64,000 nt of DNA. It comes from Burkholderia pyrrocinia. Its GTDB lineage: Bacteria; Pseudomonadota; Gammaproteobacteria; Burkholderiales; Burkholderiaceae. The translations under genes and the position numbers were made by a program. The stretch spans positions 2,046,001 through 2,110,000 of the forward strand of contig NZ_CP070978.1 in the NCBI RefSeq assembly GCF_018417535.1. The letters run 5' to 3'. Shown here piece after piece: positions 1 to 64,000 of the stretch; the first letter of the stretch is position 1, and every line of letters begins with the position of its first letter. The notes under the pieces were generated by a model. That model was given only the letters and a program-made list of their open reading frames with translations. It did no database searches and was not told the DNA's origin.

Positions 1-108
1 GGCACCGCCGCTTCCTTCGGCGATCGCTCCACCATCGATCCGACCCACCAGCCGCAACGGATTCGACGCGACTGGCCAACAACCCGCTCACCTTGCTCCG
101 AGGGAACC

Positions 109-288
109 ATGAGATATTACGAAAGCACGGCAATCGATCGACGCGATCAGGCAACCCGGCAACAGCAGCGCGACGACCTCGCCCGCGCCGACATCGAACG
201 GGCCGACAAGCGTACGCAAAACGACGCCCGCATCGACTCCAATGCGGACAAGTGGCGCTACGTCCGTCCCGACCTTCAGGTGAAGTGA
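109..288 (+). CDS. 59-residue hypothetical protein, copy A of a small charged family
   Basis: This short soluble protein is very rich in Arg, Asp and Gln and has no signal peptide or membrane segment. It starts at an ATG preceded by GAGGG. A sibling of the same length lies at 27930-28109, and a third, with a different N-terminus, at 6185-6370. All three share a core of the form RAD-I/V-ERA-x-KR, then DA-x-IN/D-x-NA-x-KWRY near the C-terminus. The first 40 bases of the window also resemble the 3' end of the 90-residue gene that precedes copy B, so this copy probably belonged to the same two-gene unit. I do not recognise a function. The good start signal and family conservation argue that it is real. 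Confidence 0.7.
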   Translation: MRYYESTAIDRRDQATRQQQRDDLARADIERADKRTQNDARIDSNADKWRYVRPDLQVK

Positions 289-385
289 ATGACGCGGCGC
301 TGCTCCCGACGCAGGCGGCGGATGATATTCGCGCCTCGCGTCGTCGTGCGCGCGTCGCGCAGGATGCATCGCAGACGTTTCGGCG

Positions 386-579
386 TCAGGCACACCGGCG
401 CGGGCGGATCGAGAATTCTGCAACGGCCTTGATCCCGCGCTGCTCCGCACAACGACACCGCTCGGGCGACCAGGCCAGTCGTCCGGCGTGCCCAACCCAT
501 ATCTGCGTAGCGTTTCCTCGTTCCGCGGTTCGGCCCGGTACGGCTCCGCGACACGGAGCAGCGCGGTCGCGAGCGACAT
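386..579 (-). pseudogene. Fatty acid desaturase remnant (internally deleted)
   Basis: The minus strand encodes two pieces of the intact desaturase found at 28174-29355. The first piece (about 480-579) reads LATALLRVAEPYRAEPRN followed by EETLRRYG and GTPDDW, close to residues in the middle of the intact protein. The second (about 386-460) is in another frame and reads CRCAEQRGIKAVAEF, matching the intact C-terminus, with a stop at 386-388. The intervening sequence is missing and the frame is lost. The two junction sites both read Asp-Trp in the intact gene, so a short-homology deletion is plausible. All three histidine boxes are gone, so it cannot be functional. Confidence 0.8.
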
Positions 580-594
580 GCGCCGTCTGCGTGG

Positions 595-1467
595 TTATGC
601 CGCTGTCTTGAGCGTCGGCGGCGATGTCGACTCCGTCACGTCATGCCCGGCCATTGCCAACGCCAGAACCGGGTTCAGGCTGTCCACCATCGAGCTCGGA
701 ATCAGGATCGTGGCCCCGCGCTCCTTCGTCGTTTCATAGATGATGTTCATGGCCCGCAATTGAAGTGCGGCCGGGTGATTTTCATAGACTCGCGAAGCTT
801 CGACGAATTTCGCCGCCACCTCGGCCTCTGCAGACCCGAGTATCACGCGCGCCTGCTTCTCGCGTTCGGCTTGCGCCTGCCGTGACATCGAATCCTGCAG
901 CGCGACGGGGATCGCTACGTCCCGGGTTTCCACGGACCGTACCGTGATACCCCAATCTGCGGTTTTTCTGCCGATCTCCTCCGCCAGATGTGCATCGGCA
1001 GCTTTTCGATCGGAAAGCAGCGTGGCCAGCATCGATGAACCGATCATCTCCCGCAGCGAGGTTTGCGCGACGCGATCGATGGCCTGCCGGTAATCAGTGA
1101 TGGCGAGTGCCGCCTTCTGGGCGTCGTGTACGTGCCAGAAAATGATGGCGTCGACGTTGACCGGCACGGTATCCCTGGTAAGTGCCTCCTGTGCGTTGAA
1201 CGCAGTCGTTTGAATGCGCTCGTCGATCACTGCGACAACGTTGTCCAGTATCGGAATAATCATAAAAAAACCGGCACCCTTGACGCTCTGTAGTTTCCCG
1301 ACACGCAGGATCACAAACTTCTCCCAGACATTTGCCACTTTCACGGAGAGTGCGATAAGGACGGCGACGATGAAGAGGGGTAACGCGAGATACGGATTGA
1401 CCAAGGCGCCAACGGCTAGCGCGGCAAACAAGAAGGCGGCGGAAAGAAATAGTGTGACGGGGTTCAT
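595..1467 (-). CDS. Slipin/stomatin-like SPFH (band 7) membrane protein
   Basis: This 290-residue protein is a membrane-anchored SPFH-domain scaffold. Two hydrophobic stretches lie in the first 45 residues (around LFLSAAFLFAALAVGALV and LPLFIVAVLIALSV). The band 7 domain follows (about 50-210), with the typical GAGFFMIIPILDNVVAVIDER and VPVNVDAIIFWHV segments, and then a short Ala/Glu-rich coiled region. Slipins organise lipid microdomains and often accompany proteases. No NfeD-type partner is next to it. The start at 1467 is chosen because GGAG lies just upstream; the open frame runs much further but without family similarity. A C-terminal fragment of a second slipin survives at 39228-39369. 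A GTACG-N4-CGTAC element lies 140 bp upstream. Confidence 0.88.
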   Translation of the reverse strand: MNPVTLFLSAAFLFAALAVGALVNPYLALPLFIVAVLIALSVKVANVWEKFVILRVGKLQSVKGAGFFMIIPILDNVVAVIDERIQTTAFNAQEALTRDTVPVNVDAIIFWHVHDAQKAALAITDYRQAIDRVAQTSLREMIGSSMLATLLSDRKAADAHLAEEIGRKTADWGITVRSVETRDVAIPVALQDSMSRQAQAEREKQARVILGSAEAEVAAKFVEASRVYENHPAALQLRAMNIIYETTKERGATILIPSSMVDSLNPVLALAMAGHDVTESTSPPTLKTAA

Positions 1468-1579
1468 GGCGGCGCTCCATTCGATGATGCCGACTTCCGG
1501 CAAGCGTCGCGAAGCACGACACCCATTCGCCCGGTTGCCTTCTCGCGCCCAGGCATCAGCGGTTTGGGCGCTCGTCCTG

Positions 1580-1621
1580 AACGTGCGCCGGATTGCGATG
1601 CAAATCTGTACGGTGACGTAC
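1580..1621 (-). promoter_or_regulatory. Composite palindrome element A (GTACG-N4-CGTAC plus downstream box)
   Basis: Positions 1608-1621 read gtacggtgacgtac, a perfect 5-4-5 palindrome. On the minus strand, exactly 19 nt after it, comes GCGCACGTT (around 1580-1588). It lies between the divergent slipin and HicB-like genes. The same palindrome with the same kind of downstream box occurs at five other intergenic places in the window. The 5-4-5 geometry is that of Crp/Fnr-family boxes; which regulator binds is inferred, not shown. Confidence 0.6.
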
Positions 1622-1847
1622 CCGGACAGGGCTACGGAGCGGCCGCGGTTGTGAGTGATACGCAAAGCCGGCGATATCGAATCTCAACGAGAGGCGCTCT
1701 CGCGCTCGTTGCGCCGATTTCCGGCAAGCCGCGATGCGAACCTGCCTGCATGAGGGCGGATCCCTGAAGATCGTTCTCTAGCGTACCGACACGCGTGGCC
1801 CCGGGACACACAATGATCGGTGTCATACAGGAATCCCGGAGCCGATC

Positions 1848-2270
1848 GTGGAATACCCCATTTTTATCACCCGACAGGAAGGCTCAGGCTATCGCGGTTG
1901 GCTACCGGATTTTCCTGGCGTGGACGTGGAGGGCGACTCGTACAGCGAGCTGGCAAACGCCGCAAACGATCGGGTCGATGCACTGTATGACCAATGCGCG
2001 CGCCTCGTCCCCTCCCCGACAACGGACATGACGGCATTGCAGGCGTCTTGTATCGACGACGGCGACGGAATCTGGAGGTTCATCGATATTGCCCGGCCGA
2101 CGTCGTGTTCGGTGCTGGTCTTGCTATGCCTCCCCAAGGAGCTCGTGGAAAAAATCGATGCGGTGGCGAAATCGCGCCATATAAGCCGCGAAGCGTTGGT
2201 GGCCGAGTGTACGAAAGGAATTGGCGTACCCGCATCGCGGTCTTCGTGCCACGAACTTGTCCTGGCGTAG
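1848..2270 (+). CDS. HicB-like protein, orphan copy A
   Basis: This 140-residue protein begins MEYPIFITRQ and continues YRGWLPDFPGVDVEGDSYSE, the partial RNase H-like fold of HicB antitoxins (residues 1-50). The C-terminal half has LCLPKELVEKIDAVAKSRH, a helical segment like the DNA-binding or dimerising tail of HicB proteins. The start is GTG with GGAG 6 nt upstream. The paralogue at 38517-38969 starts with ATG at the equivalent position, which supports the choice. No HicA toxin reading frame is adjacent to either copy, so it is an orphan and may act as a regulator rather than an antitoxin. It is divergent from the slipin gene and shares its promoter region. Confidence 0.75.
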   Translation: MEYPIFITRQEGSGYRGWLPDFPGVDVEGDSYSELANAANDRVDALYDQCARLVPSPTTDMTALQASCIDDGDGIWRFIDIARPTSCSVLVLLCLPKELVEKIDAVAKSRHISREALVAECTKGIGVPASRSSCHELVLA

Positions 2271-2378
2271 CTGGCGAACGCGACTCAGCGGATTCATCTG
2301 CCCGGTTTGCGTCGCTTCACCGATGCGGGAGAGCGTTGCAGGCGCCGCTTGTCGTAATGGGCAACGCGTCAAAGTAAA

Positions 2379-2399
2379 AAGCCGGCGCTTGGCCGGCTT
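2379..2399 (-). terminator. Rho-independent terminator
   Basis: A stem of eight pairs (aagccggc / gccggctt) with a 5-nt loop is followed on the minus strand by TTTTTAC. It sits just beyond the stop of the minus-strand gene at 2466-2669. The plus-strand HicB-like gene ends about 110 bp away and may also use the hairpin. Confidence 0.7.
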
Positions 2400-2465
2400 C
2401 GAATTCCGCGTTGCTAAGGCGGCTCCACGTTCTGTTTGAGATCGAGGAGATTTACTACGCGTACG

Positions 2466-2669
2466 TTACTGGTTCGACAGAAAACCCATGCCCAGACGTT
2501 TCCTTGCATCGGAAATACGTTGCTTGGGCGTGACGGCTTTCCACGAAAAGGTATGGCTTCTTGGCCACTCCGGATGAACAACGGGCATGCCATCGTCGGC
2601 CGCGCGTGCGTCCGCCTGTTCCTGTTGCCCCTCCTGCGAATTTTTTTCTCGTTTCGGGTGATCGTTCAT
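2466..2669 (-). CDS. 67-residue hydrophilic hypothetical protein
   Basis: This small protein (MNDHPKREKNSQEG...) is strongly charged in its first 30 residues and carries a C-terminal segment, KQRISDARKRLGMGF. It has no membrane segment or signal peptide. The ATG at 2669 is preceded by GGGAG. It is followed by a clear terminator and preceded, 192 bp upstream, by composite element B, so it is a complete transcription unit. I do not recognise the family. Its place under the shared element suggests a stress-related role, by inference only. Confidence 0.6.
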   Translation of the reverse strand: MNDHPKREKNSQEGQQEQADARAADDGMPVVHPEWPRSHTFSWKAVTPKQRISDARKRLGMGFLSNQ

Positions 2670-2833
2670 CAACAGGCTCCCTCAAGAAACCGCGTTTCGT
2701 CATGGATGGGCTTGCGCCGCCCGAGTCGAGATAAAACGGCGCAAGCGAGTCGGATTGCGACGGCCCACTTCGATCACGGCGTTTCCATCTCCATGAAGTC
2801 TGCGGCCGATCTGCAGTCTGTGCGTCATGTACC

Positions 2834-2875
2834 ACCATGCGCCTGCGGGCTTCGACAGTCGGTACGCTGCCGTAC
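2834..2875 (-). promoter_or_regulatory. Composite palindrome element B
   Basis: Positions 2862-2875 read gtacgctgccgtac, a perfect GTACG-N4-CGTAC palindrome. On the minus strand CGACTG follows directly, and GCGCATGGT starts 19 nt after the palindrome. It lies upstream of the 67-residue gene at 2466-2669 and downstream of the Crp/Fnr gene. Confidence 0.6.
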
Positions 2876-2917
2876 GGACCGGATGGCATGAATAGGCGCC
2901 TGGCCTCGATGCCGGTT

Positions 2918-3637
2918 CTAAAGGCGTTTCAAATCAGGGAGCAAGCGGTCGAATTCCCGCCTGACCACGCCGTAGCATTCGCACACACGCTTTTCAAGCC
3001 CGGCGCGATCCAGTACCTCGATGTGCCCGTAGTTATACCGGATCAACCCGGCATCCTGAAGTTTCAGCGCGGCTTCCGTCACGCCCGATCGTCGGACACC
3101 GAGCATGTTGGCGATCAGCTCCTGCGTCATTTTCAGTTCGCTCGATGGCAGGCGATCGAGGCTGAGCAGGAGCCATCGACAAAGCTGCTGATCGATCGAG
3201 TGATGTCGATTGCATACGGCTGTTTGCGCCATCTGGGTGATGAGTGCCTGGGTGTAGCGCAGCAGGAGCCGCTGCATCGAACCGCCTCGACGGAACTCGT
3301 CTTTCAGGATGCGCGCATCGAGTCGGTAAGCGTGTCCTGCGCTTTGGACGATCGCGCGGCTCGGGGTCGTTTCGCCCCCCATGAACAGCGCGATGCCGAT
3401 CAACCCGTCGTTGCCGACGATGGCAATTTCGGCCGACGAACCGTCCTCCATCACGTACAACAGCGAGACGATGGCTGTCGTCGGAAAATAGACATGACTG
3501 AGCGCACCACCCGACTCGTACAGCACCTTTCCCAACGGCATGTCGACCAGCACAAGCTGCGGCGAAATATGCGCGAAACCTTCTGGCGGCAAGGCTGCGA
3601 GCAGATGATTTTCAATCGGAAAGGACTGCCCCGACAT
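2918..3637 (-). CDS. Crp/Fnr-family transcriptional regulator, copy A
   Basis: This 239-residue cytoplasmic regulator has an N-terminal cNMP-binding-type beta-roll (about 15-130, including MPLGKVLYESG and MEDGSSAEIAIVG) and a C-terminal winged helix (about 165-215). It has no N-terminal cysteine cluster, so it is not an oxygen-sensing Fnr with an iron-sulphur centre. The recognition helix region reads RRSGVTEAALKLQ, unlike the Crp or Fnr consensus, so a non-standard operator is expected. A near-identical paralogue lies at 17852-18571; the two are almost the same over their C-terminal two thirds. The ATG is preceded by GGAG. Element B lies 40 bp beyond its 3' end. The effector is unknown. Confidence 0.9.
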   Translation of the reverse strand: MSGQSFPIENHLLAALPPEGFAHISPQLVLVDMPLGKVLYESGGALSHVYFPTTAIVSLLYVMEDGSSAEIAIVGNDGLIGIALFMGGETTPSRAIVQSAGHAYRLDARILKDEFRRGGSMQRLLLRYTQALITQMAQTAVCNRHHSIDQQLCRWLLLSLDRLPSSELKMTQELIANMLGVRRSGVTEAALKLQDAGLIRYNYGHIEVLDRAGLEKRVCECYGVVRREFDRLLPDLKRL

Positions 3638-3702
3638 AGGTCGCTCCTGCAGTGATTGCGGCCTCTACCCAACGCGAATCGAAGCCGCGAAGCGTCATCG
3701 GC

Positions 3703-3951
3703 TCAAGACTCGCACTCGCGAAGCAGACGTTGCGCGAGGATCTTGGCGTCTTCGAGCGCGAGATCGTACTGCTCCCGATCGGAATCGGTCTGGTATGGGG
3801 GATCATCGTTCGGCCCCTCGTTGGTGCGGCGCAGATACACATAACCTCGGTACAGACCATGCGCAGATTCCATCACACGAATGCGTGCGAAGTGTGTTTT
3901 GGTACTGAATGTGAGATCGTCCATGATGCCTATCGGCGTGTGTTCAATCAT
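3703..3951 (-). CDS. 82-residue hypothetical protein
   Basis: This small soluble protein has a beta-rich middle (MESAHGLYRGYVYLRR) and an acidic helical C-terminus (EQYDLALEDAKILAQRLL). The ATG at 3951 is preceded by GGAG at good spacing; a shorter start at 3924 (MDDLTFST) is possible. It lies between the Crp/Fnr gene, 66 bp downstream, and the nitroreductase gene, about 120 bp upstream, all on the same strand, and may be cotranscribed with them. I do not recognise the family. Confidence 0.65.
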   Translation of the reverse strand: MIEHTPIGIMDDLTFSTKTHFARIRVMESAHGLYRGYVYLRRTNEGPNDDPPYQTDSDREQYDLALEDAKILAQRLLRECES

Positions 3952-4069
3952 CCTAGCACTCCGGGTGAAATCGAACGGATGCGGTCGAATCCGGACAGGT
4001 CACCGGGAAGCCGGCAAGGACGATCCTTGCGGATATCCCCTCGCCAGGATCGATGTGCGAGCTTTCGCG

Positions 4070-5668
4070 TCAAGGCTGAATCTGGTACGGCGGAAATGCC
4101 GACAGACGTGGATCGTCCACCGCGCCACCGACGGTGAAGTGATACAGGGATTGCCACACGTGATCCTTCGCGCCGAGCAACGCGTGCATTTCATCGTCGA
4201 AAAAGCAGCCAATCCCCGTCGCGCGCACGCCGGCAGCTTCTGCTTCGAGGTAGAGCGCCTGGCCAAGCATGCCGCATTCCCAGAACAGATGGCGATACCG
4301 CCAGGGCTGCTTCAACGCGATTTCGAATCTCGCGATCATTCCAAGCGCAAAACAGGAATCAGCGCCGATATCCTGGTGGCAGCAGATCAACCTTGCCACC
4401 GTGCGCAGATCGTAAGGCAGTAGAAGATAGAGCGGCAGAAGGTCCGGCCCGGTCTTTTGCCACAGCCATTCCGGACGCAGGGATCGCTTGAGCTCCGGCA
4501 GTGCGCCCGGGGTTCTGACGAGCATATAGAGGCCCGGCTCCAGGCCGTCGACGCGATGCACCAATAGCGCCGCATGCACCGCGGCGGGAGACATCAGCGC
4601 ATTCCACGGCGGCGTGCCGGGATGTGTCAGCAGGCAGGTCAGCATGCTGAAAAAAGCCGCGTCGCCGATGCGCGTCGTGCCATCGAAATTCACCGCGCTG
4701 CGACGCTGCCTGGCGATTCTGGCGAAGCTGAGATCGAGAGCTGGCGTCGCCGGCGCCGAACACTGTTCCGGGTTCCGCGAGGGTGGTTCGCGAGTACCGG
4801 CCTTGTGTGTGACGCGATGAATCGAATCGATGCCCGGCCACGTCACATGTCCCGAACTCAGCCGATTGGCGCGTCCGTGCCACTGTGCCCTGTCCAAAGC
4901 GATCTGCATGCTCTCGAGATCGGGTCGCGTCTCGGGGTTGCCAATCCAGAGCAGAAGATCCGGCGCCTCCGTTTCGGCTTCCATGAAATCTTCGCGGCGG
5001 TCCACTCCCAGCAAGCCAGCCACGGCATCATCCGCAGCCGCCTCCATCAATCGCGTCTGCCAGCCAAGCGCTGCTGCCGCGTAACTCATCGCAGCGACGA
5101 CATGGCCGCAATCCTGTTGGCAGTAGCGCCACGCGCGCACGCCGTACTTCCAGGCTTCGCGCCAGTGGATCGAGCTGATGCCGACCAGGACACCGCTTTC
5201 CGAAAACGCCTCGCTCCATTGCGGGTCGTCCACCGCAGCGCGATGTTCCAGCGCATGATCCCGGCTCAGGTAGTGGTAGACGCCTGCAGACAAGCCGGGC
5301 AGAGCCGGACACAGAAGATAGCCCTCGGTCGGATGCAGATTTCCGCTCGAAGGGTTGCAGCGCAGTGCCCACCGCTGAGCGCCATAGGATTTCCACGCCG
5401 ACAAGCCGAGTGAGAGTTCGAACAGGATGGCCAGACTGGATAGATCGAATCCGTGCGCGGGCGGCAGGTTGCCGCAACGCAACGCGTTGTAGCGCGTGGC
5501 CAGGGTGTCCGCGGCTAACGGCAGATCGACGCGCGGTGCGCCGTGAAACACCCGGAACGGGTCCGGCTGGGTTGCCCAGTCGAGCCTCCCGGGGCCAGAC
5601 GCGTAGAAGTCGAGACGGTGCTTGCTGCGTTCGTGATAATCAAGCAGCGCATGCTTTAACCGATCCAT
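4070..5668 (-). CDS. Tandem SagB-type nitroreductase (flavin dehydrogenase)
   Basis: This 532-residue protein contains two nitroreductase-fold domains in one chain. The N-terminal one (about 60-290) has the SagB/ThcOx signature RCNPSSGNLHPTE at 103-115. The C-terminal one (about 345-530) starts with the degenerate ARQRRSAVNFDG and ends with GVRATGIGCFFDD. Family members bind FMN and catalyse redox reactions such as azoline oxidation or nitro reduction. No cyclodehydratase or precursor peptide is nearby, so a role in peptide modification is unlikely. The start at 5668 fits the family N-terminus (MDRLKHALLDYHERSKH). It lies upstream of the 82-residue and Crp/Fnr genes on the same strand. The substrate is unknown. 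Confidence 0.85.
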   Translation of the reverse strand: MDRLKHALLDYHERSKHRLDFYASGPGRLDWATQPDPFRVFHGAPRVDLPLAADTLATRYNALRCGNLPPAHGFDLSSLAILFELSLGLSAWKSYGAQRWALRCNPSSGNLHPTEGYLLCPALPGLSAGVYHYLSRDHALEHRAAVDDPQWSEAFSESGVLVGISSIHWREAWKYGVRAWRYCQQDCGHVVAAMSYAAAALGWQTRLMEAAADDAVAGLLGVDRREDFMEAETEAPDLLLWIGNPETRPDLESMQIALDRAQWHGRANRLSSGHVTWPGIDSIHRVTHKAGTREPPSRNPEQCSAPATPALDLSFARIARQRRSAVNFDGTTRIGDAAFFSMLTCLLTHPGTPPWNALMSPAAVHAALLVHRVDGLEPGLYMLVRTPGALPELKRSLRPEWLWQKTGPDLLPLYLLLPYDLRTVARLICCHQDIGADSCFALGMIARFEIALKQPWRYRHLFWECGMLGQALYLEAEAAGVRATGIGCFFDDEMHALLGAKDHVWQSLYHFTVGGAVDDPRLSAFPPYQIQP

Positions 5669-5917
5669 GTCCCCCTCGGCCCCGGAATACCCGCACACGC
5701 GACTGTACAAAACCGGATGGCTCGACGTTGAAGCGCGGCCGTCATCACGTCGTGGAATCCGGTGCGCGTTTTCCGGCACGCTGGTCGCCCTTCAGGTGTC
5801 TTCGAACGCATTCGGGCCGAACGATCAGCGGTTCCGACGCCAGCAGACAACTACCTGCTGCTCGTGCAGATCGGAAGGAAGGCGCACGTCGGGTGCGTGC
5901 GCAAACGGGGATCTCTC

Positions 5918-6184
5918 TTACGAGATCGTGTACCTGTTCTGGGGACCGCCGTTGTAAAGCTCTCTGGCGAGCCCCAGAATCCGGTCGCGGTTGCGGTCGA
6001 AGGCCGCAAGCAACGCGGGCTCGCTGGAATCCATGTCGGCGTTCAGTTTCGCCAGCATCGCATCGTCGACCAGAAAGGTAATCTCGCGGGAATTGTCGTA
6101 GCCCCAGAAGCACACACAGTGTCTGGACATGTCGTAGGAGCGACTGGGATTAGGAAAGTTGAGTGCCGCGTCGCTTTTTCCCAT
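5918..6184 (-). CDS. DUF1488 family protein
   Basis: This 88-residue protein has the pattern FPNPSRSYD, then CVCFWGYDNSREITFLV and an acidic helix, which fits DUF1488. It is small and soluble, of unknown function. The ATG at 6184 is preceded by a strong AGGAGG. It begins immediately after the stop codon of the 61-residue gene upstream (TAGATG), so the two are translationally linked. Confidence 0.82.
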   Translation of the reverse strand: MGKSDAALNFPNPSRSYDMSRHCVCFWGYDNSREITFLVDDAMLAKLNADMDSSEPALLAAFDRNRDRILGLARELYNGGPQNRYTIS

Positions 6185-6370
6185 CTAACCCTCCTGACAG
6201 ATATAACGCCACTTGCTCGCGTTGACGTTGATGCGGGCGTCATTTTCGCGCCGCTTCTCGGCGCGCTCGATGTCCGCGCGCTTCAGTGCAAGGGCGCGAG
6301 ACTTTTGCGCGTCAACGTAATCGTTTTGCCTGACGGACGTGGCTGACTTCAGTGTGGTTTGCTTGGGCAT
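6185..6370 (-). CDS. 61-residue protein, divergent member of the small charged family
   Basis: The C-terminal half carries KRADIERAEKRRENDARIN then VNASKWRY, the same core as the 59-residue proteins at 109-288 and 27930-28109. The N-terminus (MPKQTTLKSATSVRQND) is different. The ATG at 6370 has only a weak ribosome site (GGGA). Its stop codon directly abuts the start of the DUF1488 gene. Function unknown; conservation of the core across three loci supports it being a gene. Confidence 0.65.
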   Translation of the reverse strand: MPKQTTLKSATSVRQNDYVDAQKSRALALKRADIERAEKRRENDARINVNASKWRYICQEG

Positions 6371-6907
6371 GCCGGTTCCCGAAAAATGAACTTCAAATGT
6401 CAGGACCGTCGCGGCGACCGAATTTCGTCGTCGTCCGCCCTGCAGGAGGCACGGACGACTACCCGCGGGCTTGCCGCCGACGGCCTCTGTTGCGCACTGA
6501 ACTGCCGGATCGAGCCTCACGGGAAGGCCGGGTTGACGCGCGATGTTCGCAGCTTCGACGTTCGCGCGCAGGATCGTTGTGATGAGCTTTCTGCGGAGCC
6601 GTGCGGACAGGGGGAAGCGTAAGGAGTCGAAACAAAAGCACCGGTCGCGCACCTCGAACCTCATGAGAATGCGCCCTATATCACAGCCACGCAAGCGCTA
6701 TCTCTCGTCAGGGCCATGATCGGCACGATCTCCCCTGAAGCCACACTACTGTCATCAACCCGGACATGGGCGGCCCCGCCGGCCAGCGTTTTTCCGGGCC
6801 CCACGACCGGACGAAGCGCAGCGCGCGCGGCGGCTGGTTCGGCGTGGGGCGCAACTGTCGTCACTGCGCTGTAGAGCGGGATCGAAACCGCATCGTCTAT
6901 CACGCCA
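6371..6907. other. Intergenic stretch without a convincing gene
   Basis: Open frames exist on both strands here, but none has a ribosome site, family similarity or a compositional signal I trust. The minus-strand frame ending at 6676 has a protein-like tail (GEIVPIMALTRDS) that could be a gene remnant. Confidence 0.4.
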
Positions 6908-7063
6908 TCAATGCTTATGGTGCATCCAACCCATGTGATGGGCATCAAGCCACTGAACCATCCCTTCGCCCTTGTGGTCGCGCAGGTAACGTAGCGCCAG
7001 CATGACCACGATGGCCAATACAACCGCCAGGCCAACCACAAAGCTAATCATCGACTGAGTCAT
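6908..7063 (-). CDS. 51-residue single-span membrane protein
   Basis: This short gene encodes one transmembrane helix (SFVVGLAVVLAIVVMLALRYL, residues 7-27) followed by a short, His-rich cytoplasmic or periplasmic tail ending in HHMGWMHHKH. The ATG at 7063 is preceded by AAGGAGG at ideal spacing, which is the main reason for calling it. The His/Met-rich tail could bind metal, by inference. It is not related to any neighbour I can identify. Confidence 0.6.
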   Translation of the reverse strand: MTQSMISFVVGLAVVLAIVVMLALRYLRDHKGEGMVQWLDAHHMGWMHHKH

Positions 7064-7465
7064 GGCAGCCTCCTTATCAGGTCGCGACCATCTTTATATT
7101 GTAGGTGATGCACTCACGGAAACCAGCGTCCCGCCCGGCTTCTGTCCCTCAGGAAAACGAATCAGCGTTTCCCTGGCCCGGCGGTCGAATGGGGGCCACT
7201 ACGTCCCGCCTTGCGAAGCCCGTGCAGACCAAGACCAACCGTACAATCGCGACCGGATCAACCTGCAGCTCGAGGGGCTGAGCCGCGTCGAGTTCCGGAT
7301 TCGATGCGCGCAGGATTCGTTTCACCACCGCCGATGTTCCGAGACCCGGTTCGGCGTCGAGAATCGCGTCGTAACCGCCAGCCCGCCTCGCCAATAGCCT
7401 GCACTCGGAAACCGGTGCTGCTACAACGTCCGCGCACATGCGCGGGTTCTCCTCTTCTGCGCTCG
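7064..7465. other. Intergenic stretch without a recognisable gene
   Basis: Only short or unconvincing frames occur on either strand. It separates the 51-residue membrane protein gene from the TRIC-channel remnant, and may hold decayed sequence. Confidence 0.35.
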
Positions 7466-7729
7466 ATGAAAACTACAACGAAGCTCGTTCCAGCAGCCGA
7501 TCTGGCTGGCACGGCCGTGTTCGCCATCGAAGGCGCGGTCGCCGCAATGCGCGGCGGCCTTGATCTGCTCGGCGTGATGGTCGTCGCGTTCACCGTCGCG
7601 CTCGGTGGCGGCGGCCGTCGGGCAGGATTGCCGCCCGTCGTTGCGGCAGTGGGTGCGGGCACCGCCTGCTTTGCCCTGCGGCTCACCGCCGTACGCTATG
7701 GCTGGCAACTGCCGCGCGCGCAGCTCTGA
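7466..7729 (+). pseudogene. TRIC/UPF0126 membrane protein, internally deleted remnant
   Basis: The 87-residue frame begins like a YicG/UPF0126 trimeric-intracellular-cation-type channel (LAGTAVFAIEGAVAAMRGGL then LLGVMVVAFTVALGGG) and jumps to the C-terminal end of the same family (VVAAVGAGTACFALRL ... RYGWQLPRAQ). Intact members are about 200 residues with two internal repeats, each containing a GGG motif. Here the first GGG is followed directly by sequence from the end of the second repeat, as if the two repeats had recombined. No ribosome site is seen. It is probably not functional. Confidence 0.7.
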
Positions 7730-7949
7730 TATGCGTCGTGCCGTTGTCCGGACACTTCGACGTCCGCTTTGCATCTGCAGGCAACCGTTTCGCTGGTCCG
7801 ATCGGTCGTCGAGTGACAGGCAACGTTTTGTGTCTGGATGCCCCGCTGTTCCGAGCAGCGCCTGGTGACCGGCGAACCATGCCAGCGATCAAAACGGCAG
7901 CACGACGGCGGGCTCGACAGTCTCTTGTGCGTATGCGCGCGGTGCCCGG

Positions 7950-8447
7950 CTAGCGTCCGGAACTCGAGGTCCGCAGTCTCGCCGCCTTGCTCCGGGCCGA
8001 AATCCACGTGGCGGCAAACAGCACGAGCGCGAACCAGCCGAGCGCGACGTCGCCCACCAGATGGATGTGCTCACCCGGCATCATCAGTCCCTGCAAGGCC
8101 ATCAGGCCGAAATGCGCGACGTTCGCCGCGACCGTGAAGTCGAGAAACAGCGTGTGCTTGAACGGATCGTTGGCGGCCCTCCACAGGAAGACGCCCCACA
8201 CGACGTAGATGACCGAGATCATCAATTCGTAGTGCTCGGCGCCGCCGTGCACGCCTCCCCAGCGCACGAGACGCAAGATCAGAAGACCGACGGGACTGCC
8301 CGCGATCTGGTGGTCGATGCCCAGCAGGATCGTGACGATCGCCGTGCCGAAGAACAGCAGGAACGACACGCCGAGCAGGCGCGTGATCAGCGATAGCCAC
8401 GGCGAAGCTTGCGGCCAGTCACGCCGCTTTGTCGAAGTCGAAGACAT
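7950..8447 (-). CDS. Four-span membrane protein, possibly DUF6632-like
   Basis: This 165-residue protein has four predicted transmembrane helices: around LGVSFLLFFGTAIVTILL, ELMISVIYVVWGVFLW, FTVAANVAHFGLMALQGL and VALGWFALVLFAATW. The motif NDPFKHTLFLDF lies before helix 3. Function is unknown. The ATG at 8447 is the first plausible start after a non-homologous upstream frame; no strong ribosome site is visible. It is downstream of and co-directional with the di-iron hydrolase gene (gap about 120 bp), so it may be the second gene of that TetR-controlled unit. Confidence 0.7.
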   Translation of the reverse strand: MSSTSTKRRDWPQASPWLSLITRLLGVSFLLFFGTAIVTILLGIDHQIAGSPVGLLILRLVRWGGVHGGAEHYELMISVIYVVWGVFLWRAANDPFKHTLFLDFTVAANVAHFGLMALQGLMMPGEHIHLVGDVALGWFALVLFAATWISARSKAARLRTSSSGR

Positions 8448-8568
8448 GGAAGACACCGTTTGTATGGGACCGGATGAGCCGAGGGTATCGACGCGAGGCC
8501 GCGGCACCCGTGCCGGAGAAAAGCGCAGCGATCGCCGGTCGCATCGCACGTCGGCGATCGCGCTGCGT

Positions 8569-9453
8569 TCAGCTTGCTTGCGCCGTCGCAGGGTGCAGCG
8601 GAATGCGCCGCGGCGCCGCATTCGCCGCATATCGCGCGTTGCTCGCGTCGATGTTCGCGAGCAACTGGTCGAGCGCCGCGAAGTGCTTGCGATTGTCGTG
8701 ATCCCATGGATGGAAGCCGGGCTTGAAGTAGGCGAGCGTTTGCGGCGTCAGATTCACGACGCCCTTCGCAAAGAATCTCAGGAACGCCCACTTGCCGGTG
8801 ACCTTGCCGTGCATGCGTCGGTGTGCGTTCATGAACGCCATGTGGAAATAGAAGTTCGTGCCCCAGAACACGGCGCTCGTCAGCACCATCGAGCCGACGC
8901 GCATCAGATAGCGCATCGGCCCCGGCTTCATCACTGCGTTCCATACGTCGAACGCGACCGCCTTGTGCTCGGTCTCTTCCATCGAGTGCCAAAGCCACAT
9001 GTTCGCGTACGCGTCGACCGAGTCGTGGAAATGTTCAAAGTTGCTGAGCAGCATGTCGGTCATGATCGCCGTATAGTGCTCGAAGGCGATCGTCTGCGCG
9101 AGCCGAAGCGGCGGCGGCAACACTTTCCGCATCAGGCCCGTGAACCTCCAGAAGCCCCGGTCGAGCCGGTGAGCCGGATAGCCCGCTGCTTCGGCGACGT
9201 CGTTGAACTCGACGTGTTCGCGGCTGTGCATCGCCTCCTGCCCGATGAAACCCTGGACCTGCTTCAACAGTTCGGGATCCTGAATTCTATCTCGATAGTG
9301 ACGGACCGAATCGATGAAAAAGCGCTCGCCTGCCGGGAACATCAGCGACAGCGCGTTGAAGTAATGCGTGTTGACCACGCCGTTCACGTGCCAATCGCCG
9401 ATGCGATCGGGCGGAAGCGCGAAGCGGACGTCGCGGCGGACAATAGCGGCCAT
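8569..9453 (-). CDS. Metal-dependent hydrolase (PF10118 family, di-iron ferritin-like)
   Basis: This 294-residue cytosolic protein belongs to the predicted metal-dependent hydrolases of the PF10118 type. Likely iron ligands are in FIGQEAMHSREH (about 85-96), IAFEHYTA (about 120-128) and WHSMEETEHKAVAFDV (about 153-168), an arrangement of paired E-x2-H-type motifs like di-iron carboxylate proteins. The real substrate is unknown. The start at 9453 has GGAGAG upstream. A palindrome, ATAACGATCGTTAT, lies 120 bp upstream and matches two sites beside the tetR gene at 9970-10533, so this gene is probably repressed by that regulator. Confidence 0.85.
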   Translation of the reverse strand: MAAIVRRDVRFALPPDRIGDWHVNGVVNTHYFNALSLMFPAGERFFIDSVRHYRDRIQDPELLKQVQGFIGQEAMHSREHVEFNDVAEAAGYPAHRLDRGFWRFTGLMRKVLPPPLRLAQTIAFEHYTAIMTDMLLSNFEHFHDSVDAYANMWLWHSMEETEHKAVAFDVWNAVMKPGPMRYLMRVGSMVLTSAVFWGTNFYFHMAFMNAHRRMHGKVTGKWAFLRFFAKGVVNLTPQTLAYFKPGFHPWDHDNRKHFAALDQLLANIDASNARYAANAAPRRIPLHPATAQAS

Positions 9454-9572
9454 CGGGTCTCTCCATATCTTGCGAATCGATAGCGCGTCCGCATCGAGTT
9501 GACGCATCGCGGGCGGACACGGACGGTCGGACCGTCCTGGTCCCGTTTGCGGAATCCCGGCGGCGCCTTTCA

Positions 9573-9586
9573 ATAACGATCGTTAT
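9573..9586. promoter_or_regulatory. TetR operator (ATAACGATCGTTAT)
   Basis: A perfect 14-bp palindrome upstream of the di-iron hydrolase gene. Closely similar sites occur at 10585-10598 and 10600-10613 in the tetR/oxidoreductase divergent promoter, which links the three genes into one regulon by inference. Confidence 0.7.
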
Positions 9587-9969
9587 GCAACGAACACTAC
9601 GTCGCCACTTGACCTTTGTCAACTGAGTCAGTGTTCAATGTATTGATTGAGCCGACGGGCGGCCGGTCCTGACGCAGGATCGTTCGTGTTCCGCGCAGCG
9701 GGAGCAGAGGGGCGTCGTGACGGAAGAGGGTCGACAGGCCGACGCCGTGGCCAGAGGCGGGCCGGCAAGCTAGCCGCGCGCGGCGGGCGCGACGGGCACG
9801 GCCGCGCGGAGCTGAAGCGACCGGGCTTCGGGCGGTCGAGCGCGGCCATGCGTCGAGCGGCAGCACCTGGCCGGTTTGTGCCGACCGCGAGCTTGTCGAT
9901 CAGGCGTTTCGGGCGCTATCCGGCATCGGGTCGGCAGGCAGTTGCGCCGACGGCCACGTGCGCCCGTCG
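9587..9969. other. Gene-free stretch with an Fnr-like palindrome
   Basis: No gene is convincing between the hydrolase operator and the end of tetR. The stretch contains ttgacctttgtcaa at 9609-9622, a perfect TTGAC-N4-GTCAA palindrome with the geometry of an Fnr/Crp-family box (consensus TTGAT-N4-ATCAA). Confidence 0.5.
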
Positions 9970-10533
9970 TTACTTCTTCGGCGCGTCGCCGTCGAACGAT
10001 CGCATCGTATAGGCGAGCACCGAGCGCAGCACTTCGCTGCGCTGCTCGGGCGTCGCCATCGCGCGCGCGACGAGCACCGCGCCGATCGCCGCGCATCCGA
10101 GCGTCCATGCCGCTTCGTCGTCGCGCAGCACGTTCGCGAGCGACGTCTGAAAGCGTTTGATCAGGTCTTCGAACATCTGGCGGGTCGCGACGTCGGCGCG
10201 CGCGATTTCCGCGCCGAGCGCGGGCACCGGACAGCCGAGTTCCGGATGATCGGCGTGCATGGTGCTCAGATAACTTCGCAACGCGGCGACGAGGTCGTCC
10301 TTCGAGCGGTTCTCGACCGTCGCGAGCACCTTCGACATCTCGTGCTCGACGATCGCGTGCAGGAATTCCGGCTTCGAGCGGAATTGCGAATAGAACGCGC
10401 CCGTCGTCACGCCGGCCGCCGCGGTGAGCGCGTCCATGCCGGTGTTCGCGAAGCCGCTCTGCTTGGCAAGCGCGGCGCCCGCCTCGACGAGGCGTGCACG
10501 GCTCGCCTCCTTGTGTTTCGGTAAGTAACGCAT
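9970..10533 (-). CDS. TetR-family repressor
   Basis: This 187-residue regulator begins MRYLPKHKEASRARLVEAG and has an N-terminal helix-turn-helix (about 25-50, TGMDALTAAAGVTTGAFYSQF) followed by an all-helical ligand domain with a Cys-Pro-Val motif (LGCPVPALGAE). I prefer the ATG at 10533 over a GTG at 10569 because it matches the usual family N-terminus and has GGAA upstream. It is divergent from the molybdopterin oxidoreductase gene, and the shared gap contains two operator palindromes, so it likely represses itself, that gene and the hydrolase at 8569-9453. Confidence 0.88.
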   Translation of the reverse strand: MRYLPKHKEASRARLVEAGAALAKQSGFANTGMDALTAAAGVTTGAFYSQFRSKPEFLHAIVEHEMSKVLATVENRSKDDLVAALRSYLSTMHADHPELGCPVPALGAEIARADVATRQMFEDLIKRFQTSLANVLRDDEAAWTLGCAAIGAVLVARAMATPEQRSEVLRSVLAYTMRSFDGDAPKK

Positions 10534-10584
10534 GTCCGTTCCGATTTCGAGGCTTTGTTCGATTGACACCCATGGAAGTATAAA

Positions 10585-10613
10585 ATAACGTTCGTTACCG
10601 TAACGATCGTTAT
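10585..10613. promoter_or_regulatory. Two tandem TetR operators
   Basis: Positions 10585-10598 read ataacgttcgttac and 10600-10613 read gtaacgatcgttat, two adjacent palindromes of the form RTAACGNNCGTTAY. They sit between the divergent tetR and oxidoreductase genes and overlap the expected promoter positions of both. Confidence 0.78.
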
Positions 10614-10666
10614 TCCATATTCATCCTTCCCCGATCCGGCGAATACGCTGGCAGATGGAGCGTGCG

Positions 10667-12976
10667 ATGGCAGTCGAAAAAACCGCGTGCATCTTGTGCT
10701 CGCGCAATTGCGGTCTTGTCGTCGACGTCGTGGACGGCAAGTTCGCGAAAATCCGTGGCGACGACGATCATCCGGTTTCGAAAGGCTACCTGTGCCAGAA
10801 GGCCGCGCGCCTCGCGTACTACCAGCATCACGACGACCGCCTGACGCATCCGTTGCGTCGCGAGCCCGACGGCAGCTTCGTGCGCGTGACCTGGGACGAG
10901 GCGCTCGACGACATCGCACAGCGCCTCGTCGCGTTGCGCGAGCGTCACGGCGGCGACGCGTTCGCGTTCGTTGGCGGCGGCGGCCAGGGGAATCACCTCG
11001 GCGGCGCATACAGCCGGCAGTTGCTCGCAGCGATGCGAAGCCGTTATGCGTACAACTCGCTCGGCCAGGAGAAGACCGGTGATTTCTGGCTCAACGGCCG
11101 GTTCTTCGGTCGTCAGGACTGCCACACGACCGAGGATATCGAGCACGCGGACTACGTGCTCGTCATCGGCGCGAATCCGTACCAGGCGCACGGCATCCCG
11201 AACGCGCGCGACACGCTGCGCGATCTGAAGAAGGATCCGCATCGCACGCTGGTCGTCGTCGATCCGCGGCGCTCGGAGACGGCGAAGCTCGCCGATCTGC
11301 ATCTGCAGGTCAGGCCCGGCGCGGACGCGTATCTGATGAGTGCGATGCTCGCGATCATCCTGCGCGACGGGCTGATCGATCGCGAGTTCATTGCACGGCA
11401 CTGCACGGGTTTCGAGGACGTCGAGCGCGCGCTGCGCGACGTGCCGATCGCCGAATACGCACGCCGGGCGGATGTGCCGCTCGGCGACATCGAACGCGTC
11501 ACACACGGATTTGCGACCGCGCGCGCCGCATGCCTGCGCATCGATCTCGGCATCCAGCACACGCTGCACACGACGCTCAACGGCTATCTCGAGAAGCTGC
11601 TGTTTCTGTTGACCGGCAACTTCGGCAAGCGCGGCGGCAACAACCTGCATTCGTTCCTGTTGCCCGTCATCGGCCATACCGACGAGCGTGCGACCAGGAA
11701 CGGCAAGCCGCTCAAGCGGACCGCGCATCACGGGATGTTTCCGATCGCGGGCATCTATCCGCCGAACATCCTGCCCGACGAGATCGAGCTTGCGGGCGAG
11801 CGCCGCGTGCGCGCGGTATTCGTCGACAGTGCGAATCCGGTCGTCACGTATGCCGACTCGAACGCGTACGAGCGCGCGTTCGGCAAGCTGGCGTTGCTCG
11901 TCGTGATCGACGTCGCGATGACCGAGACCGCACGCCTCGCGCATTACGTGCTGCCCGCCGCGTCTCAATTCGAGAAGTGGGAAGCGACGGGCTTCAACCT
12001 CGAGTTTCCCGCGAACGCGTTCCACCTGCGTCATCCGCTATTGCAGCCGCTCGGCGAATCGCTGCCCGAGCCGGAGATCTACACGCGGCTGCTCGAGAAG
12101 ATGGGCGAGCTGCCGCGCCGTTTTCCCGTCCTCGAGCGCGTCGCGCGGCTCGAGCCGCGCGCGTCGAAACATCTCGCCTACATCGGCGCGCTCGGCATCG
12201 CACTCACGGCGAACAAGAAGTGGCAGCGTCACGCGGCGTCGATCGTTTATCGAACGCTCGGCCACGCGCTGCCCGACGGCGCGGCGGCGACCGCGCCCCT
12301 GCTGCCGCTCACGATGCTGTATGCGCAACGGCACCATGCGGCCGTGCGCCGCGCGGGATTTCGCGGCAATCGCGCGACGCTCGGCACCGCGCTCTTTCGC
12401 GCGATTCTCGAGCGGCGCTCGGGGACGTTGATGAGCATTCACGAGTTCGACGAAATGTGGCGCTTCATTCGCCATCCTGACGGCCGCGTGCATCTGCACA
12501 TTCCCGAGATGATCGACGAGTTGCGCGCGCTCGAGACCGAAACGCCGCCCGGCGCCGACTATCCGTTCGTGCTGATGGCGGGCGAGCGGCGCGCGTACAA
12601 CGCGAACCAGATCTATCGCGATCCGGCGTGGCGCAAGGTCGATCCGCACGGCTCGCTGCGAATTCATCCTGACGATGCGGACGCGCTCGGCGTCGCGGAC
12701 GGCGGCAAGCTCCTGTGCGCGTCCGCGACGGGCAGCATCGAAGTCGTCGCCGAGATCGACGACAGCGTGCGGCGCGGCATGGTCACGCTGCCGCACGGCT
12801 ATGGCATGCGCTACAAGGACGGACCGCCGATCGGGCCCGATCTCAATCGCCTGACGTCGGGCGCGCATTGCGATCCGCTGTCGCGCACGCCATATCACAA
12901 GTACGTACCCGTGCATTTGCGCGTCATCGATACGCAGGTCGCCACGCCGGCGACTGCCGAAGCCGAGCCGGCTTGA
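10667..12976 (+). CDS. Molybdopterin-dependent oxidoreductase (formate dehydrogenase-like catalytic subunit)
   Basis: This 769-residue protein belongs to the DMSO reductase superfamily. Cysteines at 8, 11, 15 and 43 form the 4Fe-4S motif (CILCSRNC ... GYLCQKA). The molybdopterin domains follow, with typical segments VTWDEALDDIAQRL, VIGANPYQAHG, VVVDPRRSETA and TGNFGKRGGNN, and the C-terminal beta-barrel domain carries LRIHPDDADALGVADG. No twin-arginine signal is present, so it acts in the cytoplasm. No electron-transfer or membrane subunit is next to it, so it may use a soluble partner. The ATG at 10667 is preferred over 10655 because GGAG falls 6 nt before it. It is divergent from tetR and has two operators upstream. 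The substrate is unknown. Confidence 0.9.
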   Translation: MAVEKTACILCSRNCGLVVDVVDGKFAKIRGDDDHPVSKGYLCQKAARLAYYQHHDDRLTHPLRREPDGSFVRVTWDEALDDIAQRLVALRERHGGDAFAFVGGGGQGNHLGGAYSRQLLAAMRSRYAYNSLGQEKTGDFWLNGRFFGRQDCHTTEDIEHADYVLVIGANPYQAHGIPNARDTLRDLKKDPHRTLVVVDPRRSETAKLADLHLQVRPGADAYLMSAMLAIILRDGLIDREFIARHCTGFEDVERALRDVPIAEYARRADVPLGDIERVTHGFATARAACLRIDLGIQHTLHTTLNGYLEKLLFLLTGNFGKRGGNNLHSFLLPVIGHTDERATRNGKPLKRTAHHGMFPIAGIYPPNILPDEIELAGERRVRAVFVDSANPVVTYADSNAYERAFGKLALLVVIDVAMTETARLAHYVLPAASQFEKWEATGFNLEFPANAFHLRHPLLQPLGESLPEPEIYTRLLEKMGELPRRFPVLERVARLEPRASKHLAYIGALGIALTANKKWQRHAASIVYRTLGHALPDGAAATAPLLPLTMLYAQRHHAAVRRAGFRGNRATLGTALFRAILERRSGTLMSIHEFDEMWRFIRHPDGRVHLHIPEMIDELRALETETPPGADYPFVLMAGERRAYNANQIYRDPAWRKVDPHGSLRIHPDDADALGVADGGKLLCASATGSIEVVAEIDDSVRRGMVTLPHGYGMRYKDGPPIGPDLNRLTSGAHCDPLSRTPYHKYVPVHLRVIDTQVATPATAEAEPA

Positions 12977-13196
12977 TCGCGGGGGCCGCCGCGCGCGGCG
13001 ATGGACGAGCGCGGCGGTGGCGCGAGCGTCACGCATTCGCCACGCCGAGCGACTGTCGACGCGTGTCGCCGCATTCGTTTCCGATCGCCCCGCTCGGCTC
13101 GCCGAATGGTCTACGGCCTCATGACACGGGGCGCCGCGGAACGGATCGCCGGACCTGGCCCGCCATCGTCGCCCGCCGGCACGTCTGTCGGTGCGT

Positions 13197-13991
13197 TCAG
13201 TACGACTTGCCGGCAACGGTGGCCGACTCCAGTTCGCGCGTCAGGATCCGGGCGCCACCTATAGCGGCGACCGACTTGACCATGCCGACGCCCGGCGCCA
13301 ACCAATCATCCGCGATCGTCGTGCTCGCTGTCGTCGAATTGGAGAACGTCTCCGTGGTGTGATAGTGGCACGCATTCGCGAAGACCTTGCCGTTCTTGAG
13401 GCTGACCGTTTCGCGTGCGACATAGGCGCGCTGTATCGAGATCGATGTTTGTGCCCCGCTCGACGGAATGACCGGCGTATCCACGTAATTGACCGTTTCG
13501 CTTCCCGATAGCCCGATCGCTTCGACATACGGCGGCGAGTTCACGTCCCGCAGCACGAGGGTTCCCGAGCTGTAGACTTCGCCGCCGTAATTCGTGCGCA
13601 CGCCGTTGCCGACGAGATAGTAGTGATTGGTCTGGATGGGTGAGCCGGCCGTCGTTTCGGCCTGCTGGGTCAGCGCGACGCCCTGGAACGTCGCCGGCGC
13701 ATAGGTCCGCGTGTACACGCCGTTGTCGACAGCCGGGCTTTGCTGCGTCGTTTGAGAATACAGGCGCAGATTCACGGTATCGCCAGGCTGGTAAATCGGA
13801 TCGCACCCGAGGTTCGAGGTCCCGGTCGTGCCGGAGCTACCGCTCGGCGCACCCGGGGTCGGCGTCGCGCCGGCATTCCCGCTCGCAGTGCCCTGGGTAC
13901 CCGGAGCCGGCGCATCGTCTCCGCCACAGGCGGCCAGCACCACACTCACCAGTGCCGCCATCGGGAACCCGACGATTTGTTTCTTGTTCAT
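13197..13991 (-). CDS. Secreted lipoprotein, unknown function
   Basis: This 264-residue protein has a lipoprotein signal peptide with lipobox VVLAAC near residue 22, followed by a low-complexity Gly/Ala/Pro/Ser/Thr linker (about 25-58), then a beta-rich C-terminal domain that ends HYHTTETFSNS and DDWLAPGVGMVKSV. The last motif resembles periplasmic substrate-like domains of unknown role. The ATG is preceded by AGGA. It is the last of three minus-strand lipoprotein genes, about 160 bp below the CsgG-like gene, so a shared transcript is possible. Confidence 0.8.
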   Translation of the reverse strand: MNKKQIVGFPMAALVSVVLAACGGDDAPAPGTQGTASGNAGATPTPGAPSGSSGTTGTSNLGCDPIYQPGDTVNLRLYSQTTQQSPAVDNGVYTRTYAPATFQGVALTQQAETTAGSPIQTNHYYLVGNGVRTNYGGEVYSSGTLVLRDVNSPPYVEAIGLSGSETVNYVDTPVIPSSGAQTSISIQRAYVARETVSLKNGKVFANACHYHTTETFSNSTTASTTIADDWLAPGVGMVKSVAAIGGARILTRELESATVAGKSY

Positions 13992-14151
13992 TTATTCCTC
14001 TCAAGCCGGTTGACAGAAATGCCCTCGGAAAGCGCTTGTCGTTGCGCCGGTCCGCTCATCGCACGCTGCGACGACGCGGCCATCGCGCGCGCCATCCCGT
14101 GCGATGCGCATGCCGGAATGGCAGGGAGAGGGCCCGCCGCGCGGGCCGCGA

Positions 14152-14979
14152 TCAGTTGACCTGCAACTGGCCACCGCGACCGAGGCCGCCCTTGACGTCC
14201 TGCGCCTTGTAGCTGCGCAGTGCGACGACCATCTTGTTGAACGCGTCGATGAATGCGACGACCGTCGCCTTGCCTTCCGGCGTCGACGAGAAACCGGCAA
14301 GCGCACCGCCCACGCCGCCGCCGAAACCGCCCAGCGCCGCGCCGTAGTTGGTCGCCGTCGAGCTGCCTTCCGACGCCGCGATCTGCACGGCCGAACGCAC
14401 GTCGAACAGCGTCAGCGTCACGACCGATGCCTTCGTCTGCAGATGCCCGGCCACCGCCGCCACCGCGCTGTTGCCGATCAGCCCGCCGATCATGCTGCCG
14501 ATGCCACCGATCGGCGAATCGTTGATGACGATCTGCGGTTCCATGTAGTAGTCGGCCGCGACACGCTGGCCCTTCTGCTGCTTCGAGCCCGCGCGGTATT
14601 CGCCCGAGCCGCGCTGCAGTTGCGTGATGCGCGACAGGCGCGCGTCGCTCTTCTGGTTGCCGATCGACGTGATCACGAAGCAGTTCGACTGCTGGACCGC
14701 CAGCCGCAGCAGCGGGTCGATGGTCGTCATCTTGGTCGCGCTGCCGAACGGGCCCCACCAGTCGGCATTGCGGCCGTCGTCCACGGCGATCGTGCCGAGC
14801 GGCGACGCGCAGCGCTGCAGCCCCGAATCGGCGCCGGCGCTCGCGCCGCCTGCCGCGGCGCCCGTCACGCCGGCGTTCTGGCCGCCGGGCGTCACCATGC
14901 CGCCGCAGCCCGCGACGGACGCGCCAAGCGCTGCGACCAGCGCACCTTGGGTAAGACGATGGGAAAGGATGGTCTTCAT
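14152..14979 (-). CDS. CsgG/HfaB-like lipoprotein
   Basis: This 275-residue protein has a signal peptide and lipobox (VAGC near residue 25), an Ala/Gly-rich stretch and a CsgG-like domain: LLRLAVQQSNCFVITS, AADYYMEPQIVIND, and AAVAGHLQTKASVVTLTLFDVRS. CsgG-family proteins form outer-membrane secretion pores for curli or anchor holdfast. No curlin subunit or CsgE/F is visible here, so its partner is unknown and it may be one of the many non-curli CsgG relatives. It lies between two other lipoprotein genes on the same strand. Confidence 0.78.
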   Translation of the reverse strand: MKTILSHRLTQGALVAALGASVAGCGGMVTPGGQNAGVTGAAAGGASAGADSGLQRCASPLGTIAVDDGRNADWWGPFGSATKMTTIDPLLRLAVQQSNCFVITSIGNQKSDARLSRITQLQRGSGEYRAGSKQQKGQRVAADYYMEPQIVINDSPIGGIGSMIGGLIGNSAVAAVAGHLQTKASVVTLTLFDVRSAVQIAASEGSSTATNYGAALGGFGGGVGGALAGFSSTPEGKATVVAFIDAFNKMVVALRSYKAQDVKGGLGRGGQLQVN

Positions 14980-15099
14980 GTCGTTATCGATCGATAGAGT
15001 CGTTGTTCGGCTTATGTGTTCGTGCGAACTTCGATAAGCCCCCCGGCGTGGCGCGCGATGGTGGTCTCCCCGCTGCCGCTGCCGTTGCTTCCGGCCCGG

Positions 15100-15687
15100 T
15101 CAGTAGTACCAGTACGTCTGATTCCAGACGCCGTAGTACGGATAGCCCGAGTACCAGTAGCCGTAATAGACGTCACGCCATTGCGTGCGCCATTTCCAGT
15201 CTTCTTCGTCTTCCTTTTTGGCCTTGCGCGCGAGCTCGAGCAGCTGCTTCGATTCCTTGTCGCCGCGGCCGGCCGCGATCGACAGCCACTTGTCCGCTTC
15301 GCGCGGATCGGAGCCCATTTCCTCGAGGCCGAACAGGTAGAAACTGCCGAGCGCCTTCTGCGCGTGCAGGTCGCCGCGCTCGGCGGCGTCGCGCATCCAC
15401 TTGAGTGCCTGGTAGCTGTCCTGGCGCACGCCGTCGCCGCGGAAATAACGCAGGCCGAGGTCGTAGGCGGCCTTCGGCTGGGTCTTCGCGGCTTGCTTCA
15501 GCGCGACGATGCGCGGGTCTTCGCGATCTTCCGCATCGTCCTTTTTTTGGTAGGAGACCTGATCTTTAGGGCGATCGGAACAGCCGGTGTCGTCGCAGAT
15601 CCGCACCGTGTTGCTGGTGGCATACGGATCCTGCGCGCACGCGGCCAACAGCAACAACAGCCCCGGTGCGAATAAACGGCGGTACAT
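15100..15687 (-). CDS. Sel1-repeat (TPR-like) lipoprotein
   Basis: This 195-residue protein has a lipoprotein signal peptide (lipobox LLAAC around residue 16), an acidic linker, then Sel1-type repeats (PKAAYDLGLRYFRGDGVRQD, ALKWMRDAAERGDLHAQKALG, ADKWLSIAAGRGDKESKQLL) and an aromatic C-terminus rich in Tyr and Trp (YYGYWYSGYPYYG). Such repeats mediate protein-protein contacts. It is the first of three co-directional lipoprotein genes with 120-160 bp gaps; the set may form one outer-membrane assembly with the CsgG-like protein. The start at 15687 gives the correct signal peptide. Confidence 0.82.
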   Translation of the reverse strand: MYRRLFAPGLLLLLAACAQDPYATSNTVRICDDTGCSDRPKDQVSYQKKDDAEDREDPRIVALKQAAKTQPKAAYDLGLRYFRGDGVRQDSYQALKWMRDAAERGDLHAQKALGSFYLFGLEEMGSDPREADKWLSIAAGRGDKESKQLLELARKAKKEDEEDWKWRTQWRDVYYGYWYSGYPYYGVWNQTYWYY

Positions 15688-16166
15688 TTTGGTGCTTTCC
15701 TCAAGTTTTATTCGCGCCGACTGCTTCGCGCGATCCCGCCCCACGAGTGCGCACCGGTTTGCGCGCGGCGCGGCGAATACCATCCGCCAGCGCCGATACG
15801 TAGCCCAAGGCTCTCTCAGGTTCTCTTTTCGTCTTGCGTTACCACTGCATCGTCATAAGCCGGCAAGAGGCACTGGGCGCCGCCCCGGCATTCTTTCAAT
15901 TCCGCCACTGTGCCCGCTGCGGCACCGTCGAGCGGCGAATCGATGGCTGACGTTCCTGGTTTTTTAAAGCACGCATCATCGATCGTCATTTTCTTTTTTC
16001 AAATGATACATATCGGTCTATATCATAGTCAAGACAACTTGCGAATGCGCATCATGGGCTGGCCCGCCAAGTCCGGGAGGCCGGTGGCGAGACCGGATGT
16101 GACCGAGCGGTACGATGCTAAAATCGTGGATCTACGCAGTCGGAAGAATCAAGGAGGGAACCGTTC
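15688..16166. other. Intergenic region with candidate TetR operator at 16003-16026
   Basis: No gene is seen. ATGATA at 16003-16008 and TATCAT at 16021-16026 form an inverted repeat with a 12-bp centre (catatcggtcta), in an AT-rich patch 140 bp upstream of the tetR gene at 16167. It is a reasonable site for autoregulation, by inference. The tetR ribosome site AAGGAGGG lies at 16151-16158. Confidence 0.5.
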
Positions 16167-16778
16167 GTGAGAGCCAGCAAACGCCAGTTGGTGGTAGACA
16201 AAGCCACCGAACTGTTCTCGAAGCACGGTTTTCATCCAGTCGGTGTCGACTGGATCATCGACGATTCTCGCGTCGCCCGAATGACGCTATATCGGCATTT
16301 TCCGAGCAAGGACGAACTGATCCGGGAAGTGCTGGTCCAGCGTTACGACCTGATCGTAGGCAGCATCGACGCGCAACTGCAGCACGTTGCCGATCCGGTC
16401 GAGCGGGTCAAGACGATCTTCGACTGGTACGAAGCATGGTTCAATACGCCGGCATTCGCCGGTTGCCTGTTCGAGCGTGCATTGGCCGAATTCGGAACGG
16501 CGTATGCGCCCATCTCGGATGTCGCGATCCGCTATCGCCGCAAGATGGTCGAATGGATCGCCGAACTGCTCGCGGATCTCGTTTCGCCCGAAACGGCAAA
16601 ACGGCTGGCGGCCGTTTATATGATGCTGCTGGACGGCGCGACAGTAGAAGCGAGAGCGTTCAACGATTCGGCGTCTGCGGGGCGGGCGTGGCAAGCTGCG
16701 AAATCGCTTCTGGAACAGGAAATACGTGGCGACACCGGGCATGCGAAACATGCGGACGCCCATACGCAACACGTGTGA
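16167..16778 (+). CDS. TetR-family regulator
   Basis: This 203-residue protein has an N-terminal helix-turn-helix (about 25-47, GVDWIIDDSRVARMTLYRHF) and a ligand domain with GCLFERALAEFG, like the TetR_C type of AcrR regulators. It starts at GTG 16167 with AAGGAGGG upstream. No intact target gene adjoins it: downstream are Nramp and glycosyltransferase remnants, so the regulated neighbour may have been lost. Confidence 0.85.
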   Translation: MRASKRQLVVDKATELFSKHGFHPVGVDWIIDDSRVARMTLYRHFPSKDELIREVLVQRYDLIVGSIDAQLQHVADPVERVKTIFDWYEAWFNTPAFAGCLFERALAEFGTAYAPISDVAIRYRRKMVEWIAELLADLVSPETAKRLAAVYMMLLDGATVEARAFNDSASAGRAWQAAKSLLEQEIRGDTGHAKHADAHTQHV

Positions 16779-16926
16779 CGGGTTGTCCTGACAGGTAGAC
16801 AACTTGCTTCTCTACGTTGTTTCGCTCGAGGCAGGTGCGACCGGGCAAGGTGGAAAGCGTACGTTGCGGGTCTGCAAAATACAGGATCGGCACCCCACTC
16901 GACCGTATGCCGATCAGAGCCGGTTC

Positions 16927-17226
16927 TCAGATGAAAACGAACATCGCGATCACGGCGGCGGCCATCACACCGGTTGAAAGCCACCCCACCCACCGCAGCA
17001 GCACGGGTGTGACGAAGGTGCCCATGACCTTTGGGTTCGACGCCATCGGCATCATCAGCACCATGATCGGTACCGACGTGACGCCATTGATGACTGCGCT
17101 CCAGCACAGCGCCTTGATCGGGTCGATCGACGTGAAATCGAGCGCGAGGCCCACGACGGTCGCGACCACGATGATCGCGTAAAACCGTTTCGCCAGTTGC
17201 AGCTCAAACGCGAGGCTGTTTTTCCA
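16927..17226 (-). pseudogene. Nramp-type divalent metal transporter, C-terminal remnant
   Basis: The last 99 codons of a minus-strand frame match the end of Nramp (MntH-like) transporters: FYAIIVVATVVGLALDF, then IDPIKALCWSAVINGV, SVPIMVLMM, ASNPKVMG and a final hydrophobic helix. Intact proteins have about 400 residues and 11 helices. Upstream of about 17226 the frame continues with unrelated sequence, so the N-terminal three quarters are missing. Confidence 0.8.
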
Positions 17227-17289
17227 CCGGAGCATGCCGGCCAGCATCGGCATACCTGGCGTTCCCCGGTCGTATCTGTCCGGAGCAGC

Positions 17290-17530
17290 GCCCTCTTCTC
17301 GTGCGATGTCATGACCGAGGCGATGTCGTGCGGTACCCCGGTGATGGCGTTCAATCGCGGCTTGGTACCCGAAGCGATTGACCACGGCATCACCGGTCAT
17401 GTCAGCGAAGACGTGCAGCGTGCCGCAGGTGTGCTGCAACGTCTCGATGAGTTGTCACGCACGGAAACCCGCGCTCGGTTCGAACGCCGCTTCAGCGCCG
17501 GAGCGATGGCGCAACCGGACAACGAACGGC
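17290..17530 (+). pseudogene. Group 1 (GT4) glycosyltransferase, C-terminal remnant
   Basis: The frame contains MTEAMSCGTPVMAFNRG then VPEAIDHGITGHV, the EX7E-containing end of GT4 glycosyltransferases, followed by LQRLDELSRTETRARFERRFS, the usual C-terminal helix. The catalytic N-terminal domain is absent, and the frame then runs into unrelated sequence. It lies tail-adjacent to the Nramp remnant, so two unrelated gene ends are fused by rearrangement here. Confidence 0.78.
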
Positions 17531-17635
17531 ACACAGCTGCACGGTCGACGCCATGGAGGCCTGGCGACCGATATTTCCCGTAACTTGTTCCGTGACATAT
17601 CGGTCCCATATCGAGCGCGCGCGATTGCGCGTACC

Positions 17636-17663
17636 TTGATGGGACATGTGCCGACACTATAAT
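17636..17663 (+). promoter_or_regulatory. Likely sigma-70 promoter for the Crp/Fnr copy B gene
   Basis: TTGATG at 17636-17641 and TATAAT at 17658-17663 are 16 bp apart, a near-consensus pair. The gene start at 17852 is about 180 nt further on, leaving a long leader. No other gene follows closely on this strand. Confidence 0.55.
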
Positions 17664-17851
17664 TTTTGAAGGTAGATTCGCATTCGAACGGTCATCCCGA
17701 ACTCATCGAGAAAAGAGGCACCTTGCCGCCACCCTCCCGTCCGGCCGTCGGATCGGTAAGATATGATGGTTGGCCCCTCCCGCCGATCCCCGCTGCGCCC
17801 ACATCGGCCGGATTGTCCATCGTCAGCCGCGCGCGAGCGCAGGAGCCACGC

Positions 17852-18571
17852 ATGCAGGACAACCCGCCCATTACCGAAAATCACCTGCTTGCCGCGCTGC
17901 CGGAAAACGAGTGCGCCCACCTCGCCGCACACCTGACGCTCGTCGAGATGCCGTTGGGAAAAGTGCTGTACGAGTCGGGCGGCCAGCTTCATCACGTCTA
18001 TTTTCCGACCACGTCGATCGTTTCCCTGCTTTATGTGATGGAGGACGGCTCGTCCGCTGAAATCGCGATCGTCGGCCATGAAGGCATGATCGGTGTGTCG
18101 CTGTTCATGGGAGGCGAAACGACGCCGAGTCGAGCCGTCGTGCAAAGCGCGGGGCAGGCCTACCGGCTCGACGCGAGCATCCTGAAGGAAGAATTCCGGC
18201 GCGGCAACGCGATGCAGCGCCTGTTGTTGCGCTATACCCAGGCGCTCATCACGCAGATGGCCCAGACCGCGGTGTGCAACCGGCATCACTCGATCGATCA
18301 GCAATTGTGTCGCTGGCTGCTGCTCAGCCTCGACCGCCTGCCCTCGAACCAGTTGCGCATGACGCAGGAGCTGATCGCCAACATGCTGGGCGTGCGCAGG
18401 TCGGGCGTGACGGAAGCGGCATTGAAGCTGCAGGATGCGGGTCTCATCCGCTACAACTACGGCCATATCGAGGTGCTCGACCGGCCGGCGCTCGAAAAGC
18501 GCGTGTGCGAATGCTACAGCGTGGTCAAACGCGAATTCGATCGCCTGCTTCCCGATCTGAAGCGACTCTAG
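17852..18571 (+). CDS. Crp/Fnr-family transcriptional regulator, copy B
   Basis: This 239-residue protein is a close paralogue of the regulator at 2918-3637. It has the same beta-roll (MPLGKVLYESGG, MEDGSSAEIAIVGHEG) and the same winged helix with RRSGVTEAALKLQ, followed by an identical LIRYNYGHIEVLDR segment. The N-terminal 25 residues differ most. ATG at 17852 follows AGGAG. Because the recognition helices are identical, both copies should bind the same operator, perhaps integrating different signals through their different N-termini. It stands alone between gene remnants and the convergent PRC-barrel gene. Confidence 0.9.
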   Translation: MQDNPPITENHLLAALPENECAHLAAHLTLVEMPLGKVLYESGGQLHHVYFPTTSIVSLLYVMEDGSSAEIAIVGHEGMIGVSLFMGGETTPSRAVVQSAGQAYRLDASILKEEFRRGNAMQRLLLRYTQALITQMAQTAVCNRHHSIDQQLCRWLLLSLDRLPSNQLRMTQELIANMLGVRRSGVTEAALKLQDAGLIRYNYGHIEVLDRPALEKRVCECYSVVKREFDRLLPDLKRL

Positions 18572-18684
18572 CCGCCACTGCACCGCATCGACCGGCCTTC
18601 CCTGCAGATGCCCTTGACGCCTGCGAAGGCGTGGAAGCGGAGGATCGACACCTTGCCGCTATCGACGCGACGGATCAGCCACCC

Positions 18685-19110
18685 TCAGGCTACCCAGTAC
18701 GGCGTCCGGTTGTAGTACTGGTGAAGCGACATTCCCCACTGCGATTGCGTCATCACCGGCCAATGCTCGTCGTCGAAGCCCGGGGTGCCTTTGACATGCG
18801 CGCCGGTCACATCCAGATGGAAACATTTGTCGTCGATATCGTATTTCATCGCACTCCACGGAATGGCGCAAAGCATCTCGCCCGCTCCTCCGCTGGAAGC
18901 AACCGCATAGGCAATTCTGCCGTGGTGCAAATCGAGCACGATGTCGAAAACATTGCCAATATCCTCGCCGTCCGACGCGATGATCTTGCTGCCCTTCAGG
19001 ACATCCGCGGTCCTGACCATATGACCGGGTTCATCGACGGCGTCGCGTTCGACAAGCCTGCCCCCGTTGCTATCATCCCCAGATCGATTGGGGGTGTGGA
19101 GCATCCTCAT
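18685..19110 (-). CDS. PRC-barrel domain protein
   Basis: This 141-residue protein has a PRC-barrel domain at about 35-110 (RTADVLKGSKIIASDGEDIG, NVFDIVLDLHHGRIAYAV) and a C-terminal aromatic tail (WGMSLHQYYNRTPYWVA). PRC-barrels bind RNA or protein partners; in this type of small stress gene the exact role is unknown. The ATG at 19110 follows GGAGG. The composite element C lies 110 bp upstream. A two-domain relative is at 20649-21434. Confidence 0.85.
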   Translation of the reverse strand: MRMLHTPNRSGDDSNGGRLVERDAVDEPGHMVRTADVLKGSKIIASDGEDIGNVFDIVLDLHHGRIAYAVASSGGAGEMLCAIPWSAMKYDIDDKCFHLDVTGAHVKGTPGFDDEHWPVMTQSQWGMSLHQYYNRTPYWVA

Positions 19111-19191
19111 GATGTCCTCCTTGGACAAGATCCGGGAATATCCATTTCGTGCACAGTCTCGACAATGACAATGGCACTCAACGCACGAGAA

Positions 19192-19234
19192 AACGCTGCG
19201 CGCACAGGCATCGGAAGTCGGTACGGTTCCGTAC
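19192..19234 (-). promoter_or_regulatory. Composite palindrome element C
   Basis: Positions 19221-19234 read gtacggttccgtac, a perfect palindrome. On the minus strand it is followed by CGACTTCC and, 19 nt after the palindrome, GCGCAGCGT. The PRC-barrel gene starts 110 bp downstream. This copy and the CsbD copy are the most alike of the six. Confidence 0.65.
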
Positions 19235-19626
19235 CTGGGCACGCCGGGAATATCGGCCCGCCGTCGCTCTGACCGATACCACCACTCCATCGATATCGCT
19301 GAATATCGGCGACGACTCGATGGATTTTGGTCACATTGGAAGCCGACGCTCAGGTACGGCAGGACCCGCTTGATGAAGACCGCATAGAGCGCGGTCATCC
19401 GTCATGTCCGAATGCTGTCGACCGTCGACAGCGTATTCGCGATTGCGAACCGGACTTCGCTCCACACGATGCCTTGTGCGGGGGCATCGTCGTTAACGCG
19501 ACGATCGATCCGGTGGAAACGCATTCCTGACTTGCGGGCGGCAAGGCCATCGCGTATCGGGCCATTCCGTTCGTCTTCGTCGTCGTCCGTCTGCGCAAGG
19601 CGCCGACCCGCGCCGCGCAACCGGCG
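19235..19626. other. Stretch with no confident gene
   Basis: A minus-strand frame at 19402-19620 ends in IVWSEVRFAIANTLSTVDS and has protein-like composition, but I find no ribosome site or family. It may be a decayed gene between the PRC-barrel gene and the 60-residue gene. Confidence 0.3.
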
Positions 19627-20648
<1,022 letters not shown>

Positions 20649-21434
20649 ATGTTGCGAAGCATCCGAAGGTTGCACGGAGACACCGTTCGAGCGAAGGACG
20701 GCGATATTGGGCACATCCACCAGGCCTACTTCGACGATGACAACTGGTGCATCCGCTACCTCGTCGTCGAGACGGGCGACTGGCTGCACGACAGGCAGGT
20801 GCTGGTCTCGCCGTATTCCGTCACGCATGCCGATCCCGAAACCCGCACGCTATACGTCAGCCTCACTCAACAGCAGGTGAGAGACAGCCCGAACGTGGAC
20901 ACGCACAAGCCGGTATCGCGCCAGCACGAGATCGAGTACCTGCGTTACTACAACTACCCGACTTACTGGGGCGGCCCCAACCTTTGGGGGATGGGCGCGT
21001 ACCCGGCTTTCGATCCCGCCGGGCCGTCGCAGGACCCTGAAGCGGGCGATCCGCTTTTCTCGCGCACCGCGCCGGCAAGCGCAGCGGCGGATACGCATCT
21101 GCGCAGCACCGGCGAGGTCGACGGATATCGGCTCGAAGCCACGGACGGGCATATCGGTCACGTGTCCGACTTCATTTACGACGATGAAGCCTGGGTGATC
21201 CGCTATCTGGCGATCGACACGTCGAGCTGGTGGTCGACCGGCAAGGAAGTGCTGATCGCGACGCACTGGCTCGACCAGGTGGACTGGTCCACGGAAACGG
21301 TGTCGGCCACGCTCACGCGCGATGCGATCCGCCGGAGTCCTCCATACGACGACTCGCAGCTCGTTCATCGAAGCTACGAGATCGAGTTGCATGAGTTCTA
21401 CGGCAAGCACGGCTACTGGAACGGAGACCGATAA
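20649..21434 (+). CDS. Two-domain PRC-barrel protein
   Basis: This 261-residue soluble protein has two PRC-barrel domains, at about 5-80 ([21 protein letters not shown] then [12 protein letters not shown]) and about 155-235 ([21 protein letters not shown] then [12 protein letters not shown]), each followed by a short H-E-I/L-E-Y/L tail. The linker is Pro/Ala-rich. The ATG follows AGGA. Element D lies 167 bp upstream, and the transketolase gene follows after about 80 bp on the same strand. The molecular role is unknown. Confidence 0.85.
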
Positions 21435-21514
21435 CGCAGACCCGCGCGATGGGTCGCCAACGCAACCCGATCCCGTGCGGGATATCGCGTGACCGGACGC
21501 CAGGGAGCAGCTAC

Positions 21515-23590
21515 ATGACCTCAACCGATTTCCCGTCAACCGAAGGTTCGGCACTCGATGCGCTCTGCATCAATACGCTGCGCTTCCTGTCGATCGATGC
21601 CGTGCAGAAAGCGGCGAGCGGCCATCCAGGCTTGCCGCTCGGCGCCGCACCGATGGCCTATGCGTTATGGATGCGCCATCTCAAGCATCACCCCGCCAAT
21701 CCGGCGTGGCTCGATCGCGATCGCTTCATCCTGTCTGCCGGACATGGTTCGATGCTGTTGTACAGCCTGCTTCACCTCACCGGCTACGATCTGCCGCTCG
21801 ACCAGATCGGGCGCTTCCGGCAATCGGGCAGCCTCACGCCCGGCCATCCGGAGCGCGGCCTTACGCCGGGTGTCGAAGCGACGACCGGCCCGCTCGGCCA
21901 GGGCTTCGCCAACGCCGTCGGCATGGCGATGGCGGAAGCGCAACTCGCCGCGTGCTACAACCGCCCCGGTTTCGAGATCGTGGATCACCACACCTACGCA
22001 CTCGTCAGCGACGGCGACCTGATGGAGGGCGTCGCAGCGGAGGCGGCCTCGCTTGCCGGCCATCTCCGGCTCGGCAAGCTGATCTGCCTGTACGACGACA
22101 ATCGGGTCACGCTGTCCGCCGGCACCGCGATCACCTTCACCGAAGATCGCGCGCGACGGTTCGACGCCTACGGCTGGCATACCGAAACGGTCGACGACGG
22201 CAACGATCTGGCCGCCATCGACACGGCGCTGGTCAATGCACGTGCCGAGAAGCTGCGTCCGTCGTTGATCCTCGTGCGCACGCATCTCGGCTACGGCTCG
22301 CCCAACCGGCAAGACACGTACCAGGCGCACGGATCGCCGCTCGGCGACGCCGAGGTGCGCCTGACCAAGCACAACCTCGGCTGGCCGCCCGACCCCGCGT
22401 TTCATATTCCCGCACCGGCGCTCGCGTATTTTCGTCGCGCGCTGACGGAGGGGCGAGCACGAGAAGATCACTGGAACGCGCGGTTCGCAGCCTATGCGCG
22501 CGCGTTTCCCGAGCTGGCCGAAGCGCTGCTGAACACGGTGCGCGGCACGCTGCCCGACAGGTGGGACCGCGATATCCCGGTCTTTCCGGCCGATCCGAAA
22601 GGCATTGCGACGCGGGTTGCCTCCGGCCAGGTGCTGAATGCCCTCGCCTCCCGCGTCCCTTCGCTGGTCGGCGGCTCCGCCGATCTGAATCCCTCCACCT
22701 TCACCGCGCTGACCGGGCACGGCGATTTCGAGGCCGCCGGCATGAACGCGCTCGACCGGCAAGGTTCCGACGGCGGCGGCTGGAGCCGCAGCGGCCGCAA
22801 TCTGCATTTCGGCGTGCGCGAGCATGCGATGGGCGCGATCCTGAACGGCCTGGCGGCCCACGGCGGCATCCTGCCGTTCGGCGCGACCTTCCTGATCTTT
22901 TCCGACTACATGCGTCCGCCGATCCGGCTCGCCGCGTTGATGCGCCTGCAGGTGATCTATGTGTTCACGCACGACAGCCTGGCCGTCGGCGAGGACGGTG
23001 CGACGCATCAGCCGATGGAGCAGCTGGCCGGCCTGCGCGCGGTCCCGGGCCTGCTGGTGATTCGACCGGCCGATGCCAACGAGACGGCCGTCGCGTGGCG
23101 TGTGGCGCTCGAAGCGCGGGAGCGGCCGACCGCGCTGGTCCTGACCCGCCAGGACGTGCCGACCATCGATCGCCTCCGGTTCGCGCCGGCCGAGGGCTTG
23201 CGGCGCGGCGGCTACGTCCTGGCCGATGCCCCCGATGGCCACCCCACGCTGATCCTGATCGCGACGGGCTCGGAAGTCGCGCTCGCGCTGGCGGCGCAAG
23301 TCGAATTGCTCGCGCGCGGCGTGGCGGTTCGGGTGGTGTCGCTGCCCTGCTGGCGATTGTTCGACGCTCAGCCCCAGCCGTATCAGGACGCCGTGCTGCC
23401 GAAGTCGGTCGGCGCGCGGCTGGCGATCGAAGCGGGCGTGTCGCAAGGCTGGCACCGCTATGTCGGCGATCGTGGCGACGTGCTCGGCATCGCGGGTTTC
23501 GGCGCGTCGGCGCCGGGCGCCGAGCTGATGCGCGCTTTCGGCTTCACGGTCGAGAACGTCTGCGACCGCGCACTGAAACTGCTCGCCTGA
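21515..23590 (+). CDS. tkt: Transketolase
   Basis: This 691-residue enzyme of the non-oxidative pentose phosphate pathway transfers two-carbon units using thiamine diphosphate. Family landmarks are all present: [18 protein letters not shown] (about 25-42), the GDG-type thiamine diphosphate motif [13 protein letters not shown] (about 155-167), the TTGPLGQG segment, and the pyrimidine-domain segment [19 protein letters not shown]. Length is normal. The ATG at 21515 has GGGAG upstream. A housekeeping copy is likely elsewhere; its place here among stress genes, co-directional with the PRC-barrel gene, suggests an accessory isozyme, by inference. Confidence 0.93.
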
Positions 23591-23773
23591 TCCGTGGACG
23601 GCCCGTGCGCGTATCTGGCGTTCGGGCCGCCGCCGGCATGGCGCGTACCGGCTTCGAGCACCGCGTCGACCATCCGCTGAGCATCGGACACGATGCGCGC
23701 CACGTGATCCTCCCCGTTGAAGCTTTCCGCATCGATCCGGTACAGATCCTCGGTACCCGATGGCCGGCCGTGC

Positions 23774-23992
23774 TCAATGCGCGGCCGGCTTGCCAGCTCG
23801 ACGCTCGAGCATGACGATAACGGCGATGATGCTGACGAAATGCGTGCGTTCAGAGGGCGTCAGAAGGCCGTGTTCCAGAATCGATTCCAGCCGAATTCGC
23901 CAGAGTCCCCATGGCGCAGGCTCACCGGGCGCGACGTGTGCAATGAGTCGTTCAAGTGAACGCAGGTCTCCCTCGATTGCGGTGGTGGCCAT
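23774..23992 (-). CDS. 72-residue hypothetical protein
   Basis: This small protein reads MATTAIEGDLRSLERLIAHV, then a Pro/Trp-rich turn (GEPAPWGLWRIRLESILEHG), and ends with a hydrophobic helix (THFVSIIAVIVMLERRAG) that may be membrane-associated. The ATG at 23992 is preceded by GGAG. It is convergent with the transketolase gene. I do not recognise a family. Confidence 0.5.
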   Translation of the reverse strand: MATTAIEGDLRSLERLIAHVAPGEPAPWGLWRIRLESILEHGLLTPSERTHFVSIIAVIVMLERRAGKPAAH

Positions 23993-24346
23993 GGCAATGC
24001 TCCAGTCGTCGTGAGGATCGGGCGAACAGTCTATGACGAGGCACAGCGCCACTCTGCCCGCTACCGTACATCGCATGCGTGCCGTTTCGGGTACGCGTTC
24101 CCGACCGTTTCAGCCGCAGGTACGCGTCGCTGCGATCGCAATGGTCGTGCCCGGTCCTTTGTCCGCCATCGGACAGACGCCGGACCGGCTCGCTGCGAAC
24201 GTGGGACGATCGGCGCGATACTGTGCGACGAGTGCGGGGCACCGACGCCCCGTCCGGTGCGCGCCGCGTACAGCCTCCGCGACGCCACATGGCGACCTGC
24301 AACCGAAGCGCGGCGAGCGCGACGTTACTCATGCGGGGTATGCAAA
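23993..24346. other. Intergenic leader of the antiporter gene
   Basis: No gene is convincing. It contains one half-site of the palindromic element (CGTAC near 24066) but no full copy. Confidence 0.3.
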
Positions 24347-25636
24347 GTGACCGAAACGATCGGATGCCTCATCTTCGGCGCCCTGCTGATTTTCATGGGA
24401 CTCATCGGATCGTCGCTCAAGCGCCTGCCGCTCAGCGCGGCCATGGTGTATCTCGGGATCGGCTTTCTGATCGGACCGGCCGGCACCGGCCTCCTGTCGA
24501 TGACATTGCCGGACGACGTCACGCGATTGCGTATCGCCGCCGAAATCGGCTTGCTGATCTCGCTGTTCGCGATCGGCCTGAGGCTGCGTGTCCCGCCCGC
24601 CGATCCCCGCTGGATGTTGCCGCTGCGGCTTGGCGTCGTCGCGATGATCTTCACCGTCGCGTCGATCGCCGCACTCGGCGTGCTGGTGTTGCATTTGAGT
24701 CTGGGCGTCGCGGTACTGCTGGGCGCGATGATCGCGCCGACGGACCCCGTGCTCGCTCATGACGTCGGCGTGCGCGACGCGGGTGACGTCGAACTGGTGC
24801 GTTTTTCGTTGTCCGGCGAAGGCGGGATCAACGACGGCACGGCCTACCCGTGCGCGGTGCTCGGCCTGCTTTTGTGCGGTTCCGGCACGACGTCGGAGCT
24901 TCATTGGAGCATGGTCGGCGCCGTTGCATGGGGCATCGCCTCCGGTGTGGGCGCCGGCTGGCTGCTCGGCTTTGCCACTGCCCGGCTCGTCGCATTCCTG
25001 CGCAGCCGTCACGGACAGGCACTCGGGCTCGAAGGGCTCTTCGCGCTTGGCCTGATCATGCTGTCGTATGGCGTGGCGCTCGCCATTCATGGCTACGGGT
25101 TCCTGGCCGTGTTCGCCGCGGGCGTCGCGATGCGGCGCGTCGAGCATCGAACGAGCGGCCGGAAGACGTCGAAGGAAACGATCGGCGTCGTGGACAGCGA
25201 GGATGTCGAGGCCACCGCCACCGATCCCGACAAAGCCCATGCCTTCGTCGCGGAATCTGTCATGGGATTCACGGCCGAACTGGAACACATCGCCGAAGCC
25301 GTGCTGATCCTGCTGATCGGCGCGCTCGTCTCCCGCTATTGGGCCGACATGCTGACCTGGACGGGCGTGGCCGTGGTCGCGGCACTGCTGTTCGTCATCC
25401 GGCCGGCCGCCATCCAGCTCGCGCTGATCGGCTCCCGCGCGTCGCGCCACCAGCGCCGGTTGATCAGCTGGTTCGGCATTCGCGGCGTGGGTTCGCTGTA
25501 TTACCTGATGCTGGCCCTCGAGCAAGGGCCGCGCGCGGAATTGTTGCCGCTGGTGCCGTGGGTACTGGCCATCGTCGCCGTGTCGATCGTGCTGCACGGC
25601 ATTTCAGCCGCGCCGCTCATGCGCCGCTTTGCGTGA
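24347..25636 (+). CDS. Cation:proton antiporter (CPA1 type)
   Basis: This 429-residue inner-membrane protein has about 12 hydrophobic spans and the CPA1 signatures APTDPVLAHDVGV (about 128-140) and SGEGGINDGTAYP (about 153-165), which hold the ion-binding aspartates. A hydrophilic loop around 265-300 (SGRKTSKETIGVVDSEDVEA) is unusually acidic. It likely exchanges Na+ or K+ for protons. The GTG start at 24347 is chosen because the upstream frame lacks hydrophobic sequence; the ribosome site is weak. The DUF3096 gene is convergent downstream. Confidence 0.85.
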   Translation: MTETIGCLIFGALLIFMGLIGSSLKRLPLSAAMVYLGIGFLIGPAGTGLLSMTLPDDVTRLRIAAEIGLLISLFAIGLRLRVPPADPRWMLPLRLGVVAMIFTVASIAALGVLVLHLSLGVAVLLGAMIAPTDPVLAHDVGVRDAGDVELVRFSLSGEGGINDGTAYPCAVLGLLLCGSGTTSELHWSMVGAVAWGIASGVGAGWLLGFATARLVAFLRSRHGQALGLEGLFALGLIMLSYGVALAIHGYGFLAVFAAGVAMRRVEHRTSGRKTSKETIGVVDSEDVEATATDPDKAHAFVAESVMGFTAELEHIAEAVLILLIGALVSRYWADMLTWTGVAVVAALLFVIRPAAIQLALIGSRASRHQRRLISWFGIRGVGSLYYLMLALEQGPRAELLPLVPWVLAIVAVSIVLHGISAAPLMRRFA

Positions 25637-25931
25637 GATCCAAGGCGGGTGCGGTGGCGCGATGCGTGCCTTGGTCGCACGGTTCGGCGCGGTGCCACAC
25701 GCGGCACTCGAGGTGCCGGGCGGCGGTCTTTCCATGAACCTGCAGCGTCGATGATGTCCCGCGTCACGGTCTGCCCGGCAGCATCAGGACGAGCAACGCA
25801 ACCGGTACCAAGCCCGGCAATCCGCTTGGGCCATAAAAGCGCTCGACATGCCAACGGCAACGTCAACGGGCTGATGATTGCCGGTGCCGCCTGCGATGTT
25901 CGTCACCTGCTTTTTCGCGGGTGGTCTCGAT

Positions 25932-26078
25932 TCAGTGGATATGCCCTCCGAACAGCCCGAGCAACCCGATGACGATCAGGTAGATCGCAACGATGTAATT
26001 CAACAGACGGGGCACCACAAGGATCAGAATGCCGGCGATCAGCGAAACCAGCGGGCCCGCGCTCGTGAGCATGTGCAT
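25932..26078 (-). CDS. DUF3096 small membrane protein
   Basis: This 48-residue protein has two hydrophobic helices, reading PLVSLIAGILILVVPRLLNY then IVAIYLIVIGLLGLFGG, which is the DUF3096 pattern. It sits in the inner membrane. The first ATG (26078) is close behind GGAGGG; a second ATG two codons later has better spacing. Function unknown. The family is often found with other small stress-envelope genes. Confidence 0.82.
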   Translation of the reverse strand: MHMLTSAGPLVSLIAGILILVVPRLLNYIVAIYLIVIGLLGLFGGHIH

Positions 26079-26139
26079 ACGCCCTCCGCAAGATTGAAAA
26101 CAACACACGGATACAAAGCCGCCCTGCCTCCGCCGCTGG

Positions 26140-26499
26140 TTACAGCGACTTGAGCCTGGTGACCTTCGTGCCTTCGAGCGTCACGCCGGCCATCAACCCG
26201 TTTTGTTCGTTAACCCGATCGAACCGGTCTTGGTGCCGTCATACCCTACGGTACTGCCGCCGACGCGCAGCGAGCCTCACCATACCGACTGCCGACGAAG
26301 AGACCGGCCGCGATGACTGACGGGAATATCAGCAGCACATCGCGTGCCTTGCCGGCGAGTTCACGCGAGCCTTTGGCGGTCGTGTAAAGGCGTCGACGCC
26401 TGCATCAATGGTGTGACGTTTGCCGGTCTGGTGGCCACGGGCGCCGGATGCGCCGGTCGTCAGGCCGATAGCCAGGAACGATCCCGGCACACATCCCAT
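26140..26499 (-). pseudogene. SYLF (YSC84-type) lipid-binding lipoprotein, frameshifted
   Basis: Pieces of a SYLF-domain protein occur in successive frames: TIDAGVDA, then LYTTAKGSRELAGKARDVLL followed by IFPSVIAAGLFVGSRYGE, then SLRVGGSTVGYDGTKTGSIGL, and finally GLMAGVTLEGTKVTRLKSL and a stop. At least two frame breaks and a missing middle (360 bp against about 570) make it non-functional. The start at 26499 gives a signal-peptide-like beginning (MGCVPGSFLAIGLTTG). SYLF proteins are usually phospholipid-binding stress lipoproteins. Confidence 0.82.
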
Positions 26500-26637
26500 A
26501 GAAATATTCGCCGCAGCATGATTCGCCCCGGATGGCTCGTGGATATCCCTGATGCTGCACACAGGCGAATACGGGACGAAAGCGTACCAAGCGTGTAAAA
26601 AAGACAATATGGACAACCCGTCTTCGCGCCGATTCGC

Positions 26638-26679
26638 GTACGGCATCGTACCGACTTCCATCACGATGACGCGCAGCGT
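26638..26679 (+). promoter_or_regulatory. Composite palindrome element E
   Basis: Positions 26638-26651 read gtacggcatcgtac, a perfect palindrome followed by CGACTTCC. GCGCAGCGT starts exactly 19 nt after it (26671-26679). The CsbD-like gene starts at 26786, about 107 bp beyond the box. Confidence 0.65.
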
Positions 26680-26785
26680 GTCTTCGGGCGCCCTGATTTT
26701 CCCGCGCTAAAGCGCCCGATACGAAGCTTCGATGGTCCAGGTTTCGTACCGGTGAAACAGGCGACCAGTGTCAAGGAGCAATGTC

Positions 26786-26962
26786 ATGAACAGGGATCAG
26801 GTGAGAGGCCGCATCGCGGAAGCGCAAGGCAAACTGAAGGAAGTGGTCGGCAAGGTCATGGGAAATCGAATGACCAGAGTGAAGGGCAAGGTCGAGCAAG
26901 TCGTCGGAAAGACACAAGCGTCATTCGGCGACGCGAAAGAGAAATTCAAGAAGCGGCCGTAG
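26786..26962 (+). CDS. CsbD-like stress protein
   Basis: This 58-residue hydrophilic protein (MNRDQVRGRIAEAQGKLKEV then a repeat GKVEQVVGKTQASFGDAKEKF) matches the CsbD family, a general stress protein first noted as a sigma-B target in Bacillus. It is rich in Lys, Glu and Gly. The ATG at 26786 follows AAGGAG. Element E lies upstream, so it belongs to the inferred regulon. Confidence 0.88.
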   Translation: MNRDQVRGRIAEAQGKLKEVVGKVMGNRMTRVKGKVEQVVGKTQASFGDAKEKFKKRP

Positions 26963-27118
26963 GGTATTCGCGCGAACCGTTCCGAAGCGCCGCGCGATCG
27001 AGCAACGTGCCGCGGACTCGCCGGTGTCGATGACGCACGTATGCATCCGGCGATATCTGTTTCCCGGCCGACCGTCACGATGCTTCGATGCGTCGGGTGT
27101 CGTCGCAGTGCGCGCCAG

Positions 27119-27313
27119 CTAATCGGCGCACCGATTCAGCCACAGCCGGCCTGCGGCCGTCATATTGATCGAGCCGCCGGTGCGCGACTCGTATGCAAGC
27201 CCGTTAGTTAATAGTTCATTGGCTATGGCGCGTGGAATATCGGCTTGGGAATCGGGAATTCGATCAAGCGATTTGAGGGTCTCGACGACCTCGGGTGAAA
27301 GTGGGATGCACAT
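27119..27313 (-). CDS. 64-residue hypothetical protein, possible winged-helix fragment
   Basis: This small protein reads MCIPLSPEVVETLKSLDRI then PRAIANELLTNGLAYESR and INMTAAGRLWLNR, a pattern like the wing of a MarR- or PadR-like winged helix. Perfect AGGAGG precedes the ATG at 27313. A degenerate half of the palindromic element (CGTAC, around 27367) lies about 55 bp upstream. Function unknown. Confidence 0.65.
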   Translation of the reverse strand: MCIPLSPEVVETLKSLDRIPDSQADIPRAIANELLTNGLAYESRTGGSINMTAAGRLWLNRCAD

Positions 27314-27589
27314 GGCGGCCTCCTCGGTATCGAGTTCATCGTGAACCGGACGACACGCGTTGGTCTGTACGGTATCGACTATTTTGAAGCGGGTTCTTCC
27401 GACACCGCAGTTGACTGTCGTATTGCAACCCGATGATTTACCCGCATCGAAAATATGCTTCGGCATCCGATGTTTTTATTGCGAAACCATTGTCAAGCGC
27501 GCACACTGAAGATACCTGCCGGTTTGTCGTCAAGGCATCGGTTCCCTTGAATCCTTCGGCGCCAACGGTTGCTCTGTCAGGAGCACATC
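27314..27589. other. Divergent intergenic region
   Basis: Shared upstream region of the 64-residue and 90-residue genes. It holds an inverted repeat TCAAGG-N9-CCTTGA at 27530-27550 and a half palindrome near 27367. No further gene seen. Confidence 0.4.
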
Positions 27590-27862
27590 ATGACCATCCC
27601 CACTCTCGAATATCACGGACGTGAACTCCGCGTCTATTCACAAACGCTTTTCCCGCCGTTCGGCGATCCCCACGCCCCCGGCCCGAAGCGTTTCGCTTCA
27701 ATCGTGCGCATCGACACGATTCCGGCGACCTCGGCAACGGCACCGCGTTACTCGACCATTTTCGAGCATGGCGCTCCGCAAACGGCGGCGCTCGCACTCG
27801 ACCTGGCGATGCAATTCGGCAAGGACATCGTGGATGGCAAGATCGCCCCTGCGGCGATCTGA
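27590..27862 (+). CDS. 90-residue conserved hypothetical protein
   Basis: This soluble protein begins MTIPTLEYHGRELRVYSQ and has FASIVRIDTIP and ALDLAMQFGKDIVDGKI. It looks like one small alpha/beta domain. The ATG at 27590 follows CAGGAG. It is followed after 67 bp by the 59-residue gene; the start of the window resembles the tail of a second copy before the other 59-residue gene, so the pair travels together. Function unknown. Confidence 0.72.
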   Translation: MTIPTLEYHGRELRVYSQTLFPPFGDPHAPGPKRFASIVRIDTIPATSATAPRYSTIFEHGAPQTAALALDLAMQFGKDIVDGKIAPAAI

Positions 27863-27929
27863 TCCGTCCGCCGCATCCGACTCGACGCGGCGTCTCGCGA
27901 CGCGAGCACACCTCACTCAGGAGCGATCC

Positions 27930-28109
27930 ATGAAATATTACTCAGGCGCCTCGATTGATCGGCGCGATGACGCGACCCGGCAAAAGCAGCGGGATGATCT
28001 GGCCCGTGCCGACGTCGAGCGCGCCGAAAAGCGCATCCGGCAGGATGCCGGCATCAATTCCAATGCGAGCAAGTGGCGTTATTCGCGTCCCGACAATCGG
28101 GCAAGATGA
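27930..28109 (+). CDS. 59-residue hypothetical protein, copy B
   Basis: It begins MKYYSGASIDRRDDATRQKQ and ends with INSNASKWRYSRPDNRAR, collinear with the copy at 109-288. AGGAG precedes the ATG. It is convergent with the intact desaturase gene, exactly as copy A is convergent with the desaturase remnant. Function unknown; likely cotranscribed with the 90-residue gene. Confidence 0.72.
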   Translation: MKYYSGASIDRRDDATRQKQRDDLARADVERAEKRIRQDAGINSNASKWRYSRPDNRAR

Positions 28110-28173
28110 GCGGTGCTTGCGCCGCGCACTGTGGCATGCCGGTCCCGCATGGCGGGTCGCGGGCGTGCCGGGA

Positions 28174-29355
28174 TCACGCGTACCTGCGCAGGTGCATCGA
28201 GAAATCGGCGATCGCCTTGATGCCGCTCTGCTCCGCGCAACGGCACCAATCCTGCAACTGAACCAGCAATTGCTCGTGCGATGCGTGTGACCACGTCCAT
28301 AGCTCGAGCAACGCGTCATGCATGTCCACGTACATGCGTATTCGCCGGTGGGCATTGGGGCTCGTCAGTGCCCGCAGATCGGGCTTGTCCCGATGGCCCC
28401 AGTCCTGGCGCAGCCAGCGTTTCATGCCGAGCGCGAACGCGCGCTTGTCGTCGCGGCTCATGTCCTTGATGCGGCGGAGCTCCCGCCGGCAGGCGGGTTC
28501 GAGCATGCGCGCATAGGCGGCCATCACCGCATGCCGGTTGCGGATGATCGCTTGCAGCGTCGCGTCGTCGACCACTGCCTTGTTCGGGAGCAGGTGCGGC
28601 TTCGTTGCGACTCGCCGAACGGTCGCCAGTCTCAATGCCGCCAGCAGGCGGATGTACAGCCAGCCGATGTCGAATTCGAACCATCGGTTCGACAGTCTGG
28701 CGGACGTCACGTATGCGTGGTGATTGTTATGCAGCTCTTCCCCGCCAATCAGAATGCCCAGCGGGAAAAGGTTGGTGCTCGCATCGGGCGTCGCGAAATT
28801 CCGATAACCGCTGAAGTGGCCGCAACCATTGATCACGCCGCCGGCCCAGAACGGAATCCACATCATCTGGATCGCCCACGCCGACACGCCGGGCAGCCCG
28901 AACAGCCCGACGTCGATCACGGCCAGCAGCCCGACGCCGAGATTCGGATAACGAGCATAGACGTGGCGTTCGAGCCAGTCGTCCGGCGTACCCGATCCAT
29001 ATCTGCGGAGCGTTTCCTCGTTCCGCACTTCCGCCCGGTACAGTTCCGCGCCGCGAAGCAGCACGGTCGCAAGGCCGCGGGTTCGCGGGCTATGCGGATC
29101 TTCCGGGGTCTCGCTTCTCGCGTGATGCTTCCGATGCACCGCGACCCACTGCAGGGTCAGCATGCCGGTCGTCAACCACAGCCAGAACCGGAAGAAGTGA
29201 CTGACGCCCGGGTGCAGATCCAGCGCCCGGTGAGCCTGACAGCGGTGCAGGTACACCGTCACGCTGATGATGGTGACATGCGTGAGCGCGAGCACGACGC
29301 ACGCAAGCTGCCACCAGGACAGTCTCAGCTCGCCGTTCAGGAGAAATGCCGACAT
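28174..29355 (-). CDS. Acyl-lipid/acyl-CoA desaturase
   Basis: This 393-residue membrane enzyme inserts a double bond in fatty acyl chains. The three histidine boxes that bind the di-iron centre are present: HRCQAH (about 38), HRKHH (about 75) and HNNHH (about 212). Hydrophobic pairs of helices lie before and between them. The C-terminal 100 residues are an extra hydrophilic extension beyond the catalytic domain. The ATG at 29355 is chosen because GGAG lies before it; an ATG nine codons upstream lacks one. A deleted copy remains at 386-579. It may tune membrane fluidity under stress together with the neighbouring envelope genes. Confidence 0.9.
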   Translation of the reverse strand: MSAFLLNGELRLSWWQLACVVLALTHVTIISVTVYLHRCQAHRALDLHPGVSHFFRFWLWLTTGMLTLQWVAVHRKHHARSETPEDPHSPRTRGLATVLLRGAELYRAEVRNEETLRRYGSGTPDDWLERHVYARYPNLGVGLLAVIDVGLFGLPGVSAWAIQMMWIPFWAGGVINGCGHFSGYRNFATPDASTNLFPLGILIGGEELHNNHHAYVTSARLSNRWFEFDIGWLYIRLLAALRLATVRRVATKPHLLPNKAVVDDATLQAIIRNRHAVMAAYARMLEPACRRELRRIKDMSRDDKRAFALGMKRWLRQDWGHRDKPDLRALTSPNAHRRIRMYVDMHDALLELWTWSHASHEQLLVQLQDWCRCAEQSGIKAIADFSMHLRRYA

Positions 29356-29446
29356 ACCGGTCGCACTCCAAACCCGTCTCATGTCGCGCGCGCTTCGCCG
29401 TGTCGGCGAGTACGCGTGCCGATTCCCTACCCTTCAGCCGGCCGGC

Positions 29447-29665
29447 CTATTTCCCGACCTGATTGCCGACAACCCCGCCGACGGCCGCACCGCCCACCGT
29501 GCCCAATGCACTGCCGCCCGTCAGGACTGCGCCGGCGACGCCGCCGACACCTGCCCCGATCACGGTATCCGTTCCACGGCGAGACATACCGCCGCAACCC
29601 GCCAGCACGGCAATCGTCATGGTGACTATCGCCATCTCGACTGCCGCGGAATGTAGCTTTCTCAT
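29447..29665 (-). CDS. Glycine-zipper (OsmB-like) lipoprotein
   Basis: This 72-residue protein has a signal peptide with lipobox VLAGC (Cys at 24) and then a glycine-zipper membrane segment (VIGAGVGGVAGAVL then ALGTVGGAAVGGVVG). It resembles osmotically inducible OsmB and small outer-membrane lipoproteins. AGGAG precedes the ATG. It lies between the desaturase and glucan synthase genes on the same strand, about 90 bp and 160 bp away. Confidence 0.85.
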   Translation of the reverse strand: MRKLHSAAVEMAIVTMTIAVLAGCGGMSRRGTDTVIGAGVGGVAGAVLTGGSALGTVGGAAVGGVVGNQVGK

Positions 29666-29826
29666 GATCATCTCCTCGGGTTGCCGCTGCGCCGCCCGAT
29701 CCGGCACGACGCACGGAAGCCCATGCGCTGACATCCCGATGAAATTCGGGACGTCGGTTCATGATGGGCGGTGAATTGCGCGCAGTCCGTCCGCTAACGT
29801 ACCGGCCCGGATGCCAACCTGCCGCC

Positions 29827-32800
29827 TCACAAAAGCACCGCCTGTGCAGCCCCCAGCGTCACGACCACGCTGTGACGCCGACCGTCGTCCACGAGCCGCA
29901 CCGCCGCTTCGCCGGCGGCGAGCCGCACGCCATCCACGACGAGGCGGGACACGCCGCCGCTGACGTCGTCCGGATTCTCGACGACGATGTCGTAGTGCGA
30001 CGCCCCGTGGCACAGCGTTGCCCTGAAACCCGGCCAGGATCGCGGTATGCACGGTTGAATGGACAGCATGTCGCCGTGCCTGCGCAGGCCTAGCAGACCT
30101 TCGACGCCCGCGCGATACAGCCAGCCCGCCGAGCCGGTGTACCAGGTCCATCCGCCCCGGCCGACATGCGGCGCGACCGAATAGACGTCGGCCGCGACCA
30201 CGTATGGCTCCACCCGATAGCGATTCGCGCCGCTGCGCGTGCGGCTGCGATTGACCGGATTGAGCAGCGCGAACAGCTTCGCGGCGCGATCGCCATCACC
30301 CATTTGCGCGAACGCAAGCACCGACCACGTGGCCGCATGCGTGTACTGGCCGCCGTTTTCCCGGATGCCCGGCGGATAGCCCTTGATATAACCGGGATCG
30401 ACCGGCGAACGATCGAACGGTGGCGCGAACAGCAGCGCCAGGCCATCGTCGCGGCGGATCAGCCGCGCTTCCAGCGCGTCCATCGCCCGCGCGGCGCGCG
30501 CCGGGTCCGCCGCGCCGGACAGCACGCTCCACGACTGCGCGATCGCGTCGATCGAACATTCGGCATTGCCGGCCGAGCCGAGCGGTGTACCGTCGTCGAA
30601 GTAGCCGCGCCGATACCACTCGCCGTCCCATCCCGCATCGGCGAGCGCGTCGCGCAACGCGCCGGCGCGCGTCGACCAGCGCGCCGCCAGTTCGCCCGAG
30701 CCGCGCGCCGTGGCGAGCGGGGCGAACGCCGTGAGCGTCGCATGCAGGAACCAGCCGAGCCAGACGCTTTCGCCCCGCCCGGCCTCGCCGACCCGGTTCA
30801 TGCCGTCGTTCCAGTCGCCCGTGCCGATCAGCGGCAGGCCATGCTCGCCGACATGCGCGAGACTGGACTCCAGCCCGCGCACGCAATGCTCGAACAGCGA
30901 CGCGCTCGTTTCCGAGATGCGCGGGATGAAGAACGCGTCCTGCTCGTCGGCGGCCAGCGGTCGCCCGTCGATGAACGGGATCGACGCATCGAGAATCGCC
31001 CGGTCGCCGCTGACGTCGACGTAGTGCGCAACCGCATGGGCAAGCCAGACGCGGTCATCGGAGATCCGCGTGCGTACGCCGCTGCCGCTTTCCGGCAGCC
31101 ACCAGTGCTGCATGTCGCCCTCCGGAAACTGGCGCGCCGCCGCCCGCAGCAGATGCTCGCGCGTCAGGGCCGGGCGGGCGACCGCGAGCGCCATGCCGTC
31201 CTGCAACTGGTCGCGAAAACCGTACGCGCCGCTGGCCTGATAGAAGCCCGCACGCGCCCAGATCCGGCTCGACAGCGTCTGGTACAGCAGCCAGCGGTTC
31301 AGCATCAGATCCATCGCGCGGTCCGGCGTCTCGACCTGGATCGCGCCGAGCGTCTCGTCCCAGAACGCCGTCACGGCGGCGAATATCGCGTCGAGATCCG
31401 CCTGACGGTAATGCGCGATCAACTGTCGCGCCGTTGCCGCATCGGCGCCTTCGCCGAGCAGCAAGACGATTTCCACGACACCGCCGGGTTCGAGATCGAC
31501 CGTGGTCTGCAACGCGGCACACGGGTCGAGCCCGGCGCCGACCCGGCCCGACAGCGGCGACGCGCCGACGCTGCCCGGAAACCCGGCGGGATCGCTCAGG
31601 ACACCATTGCGGCCGATGAACTCGCGCCGGTCCGCGCTCCAGGAGGTTTGCAGACCGCATAGATCGGCGAACGCCACCCTGCCGCGATACGCTTGACTCC
31701 AGTCATTGCGGGCAAACAGCGCGCCGGTGGGCGGATCGATCTCGCTCGCGGTGTGCGGCGCCGCGACGCTGCGCGACGCGCCCAGCGCCCACTCCGCATA
31801 GGTTGCGACGGACAGCCGGCGGGTCCGGTCGGACAGGTTGCGCAAGGTCAGGCGGGAAATCTTGACGGGATCGGCCAGCGGCACGAACTGCAGCAATTCG
31901 ACAGCGACATCGGCGGCGGTATGCGCAAACCGGCTGTAGCCCTGACCATGACTCGCGACGAAAGGGGTCGCGCCCGGCGCATCCTCGCCGATCGAGCCCG
32001 CCTGGGGCCCCCAGCGCACGCCGGTCTCGTCGTCGCGAACATAGAACACCTCGCTGGGCGGATCGGTGACCGGGTCGTTCGACCACGGCGTCAGCGGATG
32101 CTCGCGGCTGTTCGTCACCCAGGTATAGCCGCCCCCCTCCGCCGACGCCAGGAAACCGCACGATGGATTCGCGACGACGTTGACCCACGGCATCGGCGTG
32201 CATTGACCGGGCTGCAGGATCACGACGTATTCGCGGCCGCCCCGCGCGAAACCGCCGATGCCGTTGAAGTATTCGAGACCGGCACCGGCCTGCGCGCCCT
32301 TCGGCGGCGGCAACGCAGGCGGCAACAGCGGCGCTCGCGCGGCATCCGGGCGGGCGGGCAGCGGCGAAGCCGCGAGGCGCCGCAACTGGTCCACCAGCCG
32401 GCCATTGCGCGCGGCGAGCACGGCTCGCGCGACCGACGGAAACAGCGCGCGCGCCGCTGCCGCCATCAGGTCCTCGCGCAGCACGAAAATACTGCCGCAC
32501 CCGGCTTCTCCCGGCGGCTGTCGGGCCCGCACCAGCCCCTCCAGCGCAGCCTGCAAATCCTGCACATACGACGCCGCGCGCTCGTTGATGATGACCAGAT
32601 CGACCTCGAGCCGCTTCATCCGCCAATACTCGTGCGCGCGGATCAACTGCCGCACCATGGCGATGTGCTCGATGTCGTCGATCCGCACCAGCAGGATCGG
32701 CAGATCCCCCGATACGCCATGCGTCCATAGCGGCGACGCGCCCACGCCGCCCGCCGCCGACACCGCCGCCGCATGGCGCAGCAGCGCGGCGGAACCCGGC

Positions 32801-35800
32801 CGCATCGACGCATCGCTGTAGAGCATGTATCCGGCCAGCTGCTGGAACAACGCGGCCTCGTCGAGGCTCACCGCGCTATGCCGCAGTTGCACCTGCGCCT
32901 GGGTCCACGCGAGCATCGCCGCACGCGCGAACGACTCGCCGTCGCGATGCTTGTCGACCAGGTCGAGCAACTGCGCGCGCGAATCCGCGACGATGGTCCA
33001 GTAGACGATGCTCGCCTTCGCGCCCGGCTCGATGCGCAGCCGCTGCCGCAACGTGAACGCCGCGTCCAGCACCGTGCCTTCGGAAGCGCTCAGCGCACGC
33101 TGTTCGGCCAGCGCAAGCGGCAGGCGAACGCTGCGCCCGCGTCCGATGAAGCGCAATCGATCGGTGTCGAATTCTTCCGCGCCGACGGTTTCGCCGGACG
33201 TCACCGCCAGATGGGCGGCCCAGACCTCCGCCTCGTTCGGCGCGCGCTTGCGCCGCGTCGCCAGAATCGCGCCGGACGCCGGCACGTACTCGGTCTCGAT
33301 GAACAGTTTCGAGAACGCGGGATGGGCGTGATCGGCGGCGGGCGGCGCGAGCACGATTTCCGCGTAGGACGTGAATTCGATCACGCGGGCCCGGGTGCCC
33401 GCATTGGCCACCGACACCCGCCGCACCTCCGCGTCGTCCTCGGCGGATACCACCACCTCCAGCGACGTCGTCAACGTGCCGTCGCGACGCACGAACTCGG
33501 CGCGATCCTCGGTGAACGTCACTTCGTAGCTGTCCGGCACCACGCCGGTGGGTTGCCACGTGGCCGACCAGACGTCGCCGTTCTCGGCGTCGCGCAGATA
33601 CAGATAGCTGCCCCAATCGTCGCGCGTCGCGTCTTCCCGCCAGCGCGTGACGGCCAGATCGTCGCGACGGCTGTAGCCGGAACCCGCGGCCGTGAGCATC
33701 ACGGCGTAGCGGCCGTTGGACAGCAGATGCGTGACGGGCGCGGGATCGTCCGCCGACAGCAGATGCCGCGCGACGCCGGCATCGATGCCGTGCATCCTGC
33801 CCGCGGGGCTCGCGTCGACCCGCGGCCGCCCTGCCGCGACCCGGCCCGGGACCCGCTCCTGCAACAGCAGCTCGGTTGCGCGGACAGCCGGCTCGCCGTG
33901 GAAGAATGCGCGAATGCGCCCGCCCAGCAACGCATTGGCGATCGACACGATCGACATGCCCTGGTGATGCGCCATGAACGCCCGCACGATGGCAACCGGC
34001 ATGCCTTCCGGCACGCGCGCGGGCGTGTAGTCGAGCGCTTCGTAGAAGCCGAAGCGCCCGCTCGCGCCGGCCGCGCGCAACCGCTCGAAGTTGCGCGCGG
34101 CGGCGTCCGGCGCGACCATCGCCGCGAGCGCGGTCGCATAGGGCGCGACCACCAGATTCTGGTCGAGATCGCGCTTGAGCCCCAATTCTGGCACGCCGAA
34201 GCTCGAATACTGATAGGTCAGCTCGATGTCGCGCGTGTTGTACGCCGATTCGGACATGCCCCACGGCAGGCGCAGGCCGTCGCCATAGGCGATCTGCCGA
34301 CGCACCACGAGGTGATTGGTGCGCGCGAGCAGGCTGCTGTCCGGCGCGCGCATCACCAGCGACGGCATCAGGTATTCGAACATCGATCCCGACCACGAGA
34401 TCAGCGCCGCGCCGTGCCCGATCGGCGTCGCCAGGCGACCGAGCCGGAACCAGTGCCGTGCCGGGACATCGCCCTTCGCGATCGCGACGAAACTCGCCAG
34501 GCGAGCCTCCGACGCCAGCAGGTCGTAGTTGCCCGGATCGAGCCGTCCGTCAGCCACCGCGTAACCGATCGACAGCAGATTCCGCACCGGGTCGAGCAGA
34601 AAGCCGAACTCCATCGCATAGGCCATCTGCAACGCGGTATCGGCCAGCGCATGAAGCCGCTTGTTCAACACGTCCGCTTCGTCCGGCGTGCGCGTCGCGT
34701 CGCGACAATGCCCCTGCACCGCGTGCTCCAGCGCCTGCGCCCAAAACAGCACGTCGTCGACGTCGCCGCCCCGCACCCGGCCGACGTCGTCCATCAGCGC
34801 GCGCGCGACATCGGCGACCGTCGCGGCGAGGATCGTGATCGCGGGCCATTCCGGTGCGGCGCCCTCCCCGGGCGGCGCGGCGAGCGTCTCCTCCAGCTCG
34901 GTCGCGGCCCGCTCGAATTCGCCGTGCAAGGTCGTCCGGGCATCGCCATCCCGGCACACTGCCTTGCGCAACAGCGCGAGCGTGTCGTCGATCCCTTCAT
35001 ACGCGGCCTGCCGCCCCACGCCAACGGGTTGATTCGCCCACGCTCGGCAACCGTTGCCGAGCGCGATCAGGTGGCCGGCGAGATTGCCGCTGTCGACCGA
35101 CGACACATACCTCGGCTCGAGGGGCCGCAGGTCCCGCGTGTCGTACCAGTTATAGAAATGACCGCGATAGCGCTGCATCAGCCGCATCGTCGCGAGGGTC
35201 TCCTCCAGCCGCGACACCGCGTCCAGCGTGCCAAGCCAGCCGAACTCGCGGGCGCTGACGGCAGACAACAGGTACAGCCCGATATTGGTGGGCGAAGTCC
35301 GGTGCGCGACAACGGGCTTCGGGTCCTCCTGGAAATTGTCCAGCGGCAGCATCTGATCGTCGGCCGTCACGAAGGTCTCGAAATAACGCCAGGTCCGGCG
35401 CGCGTCGCGCCGCAGTTGGCGTGCATCGTGCGGGGCCACCGCCAGTTCGCCCGCCGGCCGCGGTGCGCGGCTCAGCCAGTAGGCGATCGCCGGCGCAGCG
35501 AGCCAGACCAGCGCGAACGGAACGGCCAGCCAGCCCGCATGATGATCGAAGCGCCAGCCCGCCATCAGGCTGACAGCCGCGCCAAGCAGCGCGAGCGTCA
35601 CGCCGCCGCGCATCTGCAGATAGGTGAACGCCAGGGTCCGCCGGTCGCGCGCGCCGGCTTCGGCCGCCGTGATCCATTCGAGCAGATGGCGACGGCTGAT
35701 CCCCACGCGAAACAGCGTGCGCGCGATCGCGTCGCCCATCGACCACGCCTGCTGCGGCAGCATGACGATCGACAAGCCGAACCGCGTCAACGCGAACCGC

Positions 35801-38454
35801 AGCTCCGTCGACCACGCATAGAGCACGCTGCGCGTGGTCATCTTGACGTGCGTGCGCCGCCAGCGCGGCACCAGTCCACTCAATACGGGCAACAGAAACG
35901 GCAGCGCGATCGTCACCAGCACGAAGGCGCTCCAGGCGATCGACACGGGGAGCGGCAGCACCCATCCGGCCAGCAGCGCGATCAGCATGGCAGGTGCCGT
36001 GAGCGTGCGGCGCAGGTTGTCCAGCATCTTCCAGCGGCCGACCGCCGTCAGCGGTTCGTGGCCGAAAATCAACCACGGCAGGAGCTGCCAGTCGCCGCGC
36101 GCCCATCGGTGCAGGCGTCCCGCCGCGACGTCGTAGCGGGACGGCGACGCTTCGACGACCTCGATATCCGACGCCAGCCCGGCCCGCGCGAAAATGCCTT
36201 CGAACAGATCGTGACTGAGCACCGTGTTCTCCGGCACGCGGCCGGCGAGCACCGCCTCGAACGCGTCGACGTCGTAGATGCCCTTGCCCGCATAGGAGCC
36301 TTCGTCGAACAAATCCTGATAGACATCCGATACGGCCGACACGTAGGGATCGATGCCGTGCGCGCTCGACGACACGCGCTGGAACAGCGAGCCCTCGTCG
36401 CCGCTCGCGAGGGACGAAGTCACGCGCGGCTGGAGCACGCCATAGCCTTCGACGATGCACCGGCTCGCCGAGTTGAATACCGGCCGGTTGAGCGGGTGCG
36501 CCATCTTGCCGACCAGGCGGCGCACGGTATCGCGCAGCAGCCGCGTATCGGCATCGAGCGTGATCACGTAGCGCACGTCCGGCGGCACGCACGGCGGCCG
36601 GCCTTCCGGCGCGATGAACGTCGTGTCCGATGCCCCGCGCAGCATCCGGTTCAGCTCGTGCAGCTTGCCGCGCTTGCGCTCCCAGCCCATCCAGCACCGT
36701 TCGCCGTCGTTCCACACGCGCTTGCGGTGCAGCAGCAGAAAGCGCTCGCCTTCGTCCGGCGCCGCCGGATAGAGACGATTCAACCGGTCGATGCCCGCCA
36801 CCGCGGATGCCAGCAGCCCGTCGTCGCTGTCGGCGTGCGGGGTGGGCGCATCCACCCAGTCGGAGAGCAATGCGAAGTAAAGCGCCCCGTTGGGGCTTGC
36901 CAGATGATGGATTTCCAGTTGCTCGATCTGCTCGGTGAGCGCCGCTTCCGTCGTCAGCAGCACCGGCACCGCGACCAGGGTGCGCAGGCCCGGCGGGATG
37001 CCGTCGAGCAGCGCGAGGCCCGGCAGGATGCTGGCGCCGATATCCCTCATTACCGCGCGATTGACGAGCGCGACTGCGGCATCCAGCGCGGGCAGCAGGC
37101 CGGCGAGGCCGAGCCAGATCATCCAGTGACCGGGCGGTTCGACGCGCGTGAGCCACGCCAGCATGCCCGCCAGCAGCAGTGCGACGATCAGCCCGATACG
37201 GCCGAGATAACCGCCGAGACCGGCGTGGCGTGTCAGGCGCCGTAACCACAACGCAACGGGCGGCCGATAGCCGATCGCCGCTTCGAGCGCGGCGCGGCCG
37301 TCCGCCAGCAGGTAGTAACCGGGGTCCGCCTCGCGGCCCGGCACCGCGCCGGCGGCCGGCGCGCGGCTCGCACCCTGCGCCGCCGCATCGGCGACGACGC
37401 GGCGGGCAATCTCGAGCTCGCTGACGGGCGCGCCGCGGGCAAGCGCTTCAACCGCGTCGCGATACAGGTTGCGCGTGGGGAAATCCATCTCCGCGAAGCC
37501 CGGGTGGCTGCGCAGCACCTGATCGACCAGGCTGATGCGCTCGAACAGATCGGTCCAGTCCACCTCCGAAATCAGCCGCATGCTGGTGATCACGTTGCGC
37601 ACGGTCAGGCTGGCGGCGCCCTGCTGATGGTTGACGGAGGCGACGATCTGGTCCGGCGTCGCGCCGCGCGCCGCCAGGTGCAGATGCAGCCACGCCAGTG
37701 CCGGCGCAACAGCCGGATCGGGATCATGCAGCCGCTGAATCAACTGCACCGCGAACGCATCGTGCAATACGGCCTGCGCATAACGGGCGACGAGCGGCTC
37801 CGCCTCCACCCGCGCCTGCCCGCCTTCGCCGAGCAGGCGATCCGCGAGCGCGTCGGCGTCGAGCCGCGCGCGCCGGTCGTCGATGATCTGATCCGCGAGC
37901 CGCCGCAGGTTTTCGATCAGCACGATCCTCAGCGTGATCGCCACCGCCCACAGTTCGCCGATCGTCAGCGGTTCCACGGCCTGATAGGCAAGCATGAAAC
38001 GGCATAGCGCATCGGGATCGAAACGACTGTCGGTATGGGCGACGAATGACCAGTTGATCCCGAACACGCGCGGATAACCGGCGAACGGACCGTTGCTGAG
38101 TTTGGGCAATTGCCGGTAATAGCGAGGGGAGAGATCGTCCCGAATCTGCCGCACCTGTTCCGCGACAAGATAGTAGTTGTCGAGCAGCCACTCTGCCGCG
38201 GGCGTGATTTCTTCGCCGCGCGCGTCTGCGGCCACCGTGTTCCGGTAGGCCTTCAGCAGATGATCCGCGTTGTCCTTCAGCCGTGTCGCCAGCGAGGGGC
38301 CCGAGGCCACCCCGGGCAACACCTTCTGCGCGCGAGCCAGGCTGCCCGCATGCTGCGCCAGTCGCTCCTCGCCGAAGAACTCCTCGCGAATCGGCCGGGC
38401 ATTGCTCCATGGCGATGTCCGGCGTCGAGAAACACGCGCAACGCGAATCTTCAA
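29827..38454 (-). CDS. ndvB: Cyclic beta-1,2-glucan synthase (NdvB-like)
   Basis: At 2,875 residues this is a full-length multidomain inner-membrane enzyme that makes cyclic beta-glucans for the periplasm (osmoprotection, virulence, antibiotic tolerance). Order: N-terminal helical region; membrane helices about 418-470; GT84 glycosyltransferase with VITLDADTRLL (about 630); more helices about 815-860 and 945-1000; a glucoamylase-like domain (YNWYDTRDLRPL about 1100); two sugar-binding supersandwich domains; and a C-terminal GH94 phosphorylase domain with TGDWNDGMNRVGE (about 2545). The start is a TTG with a strong AGGAGG. A 1,490-codon antisense frame is a composition effect. It probably forms a unit with the lipoprotein and desaturase genes downstream. 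Confidence 0.93.
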   Translation of the reverse strand: MKIRVARVSRRRTSPWSNARPIREEFFGEERLAQHAGSLARAQKVLPGVASGPSLATRLKDNADHLLKAYRNTVAADARGEEITPAAEWLLDNYYLVAEQVRQIRDDLSPRYYRQLPKLSNGPFAGYPRVFGINWSFVAHTDSRFDPDALCRFMLAYQAVEPLTIGELWAVAITLRIVLIENLRRLADQIIDDRRARLDADALADRLLGEGGQARVEAEPLVARYAQAVLHDAFAVQLIQRLHDPDPAVAPALAWLHLHLAARGATPDQIVASVNHQQGAASLTVRNVITSMRLISEVDWTDLFERISLVDQVLRSHPGFAEMDFPTRNLYRDAVEALARGAPVSELEIARRVVADAAAQGASRAPAAGAVPGREADPGYYLLADGRAALEAAIGYRPPVALWLRRLTRHAGLGGYLGRIGLIVALLLAGMLAWLTRVEPPGHWMIWLGLAGLLPALDAAVALVNRAVMRDIGASILPGLALLDGIPPGLRTLVAVPVLLTTEAALTEQIEQLEIHHLASPNGALYFALLSDWVDAPTPHADSDDGLLASAVAGIDRLNRLYPAAPDEGERFLLLHRKRVWNDGERCWMGWERKRGKLHELNRMLRGASDTTFIAPEGRPPCVPPDVRYVITLDADTRLLRDTVRRLVGKMAHPLNRPVFNSASRCIVEGYGVLQPRVTSSLASGDEGSLFQRVSSSAHGIDPYVSAVSDVYQDLFDEGSYAGKGIYDVDAFEAVLAGRVPENTVLSHDLFEGIFARAGLASDIEVVEASPSRYDVAAGRLHRWARGDWQLLPWLIFGHEPLTAVGRWKMLDNLRRTLTAPAMLIALLAGWVLPLPVSIAWSAFVLVTIALPFLLPVLSGLVPRWRRTHVKMTTRSVLYAWSTELRFALTRFGLSIVMLPQQAWSMGDAIARTLFRVGISRRHLLEWITAAEAGARDRRTLAFTYLQMRGGVTLALLGAAVSLMAGWRFDHHAGWLAVPFALVWLAAPAIAYWLSRAPRPAGELAVAPHDARQLRRDARRTWRYFETFVTADDQMLPLDNFQEDPKPVVAHRTSPTNIGLYLLSAVSAREFGWLGTLDAVSRLEETLATMRLMQRYRGHFYNWYDTRDLRPLEPRYVSSVDSGNLAGHLIALGNGCRAWANQPVGVGRQAAYEGIDDTLALLRKAVCRDGDARTTLHGEFERAATELEETLAAPPGEGAAPEWPAITILAATVADVARALMDDVGRVRGGDVDDVLFWAQALEHAVQGHCRDATRTPDEADVLNKRLHALADTALQMAYAMEFGFLLDPVRNLLSIGYAVADGRLDPGNYDLLASEARLASFVAIAKGDVPARHWFRLGRLATPIGHGAALISWSGSMFEYLMPSLVMRAPDSSLLARTNHLVVRRQIAYGDGLRLPWGMSESAYNTRDIELTYQYSSFGVPELGLKRDLDQNLVVAPYATALAAMVAPDAAARNFERLRAAGASGRFGFYEALDYTPARVPEGMPVAIVRAFMAHHQGMSIVSIANALLGGRIRAFFHGEPAVRATELLLQERVPGRVAAGRPRVDASPAGRMHGIDAGVARHLLSADDPAPVTHLLSNGRYAVMLTAAGSGYSRRDDLAVTRWREDATRDDWGSYLYLRDAENGDVWSATWQPTGVVPDSYEVTFTEDRAEFVRRDGTLTTSLEVVVSAEDDAEVRRVSVANAGTRARVIEFTSYAEIVLAPPAADHAHPAFSKLFIETEYVPASGAILATRRKRAPNEAEVWAAHLAVTSGETVGAEEFDTDRLRFIGRGRSVRLPLALAEQRALSASEGTVLDAAFTLRQRLRIEPGAKASIVYWTIVADSRAQLLDLVDKHRDGESFARAAMLAWTQAQVQLRHSAVSLDEAALFQQLAGYMLYSDASMRPGSAALLRHAAAVSAAGGVGASPLWTHGVSGDLPILLVRIDDIEHIAMVRQLIRAHEYWRMKRLEVDLVIINERAASYVQDLQAALEGLVRARQPPGEAGCGSIFVLREDLMAAAARALFPSVARAVLAARNGRLVDQLRRLAASPLPARPDAARAPLLPPALPPPKGAQAGAGLEYFNGIGGFARGGREYVVILQPGQCTPMPWVNVVANPSCGFLASAEGGGYTWVTNSREHPLTPWSNDPVTDPPSEVFYVRDDETGVRWGPQAGSIGEDAPGATPFVASHGQGYSRFAHTAADVAVELLQFVPLADPVKISRLTLRNLSDRTRRLSVATYAEWALGASRSVAAPHTASEIDPPTGALFARNDWSQAYRGRVAFADLCGLQTSWSADRREFIGRNGVLSDPAGFPGSVGASPLSGRVGAGLDPCAALQTTVDLEPGGVVEIVLLLGEGADAATARQLIAHYRQADLDAIFAAVTAFWDETLGAIQVETPDRAMDLMLNRWLLYQTLSSRIWARAGFYQASGAYGFRDQLQDGMALAVARPALTREHLLRAAARQFPEGDMQHWWLPESGSGVRTRISDDRVWLAHAVAHYVDVSGDRAILDASIPFIDGRPLAADEQDAFFIPRISETSASLFEHCVRGLESSLAHVGEHGLPLIGTGDWNDGMNRVGEAGRGESVWLGWFLHATLTAFAPLATARGSGELAARWSTRAGALRDALADAGWDGEWYRRGYFDDGTPLGSAGNAECSIDAIAQSWSVLSGAADPARAARAMDALEARLIRRDDGLALLFAPPFDRSPVDPGYIKGYPPGIRENGGQYTHAATWSVLAFAQMGDGDRAAKLFALLNPVNRSRTRSGANRYRVEPYVVAADVYSVAPHVGRGGWTWYTGSAGWLYRAGVEGLLGLRRHGDMLSIQPCIPRSWPGFRATLCHGASHYDIVVENPDDVSGGVSRLVVDGVRLAAGEAAVRLVDDGRRHSVVVTLGAAQAVLL

Positions 38455-38516
38455 GGCGCCTCCTCCGAAATGGCCGCACCGGCCGCCCAGGCTTCACGCC
38501 CGGCGCGCCCGCGCCG

Positions 38517-38969
38517 TCAGGCCGCTTCCGACAGCGATTTCGCGACGGGTTCGCCAAGCACCCCGCCGTGCTGCGCGGATCGGTCGGTGGCGTTCTCGCA
38601 CGCCATCGACACGAACGCATCGCGAGTCGTATGCAGCGCACTCGCCGTCCGATCGATGTCGTGCACGATGTGCTTCGGCAAGCACAGCTCGATCCGCACG
38701 GAACTCGACGTCATCCGGGTCAGATCGATATCGAAGAACCGCCAGATCCCGTCGCCGGCATCGACCTCCGACGCCTGCAATACCGACATGTCCGTAGTCG
38801 GCGGCGGAACGAGACGCGCGGACCGGTCATAGCGGGCCATGACCCGTTGCGCAGCGGCCGCCTGCAACTCGCCATACGAGTCACCTTCCACATCGACATC
38901 GGGAAAATCCGGAAGCGCGCCGCGATAGCGGGGATTCCGGTGCCGCGTGATATAGATCGGATATTTCAT
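38517..38969 (-). CDS. HicB-like protein, orphan copy B
   Basis: This 150-residue protein begins MKYPIYITRHRNPRYRGALP then DFPDVDVEGDSYGEL, the HicB-type fold, and has LCLPKHIVHDIDRTASALH in the C-terminal half. It is collinear with copy A at 1848-2270, including LVPPPTTDMSVLQAS. The ATG at 38969 follows GGGAG. No HicA is adjacent. It ends about 60 bp before the ndvB start on the same strand and is divergent from a slipin remnant across element F. Confidence 0.78.
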   Translation of the reverse strand: MKYPIYITRHRNPRYRGALPDFPDVDVEGDSYGELQAAAAQRVMARYDRSARLVPPPTTDMSVLQASEVDAGDGIWRFFDIDLTRMTSSSVRIELCLPKHIVHDIDRTASALHTTRDAFVSMACENATDRSAQHGGVLGEPVAKSLSEAA

Positions 38970-39147
38970 GAACCACTCCCGACAGTGGAATGTGACGAAC
39001 GTCATCGTGCATCGCGGCGGCTCGACGAGTCGGTACGCTGAAGAACAGTCTCCGGGGCACGTTTCGTGGTGCGCTGCCGGCCGTTCACACACCGGATCGC
39101 CCGATGCCGCGCTATCCGGCCAGGCAAGCGCAACGCGCTCGATCCAG

Positions 39148-39161
39148 GTACGGCACCGTAC
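39148..39161. promoter_or_regulatory. Palindrome element F (GTACG-N4-CGTAC)
   Basis: gtacggcaccgtac is a perfect palindrome between HicB-like copy B and the slipin remnant. Flanks match element A (TTTGCA, then GCGCACGTT), but the downstream box is 22 nt away instead of 19, on the side of the dead slipin gene. Confidence 0.55.
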
Positions 39162-39227
39162 CGATGATTTGCACGGCGACCGAGCGCACGTTCGCATCAG
39201 GCGCGTCGGCCTCTGTTGCCGGGAGGG

Positions 39228-39369
39228 CCAGGACGACCCGGGATGCGGCGCGCTTCAGTTGCGGGCGATGAACATCGTCTGCGAAACGACGAAGGAACGC
39301 GGCGCGACGATCCTGATCCACGGTGCGATGGTGGACAGCCTGAATCCGGGTATGACATTGCAAGGATGA
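39228..39369 (+). pseudogene. Slipin C-terminal remnant
   Basis: The frame reads LQLRAMNIVCETTKERGATI then LIHGAMVDSLNPGMTLQG, matching the last part of the intact slipin at 595-1467. Everything before it, including the membrane anchor and most of the SPFH domain, is missing. It sits divergent to HicB-like copy B, as the intact slipin does to copy A. Confidence 0.82.
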
Positions 39370-39505
39370 GCACTCGTTCACCTTGTCATCGAGGCAGACC
39401 ACCCGACGACACTCCTGAACCCAGGGCCGGGAATCTGCGCTTGTCGTCCGTTTCGCTGAGCAGGCATCGAAACGTTCCGACGGCGTCGATTCGCGCTCGA
39501 GGCGG

Positions 39506-40264
39506 TCAGTGCGCGAAGTAATGCATGCCCCCGTCCACCGGAATGACCGCGCCCGTGATGTATCGCGCGAGCGGTGAGGCCAGGAATGCGACCAGGTGCC
39601 CGATATCGTCGGGCTCGCCGAAATAGCCAGCCGGAATGTTGTTCGCGACGAACGCCTGGCGTGCATCCTCGGTCGGATGCAGTTTCGTCAGCGTCTGCTC
39701 GCTGTTGATGCGGCCCGGCGGGATCGTGTTGACGGTCACACCGTCGGCGGCGACGTCGCAGGAGAGCCCCTTCGCCCACAGATGAAGCGCCGCCTTCGCC
39801 GCACTGGCAGCGTTGAGCGTGCGCGGCTCCATCGAGCCGCTGATGTTGATGATGCGGCCCCAGCAGCGCGCGCGCATTCTTGGCAGCACCGCTTCGGCGA
39901 GCCGACGCGCAGCCGAGAAATTCAGCGCGAACGCTTCGTCCCATGTCGCTTCCGGCGCGATCACCGGCACCTGCCGCGAGCCGCCGGCATTGTTGACGAG
40001 GATGTCGATCGCGCCGAGCGCCGATTCAGCCTCGGCGACGATGCGCGCGACGTCCGCCACGTCGGTTACGTCGCCCGTCAGTACGACAGGTGTTTCGCCC
40101 CCGAAATTCTCGATCTCGGTCGCGAGCATGATGAGCCGCTCCGAGCGCCGCGCCGTCACTGCGACGCGCACCCCCTGTTTTGCCAGAACGCGCGCAATGC
40201 CGGCGCCGATCCCAGAACTCGCGCCGGAGATCAGCGCGGTCCGCCCTTTCAGTTCCAGATCCAT
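39506..40264 (-). CDS. Short-chain dehydrogenase/reductase lacking the catalytic tyrosine
   Basis: This 252-residue Rossmann protein has the cofactor motif SGASSGIGAGIA (about 12-23), NNAG and the C-terminal PVDGG. Where a classical SDR has YxxxK, this reads ASAAK (in NAASAAKAAL), so the catalytic Tyr is replaced by Ala; the Lys is kept and the Ser lies in NISGS. It may be inactive as a reductase or do another reaction. ATG at 40264 is one codon inside an ATG-ATG pair. It is the last gene of the efflux operon, about 79 bp below the outer-membrane factor gene. Confidence 0.82.
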   Translation of the reverse strand: MDLELKGRTALISGASSGIGAGIARVLAKQGVRVAVTARRSERLIMLATEIENFGGETPVVLTGDVTDVADVARIVAEAESALGAIDILVNNAGGSRQVPVIAPEATWDEAFALNFSAARRLAEAVLPRMRARCWGRIINISGSMEPRTLNAASAAKAALHLWAKGLSCDVAADGVTVNTIPPGRINSEQTLTKLHPTEDARQAFVANNIPAGYFGEPDDIGHLVAFLASPLARYITGAVIPVDGGMHYFAH

Positions 40265-40343
40265 CATGGTTGTCGATTTGTCCGATAGTTAATTGTTGTT
40301 CGAAGCTGCACGCAGGTGAAACGCCGATGCCTACACCGTCTCC

Positions 40344-41852
40344 TCAGCGAATGGCAACCGTTGGTGCCGCGCCCCAGCCTCCTCCCAACGCCCGGATCAG
40401 ATTGACGGTAGCGATCGCCTGCGCACCCGCGAGCTGCAGAGCCTCGCGGCGTAACTGCAGCGTGTCGCGCTCGGCGTCGATCACGTCGAGATAACCGACC
40501 GCGCCCTCGCGGTACTGTGTGCGCGACAGGGTCGACGCACGCGACGACGCGGTGACCGCCGCGTCCTGCGTCGCCCGCTGGGTCTTCAGGATGCGTAGCG
40601 CGGACAGGTTGTCCTCGACGTCGCGGAACGCGCCGAGCACCTGCTGGCGATAGTTGGCGACGCTCTCGTCGTAGACGGCACGCGCGCTTGCCAGGTGGCC
40701 GGCACGCCTTCCGCCATCGAACAGCGGCAACGTCAGCGCGGCGCCGGCGAGCGGCCCGAGGACGAAGGTCCGGCTGCTCCACCGGAACAGATCGCCGAGC
40801 GAGCCCGATTCGAAGCCACCCGTAGCGGTCAGCGACAGCGACGGGAAATAGGCGGCCTTTGCGACGCCGATCCTCGCGTTCGCCGCCGCCATCGCACGCT
40901 CGGCCGCCGCGACATCGGGCCGCCGTTCAAGCAGCGTCGACGGCAGGCCCGGAGGGATCTCGACCGTCACGGGCTCGAGCGGCGCCGCGACGAACGTGAA
41001 GTCGGCCGGCGCCTTGCCGAGCAGAATCGCGAGGCTGTGCTCGGCCAATGCACGCGCACGCGCCACGGTCAATCGGTCGGCGCGCGCCGACTCGAGCTCG
41101 GCGCGCGCACGCGCAAGGTCGAGTTCGCCGATGTCGCCGTCGTCGAAACGATGCTGCGCGAGCCGCCAGGCGTCGTCGCGCAGCGCAATCGTGCGGTCGA
41201 ACACGACGAGCTCCGCATCGAGTTCGCGCAGCGTGAAATACTGCTGCGCGACGTCAGCCTGCAGCGCGAGCAGTACCGAGCGGTAGAGCGCCTCGCTCTG
41301 CTGCGCGTCGGCCTTCGCCGCGGCGGCCGTATCGGATACACGGCCGAACAGGTCGGCCTCGTAAGAAGCGCCGACCTGCGCGCGCCAAAAGGTCTGGAAC
41401 GGACCGTTCCCGTCGTCGGGCAGGAATTGCGAAGCCGGCGAGAACTTCTGCCGCGTCGGGCCGAACCCTGCGTCGAGCGACGGGAACAGGCTCGCGCGCG
41501 CGGCCTGCTGTACCGCACGCGATTGCTTCATGCGTGCGGCGGCAGCGGCCAGGCCCGGGCTGGCCGCCTGCGCGGCGTCCTCGAGCGAATTGAGCGTCGC
41601 CTCGCCGAATATCGTCCACCATGCGCCGCGCGCTGCATCGTCGGCTGGTTCAGCTGCCTTCCACGCCCCCATGTCAGCGGCCGACGCAACCGGCGCGTCG
41701 GAAGCCGGGGATGCCGAGGGCGGCGACGCTTCCTTGAAACCCGACGGCACGCCAACTGCCGGGACCACGTAGTTCGGTGCGAGCGAGCAGCCGCCTGCAG
41801 CCAGCAGCGCGGCGAGCGATGCCGGCCCTGCGAAATTGCGCAATAGCTTCAT
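40344..41852 (-). CDS. RND efflux outer-membrane lipoprotein (NodT/OprM type)
   Basis: This 502-residue protein is the outer-membrane channel of a tripartite pump. It has a lipoprotein signal (AAGGC near 22), two TolC-type repeats, and the characteristic LPSTLLERRPDVAAAE (about 305-320) and YREGAVGYLDVIDAERD (about 450). GGAGG precedes the ATG. It follows the RND permease gene by only 12 bp. Confidence 0.93.
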   Translation of the reverse strand: MKLLRNFAGPASLAALLAAGGCSLAPNYVVPAVGVPSGFKEASPPSASPASDAPVASAADMGAWKAAEPADDAARGAWWTIFGEATLNSLEDAAQAASPGLAAAAARMKQSRAVQQAARASLFPSLDAGFGPTRQKFSPASQFLPDDGNGPFQTFWRAQVGASYEADLFGRVSDTAAAAKADAQQSEALYRSVLLALQADVAQQYFTLRELDAELVVFDRTIALRDDAWRLAQHRFDDGDIGELDLARARAELESARADRLTVARARALAEHSLAILLGKAPADFTFVAAPLEPVTVEIPPGLPSTLLERRPDVAAAERAMAAANARIGVAKAAYFPSLSLTATGGFESGSLGDLFRWSSRTFVLGPLAGAALTLPLFDGGRRAGHLASARAVYDESVANYRQQVLGAFRDVEDNLSALRILKTQRATQDAAVTASSRASTLSRTQYREGAVGYLDVIDAERDTLQLRREALQLAGAQAIATVNLIRALGGGWGAAPTVAIR

Positions 41853-41864
41853 TCGTTTCCTCCA

Positions 41865-44800
41865 TCACATCTCAAGCGACGCGCCGACACCCTGAAGCGC
41901 CCCGCGCGCCGGGTCGGCTTCCCCTACGCGTTCGCCACCCGCCAGCTTGCGCAGCACAACGTAGAACACCGGCGTCAGCAGCAGCCCGAACAGCGTCACA
42001 CCGAGCATCCCGAAGAACACGGCAATGCCCATCGCGCGCCGCATCTCCGAGCCGGCGCCCGACGACAGCGCGAGCGGCACGACGCCCATCACGAACGCGA
42101 TCGAGGTCATCAGGATCGGGCGCAATCGAAGCCGGCTTGCCTCAATTGCAGCGGCAACGATCGTGCGCCCCTGCTGCTCGAGTTCGCGCGCGAACTCGAC
42201 GATCAGGATCGCGTTCTTTGCAGACAGCCCGACAAGCACCATCAACCCGATCTGCGTGAAGATATTGTTGTCGCCGCGCGTGAGCCAGACACCCGCAAGC
42301 GCCGACAGCATGCCCATCGGCACGACGAGGATGATCGCGAGCGGCAGCGTAAGGCTCTCGTAGAACGCAGCAAGCACGATGAACACGAGCAGCACGCTGA
42401 TCGGGAACACCCAGAGCGCCGAATTGCCGGCCAGCACCTGCTGGTAGGTCATCTCGGTCCACTCGTACTTGATGCCGGGCGGGAAGGTCTCGGCCGCGAT
42501 CCGGTCGATCGCCGCGAGCGCTTGCCCCGACGAGTAGCCCGGAGCCGGGCCACCGTTTAAGTCGGCGGCCGCGAAGCCGTTGTAGCGGACCACCATCTCC
42601 GGGCCATAGGTCGGCTTCACGCTGACGAGCGAGCCAAGCGGCACCATCTCGCCGTTCGCGTTGCGCGTCTTCAGCAGGCCGATGTCGTCCGCCGTCGCGC
42701 GAAACGGCGAATCGGCCTGCACACGCACCTGGTAGACACGGCCGAAGCGGTTGAAATCGTTCACGTAGAGCGAACCGAGATAGACCTGCATCGTGTCGAA
42801 CACGTCGGTGACGGGAATGCCGAGTTGCTTGGCGCGCACACGGTCGATGTCGACGTTGAGCTGCGGCACATTGATCTGGTAGCTCGAGAACAGCGGCCCC
42901 AGTTCGGGTGCCGACGCGGCACGCTTGATAAAGGCCTGGGTGACCTCGTTCAGGCGTTCGTAGCCAAGCGCACCGCGATCCTCGATCTGCAGCTTGAAGC
43001 CGCCCAGCGTTCCGAGGCCGAGCACCGGCGGCGGCGGGAACACGGCGATGAACGAACTCTTGATCGCCCCGTATTCCTGGTTCAGCTGGCTGGCGATCAC
43101 GTCGGCCGACAGCGCGCTGCTGCCGCGCTCGCCGAGCGGCTTCAGCGTGATGAAGACGATCCCCGCACTCGACGAGTTCGTGAAGCCGTTCACCGATAGC
43201 CCCGGGAATTCGAGCGCGCTCGCGACGCCAGGCTGCTTCAGCGCGATCCGCGTCATGTCGGCGATCACCTTCTCGGTCCGATCGAGCGACGCTCCGCTCG
43301 GCAGTTGCGCAAACGCGATCAGGTATTCCTTATCCTGCGCGGGCACGAAGCCGACCGGAACGGTCTTGCCGACGAACACGGTGACGCCGAGCAGCGCCGC
43401 GTAGACGGCCATCACCGCCGTCTTGCGGCCGACGATTCGCGCGACGCCTCCGCCATAGGCACCCGACACGCGATGAAATACGGAATTGAAACGGGCGAAG
43501 AACGCCCCGAAGATCCGATGCATGGTGCGCGTCAGCCAGTCCTGCGGCGCGTCGTGGCGCTTGAGCAGCAGCGCAGACAGCGCCGGCGACAGCGTCAACG
43601 AATTGAACGCCGAGATCACGGTCGAGATCGCGATCGTCATCGCAAACTGCTTATAGAACTGCCCGGTCAGCCCCGACATGAACGCGAGCGGCACGAACAC
43701 GGCGACGAGCGTCAGCGCGATTGCAACGATCGGCCCGCTAACCTCGCGCATCGCCTGATAAGTCGCCTCGCGCGGACTCAGCCCCGCCGCAATGTTGCGC
43801 TCGACGTTCTCGACCACGACGATCGCGTCGTCCACCACGATCCCGATCGCGAGCACCATCCCGAACAGGGATAGCGCGTTGATCGAGAACCCGAATGCGA
43901 GCAGCAGCGAGAATGTCCCGACGATCGAGATCGGCACCGCGAGCAGCGGGATGATCGACGCGCGCCAGGTCTGCAGGAACAGCACGACGACGATCACGAC
44001 GAGTGCAACCGCCTCGGCGAGCGTACGGATAACGGCGTCGATGCTCGCGCGAACGAACTGGGTCGGATCGAACACGATACGGTAGTCGACGCCCTTCGGC
44101 ATGTCACGCTTGGCCTGCGTCATGATCTCGCGCACCTGTCGGGAAATCTCCAGTGCGTTGCCGTTCGGCGCCTGCAGAATCGCGAACGCAACGGCCGGCT
44201 TGCCGTCGAGCAGCGAGCGTAGTCCGTATTCGGAGGCGGCCAGCTCGACGCGTGCGACGTCTCGCAGATAGGTGACGCCGCCGCCCGGCGCCGCCTTCAG
44301 GACAATGTCGCCGAACTCGCGCTCGGTCGAGAGCCGCCCGCGCGCATTGACCGACAGTTGCATCGGCGCGTTGACCGACATCGGCGAGCCGCCGACCACG
44401 CCGGCTGCAACCTGTACGTTCTGCTCGCGAATCGCCGCGACCACGTCGTTCGCGGTCAGGCCGCGCGCGGCGACCTTCGCCGGATCGAGCCAGATCCGCA
44501 TCGCATAGTCGCCGCCGCCCCAGATCTTGACCTCGCCGACGCCGGGCACGCGCTCGAGACGGTCCTTGATGTTGAGGATTCCGTAGTTTCGCAGATAGGT
44601 CATGTCGTAGCGGTTGTCGGGCGACACGAGATGCACGACGAGCGTCTGCGTTGGCGACGATTTCGCGGTCGTCACGCCAAGCCGCTGCACGTCTTCGGGC
44701 AGATGCGGCAGCGCCTGCGACACGCGGTTCTGCACCAGCTGCTGTGCCTTGTCGGGATCGGTGCCGACCTGGAACGTGACGGTCAGCGTCAGGTTGCCGT

Positions 44801-45059
44801 CGCCATTGGCTTGCGACTGCATGTAGAGCATGTCCTCGACGCCATTGATCTGCTCCTCGAGCGGCGATGCGACCGACTCGGCGATCACCTTCGGATTCGC
44901 GCCCGGATACTGCGCATGCACGACAATCGACGGCGGTACGACTTCCGGGTACTCGGACACCGGCAGCCGGAACAGCGAGATCAGCCCGGCGAGCAGCACG
45001 ACGACAGACAGCATGCACGCGAAGATCGGCCGGTCGATGAAGAAACGGGAAATGTTCAT
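41865..45059 (-). CDS. RND efflux permease (HAE1/AcrB type)
   Basis: This 1,064-residue inner-membrane transporter has 12 helices in two halves, beginning MNISRFFIDRPIFACMLSVV, with the family segments VDDAIVVVENVER in helix-4 loop (about 405-417) and GLSAKNAILIVEFARE (about 970). Two large periplasmic loops form the drug-binding porter domain. It exports hydrophobic or amphiphilic compounds using the proton gradient. It lies 6 bp after the membrane fusion gene; with the genes below it, it probably exports or protects against the product of the adjacent cluster. Confidence 0.95.
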   Translation of the reverse strand: MNISRFFIDRPIFACMLSVVVLLAGLISLFRLPVSEYPEVVPPSIVVHAQYPGANPKVIAESVASPLEEQINGVEDMLYMQSQANGDGNLTLTVTFQVGTDPDKAQQLVQNRVSQALPHLPEDVQRLGVTTAKSSPTQTLVVHLVSPDNRYDMTYLRNYGILNIKDRLERVPGVGEVKIWGGGDYAMRIWLDPAKVAARGLTANDVVAAIREQNVQVAAGVVGGSPMSVNAPMQLSVNARGRLSTEREFGDIVLKAAPGGGVTYLRDVARVELAASEYGLRSLLDGKPAVAFAILQAPNGNALEISRQVREIMTQAKRDMPKGVDYRIVFDPTQFVRASIDAVIRTLAEAVALVVIVVVLFLQTWRASIIPLLAVPISIVGTFSLLLAFGFSINALSLFGMVLAIGIVVDDAIVVVENVERNIAAGLSPREATYQAMREVSGPIVAIALTLVAVFVPLAFMSGLTGQFYKQFAMTIAISTVISAFNSLTLSPALSALLLKRHDAPQDWLTRTMHRIFGAFFARFNSVFHRVSGAYGGGVARIVGRKTAVMAVYAALLGVTVFVGKTVPVGFVPAQDKEYLIAFAQLPSGASLDRTEKVIADMTRIALKQPGVASALEFPGLSVNGFTNSSSAGIVFITLKPLGERGSSALSADVIASQLNQEYGAIKSSFIAVFPPPPVLGLGTLGGFKLQIEDRGALGYERLNEVTQAFIKRAASAPELGPLFSSYQINVPQLNVDIDRVRAKQLGIPVTDVFDTMQVYLGSLYVNDFNRFGRVYQVRVQADSPFRATADDIGLLKTRNANGEMVPLGSLVSVKPTYGPEMVVRYNGFAAADLNGGPAPGYSSGQALAAIDRIAAETFPPGIKYEWTEMTYQQVLAGNSALWVFPISVLLVFIVLAAFYESLTLPLAIILVVPMGMLSALAGVWLTRGDNNIFTQIGLMVLVGLSAKNAILIVEFARELEQQGRTIVAAAIEASRLRLRPILMTSIAFVMGVVPLALSSGAGSEMRRAMGIAVFFGMLGVTLFGLLLTPVFYVVLRKLAGGERVGEADPARGALQGVGASLEM

Positions 45060-45065
45060 GGCGGA

Positions 45066-46238
45066 TCAGCCGTTCAGGGAGACGGGATGAGCCCGGACAC
45101 CGTCGCCGGGTCGCACGCGCTGTACACCGTTCACGACGATGCGCTCGCCCTTCGCGAGCCCGCTATCGACGATGCGCAGGCCGTTGTCGGAGAGATCGCC
45201 GAGGACGATCATGCGGTACTCGACCTGGTTTCGGTCGTTGACGACGAGCACGAATTTCTTGTCCTGATCGGTGCCGATTGCCTCGTCGGGCACCATCAGC
45301 ACCTCGTGCGGCGCGTCGCCTCCGATTCGCACGCGCGCGAAGAGGCCGGGCACGAGCGTTCCGTTCGGGTTATCGAAACGCGCGCGTACGCGGATCGTTC
45401 CCGAGCGGGCGTCGAGCCGGTTGTCGACCGATGCGACGCTGCCCTTGTACGAGTAGCCAGTTTCGTCTGCAAGACCCAGTCGCGCGGGCACATCGTCGTG
45501 CGCGGCGCGGCCGAGGAAGCGCAGATAGGTCTTCTCGTCGACGTCGAACGACGCGTAGATCGGCGAGGTCGAGACCAGCGTCGTCAGGAGCGGCGCATTC
45601 GCTCCCGCCGTCACGATGTTGCCGACCGTCAGTTCGGCGCGCGACACACGCCCCGCGACCGGCGCGACGATCCGCGTATAGGACAGGTTGATGCGCGCGG
45701 ACTCGAGTGCGGCGCGCGCCGCCCGCAGGCCGGCCGACGCCTCGCGCGCGGCGTTCTGCTTCGCGTCGTAGTCGCGCTTTGCGATTGCATTGTCGGCGAT
45801 GAGACGCTGCGCGCGCGCGGCGTCGGTGGCTGCATCGTCGCTGCGGGCCTGCGCTGCCGCGAGCTGCGCGGCAGCGCGGTCGACCTCGGCCGCGTACGGG
45901 CGCGGATCGATCGTGAAGAGCGGATCGCCCTTCCTGACGAGCGCGCCGTCGCGGAAGTGAACGGCGATGACCGTGCCGGAAACCAGCGGCCGGACTTCGA
46001 CCTGCTCGATCGCTTCAACGCGCCCCGAATAGCTCTGCCATTCGGTGATGCGCCGCTGCAATACAGGCGCCACATCGACTTCGGTGAACGCAGCGGGTTC
46101 GTTGGCCTTTACCGCGCTGTGGCGGTCGAAACCGAGCGCCGTGAAGCCGGCCACCGCGACGGCCGCGGCGGCCGCGATCGTCAGCGCAGTCCTGCCGCGC
46201 CGGCGGCCGATCCGGCCGGATTGGGGAGAGGATGTCAT
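45066..46238 (-). CDS. RND periplasmic adaptor (membrane fusion protein)
   Basis: This 390-residue protein has an N-terminal membrane anchor (ALTIAAAAAVAVAGFTALG), a lipoyl-like domain (VRPLVSGTVIAVHFRDGALV then RKGDPLFTID), a coiled-coil hairpin and beta-barrel (YSYKGSVASVDNRLDARSGT). It bridges the permease and outer-membrane channel. The ATG at 46238 follows AAGGG. It starts 26 bp after the monooxygenase stop codon, so the pump and the biosynthetic genes are one transcription unit. Confidence 0.93.
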   Translation of the reverse strand: MTSSPQSGRIGRRRGRTALTIAAAAAVAVAGFTALGFDRHSAVKANEPAAFTEVDVAPVLQRRITEWQSYSGRVEAIEQVEVRPLVSGTVIAVHFRDGALVRKGDPLFTIDPRPYAAEVDRAAAQLAAAQARSDDAATDAARAQRLIADNAIAKRDYDAKQNAAREASAGLRAARAALESARINLSYTRIVAPVAGRVSRAELTVGNIVTAGANAPLLTTLVSTSPIYASFDVDEKTYLRFLGRAAHDDVPARLGLADETGYSYKGSVASVDNRLDARSGTIRVRARFDNPNGTLVPGLFARVRIGGDAPHEVLMVPDEAIGTDQDKKFVLVVNDRNQVEYRMIVLGDLSDNGLRIVDSGLAKGERIVVNGVQRVRPGDGVRAHPVSLNG

Positions 46239-46264
46239 AGGGTTGCCCTTGTCGTGATTCAGGT

Positions 46265-47896
46265 TCAGATCGTGCGATGCGCGGGCAACGCGTCGTTGCG
46301 TGCCGGTTCCGTGCCGGCCGCGCCGGGCGGGCCCAGGAGTGCGCGCATTGACGCCAGCGCGTTGGGCAGACCGGTCGATACGTCTGTCGCGAGCACGTAA
46401 CCGTCGGGGCGGCACAGCACGGCGACGAGCCCGCCGAGCCGGTCATGCATCGCCGCGCTGTCGGGAAAACGGACCACGTCGTCGGCCGGACCCGCGTGGA
46501 AATGCCGGTCGGCGCAGATCGCCCAGCAGACGAGTGGCAGTTGCCGCGCGACGAGCCGCGCCGCCGCGAAGGCCTCGGCCGAGTCGCTCGCGGGGCCGGT
46601 CAGGAACAGCACGAAGCGGCCACCCGTAAACGCGTCGAGCGTCGTCTGCAGACGGCCAACCCCGATGCGTGGCATGCGGTCGCCGGCCTGCAGCGCGGCA
46701 GCTGCTCCACGACCAAAATGCGTTCCGCGATAGCCGAGCCGAAGTTGCGCCATCGCGGCGATCATCGTGACCGGCTGGCGGATCCGCAGCGCGATCGGCC
46801 CCAGCGCGAACATCGCAAGACGCACGAACGGGCCGGGCCGCGTGACCATCATCATCGCGCGGTCGGTCGATGCCACCACCTCGTTCGCGACGCGGCGGCG
46901 CTCGTCCTCGTACGTATCGAGCAACGCAGGCGCCGCGCGATGGCGCAACACGAGCGCAAGCTTCCAGGCGAGATTCACTGCGTCATGCATGCCCGTGTTC
47001 ATGCCCTGCCCACCCGCCGGCGAATGGATGTGCGCCGCATCGCCGGCAAGGAACACGCGCCCCTCTCCGAAGCGCGCGGCGACGCGCTTGTGCATCCGGT
47101 AGCCCATCACGCGACTCGGCGAGTGGAACGACCAGCCGTTGAACAACCTGTTGTTCTCCAGAAATCGCGAGAATTGCGCGAAGTCGAGCTGCTCGGCCAC
47201 GCCCTCGTCCTGCGTGAAGTCAGGGCCAACGATCCGGAATTGCCGCCCCGGCTGCGGAATCACCGCGACCGTCGTGCGGTCGCCGATGAATACGTGCGTG
47301 CTGTCGGTGTCGAGCCGCTGCTCGCCGATCTCGGCCTCGGCCAACAGAAACTTGGCCGGATAGGTTGCGCCCTCGAACTCGATGCCGAGCGCCGCGCGCA
47401 CGGCGCTGTTCGCGCCGTCGGCACCGATCACGTAGCGGTAGCGGCGCGTCTCGTCCTCGCCGGTCGCGTGACGCAGCACAACATCAACGCCGTCGGCGTC
47501 CTGCACAAGCGAGACGAGGCCGACGCACCATTCGGGCGTCGCGCCCTGCTCCTCCAGGTGCTCGGCAAGAAACGCCTCGGTGCGCGATTGCGGCAGGATC
47601 AGGTAGAACGGATAAGCTGTCTCGTCGCGCAACACCTCGAAGTCGAGCGAAAACAACTCACGATCCGGTCGGTGAAAGCGCATGTAGCGCGTCGCGCGAC
47701 CGGCTCGAATGAAGGTCTCGTCGAGTCCGAGGAAATGCAGGAATTCGAGCGTGCGCGCATGGATGCCGAGCGCCCGCGACTCGGTCACCGGCCTCGGCTT
47801 CGGGTCGACGATATCGAAACCGACTCCGAGCCGCTGCAAGTACGCGGCCGCCATCAGGCCGACCGGCCCCGCGCCCACCACCAGAATGTCGTTCAT
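46265..47896 (-). CDS. FAD-dependent aromatic monooxygenase (class A)
   Basis: This 543-residue flavoprotein has the dinucleotide motif VVGAGPVGLMAA (about 6-17), the DG motif VIGADGANSAVR (about 150-160) and the GD motif GRVFLAGDAAHIHSPAGGQG (about 280-300). A C-terminal thioredoxin-like domain ends it. Relatives hydroxylate phenols or polyketide rings. The ATG overlaps the stop codon of the KAS III-like gene by 4 bp (ATGA). Its substrate should be the product of the cluster, by inference. Confidence 0.92.
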   Translation of the reverse strand: MNDILVVGAGPVGLMAAAYLQRLGVGFDIVDPKPRPVTESRALGIHARTLEFLHFLGLDETFIRAGRATRYMRFHRPDRELFSLDFEVLRDETAYPFYLILPQSRTEAFLAEHLEEQGATPEWCVGLVSLVQDADGVDVVLRHATGEDETRRYRYVIGADGANSAVRAALGIEFEGATYPAKFLLAEAEIGEQRLDTDSTHVFIGDRTTVAVIPQPGRQFRIVGPDFTQDEGVAEQLDFAQFSRFLENNRLFNGWSFHSPSRVMGYRMHKRVAARFGEGRVFLAGDAAHIHSPAGGQGMNTGMHDAVNLAWKLALVLRHRAAPALLDTYEDERRRVANEVVASTDRAMMMVTRPGPFVRLAMFALGPIALRIRQPVTMIAAMAQLRLGYRGTHFGRGAAAALQAGDRMPRIGVGRLQTTLDAFTGGRFVLFLTGPASDSAEAFAAARLVARQLPLVCWAICADRHFHAGPADDVVRFPDSAAMHDRLGGLVAVLCRPDGYVLATDVSTGLPNALASMRALLGPPGAAGTEPARNDALPAHRTI

Positions 47897-49008
47897 CGTT
47901 CCAGGTCCGAAAGGAGTGAATGAAGGTCGCCACACTGCGTCGCGTGCGACACGTCGTGTATGTCGAGCAGCATCAGCCCGCAACTGAAGCCGGCGCCCGA
48001 ATCGATCAGCAGCACGCGCTGACCGCGCTCGAGCTGACCGCTCCGTGCAAGCGCCGCGAGCGACACGAACGGATCCGCCGTGCCGGTATGTCCGACGGTC
48101 AACCCGTATTCTTCGTAGTGGCGCACCGCAAGACTGCGAAACATGCCGGCATAAAGCGGCTTCGTGATCGCGCGGCTCAGATGCGGCGTGATCAGCCAGT
48201 CGGCGGGCCGCGTGCCGAGATCGGTTGCGCCGAGCACGTCGTCGCGCAGCCGCGCGAGCGCGGCGCCGATTGCGTCGAAGAAGCGTTCGCGGCCGTAGCG
48301 CTCGATAAAGGCTTTCTTGCTGGCCCGCACGCCGAATTCACGTGCCGCATGCCCCGCGTCCTCGATGTGCTCGTCGGCGTGACGATGCATGCCTTCGAGT
48401 TCCGGCACGCTGGCTATCGACAGATGCCGGACCCGCGCGAAACCGGGTGTACGCCCGAACAGGACGGCAGCCGCCGCGTCGCCATAGAGCACGCCATAGT
48501 CGCCGCGCCAGCGGTCAAACGACGAGGTGCCGAAACGGTCGGCACCGACAACCAGCGCATCGCGTTCCTCGCCTTGCGCGGCGCCGCGCAGCGCGTCAAG
48601 CGCCAGTCGCGCCGCGACAAACATCGCGTTGCAGCCGTGCGAGAGCGAGAACGCAAGCGCCTGCGGGGCGTTCAGCACGCGCTGAAGAAAGGCAGCCGGC
48701 TGCCAGAGGCGTGCATTGCCGTGCCGGTGAATCGACGCGTAGCTCAACTGCACGAGCCGAGCGCCGTCGGCGCCGGCCACGTCGAGCGCCGTGCGCGCAG
48801 TCGCGAGCGCCATGTCTGCCGGCCACCACTCAGACTCGATCGCGATCGACAAATAGCCGTCCTTCGTGTGTTCCTCGTCGCCATACCAATCGCGCCCGAT
48901 CGCCTCATAGACCGTCACGCGCGTGGCCGGCACATAGGAAGCGCAGGTCCGGATCCAGAATTCGTCCGTTGCGGGCGCGTGGCCGGCAGTTCGCTTCGGA
49001 TCACTCAC
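47893..49008 (-). CDS. KAS III-like acyltransferase (thiolase fold)
   Basis: This 371-residue protein has the FabH-like thiolase fold. The nucleophile lies in LSHGCNAMFVA (about 140). The second His lies in LITPHLSRAI. The usual catalytic Asn (NTSAA in FabH) is replaced: the segment reads VGHTGTADPFVSLAAL. Family members with altered triads act as acyl transferases in secondary metabolism rather than as ketosynthases, so that is the more likely role. It starts at GTG 49008 with GGAGG upstream, overlapping the LysR gene end (GTGAGTGA), and ends in a 4-bp overlap with the monooxygenase gene. Confidence 0.82.
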   Translation of the reverse strand: MSDPKRTAGHAPATDEFWIRTCASYVPATRVTVYEAIGRDWYGDEEHTKDGYLSIAIESEWWPADMALATARTALDVAGADGARLVQLSYASIHRHGNARLWQPAAFLQRVLNAPQALAFSLSHGCNAMFVAARLALDALRGAAQGEERDALVVGADRFGTSSFDRWRGDYGVLYGDAAAAVLFGRTPGFARVRHLSIASVPELEGMHRHADEHIEDAGHAAREFGVRASKKAFIERYGRERFFDAIGAALARLRDDVLGATDLGTRPADWLITPHLSRAITKPLYAGMFRSLAVRHYEEYGLTVGHTGTADPFVSLAALARSGQLERGQRVLLIDSGAGFSCGLMLLDIHDVSHATQCGDLHSLLSDLER

Positions 49009-50023
49009 GATCGCCCTCCACGACAGAGTCGAGCCGGCCATCGTCGACACGCGCCGGTGGAAGGTTTGCCTGGATCACGTCACAGCAGATCGCCGCGACA
49101 GCGCGCACCGCGCTCGACCGGCTCGAGGTCTCGAGCAGCGACATCCAGACTGGAAGCACCGACTCGCCGGGCCCGTCGCCGGACGGTTCGAAGCGCACGA
49201 GTCCCGAGTACCCGCCGATCATGTAGTCGGGCAGCATGGCGGTGCCGAAACCGTCGCGCACGAGGGTCGCGACATCTTCGAGATGCGTGATGTGCAGCTC
49301 GGTCGAGCCGTTTCCGCTCACCTGCCGCCCGAGCCAGACGCCGTCGCGAAAGCTCCAGACCGGCAACACCGAGCGCTCGCCTTCCCGACACGCGCTCGAC
49401 GCGGCCATCGACATCGTCAGTTCCGCGAGGCGGCGAATCCGCCGCCGGCCGCGATCCGGCCGCGTGAAGCCGAAGCTCAGGTCGGCGTCGCCGATATCGC
49501 GCTGGCGCGCACAGAAGGTCGTGACGCTCACCGTGATCCCCGCGTTTGCCGCGAGGAACGGCGGCAACGCGGGCAGCAGTAGCCGTGCGAGCATCGAATC
49601 GACCGACAGGTTGACGTGGTCCATCACGGTGCCGCCCCCCTTGATCGACTGTTCAAGCACGCCGAACGCATCGCTGATCTGCTCGCAGTTCTCAAGCACC
49701 TGGCGGCCGGCCATGGTCAGTTCGATGCCGTGCGGCCGGCGCTGGAACAGGCAAAGGTCGAGCATGTCCTCGAGCTGCTCGATGCGACGGCTCAGCGTCG
49801 CGACGCTGACGCCGAGCGTCTCGGCCGCACGCCGCATCACACCGCATTGCGCGAGCACGACGAAATGGCGGTATGCGTCCCAATCCCAATGCAAATGATT
49901 GCGCCGCTTCGTGTCCGCCAGCGCGGCCGCACTCATGGACACTGAAACCGGCCGGGCGCACTTGCCCGCCGACGTGGCGGGCAAATCACTGGCGTTCGTG
50001 TCGGGGGGAACTCGTTGCAACAT
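49001..50023 (-). CDS. LysR-family regulator inside the biosynthetic operon
   Basis: This 340-residue protein has a LysR helix-turn-helix (about 50-105, MRRAAETLGVSVATLSRRIE) and a periplasmic-binding-like effector domain. It is unusual in being cotranscribed with its probable target: its last codons overlap the start of the KAS III-like gene, and it lies on the same strand rather than divergent. The N-terminal 40 residues precede the domain; a later start (around MSAAALADTKRRN) is possible. The effector may be the cluster product. Confidence 0.82.
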   Translation of the reverse strand: MLQRVPPDTNASDLPATSAGKCARPVSVSMSAAALADTKRRNHLHWDWDAYRHFVVLAQCGVMRRAAETLGVSVATLSRRIEQLEDMLDLCLFQRRPHGIELTMAGRQVLENCEQISDAFGVLEQSIKGGGTVMDHVNLSVDSMLARLLLPALPPFLAANAGITVSVTTFCARQRDIGDADLSFGFTRPDRGRRRIRRLAELTMSMAASSACREGERSVLPVWSFRDGVWLGRQVSGNGSTELHITHLEDVATLVRDGFGTAMLPDYMIGGYSGLVRFEPSGDGPGESVLPVWMSLLETSSRSSAVRAVAAICCDVIQANLPPARVDDGRLDSVVEGDRE

Positions 50024-50082
50024 GGGAGCCTCTGGGCAGTGTCACGAACATCGATACGATCCGAGGGGACAGCTCGGGGCGG

Positions 50083-50817
50083 TCAGCCATGCACATGGGC
50101 GGTCGACGCACCGTCGACCAGCAGGTTCGCGCCGGCAATGAAGCTCGCTGCCGGGCTCGACACGAACGCGACCACGCGACCGATCTCGGCCGGGGTGCAG
50201 AGGCGGCCAAGTGGATTCGCCTGCACGGTCGCCTCGTAAATCTCGGGCGCATTTCGCTTGATTTGCCCCCAGAAACCGCCCTCGTCATAGGTGTCCCCGG
50301 GCGAGACGACATTGACGCGGATGCCGTCTGTCACGTGTTTGCGTGCGAGCGACTTCATGTAATGCGCGAGCGCGGCCTTGACGCTGCCATAGGCCTCGAA
50401 GCCCGGCGTGGCGAAGCTGCCGGCCTTCGAGCCGATGTAAGTGAGTGCCGCATGCGGCGAGCGCGCGAGTTTGGGCAGCACCGCTTCGACGCCCGCGATC
50501 GTTGCGCGCAGGTCGGTGTCGATCGACGCGTCCCAGTCGCCCGAGATCGCGCTGACGTTCGGCACGAAGATATCGATCACGTCGATGCCGGAAATCCAGC
50601 GCGCCAGCGCACCCGGCTCCGTGACGTCGAGCGACGTGCCGTGTACTTTGCCGGGCTTGCCCGCGAGCGCCGCCTCGACGGTCGCGACACGATCGGCCGA
50701 GCGCGAGCAGAACCAGACGTTCGCTCCCTCCGCCGCGAGCGTCTCGACGATCGCGAGACCAATGCCCGCCGTGCCGCCCGTGACCACCGCATTCAATCCG
50801 TTCAATTGCAGATCCAT
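50083..50817 (-). CDS. Short-chain dehydrogenase/reductase
   Basis: This 244-residue Rossmann enzyme has TGGTAGIGLAI (about 13-23) and the catalytic Ser and YGSVK (in YIGSKAGSF and EAYGSVKAALA). The NNAG motif is altered to PNVSA. GGAG precedes the ATG at 50817. It is followed after 59 bp by the LysR gene. It probably reduces a keto group in the cluster product, by inference. Compare the neighbour at 39506-40264, which lacks the tyrosine. Confidence 0.88.
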   Translation of the reverse strand: MDLQLNGLNAVVTGGTAGIGLAIVETLAAEGANVWFCSRSADRVATVEAALAGKPGKVHGTSLDVTEPGALARWISGIDVIDIFVPNVSAISGDWDASIDTDLRATIAGVEAVLPKLARSPHAALTYIGSKAGSFATPGFEAYGSVKAALAHYMKSLARKHVTDGIRVNVVSPGDTYDEGGFWGQIKRNAPEIYEATVQANPLGRLCTPAEIGRVVAFVSSPAASFIAGANLLVDGASTAHVHG

Positions 50818-50918
50818 GTCGACTCCTGAGTTGCGTAATGGGGAAAATGAAGACAAAGCCCGTCCTCGCCGGCGCGAGGCGCGCGCCGGCGGAACGTCGG
50901 TTGCAGCGGAAAAGTCGG

Positions 50919-51761
50919 CTATTTCGCGGCAGTCGGGCCGCTGTGCTGCGCAGCGTCCTCGATCATTGCGGCGACGGTGTCGGGGTGGGACAGGATCGAT
51001 GCATGGCCGGACGGAATCCTCACGATGTGCGCGTTGATCCGCTGCGCCATCCATTCCTGCAGCGCCGGATCGACGATCTGGTCACGCGTCGACACCGCGT
51101 ACCACGACGGCTTGCTGTGCCAGGCGGCAACCGCGACCTTGTCGTCGAACGCGTCAATCGACATCGGCAGTTGCGAGGCCGCCATCACGCGCACGACCTT
51201 CTCGGGCGTGTCGTGCGCAAGCGCCTGCCAGTAGCCGGCCGGATCCATCAAATAGTTGCCGTAGCGGTCTTCGGTGACGGCCTTGAGACCCGGCATCGTC
51301 GCCTGGGCTGCCGTATGCTTCTGCAAGTCGTGGACCGATTCGCCGACGTCGGGCGCGAGCGCCGCGACGTAGACGAGCGCGGTGATCTTCGCGTCGGTGC
51401 CGACCTCGGTGATCGGCATACCTGCCCACGAATAGCCAACCAGCACCGTAGGGCCACTCTGCCGCTCGAGCACGCGGCGCACCGCAACCTCGTCATCGTG
51501 CAGCGAGGTCAGCGGGTTCTGCACGGCAGTGACGGTATAGCCCTTGTCCTGCAGTATCTCTGTCACGCGCGACCAGCTCGACGCGTCGACGAATGCACCG
51601 TGGACCAGCACGATGTTGCGGACCGGAACGGCAGCCGCCGCATCGGTCTGCGCGACAGCCGGCATCGACGCCATGGCGATGCCGGCCGCCGCGACCGTTG
51701 CCGCGATCATGCGTGTGATTGATGTCGGACGTGAATGCTTCCGCAGTCGGTATTTCTGCAC
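50919..51761 (-). CDS. Secreted alpha/beta hydrolase
   Basis: This 280-residue protein has a signal peptide (about 15-40, ATVAAAGIAMASMPAVAQ), then the hydrolase core with IVLVHGAF (oxyanion-hole region), nucleophile in VLVGYSWAGMPI (the GxSxG Gly after Trp is Ala here), and a His near the end (IPSGHASIL). It probably hydrolyses an ester or lactone in the periplasm. GTG at 51761 follows GGGAGAGGG. It is divergent from the LysR gene at 52101, across an AT-rich gap. Lactone turnover of a signal is an attractive guess only. Confidence 0.8.
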   Translation of the reverse strand: MQKYRLRKHSRPTSITRMIAATVAAAGIAMASMPAVAQTDAAAAVPVRNIVLVHGAFVDASSWSRVTEILQDKGYTVTAVQNPLTSLHDDEVAVRRVLERQSGPTVLVGYSWAGMPITEVGTDAKITALVYVAALAPDVGESVHDLQKHTAAQATMPGLKAVTEDRYGNYLMDPAGYWQALAHDTPEKVVRVMAASQLPMSIDAFDDKVAVAAWHSKPSWYAVSTRDQIVDPALQEWMAQRINAHIVRIPSGHASILSHPDTVAAMIEDAAQHSGPTAAK

Positions 51762-52100
51762 GGCCCTCTCCCTGTATCGGTTCCATTCGGCGAATCTGCA
51801 TCGGAAATCGCATTGCAACGCCAGTTACCTCTCCCGCGCCCTGTCCGACTCCGTGGTCCGATTAATTAATCGGCAAAACGTGATGTGTTGGTGTAATTTT
51901 GTCGATCTCTTTATATCTGATACAGTAGCGGCCAGTATTTATAGAAAACAATCAAATTGAAGAATCCGTCAGATCGAAAAACAAAAGAAATATTTCAATT
52001 TGCTTTCTACCGAAAAAGAAATAGCGAGTATCAGGTCGGCATGATGTGAATTACCGACGTGACGAGAATTAATCTGACGGGACTTTTACCGAGGGCCATG
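51762..52100. promoter_or_regulatory. AT-rich divergent control region with 16-bp palindrome
   Basis: This gap is far more AT-rich than its surroundings. It contains ccgattaattaatcgg at 51858-51873, a perfect 16-bp palindrome about 97 bp upstream of the hydrolase start, and a long-spaced inverted repeat CCGTCAGAT (51966-51974) / ATCTGACGG (52072-52080) before the LysR gene. The palindrome is a good candidate operator for that LysR regulator, which is divergent. Confidence 0.6.
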
Positions 52101-53045
52101 ATGGATCGTTTCACGAGCATGTCGGTTTTCGTTCGCGTGGTCGAAACCGGCGGATTCGCTGCTGCGGCTGAAGTCACGGGCATTTCAGCGGCCATGGTCG
52201 GGAATCATATTCGTGCGCTCGAAGCCCATCTCGGTGCGCGACTGCTGAATCGCACCACGCGGCAGCAAAGCCTGACCGAGGTCGGGCGCACGTATTACGG
52301 CCAATGCGTCAGCATTCTGTCGCAAATGGAGCTGGCCGAATCCGATGCGCGCGAAATGACGGCCGTCGCGCGCGGTGTATTGCGTGTCACCGCGCCCGTG
52401 TCGTTCGGCGCGCAGTGCCTGACGCCGGCGCTCTCGCGTTTCCTGGAGCAAGCGCCGAACGTCGAGGTCGAACTGACGCTGTCGGACCGTCTCGTCGAAC
52501 TCGTCAACGAAGGCTTCGACGTCGCGATCCGGATCGGCCACCTGCCGGCCTCGAACCTGATCGCACGCCCGCTGATTCCGTACCGGATGGTTGTCTGCGC
52601 GGCGCCGGCCTATCTCGAACGGCACGGCACGCCGCGCGATCCGGGCGATCTGATTCATCACGAGTGCCTGTCGTTCGGTGTCCACCGGCGTACGCGCGAA
52701 TGGCGCTTCTACGAGGCGAACGGCGAAGGTCGCGCCGTTCAGATCGGCGGACGGCTCACGGTGAACCACGGCCCTGCACTGCGGATGGCCGCGCTCGCGG
52801 GCGCGGGCATCCTGATGCAGCCCGAGTTGCTCGTCGCCGACGATCTGCGCAACGGCTCGCTCGTGCAATTGTTCGAAAACGAGCGGATGCCCGAGCGTCC
52901 GATGCATCTCGTTTATCAGCGCGACATCAACATGCCGCTGAAGGTCCGGCATTTCGTCAATTTCGTGCTCGACACCTGGCGACCCGACTCCGCAGCAGGC
53001 GACACCGCGCCTCCGCCAACGATGATGGATGCGCCCGCCGCGTGA
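52101..53045 (+). CDS. LysR-family regulator
   Basis: This 314-residue protein has a standard LysR N-terminus (MDRFTSMSVFVRVVETGGFA, helix-turn-helix to about residue 60) and an effector domain. The start at 52101 follows GAGGG. It is the only plus-strand gene between 39.5 and 56.8 kb, which makes it the likely main regulator of the flanking minus-strand operons. It is divergent from the hydrolase/SDR/KAS III unit and convergent with the dienelactone hydrolase gene. Confidence 0.9.
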   Translation: MDRFTSMSVFVRVVETGGFAAAAEVTGISAAMVGNHIRALEAHLGARLLNRTTRQQSLTEVGRTYYGQCVSILSQMELAESDAREMTAVARGVLRVTAPVSFGAQCLTPALSRFLEQAPNVEVELTLSDRLVELVNEGFDVAIRIGHLPASNLIARPLIPYRMVVCAAPAYLERHGTPRDPGDLIHHECLSFGVHRRTREWRFYEANGEGRAVQIGGRLTVNHGPALRMAALAGAGILMQPELLVADDLRNGSLVQLFENERMPERPMHLVYQRDINMPLKVRHFVNFVLDTWRPDSAAGDTAPPPTMMDAPAA

Positions 53046-53115
53046 TAGCGGCACGATAGACGCAGCTCCGCCCGGTACGACCGTGCTTGCGCGCTCGCGA
53101 TCGTCGCACCGTGCA

Positions 53116-53859
53116 TCACCGCGCCTCGCGCACGTGGAGATCGACGATCGCGGCAGCATGCGCACGCGCCATCTCGTCGGCGCGCGCATCGTAGCGCATC
53201 GCCCAGTTCGAGCCACCCATCTCGCGCTTGGTGAAGCTGTGCCGCGCATGGCCCAGCACGATCAGTTGCCATCGTAGTTGCGCCGCAGTGACCTCCTGCG
53301 TAAACGACGAAATCGATTCGGATGGAATCAGCGGATCGCTGCCGCCATGGATCATCGTGAATTCCGCGTCGGTCGCACCTGCGCTCACGGACGCCTCGGT
53401 CGATGGGTCGCCGTGAATCGACACCGCTGCGGTAACGGTGCGATCGGCACGCGCAAGCTCGAACGCGAGCGAGCCGCCAAAGCAAAAACCGATCGTAACG
53501 AGAGGTCCGCGTGCGTGCCAGTGCGGGACAAGCGCAGCAAGGATGCCGGTCAGACGCCGTCGCGTCTCGAGCGGACGCGCACGTGCATAACGGATCACCG
53601 AATCGGCGCGATGGTCATAGCCGTCCGGTTTGTAGCTCTTGCCATAGAAATCGGTCAGCAGCACCTCCGCACCGCACGCGCGGCTGTAGGCCGCGGCAAG
53701 GCGTGCCGCACCGGGCGAGGCGGTGCCTTCGAAGTCCGGAAACATCAGGATGCGCGCACGCGTCTCCTCCAGTCGCGCGTCGTCGTGTCGACGGACGTCA
53801 TGTACGATGCCGTCGACTTCGATATCAAACGTATCGATTGCTGATATGGATGGGGGCAT
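53116..53859 (-). CDS. Dienelactone hydrolase-like protein
   Basis: This 247-residue alpha/beta hydrolase has the Cys nucleophile motif GFCFGG (about 123), Asp in GGSDPLIP and His in GHARHSF, the Cys-Asp-His triad of the DLH family. It probably hydrolyses or forms a lactone. It is the third gene of the AfsA-like operon, 18 bp after the HAD gene. The C-terminus is convergent with the LysR gene. Confidence 0.88.
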   Translation of the reverse strand: MPPSISAIDTFDIEVDGIVHDVRRHDDARLEETRARILMFPDFEGTASPGAARLAAAYSRACGAEVLLTDFYGKSYKPDGYDHRADSVIRYARARPLETRRRLTGILAALVPHWHARGPLVTIGFCFGGSLAFELARADRTVTAAVSIHGDPSTEASVSAGATDAEFTMIHGGSDPLIPSESISSFTQEVTAAQLRWQLIVLGHARHSFTKREMGGSNWAMRYDARADEMARAHAAAIVDLHVREAR

Positions 53860-53877
53860 GGTGGAAACGGAACCTTA

Positions 53878-54636
53878 TCAGGGGATGGTCAATGGAGCGC
53901 CCGAGGTCAGCCAGGCGCGTGGCGGTGTAATCGGCAGTCGCGGCAGGACGCGCCAGCCGCGTTCGGACGCGATGCACTCGAGCGCCGCATCGCCCGCGAC
54001 AACGACGGCCTCGCCGAGCCGCGCGAGAAACGGCAGGTCGGACAGGTGGTCGCCATAACCGATGCACTCGTCCGCATCCAGCCCGAGCTCTTCAAGCAGC
54101 GCGCTGAGTGCCTGCCACTTGCCCTCGCCGATTGTTTGCGGCGGCAGCAACTCGCCCGTCAGGCGGCCGGCCGCGTCGATCTCGAGTTCGATCGACAGCA
54201 CGTAGGTCGCATCGAGCAGCGTCGCGAGCGGCGTCAGGAACAGGCGCGCCGAGCCCGACAGCAACGCGACCGGCGTCTGGTTCGATCGATGCATCTGCAG
54301 CGCCGTGAGTACGGGCTCGATCAGAATCGCGTCGCCGCTTGTCAGCAGACGGTCGAACCAGTCGTCCGCGCAGCGCCGCACGAGCGCCGAGTCGAAGCCG
54401 GCAAACGCGCGATAGAAGTGGCGGTTTACCTGCTCGCGAGAAAGCGTCGCGCCGCTGCGGCGCAGCGCGTCGAACCAGACCGCGAACGGTTCGCCGCCGA
54501 CGCGACCGTCCGCACCCGCACGCGCGGTGAAAAAGTATTCGGCAAAGCTGAAAAGGCCCTTGATCGACAGGATCGTTTCGTCGACGTCGAATACCGCGAG
54601 CCTCGGTACGGTCGAACACCGCGGGAGTGTGCGCAT
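53878..54636 (-). CDS. HAD-superfamily phosphatase (subclass IB)
   Basis: This 252-residue protein has the HAD motifs: FDVDETIL (nucleophile and acid Asp, about 17-20), LLSGSA, the conserved Lys in GEGKWQAL, and GYGDHLSDLPFL. It resembles phosphoserine-phosphatase-like phosphohydrolases with a helical cap. It starts 3 bp after the AfsA-like stop. In actinomycete A-factor biosynthesis, a phosphate must be removed from the condensation product, so a phosphatase next to an AfsA-like gene is suggestive. Confidence 0.9.
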   Translation of the reverse strand: MRTLPRCSTVPRLAVFDVDETILSIKGLFSFAEYFFTARAGADGRVGGEPFAVWFDALRRSGATLSREQVNRHFYRAFAGFDSALVRRCADDWFDRLLTSGDAILIEPVLTALQMHRSNQTPVALLSGSARLFLTPLATLLDATYVLSIELEIDAAGRLTGELLPPQTIGEGKWQALSALLEELGLDADECIGYGDHLSDLPFLARLGEAVVVAGDAALECIASERGWRVLPRLPITPPRAWLTSGAPLTIP

Positions 54637-54639
54637 GAT

Positions 54640-55383
54640 TCACGCCACCATTTGCGTCTGGGTCAACTGCTCGGTGCGGGCGGCCAGCATGCTGGTCGCC
54701 GCCGCATGCTCACGACCGCTGATCCACGACACGTCGAATGCCGTAAACGACACCATGCAGACCGCGCAGAGCGCCTGGGCCTGCCAGATTTCAATCCGCG
54801 CCTCGATCGTCACATTGCCCTTGTCGTTACGCTTTTCCGACAGAACGAAATAGCGCGCGCAGGCGTCGATCGGAAACACGAAGGCCTTGAATTCGGTCTC
54901 CATGCGATGGATCACGAAGTAATGGCGCTTCTTCGACGGCAGGAAGAACTGCTCGGTGACGGCAAGAAATGCCTGGCGTGCCGCCTCGGTAATTCCCATG
55001 CCCTGGATATGCTGGCCCGACATGTGATCGTCGAAGAATTCGTTATCGCCGTCGAAATACAGATCCATCAGGAATTCGCAATCCGTGACCTGCTCGGCAA
55101 GACTCACGACGATATTGCGCGACTTGTGTTTGTGCGCGTCGAAATAGGTCGCCTTGGGACGCCTGGTCGCGATCGACAGTTCGATCATTGCGGGCGCTTC
55201 CGCGTAACGCGCGATCAGCGCCCCCAGTTCTTCGGTATCGACGCCCTGGCCCGGCATGACCTTAAGGCGCTTTGCGAGCGGTTCCTTCGCGATCAGATCA
55301 ATGAATGCCGAGACCGTGAATACCGAGTCATGCTTTTCCGCGAATTGGGAAAACCGATTATGCACCACGTAAACAATTTCCAT
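54640..55383 (-). CDS. AfsA-like hotdog protein
   Basis: This 247-residue protein matches the AfsA hotdog domain: AHKHKSRNIVVSL (about 96-108), then FFDDHMSGQHIQGMGITEAARQAF (about 132-155), the hotdog helix region. AfsA enzymes condense a beta-ketoacyl carrier with dihydroxyacetone phosphate to start A-factor-type butanolide synthesis in Streptomyces. Here there is one clear hotdog unit, shorter than the usual 300. It begins the operon and is followed by the HAD phosphatase (3-bp gap) and the DLH-like gene. ATG at 55383 follows CGGAG. Similarity of function is inferred; no homologue search was possible. Confidence 0.78.
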   Translation of the reverse strand: MEIVYVVHNRFSQFAEKHDSVFTVSAFIDLIAKEPLAKRLKVMPGQGVDTEELGALIARYAEAPAMIELSIATRRPKATYFDAHKHKSRNIVVSLAEQVTDCEFLMDLYFDGDNEFFDDHMSGQHIQGMGITEAARQAFLAVTEQFFLPSKKRHYFVIHRMETEFKAFVFPIDACARYFVLSEKRNDKGNVTIEARIEIWQAQALCAVCMVSFTAFDVSWISGREHAAATSMLAARTEQLTQTQMVA

Positions 55384-55677
55384 TGCGATCTCCGTTGATT
55401 CAATTTAACAAAATCCCCAACCAACGGATCGATTCTATCGAAGTGCCTTTTTTATAAAATACCCAGATCTGAAACAGCCGTTCAGTGATTTGCTATCCAT
55501 GAAACGGGAAAATCGGATATATCGGCAAGCTGGAATCGCCTGCTGTCCACGCCACTCATGCGGTCCTGCATTTGTGCCGCGCATGCCCCGCAAGCCGTGC
55601 CGCTTGCGCGATCCATCTACGCCAAAATGGCCAACGCCCCGCCGGCACACCGACGGGGCAGATTCGGACTACGCGCA
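55384..55677. other. Upstream region of the AfsA-like operon
   Basis: No gene seen. It carries AT-rich promoter-like sequence near the AfsA-like start (rich in TTTATAAAAT around 55450) and ends at the MFS gene's stop codon. Confidence 0.4.
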
Positions 55678-56844
55678 TCAGCTCTTCTGTGGCAGGCCGG
55701 CCGGCGCGAGCGCCTCGCGGCGCACGGTCAGCGACAGCAGCAGGCCGACTACGCTGACGAGCGCGGCCACCCATGGCAGGTTCGTCAAGCCGAGCCCGTG
55801 ATCGATCGCGAGGCCGCCGAGCCAGGCGCCACCCGCGTTGCCCAGATTGAAGGCGGCGATGTTGAAGGCCGAGGCCAGCACGGGAGCGTCCTTCGCATAG
55901 GTCATCACATTCATCTGCAGCGGCGCGATCGTCGCGAACATCGCGGCACCGAACAGGAACACGAGTACGACCATCGCGACTGTGCTATGCATCAGTACAC
56001 CGATCAGCGCGAGTACCGCGATCAGCGCACCGAGCGTCAAACGCAGCGCACCCATCAGGTTGCGGTCGGCGAGCCGACCGCCGACCGGGTTGCCGACCGT
56101 CATGCCGAGCCCGAACAGCAGCAGCAGCGGCGCGACGAATTTCGCGTTAAGGCCCGTGATCTCGGTCAGCATCGGCGCGATATAAGTGAACGCCGTGAAC
56201 GTGCCGCCGAATCCCAGCACCGTGATCAACAGCGCGCGCAGCGTGCTTGCCTGCGTCAGCGTGCGCACCTCCTTCGCGAAATTGTGGTCTTCCGAGCGCT
56301 TCAGATGAGGCACGAGCAGTGCGATTGCGATCGCGGCCAGCACACCGATCGCGGCAACCGCGATGAAGGTCGTGCGCCAGCCAAACCACTGGCCAATCAC
56401 CGTGCCAGCCGGCGCCCCGAGGATATTGGCGATCGTCGCGCCGAGGAACATCGTCGAGATCGCGCTTGCCTGTCGGTCCGGCGCAACGAGGCTCGCCGCG
56501 ACAACGGCACCGAGGCCGAAGAAGGTCGCCTGCGCGAGCGCCGTGACGAGGCGCGCGAGCAGCAGCAGTTCGTAGCTTGGCGCAACCGCACAGGCCAGGT
56601 TGCCAACGGCGAACAGCCCCATCAGACCGATCAGTACCGGCTTGCGCGGCAGGCGCGCGAGGAACGGCGTCAGGAGTGGCGCGCCGACCACCACGCCCAT
56701 CGCGTAGCCGGTCACGAGGAATCCTGCGCTCGAGATCGAGATATGCAGGTCGCGCGCGACATCGAGCAGCAGCCCCATGATCACGAACTCGCTGGTGCAG
56801 ATTGCAAAGGCGCCTATGGCTAGCGCAAAAATGGCAACGGGCAT
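55678..56844 (-). CDS. MFS exporter (drug:proton antiporter type)
   Basis: This 388-residue inner-membrane protein has 12 predicted spans and the N-terminal pattern of AraJ/PbuE/CmlA-type sugar and drug exporters (MPVAIFALAIGAFAICTSEF). The motif APDRQASAIS follows the helix 4-5 region. GGAG precedes the ATG at 56844. It lies upstream of the AfsA-like operon on the same strand, about 290 bp away, and could export the cluster product or a precursor. Confidence 0.9.
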   Translation of the reverse strand: MPVAIFALAIGAFAICTSEFVIMGLLLDVARDLHISISSAGFLVTGYAMGVVVGAPLLTPFLARLPRKPVLIGLMGLFAVGNLACAVAPSYELLLLARLVTALAQATFFGLGAVVAASLVAPDRQASAISTMFLGATIANILGAPAGTVIGQWFGWRTTFIAVAAIGVLAAIAIALLVPHLKRSEDHNFAKEVRTLTQASTLRALLITVLGFGGTFTAFTYIAPMLTEITGLNAKFVAPLLLLFGLGMTVGNPVGGRLADRNLMGALRLTLGALIAVLALIGVLMHSTVAMVVLVFLFGAAMFATIAPLQMNVMTYAKDAPVLASAFNIAAFNLGNAGGAWLGGLAIDHGLGLTNLPWVAALVSVVGLLLSLTVRREALAPAGLPQKS

Positions 56845-57119
56845 GACTGATTCTCCAGATCGAAAAAACAGGCGCCCAGTGTCCCGGCAATAGAGATCGG
56901 CATAAAGCCGATAGCGGTGTTTTCAGTTCGCAGCAGAATTGCGGAATCGTGAAACGATTTTTGGACGGGACGGGTAGGCATGCATCGCTCAGCGCGGACT
57001 GCACACTTGGAGGGAATTCGCCGACAGCCACGCAGCTGCGGATACCGCATTAATAGATCAACGCTCGTCGGCTCCGTCGGCATGCTTTGCGCGGAGTGCT
57101 CCCTTGACACCACCGTCGC

Positions 57120-57520
57120 CACAGATTGCACCATTTATTCTCATAAAATTAGATTTATGCTCTATCAATCTGTCTATTTGTAGCCATAAAAATCCACAAA
57201 TTACAATAATCAAGATTTATATTCAAAGACAACGTATCGAGACCGCGAACATCTTTTCCGGGAGACCACACACCTGTTGGCTCTCGGAAAAGATGTCTTT
57301 GACACCCTATAAAAATCAATAACTTGGACAACTTTTCCAAGATGAGGTGATCTTTCCCCATCTCAGGAAAGTCGTCCTTGGGTGCCTGAATTCTCGGAAA
57401 AGCCGTCTTCGGGATCCACCTGCGGAAGCTTGCTACCGCGACGACTCACGGGAGCCGTATCTTTCTCGCCAACCCTCCGAGATGAAGCGATAACCCTCTA
57501 CGGAAAAGACGTTCGTCAAG
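57120..57520. repeat. AT-rich patch and array of CTTTTCCGAG-type repeats
   Basis: From 57120 to 57240 the sequence is AT-rich, unlike its surroundings. From 57249 a short motif recurs about seven times in both orientations: acatcttttccgggag at 57249-57264, its inverse ctctcggaaaagatgt at 57281-57296, and related copies near 57326, 57347, 57362, 57393 and 57498. The first two form a large hairpin with a 16-nt loop. I see no coding capacity. It could be an imported or decayed mobile repeat. Confidence 0.6.
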
Positions 57521-57674
57521 AATCCGCATCCGTTCCGGATGCCGTCTGTCCGGCCTTCCAGCACGATCACACCTACACCGTCAACCCGACAGGCGATGGC
57601 GGACCGTGTCGTCGATGCGATCACCCGGCGCTTCGACGTACAGGCGGATCGTCTATAGTCTTCTCGAACAGCGT

Positions 57675-57705
57675 GGAGGGGCCGCGGGCGAACCGCCGCC
57701 CCTCC
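57675..57705 (-). terminator. Possible terminator of the porin gene
   Basis: A strong hairpin with eight-pair arms (GGAGGGGC / GCCCCTCC) lies just past the porin stop codon. No clear T-run follows on the minus strand, so termination may be weak. Confidence 0.45.
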
Positions 57706-57713
57706 GCCCGCGG

Positions 57714-58898
57714 TTAGAACAGCGTGGCGACACCGGCAAACGCACCGAACTGGCTGTGGCCATAGTTCGGATTCAGGCTCGACGCATTACCGTTGACCGG
57801 ATCGTTGTTCGTGTTTGCCCCGTACGATCCTCCGTTGAGTCCGAGGTTCGAGGTCGCACTATTGCGCAGATAGCCAAGTTCCGTGTACAGACGAGTCCGC
57901 TTCGAGAGCTGATATCCGCCGGACAGCGTATACATGGTCGCGTTGCCGTTGCCGCGATTGGCATTCGCGTGATAAATCGCTCCCGTTACCGAAGTCGTGG
58001 GCGATATCTCCCATCGCGCGCCTGCCCACTCATGGTCGACTGCGCTCGGCAGAGACGTGCCGGCGGGCAGCGTGGACGCGGTCGTCGATCCGTAATAGCC
58101 GGCATTGGACGCATCGGGCGCGGAAAGGTGCTGGTAGCCAGCATAGAACGTCACCGGCCCCCATGCATACGATCCGCCGGCGAACAGGGAGCGCGACGCG
58201 AAGTAGACGTTGCTGAACTTCCCGTTGCCGTCGCGCACCTCGTCGTAGATCACCTGCAAGTCGACGCTGTGCGCGTTGTATTCCAGCTTGAGGCCGGCGA
58301 CGCGGCCCTGCGAACTGCCGACTCCCGTCGAGGTGCCGAGCTGGCTCGGCGCGCTGCCTGGCGTACCGGAATTCCACTTGGTGGAGTTGGTCAGGTTGTA
58401 CTGGCCTTGAACCGTGAATCCGCCGAAGCTCGGCGACACGTATTCGAATCCGTTTGCTGCCTGCGGGAACATGCGACCGCGCACAAGGGTCCCGAACGAA
58501 TATTTCATCGTCTGCTGCGGATCGAGAACCCCCGCATATTGCAGCAATTCGCTCGCACCAAAGTTACCGATCCGGAACGAACCATAGCTCGCATTGCTCA
58601 TCCCGACAGTCGCCTGCCCCTCGAAGAACGAGCCGTTCGCATAAGACCCGTTCTGCGTGTTGAGCCGGGACTCGAGCTGGAATCTCACGGACGTGCCGCC
58701 GCCGATGTCCTCGACGCCCTTCAGGCCGAACCTCGATTGCGCCCAGTTTCCCGATTCCGCGGACAGACGATGGCCATTCGGCAAGCCCGTCTCGTACTGC
58801 ACGCCGTTGTCGACGAGGCCGTACAGCGTCACGCTGCTCTGTGCGCTGGCGACAGCGGCCAGACTCATGGTCAGCGAGCCCAGAATGATACGTTTCAT
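57714..58898 (-). CDS. Gram-negative porin (Burkholderia/Neisseria OmpC type)
   Basis: This 394-residue protein has a signal peptide (MKRIILGSLTMSLAAVASAQ) followed by SSVTLYGLVDNGVQYETG, the standard start of betaproteobacterial trimeric porins, then a 16-strand barrel with loops and a C-terminal aromatic residue (GAFAGVATLF). It is an outer-membrane diffusion channel. The gene lies 367 bp upstream of, and co-directional with, the sugar ABC transporter genes, and may supply their substrate. Confidence 0.92.
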   Translation of the reverse strand: MKRIILGSLTMSLAAVASAQSSVTLYGLVDNGVQYETGLPNGHRLSAESGNWAQSRFGLKGVEDIGGGTSVRFQLESRLNTQNGSYANGSFFEGQATVGMSNASYGSFRIGNFGASELLQYAGVLDPQQTMKYSFGTLVRGRMFPQAANGFEYVSPSFGGFTVQGQYNLTNSTKWNSGTPGSAPSQLGTSTGVGSSQGRVAGLKLEYNAHSVDLQVIYDEVRDGNGKFSNVYFASRSLFAGGSYAWGPVTFYAGYQHLSAPDASNAGYYGSTTASTLPAGTSLPSAVDHEWAGARWEISPTTSVTGAIYHANANRGNGNATMYTLSGGYQLSKRTRLYTELGYLRNSATSNLGLNGGSYGANTNNDPVNGNASSLNPNYGHSQFGAFAGVATLF

Positions 58899-59265
58899 CT
58901 TTATCTCCGATCCCCAAAGCTTGGATAACTGCTATTTTTTAATTCGCACTACTTATTAAAAGACGGTTTCTGTTTTTTTTATTCCCCCCTCTGTTCCGGT
59001 CGGACCCTCGGCCGGCGTCACGCCTGTCGCGGGCTCAAGATTGGCCGACGCGCAAGTCCCGCCGACGCGTTGCCGGCGTCGCTGTTGTGTCGCTGTTGTG
59101 CCGCTGTCGGATGTGCTTCGATTGCCGGACGGACCGGCCCTTGTCGGCCTGCCGGCGTGGCGTGTCAGGCCGGATAATCTCTGGAGCCGTGTGGCAGGAC
59201 GATCCCGGTTTGCCGGAACGCGAGCCTTTGCCTGTCGTCGCGTTCCGGCCGGCCCGGTCGGGGTA
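58899..59265. other. Intergenic region between porin and ABC permease genes
   Basis: No gene seen. It holds the porin promoter region (AT-rich around 58930-58985, with poly-T and poly-C runs) and repetitive TGTCGCTGTTG/TGTTGTGCCGCTG sequence near 59090. Confidence 0.35.
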
Positions 59266-60288
59266 TCAGGTGCGGTTCTCGCCGTTGCGGCGGAAGCGGT
59301 CGAGTGCCACGGCCGCGATGATGACGAGGCCCTTGATGATGAATTGCCAGATGTCGGACACGCCGAGAATCACGAGGCCGTTGGAAAGTACGGCGATGAT
59401 CAGTGCGCCGACGAGGGTGCCCCAGATAGAGCCCACGCCACCGACGAAGCTCGTTCCGCCGAGAATCACGGCAGCGATCGCGTCGAGCTCGTAGCCCTGC
59501 CCGATCTGCAGCCCGTTCGCCGCATAGAGTCGCGCGGCGGACATCACGCCGCCCAGGCCGGAAAGCAGGCCGGAGATCGCATAGACGAACAGCAGGATCA
59601 GACTGACCTTGATGCCCGACAGACGCGCGGCCGCCGGATTCCCGCCGAGCGCATAGATCCAGATGCCGAGCACCGTGCGACGCAGGATGAACCACGAAAT
59701 CAGGATGACGGCCAGCGCGATGATCGCCAGTACCGGCACACCCAGCACGCTTGCGTTACCGATCCACGCGAAGCCCAGGTTCTGGTTCATCACGGTGCCG
59801 TCGTCGCCGAGCAAGCGTGCGAGCCCACGCACGGCGGTCAGCGAGCCAAGCGTGACGATGAACGCCGGCAACCGCAGATACGCGATCAGCAGACCGTTGA
59901 CCACGCCGAGAAACGCACCGGTCAGCAGCCCGATCGGCAGCGCCAGCGCACCGAATGACGGACTGAGCGACGCCATCATCGCCGTCATCGCGGCGGTCGC
60001 CACGATCGAGCCGACTGACAGATCGATGCCGCCCGTCAAGATGACGAAGGTCATCCCGGCCGCGAGGACCGTATTGATCGCGGCCTGCTGTGAAACGATC
60101 GCGATGTTCTGGCCGGTGAAGAACGTGCCTTGCGTGGCGAAGTTGAATGCGACGCAGAGAATGATCAGCACGGGCAGCATGCCAATCGCGCCGATCAGCC
60201 TGCGAACCTGCACCTTGCGGGACGACATGCCGACGCCGTCGGTGAGCGTCTGGCTCGCCTTGGTAACGCCAAGGGTCGATTTATTCAT
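59266..60288 (-). CDS. Sugar ABC transporter permease (RbsC type)
   Basis: This 340-residue inner-membrane protein has about ten helices and the permease motif LTGGIDLSVGSIVATAAM (about 90-107), plus GGNPAAARLSGI in the cytoplasmic loop. It forms the membrane channel of a ribose-type importer. GGAG precedes the ATG at 60288. It follows the ATPase gene by 23 bp. Confidence 0.93.
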   Translation of the reverse strand: MNKSTLGVTKASQTLTDGVGMSSRKVQVRRLIGAIGMLPVLIILCVAFNFATQGTFFTGQNIAIVSQQAAINTVLAAGMTFVILTGGIDLSVGSIVATAAMTAMMASLSPSFGALALPIGLLTGAFLGVVNGLLIAYLRLPAFIVTLGSLTAVRGLARLLGDDGTVMNQNLGFAWIGNASVLGVPVLAIIALAVILISWFILRRTVLGIWIYALGGNPAAARLSGIKVSLILLFVYAISGLLSGLGGVMSAARLYAANGLQIGQGYELDAIAAVILGGTSFVGGVGSIWGTLVGALIIAVLSNGLVILGVSDIWQFIIKGLVIIAAVALDRFRRNGENRT

Positions 60289-60311
60289 GATTTGTCTCCG
60301 AAATCCATGCT

Positions 60312-61853
60312 TCATGCGGCATCCAGGGTTGCATCGGCGCCTGCCGCCAGGGCCATGATGCTTTCCTGCGTAATTGCTTCCTTATCGGGTCCGCCGACTT
60401 CACCGACGATCTGGCCCGCGCGCATCACAAGCGCACGATCGCAGACGCCGATGATTTCCGCGAGCTCGCTCGATATAACGACGACGCCGATACCCTGACG
60501 GGCGAGGTCGTCGATCAAGCGATAGATCTCCGATTTCGCGCCGATGTCAACGCCGCGCGTCGGCTCGTCGAGAATCAGGACCTTTGGGCCGATCTGCAGC
60601 CAGCGTGACAGCAGTACCTTCTGCTGGTTGCCGCCCGAGAGGCTACCTACATTCACCAGCGGGCTTGCCGCCCGCACGCGCAACTGCTGGAACGCCGACT
60701 TCGCACGGCTGCGGCCTTTCGCGAGATCGAGCAGACCGCCGAATCGCGAATCCGGCGCGATCACGCCGACGTTGATATTTTCGGCGCAGGACATGTCGAG
60801 GAAGAGACCAAGCGCCTTGCGGTCCTCGGTCAGATATGCGAGCCCGTGCCGGATCGCGTCTGCCGGCTGCCGGATGTCCAGTGCCTGGCCGTCGATGAAG
60901 ACGCTTCCGCTCGTCTTGTCGTCGGCTCCGTAGATCAGACGGGCAAGTTCGGTGCGGCCGGAGCCGACCAGCCCGGCGATGCCCAGCACCTCGCCACGAT
61001 GAACCTGGAAACTGCAAGGTTTGATCTTGTCGCCGTCCGAAATGTCCTTCGCCTCGAAGATCACAGGGCCGCGGCTGCCGCCGGCGTCGTGCTCCTTCAT
61101 ATAGAACGTCGATAGATCCCGGCCGACCATCATCTTGACGATCGTCTGAGCCGACAGCTCGGCACGATCGATCGTGCCCACATAGCGGCCGTCACGCAGT
61201 ACCGAAACGCGGTCGGACAGGTCGTAGACCTCTTCCATCCGGTGGCTGATGTAGATGATCGCGATGCCTTCGGAGCGCAGTTGTCGGATCAGCGCGAACA
61301 ACCGTTCGCTTTCTCGCGACGAAAGCGCCGTGGTCGGCTCGTCGAGCACCAGGATCCGCGATTTCGCGTGCAGCGCGCGGCCGATTTCAACCAGTTGTTG
61401 CTCCGCGATCGAGAGCGTACCGACGATCGTTCGGGCGCTGAACGGCACGTCCAGTCGCTCCAGCACCTCGCGACAGCCGGCGTACATCGCCTGACGATTC
61501 GCCATGCCACGGGATGCGAGCTCGCGGCCGAGATAGATGTTTTCGGCAACGGTGAGATTCGGCGCGAGGCTCAGTTCCTGATAGATGATCGAGACGCCAT
61601 GCTGTTTCGCCTCCAGCGGATCGGCGATGCTGACCGGCTTGCCGTCGATCAGGATCTCGCTGCCCGTATCGGCCTGATACGCACCAGAGAGGATCTTCAT
61701 CAGCGTGGATTTTCCGGCGCCGTTCTCTCCCATCAGGGCAAGAACCTCGCCGCCCCATGCGCACAGCTGGACGTTGTCGAGCGCCTTGGTGCCGACGAAC
61801 GTCTTGCTGACGTTCCGCATCTCGAGCAGAGGGGTTCGGTTATCCGATGGCAT
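60312..61853 (-). CDS. Sugar ABC transporter ATPase (RbsA type)
   Basis: This 513-residue protein has two ATPase domains. The first has Walker [15 protein letters not shown] (about 42-55), signature [15 protein letters not shown] and Walker [12 protein letters not shown]. The second has the degenerate [13 protein letters not shown], signature [15 protein letters not shown] and [10 protein letters not shown]. This is the usual RbsA-like fused pair. GGAG precedes the ATG. Confidence 0.94.
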
Positions 61854-61943
61854 GATGTCTCCTTTTTGTTGGGGGGCTGCCGCGCATCGGAACGTGCATG
61901 CGCGGCACCGGTGTCAGGCGATATGCACCGCCGATTACCTGCC

Positions 61944-62870
61944 TCAGTTGGCAGCCCAGCCCTTGTACGAAGCGATGTTCTCCGGCGTGACCAGTTTCGG
62001 GTCGAGGAGAACGACGGGCTTTGCCGGCGGTTTGCCCGTCTTCAGAATTTCGTTGCCGACATCGACCGCCTTCATCGCCATCGCGAACGGATTCTGCGCC
62101 ACCGTGCCCTTGATCAGCGACGCCGACTTCAACGACGCCTCGACTTCAGGCGAACCGTCGACGCTGACGATCGAGAAGTCCTTGCGGTTCATCTGCTTGG
62201 CCGCCAGATCGGCGCCGACTGCCGTCTGGTCACAGACGGTGAACACGCCGTCGATCTTCGGGAAACGGGTCAGCAGCGACTGCATCACGGCAAGGCCGCC
62301 CTCACGGGTCGCTTTCGCGTTCTGATTGTCGGAGAGGATTTCGAACTTGCCCTTGCTCAGCACCTCCTTGCAGCCCTTGACACGGTCCTTGATGGACGAC
62401 ACGGACGGCCCGTTCAGGATCACGACCTTGCCTTTTCCGCCGAGTTTGTCGGACAGATACTGGCACGCCATCTCGCCGGCCTTGATGTTGTTGGTCTGGA
62501 TGGTCGCCTTCGCGCCTTCCGCGGACACGTCGACCGCCACAACCGGAATGCCGGCCGCTTCCGCACGCTTGACTGCCGGCAGAATTGCCTGCGGATCGGC
62601 AGCGACCAGCATGATGAGGTCGACCTTCGCGGCGATGAAATTATCGATCTGGGAGAACTGCTTGTTCAGGTCGTAGTCGGACGCAACCGCCGTGACCCGG
62701 ACGTTCGGATTGATCTGCTTGGCACGCTCGGTGGCACCCTTGACGATCGAGGTCTGGAACGGATCGCCCAGCGTGCTGACGGTGACGCCGAGCGAGGTCA
62801 GGTCCTTCGCCGACGCCGTGCCCGCCAACAGGCTCATCGCTGCCAAACTCACTGCGATTTTCTTGAACAT
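61944..62870 (-). CDS. Periplasmic sugar-binding protein (RbsB type)
   Basis: This 308-residue protein has a signal peptide (KIAVSLAAMSLLAGTASA) and the type I periplasmic binding fold: LGVTVSTLGDPFQTSIVKGA, IMLVAADPQAILPAVKRAEA, GIPVVAVDV and VFTVCDQTAVGADLAAKQ. It binds a sugar or polyol, possibly a ribose-, xylitol- or inositol-like molecule; the sequence does not settle which. The second ATG (62870) has the best spacing from GGAG. It is the first of three transporter genes. Confidence 0.92.
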   Translation of the reverse strand: MFKKIAVSLAAMSLLAGTASAKDLTSLGVTVSTLGDPFQTSIVKGATERAKQINPNVRVTAVASDYDLNKQFSQIDNFIAAKVDLIMLVAADPQAILPAVKRAEAAGIPVVAVDVSAEGAKATIQTNNIKAGEMACQYLSDKLGGKGKVVILNGPSVSSIKDRVKGCKEVLSKGKFEILSDNQNAKATREGGLAVMQSLLTRFPKIDGVFTVCDQTAVGADLAAKQMNRKDFSIVSVDGSPEVEASLKSASLIKGTVAQNPFAMAMKAVDVGNEILKTGKPPAKPVVLLDPKLVTPENIASYKGWAAN

Positions 62871-63117
62871 CATTGTCTCCATTTCTGATTTGAAAGAATC
62901 TCTGCTACGTCACGTCCGTCCGCGTGACCCGATTCAGACTACTTACGTGCCGAATTCGAAGAGTCTTGATTTGCATGACGAAGTTTTTATGGCATATCCA
63001 ACGAATCCACCGTGTCCGATAGATCAGCCATCTTGACGATGTTGGCCGGCCCCTGCCGATGTTCGATCTTCGACGCGGGGCCCGGCTTGGGTCCTCAACC
63101 AGTTCGATGTCGTGCGC
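62871..63117. other. Promoter region of the transporter operon
   Basis: About 240 bp with no gene, the likely promoter site of the sugar transport operon. It follows the oxidoreductase gene on the same strand. Confidence 0.4.
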
Positions 63118-64000
63118 TCATCGAGTGAGCGCGGTCCACGCCCCGCCCTTCTCGCTGGACCGGACGGCCGCATCGATCAACGCCATCGTATCCACGCCAT
63201 CGGCGATGCCCGGAATGCCATCGAGATACGACTGATAGGGCAAGTCGAGACGTCGTGCGATCAGGGCCTTCGCGAAATCCGCGTACAGGTTTGCAAATGC
63301 CAGCGCGTAACCCTCGGGGTGGCCGGCCGTGAAGCGCGTGGCCGCGGCGGCGGCCGGCGAGACGCTGCTGTACCCGCGAGCCAGTCGCTGTGCCGGCCTG
63401 CCGGGAGGCTTGAACCAGAGTACTTCCGGTTCTTCCTGAACCCAGCTGAGGCTGCCTTTCTCGCCGAAGATCCGGAACGACAGGCCGTGATCGTTGCCGG
63501 TCGCAACGTAGCTGCCCCACAGGCGGCCACGCGCGCCGCCCTCGAAGCGAGCCGTCAGGTAGGCGTTGTCGTACACTTCGCGTCCCTCGGCGAACGTCGT
63601 CATTTCGGCAGACACTTCGTCGACCTGAAGGCCGGTGACGTACGACACGATATGGTGGGCGTGGGAGCCGACCTCGCCCAGCAACACGCCCTTGCCCATC
63701 GACGACTCGCGGAACCGCCAGTGGCGATCCGGGTTTTGCGGATCGACGACGAACCCGGCACACAGCTCGCCTTCGATGCACTGAATCTTGCCTAGTGCAC
63801 CCGACGCCACCAGCGCGCGCGCTTCGCGCACCATCGGATAGCCGGTATAGCAGTGCGTGAGGAGGAACAGGCGGTCGTGTTTCCGAACGAGCGCATCAAG
63901 CCGCTGTGCCTCACCGAGATCGCGGCTCAGCGGCTTTTCGCAGATGACGTCGATGCCCTTTTCCAGGAATGCGCTCGCCACCTCGAAATGCAGTTGCGGC
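63118..64000 (-). CDS. Gfo/Idh/MocA oxidoreductase (5' end outside window)
   Basis: The C-terminal 290 or so residues of a sugar dehydrogenase are present. They include the conserved EKP triad (GIDVICEKPLSRD), the active-site region GEVGSHAHHIVSYV with the catalytic His, and the C-terminal sheet ending ALIDAAVRSSEKGGAW. The N-terminal Rossmann domain lies beyond the window. Such enzymes oxidise inositol, glucose or other polyols with NAD(P); the neighbouring transporter probably imports its substrate. Confidence 0.88.
   Translation of the reverse strand, partial: PQLHFEVASAFLEKGIDVICEKPLSRDLGEAQRLDALVRKHDRLFLLTHCYTGYPMVREARALVASGALGKIQCIEGELCAGFVVDPQNPDRHWRFRESSMGKGVLLGEVGSHAHHIVSYVTGLQVDEVSAEMTTFAEGREVYDNAYLTARFEGGARGRLWGSYVATGNDHGLSFRIFGEKGSLSWVQEEPEVLWFKPPGRPAQRLARGYSSVSPAAAAATRFTAGHPEGYALAFANLYADFAKALIARRLDLPYQSYLDGIPGIADGVDTMALIDAAVRSSEKGGAWTALTR

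Follow-up and report, generated by a model that had tools for sequence, protein, structure and literature searches.

A palindromic promoter element before stress and envelope genes of Burkholderia pyrrocinia and its probable activation by a Crp/Fnr-type regulator

FNR recognises a box with the consensus TTGAT-N4-ATCAA. NtcA, an activator of the Crp family, has GTAN8TAC centred at -41.5 in combination with TAN3T, and one of its sites lies 22 nt from the -10 box (text portions of PMC3898017). In E. coli CRP, the first G of the half-site is contacted by Arg180 and the cytosine of the matching pair by Glu181 (text portions of PMC11253593). Crp/Fnr-family regulators have also been proposed for the lxa locus of B. 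cenocepacia (PMC4981469, in part), and an FNR-box-like motif has been reported for genes of this species that are induced at low oxygen (PMC4505428, in part). Literature searches by topic and by motif strings, partial in their coverage, gave no description that we recognised of the palindrome or the regulon presented here, and the motif is undescribed in the text portions of PMC4603805 (a TSS study), PMC3759415, PMC5234846, PMC8406202, PMC9733578, PMC6127331, PMC9060813, PMC4505428, PMC12531629, PMC3898017, PMC11253593, PMC5934665 and PMC4981469 that we covered.

The element described here is built around the palindrome GTACG-N4-CGTAC and was analysed in a stretch of 64,000 nucleotides of the Burkholderia pyrrocinia genome, hereafter the window, which also encodes two Crp/Fnr regulators of one clade. 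It would define a new regulon under a known kind of regulator. In contrast to the NtcA site, the inner C4 and G5 of each half-site are fixed here too; the window protein scores 23.8 bits against the NtcA equivalog model TIGR03697, far from its cutoff of 244.95, and NtcA targets nitrogen genes whereas the predicted window targets are stress and envelope genes. With E. coli CRP the system shares the fold, a predicted class II geometry and a conserved Arg at 180, and base 3 of the half-site varies with residue 181 in the manner that the contacts of CRP would suggest (PMC11253593, in part). It differs from CRP in its half-site, which is GTRCG and not TGTGA, and in having mostly Glu at 185; the CRP operator TGTGA-N6-TCACA does not match a GTACG half-site with N4. 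The FNR box is not matched either, the half-site being GTACG, or GTRCG in distant taxa, and the first cysteine of the window protein is residue 142, hence an N-terminal [4Fe-4S] cluster is not expected. The kinds of stress and fermentation genes are similar to those of FNR/ANR and the lxa locus. A reading of the locus as an lxa counterpart was nevertheless set aside, as what is reported there is an FNR-box-like motif together with the FNR protein BCAM0287 (PMC4505428, in part).

The exact palindrome is present at all six places given in the original prediction (1608, 2862, 19221, 20468, 26638 and 39148). With at most one mismatch, the window holds nine palindromes where 1.49 are expected, a number reached in none of 100 shuffles. 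Across the whole genome (8.54 Mb, three contigs) the exact palindrome occurs at ten places, six of them within these 38 kb, and the reversed pattern, used as a control, at 19, so the motif is not common in the genome. Nor is it equally frequent in coding sequence, the outcome that would have made it a chance occurrence or a relic of duplication: two of the ten places, both beyond the window, fall inside strong ORFs (412 and 410 codons), and C3:735260 is ambiguous. The site at C2:1226455, also beyond the window and unlinked to it, is promoter-like, with TACCGT at 22 nt and a gene behind it that clusters with the PRC-barrel genes.

Five of the six sites had been described as carrying a GCGCAnnGT box that begins 19 nt past the palindrome. 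The position of this box stands, and its identity is recast as a hexamer [CT]ANNNT at 22 nt plus the three bases preceding it (Table 1). We considered the box as a second protein site and dropped the idea, since it corresponds to [CT]ANNNT at the distance of a -10. The whole is most readily understood as a class II promoter in which a [CT]ANNNT -10 lies 22 nt past the palindrome and a 17-nt spacer separates this -10 from a CCGACT-like -35. If the 14-bp palindrome were centred at -41.5, it would span -48 to -35 and the hexamer would lie at -12 to -7. Directly after the palindrome, 97 sites from related loci show in their logo a conserved C, G and A/C, then mostly C and T, and this stretch reads as the CCGACT-like -35 with its 17-nt spacer; the position of the hexamer in the logo is fixed by construction, 22 nt having been a criterion in choosing these sites. 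We trained a weight matrix of 42 bp on 84 sites, all taken from other genomes; it gives the five spaced window sites scores of 32-44, against a maximum of 17.6 in a null of 20 simulated windows. It also finds one site that the first reading had overlooked, at 29761-29802(-), which has a relative of the same architecture in locus L089. Weaker matches at 24161(+) (17.0), 19993(-) (12.6), 24028(-) (12.3) and 1773(+) (10.7) all score below the null maximum and were dropped. The predicted leaders in the window measure 76-158 nt.

Table 1. Promoter elements, predicted target genes, decayed copies and regulators in the window
Feature	Position	Strand	Remarks
Promoter element	1580..1621	-	Palindrome 1608-1621; -10 CACGTT; score 35.3; predicted target slipin 595-1467(-), predicted start near 1573
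Promoter element	2834..2875	-	Palindrome 2862-2875; -10 CATGGT; score 34.7; predicted target 67-residue protein
Promoter element	19193..19234	-	Palindrome 19221-19234; -10 CAGCGT; score 41.6; predicted target PRC-barrel gene
Promoter element	20468..20509	+	Palindrome 20468-20481; -10 TAGCGT; score 32.1; predicted target PRC-barrel gene
Promoter element	26638..26679	+	Palindrome 26638-26651; -10 CAGCGT; score 44.0; predicted target CsbD
Promoter element, additional	29761..29802	-	C at base 3 of one half-site; CATCAT at 22 nt; score 25.8
Decayed element	39148..39192	+	Intact palindrome, but 3 nt more spacer than its relatives have; next to slipin remnant
Decayed element	26546..26587	-	One mismatch, altered spacing; score 11.7; upstream of broken Ysc84-type gene
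Slipin / Band_7 protein (predicted target)	595..1467	-	PF01145
67-residue protein (predicted target)	2466..2669	-	Same element precedes homologues in six other loci
PRC-barrel protein (predicted target)	18685..19110	-	PF05239
Double PRC-barrel protein (predicted target)	20649..21434	+	PF05239
CsbD-like protein (predicted target)	26786..26962	+	PF05532
72-residue glycine-rich lipoprotein (likely target)	29447..29665	-	Putatively OsmB-like, by eye; behind 29761-29802
HicB-like gene, first slipin/HicB cassette	1848..2270	+	HicB_lk_antitox
HicB-like gene, duplicated cassette	38517..38969	-	HicB_lk_antitox
Remnant of second slipin gene	39246..39414	+	Faced by the box side of 39148
Broken Ysc84-type gene	26143..26487	-	Fragments in several frames
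Crp/Fnr regulator, proposed binding protein	2918..3637	-	239 aa; helix residues GVRRSGVTE
Second Crp/Fnr regulator, same clade	17876..18571	+	87% identical (tblastn); same recognition helix

The slipin, the 67-residue protein, the two PRC-barrel proteins and CsbD remain as predicted targets, as originally listed. The HicB-like protein does not: the HicB-like gene at 38517-38969(-) lies on the side of site 39148 that has no hexamer, the box side facing the slipin remnant, and the weight-matrix scan of the window found no full element directed at the other HicB-like gene. The 67-residue protein has no Pfam or NCBIfam match. Elsewhere, the first genes downstream of the element are most often of the Ysc84 type (29), followed by PRC-barrel (15), slipin (9), acyl-CoA ligase (9), the 67-residue protein (7) and two CsbD types (5 and 4); these are the main clusters among 161 assigned sites of 175, and one or two members per named family were tested, the second CsbD type having been recognised by eye.

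Other features near these genes may be mentioned. Just left of the window, L225:5886-5927 carries GCACG-N4-CGTAC (one mismatch) with CATGCT at 22 nt, directed towards a 59-residue ORF at window positions 109-288(+). A 51-residue membrane peptide with the end HHMGWMHHKH is encoded at 6908-7063(-); its relative in L070 lies behind a full element, and the scan of the window found no strong element upstream of the window copy. An ORF of 2875 codons (TTG start) at 29827-38454(-), perhaps of the cyclic glucan synthase type, belongs to a family found in 15 of the 59 locus sequences discussed below.

The spacing is best judged in loci picked without use of the motif. We took 79 loci by their similarity to the Crp/Fnr protein 2918-3637 alone; they come from the best 80 matches listed and are not a random sample. 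Among 1024 half-sites combined with spacers of 2 to 8, GTACG-N4-CGTAC is the top palindrome in these loci, with 76 copies in 39 of the 79, ahead of a GC-only runner-up (62 copies, 37 loci); the exact palindrome is absent from the remaining 40, and the reversed control has a single copy. The hexamer [CT]ANNNT stands at 22 nt in 66 of the 76 palindromes, on one side or both (six on both), as against 2/62, 2/53 and 1/33 for the control palindromes CGGCG, CGCCG and CGACG. Counted by orientation, the hexamer stands at 22 nt in 72 of 152 cases and at 23 nt in 10, while the other offsets from 5 to 49 give 0-9 each.

The same distance recurs further away. For one-mismatch sites in 38 more distant loci, the hexamer is counted 37 times at 22 nt, whereas the other offsets average 2.1 and five control half-sites give 0-3 at 22 nt; with two mismatches the count is 66 against 8.2, and one shuffled control is likewise raised (41 against 21.5). 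Among 40 class-wide loci (40 of about 50 places listed, several regions coming from one genome), 36 of 130 orientations of GTRCG-N4-CGYAC have the hexamer at 22 nt, with at most 10 at any other offset; the exact GTACG palindrome is present there at seven places and GTGCG at 19, neither being the commonest palindrome. An offset profile from pattern-selected loci is biased, and our conclusion on spacing rests on the protein-chosen, distant and class-wide loci.

This fixed distance, found where the motif had no part in the choice of loci, favours the earlier proposal that a single protein-DNA complex occupies the element, and the constant 22 nt to the -10 likewise argues for the suggested class II arrangement, in which the palindrome is centred at -41.5. 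It also bears on how a bound protein would act. The site overlaps the -35 region, and a clade protein sitting there could be a repressor that blocks it. We consider this very unlikely: repression would not require the distance to the -10 to be constant, both the -10 and the -35 are weak, as in activator-dependent promoters, and 22 nt is the class II geometry. Our preferred reading, which we hold to be highly probable, is that of a class II promoter which would be activated by a dimer of the Crp/Fnr clade at GTACG-N4-CGTAC and is probably a sigma70-type one. Activation, the sigma factor and the transcription starts are inferred, as is binding by the dimer, for which we rely on co-localisation and a shift at base 3 of the half-site.

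Both Crp/Fnr proteins of the window contain PF00027 (cNMP-binding-like) followed by PF13545 (Crp-type HTH), above cutoff, and the predicted structure of the regulator has the CRP fold (pLDDT 89.8). C142, H145, H146, C153, C219 and C221 are invariant in 41 aligned clade members. Within the genus (65 genomes), the clade, at an identity of at least 83%, is present in 14 of the 15 genomes with consensus-type sites and in 2 of the 50 others, a count that leaves out five of 20 genomes (G017, G021, G035, G046 and G061) whose single matches lack the consensus tail; the unfiltered table reads 14, 6, 2 and 43 (p = 6e-8). The two clade holders without consensus-type sites (G014, G028) carry variants instead, in which base 3 is C or the spacer measures 23 nt. 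Within the family (398 genomes), 38 of 44 genomes with at least two pattern matches hold the clade compared to 40 of 354 others (p = 5e-25), with a clade threshold of E <= 1e-88 that leaves out relatives of 57-59% identity. Such relatives are the only ones in G076, G233, G287, G316 and G383, which have two or three pattern matches. Among genomes with at least four matches, 17 of 18 hold the clade, and the exception, G321, has a partial copy of 82%. G026 has one perfect element (L077:1231, reverse strand, near the end of a 160-kb contig) and no clade regulator. Among 38 regions retrieved through the motif and nothing else (tiny regions left out), only 16 contain a clade gene nearby, two of the 16 being partial. 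Because regulator and targets are often neighbours, part of this co-occurrence is shared inheritance of one island. Paraburkholderia xenovorans LB400 (L177, L184) and Cupriavidus necator (L169) are examples in which the clade lies close to the motif.

The half-site itself varies with the protein. In the 22-spaced sites of the 79 best-match loci, base 3 is G in 14 of 37 loci and C in none where residue 181 (CRP numbering) is Glu, while with Ser, Ala or Pro at this residue it is G in 0 of 42 loci and C in 17 (Fisher p = 5e-6 for G and 3e-6 for C); these counts take in sites of which one half or both have A. Exceptions come in once any base is allowed in both halves: among the 97 sites of the Ser/Ala/Pro loci two have G, and among the 55 of the Glu loci one has C. 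The other four half-site positions hardly vary in these loci. At the 40 class-wide loci, whose best matches are Glu in 39 cases and Gly in one, base 3 is A, G or T and never C, and other Glu-type family members that have sites likewise lack C at base 3. A quick tree built from 176 proteins, in which the helix was masked, places only one or two changes at residue 181, so this covariation is not independently replicated. A pair test of the shift, for which a single pair was usable, gave no support: G never followed the residue, and about one fifth of random pairings went the opposite way. We also observed Glu-type relatives (60-61%) in L305, L306 and L307 of genus g16 with T at base 3, for example GTTCG-N4-CGAAC, and the hexamer at 22 nt, which perhaps represent another specificity.

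Co-occurrence with a single Crp/Fnr clade and the shift between base 3 and residue 181 both favour the early suggestion that a Crp/Fnr paralogue is the factor. Regulators of the NarL/FixJ type likewise bind short palindromes, and a response regulator of this type, such as FixJ or those of the lxa locus, could bind the present one. In the cepacia complex, oxygen is sensed by the FixLJ system (PMC5234846, in part), and the lxa locus includes the response regulators BCAM0288 and BCAM0322 (PMC4981469, Table 2, in part). This is decidedly unlikely given that the Crp gene family is the most recurrent in 59 locus sequences (32, the next family reaching 16; 20 of the 59 regions were chosen with Crp positions already known), that loci chosen by Crp recover the motif and its spacing, neither of which was used in the choice, and that base 3 follows a Crp recognition residue.

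Another member of the Crp/Fnr family may be envisaged as the main user of the sites, either from the pair of 48% on chromosome 2 or from the FNR/FixK types. Two more Crp/Fnr paralogues, with identities of 48% and 39%, are divergently arranged at G000:C2:784698-787065 (L221). The 48% paralogue of the source genome has the helix GVRREGVTE, of the same type as that of the clade, and might bind a related site. Matches of 48-51% are present in 53 of the 65 genus genomes among the matches listed, many of them without the motif. It follows that factors outside the helix must matter, or that the clade assignment is too narrow. That such a paralogue is the main user appears very unlikely against this distribution, and the FNR-box-like motif of the B. 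cenocepacia low-oxygen genes is a different sequence (PMC4505428, in part). The clade encoded in the window stays the preferred binding protein.

The sites at 1608 and 39148 lie in duplicated cassettes of slipin and HicB-like genes that are paralogous in BLASTN (85% over 106 bp, 76% over 205 bp), and the worry that the element is a relic of duplication applies to these two of the six; the remaining window promoters align mainly across the element, and their flanks have no comparable similarity. At 39148 the gap between the palindrome and GCGCACGTT is 22 nt, as the original prediction had it. Intact relatives exist for both decayed elements, and the decay of sites beside dead genes fits selection on the promoter. 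That the sites are functionless relics of duplication, or a small mobile repeat, can practically be dismissed, although the duplicated cassettes speak for it: the other promoters have in common chiefly the element and not their flanks, elements beside broken genes have decayed, and the architecture is kept before different genes in many taxa, with a conserved spacing that largely contradicts such an origin.

Under the preferred reading, a dimer of the clade activator, of which the window has two copies, would bind the palindrome centred at -41.5, overlap the poor CCGACT-like -35 and help RNA polymerase to use the weak [CT]ANNNT -10, 22 nt past the palindrome and 17 nt past the -35. The regulated genes would be slipin, PRC-barrel, CsbD, OsmB-like and 67-residue protein genes in the window, Ysc84-type genes in relatives and, in other genomes, additionally acyl-CoA ligase, thiolase, alcohol dehydrogenase, decarboxylase, BON and transporter genes. 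The six sites form part of a switch, common to many genomes, that would turn on genes for stress and survival; it is most likely operated by a little-studied protein of the Crp/Fnr type, and sites matching it recur close to the gene of this protein in many beta- and gamma-proteobacteria. More tentatively, and with considerable doubt, one may imagine a widely conserved persistence regulon in beta- and gamma-proteobacteria, a proteobacterial counterpart of a dormancy regulon, in which the clade would sense redox state, a metal or a gas through its invariant Cys and His residues and its specificity would have been re-tuned in Burkholderiaceae by residue 181.

A Crp/Fnr clade found far beyond Burkholderia, of which we recognised no account in the literature covered by our searches, hereby gains a likely binding site, a promoter geometry and a list of candidate targets. 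Genes of obscure function (slipin, PRC-barrel, CsbD, Ysc84-type and BON), together with some metabolism genes of the acetate and polyester type, are brought into one predicted regulon. Finally, a single recognition residue may re-tune the DNA specificity of the regulator, which makes this family a testable case.
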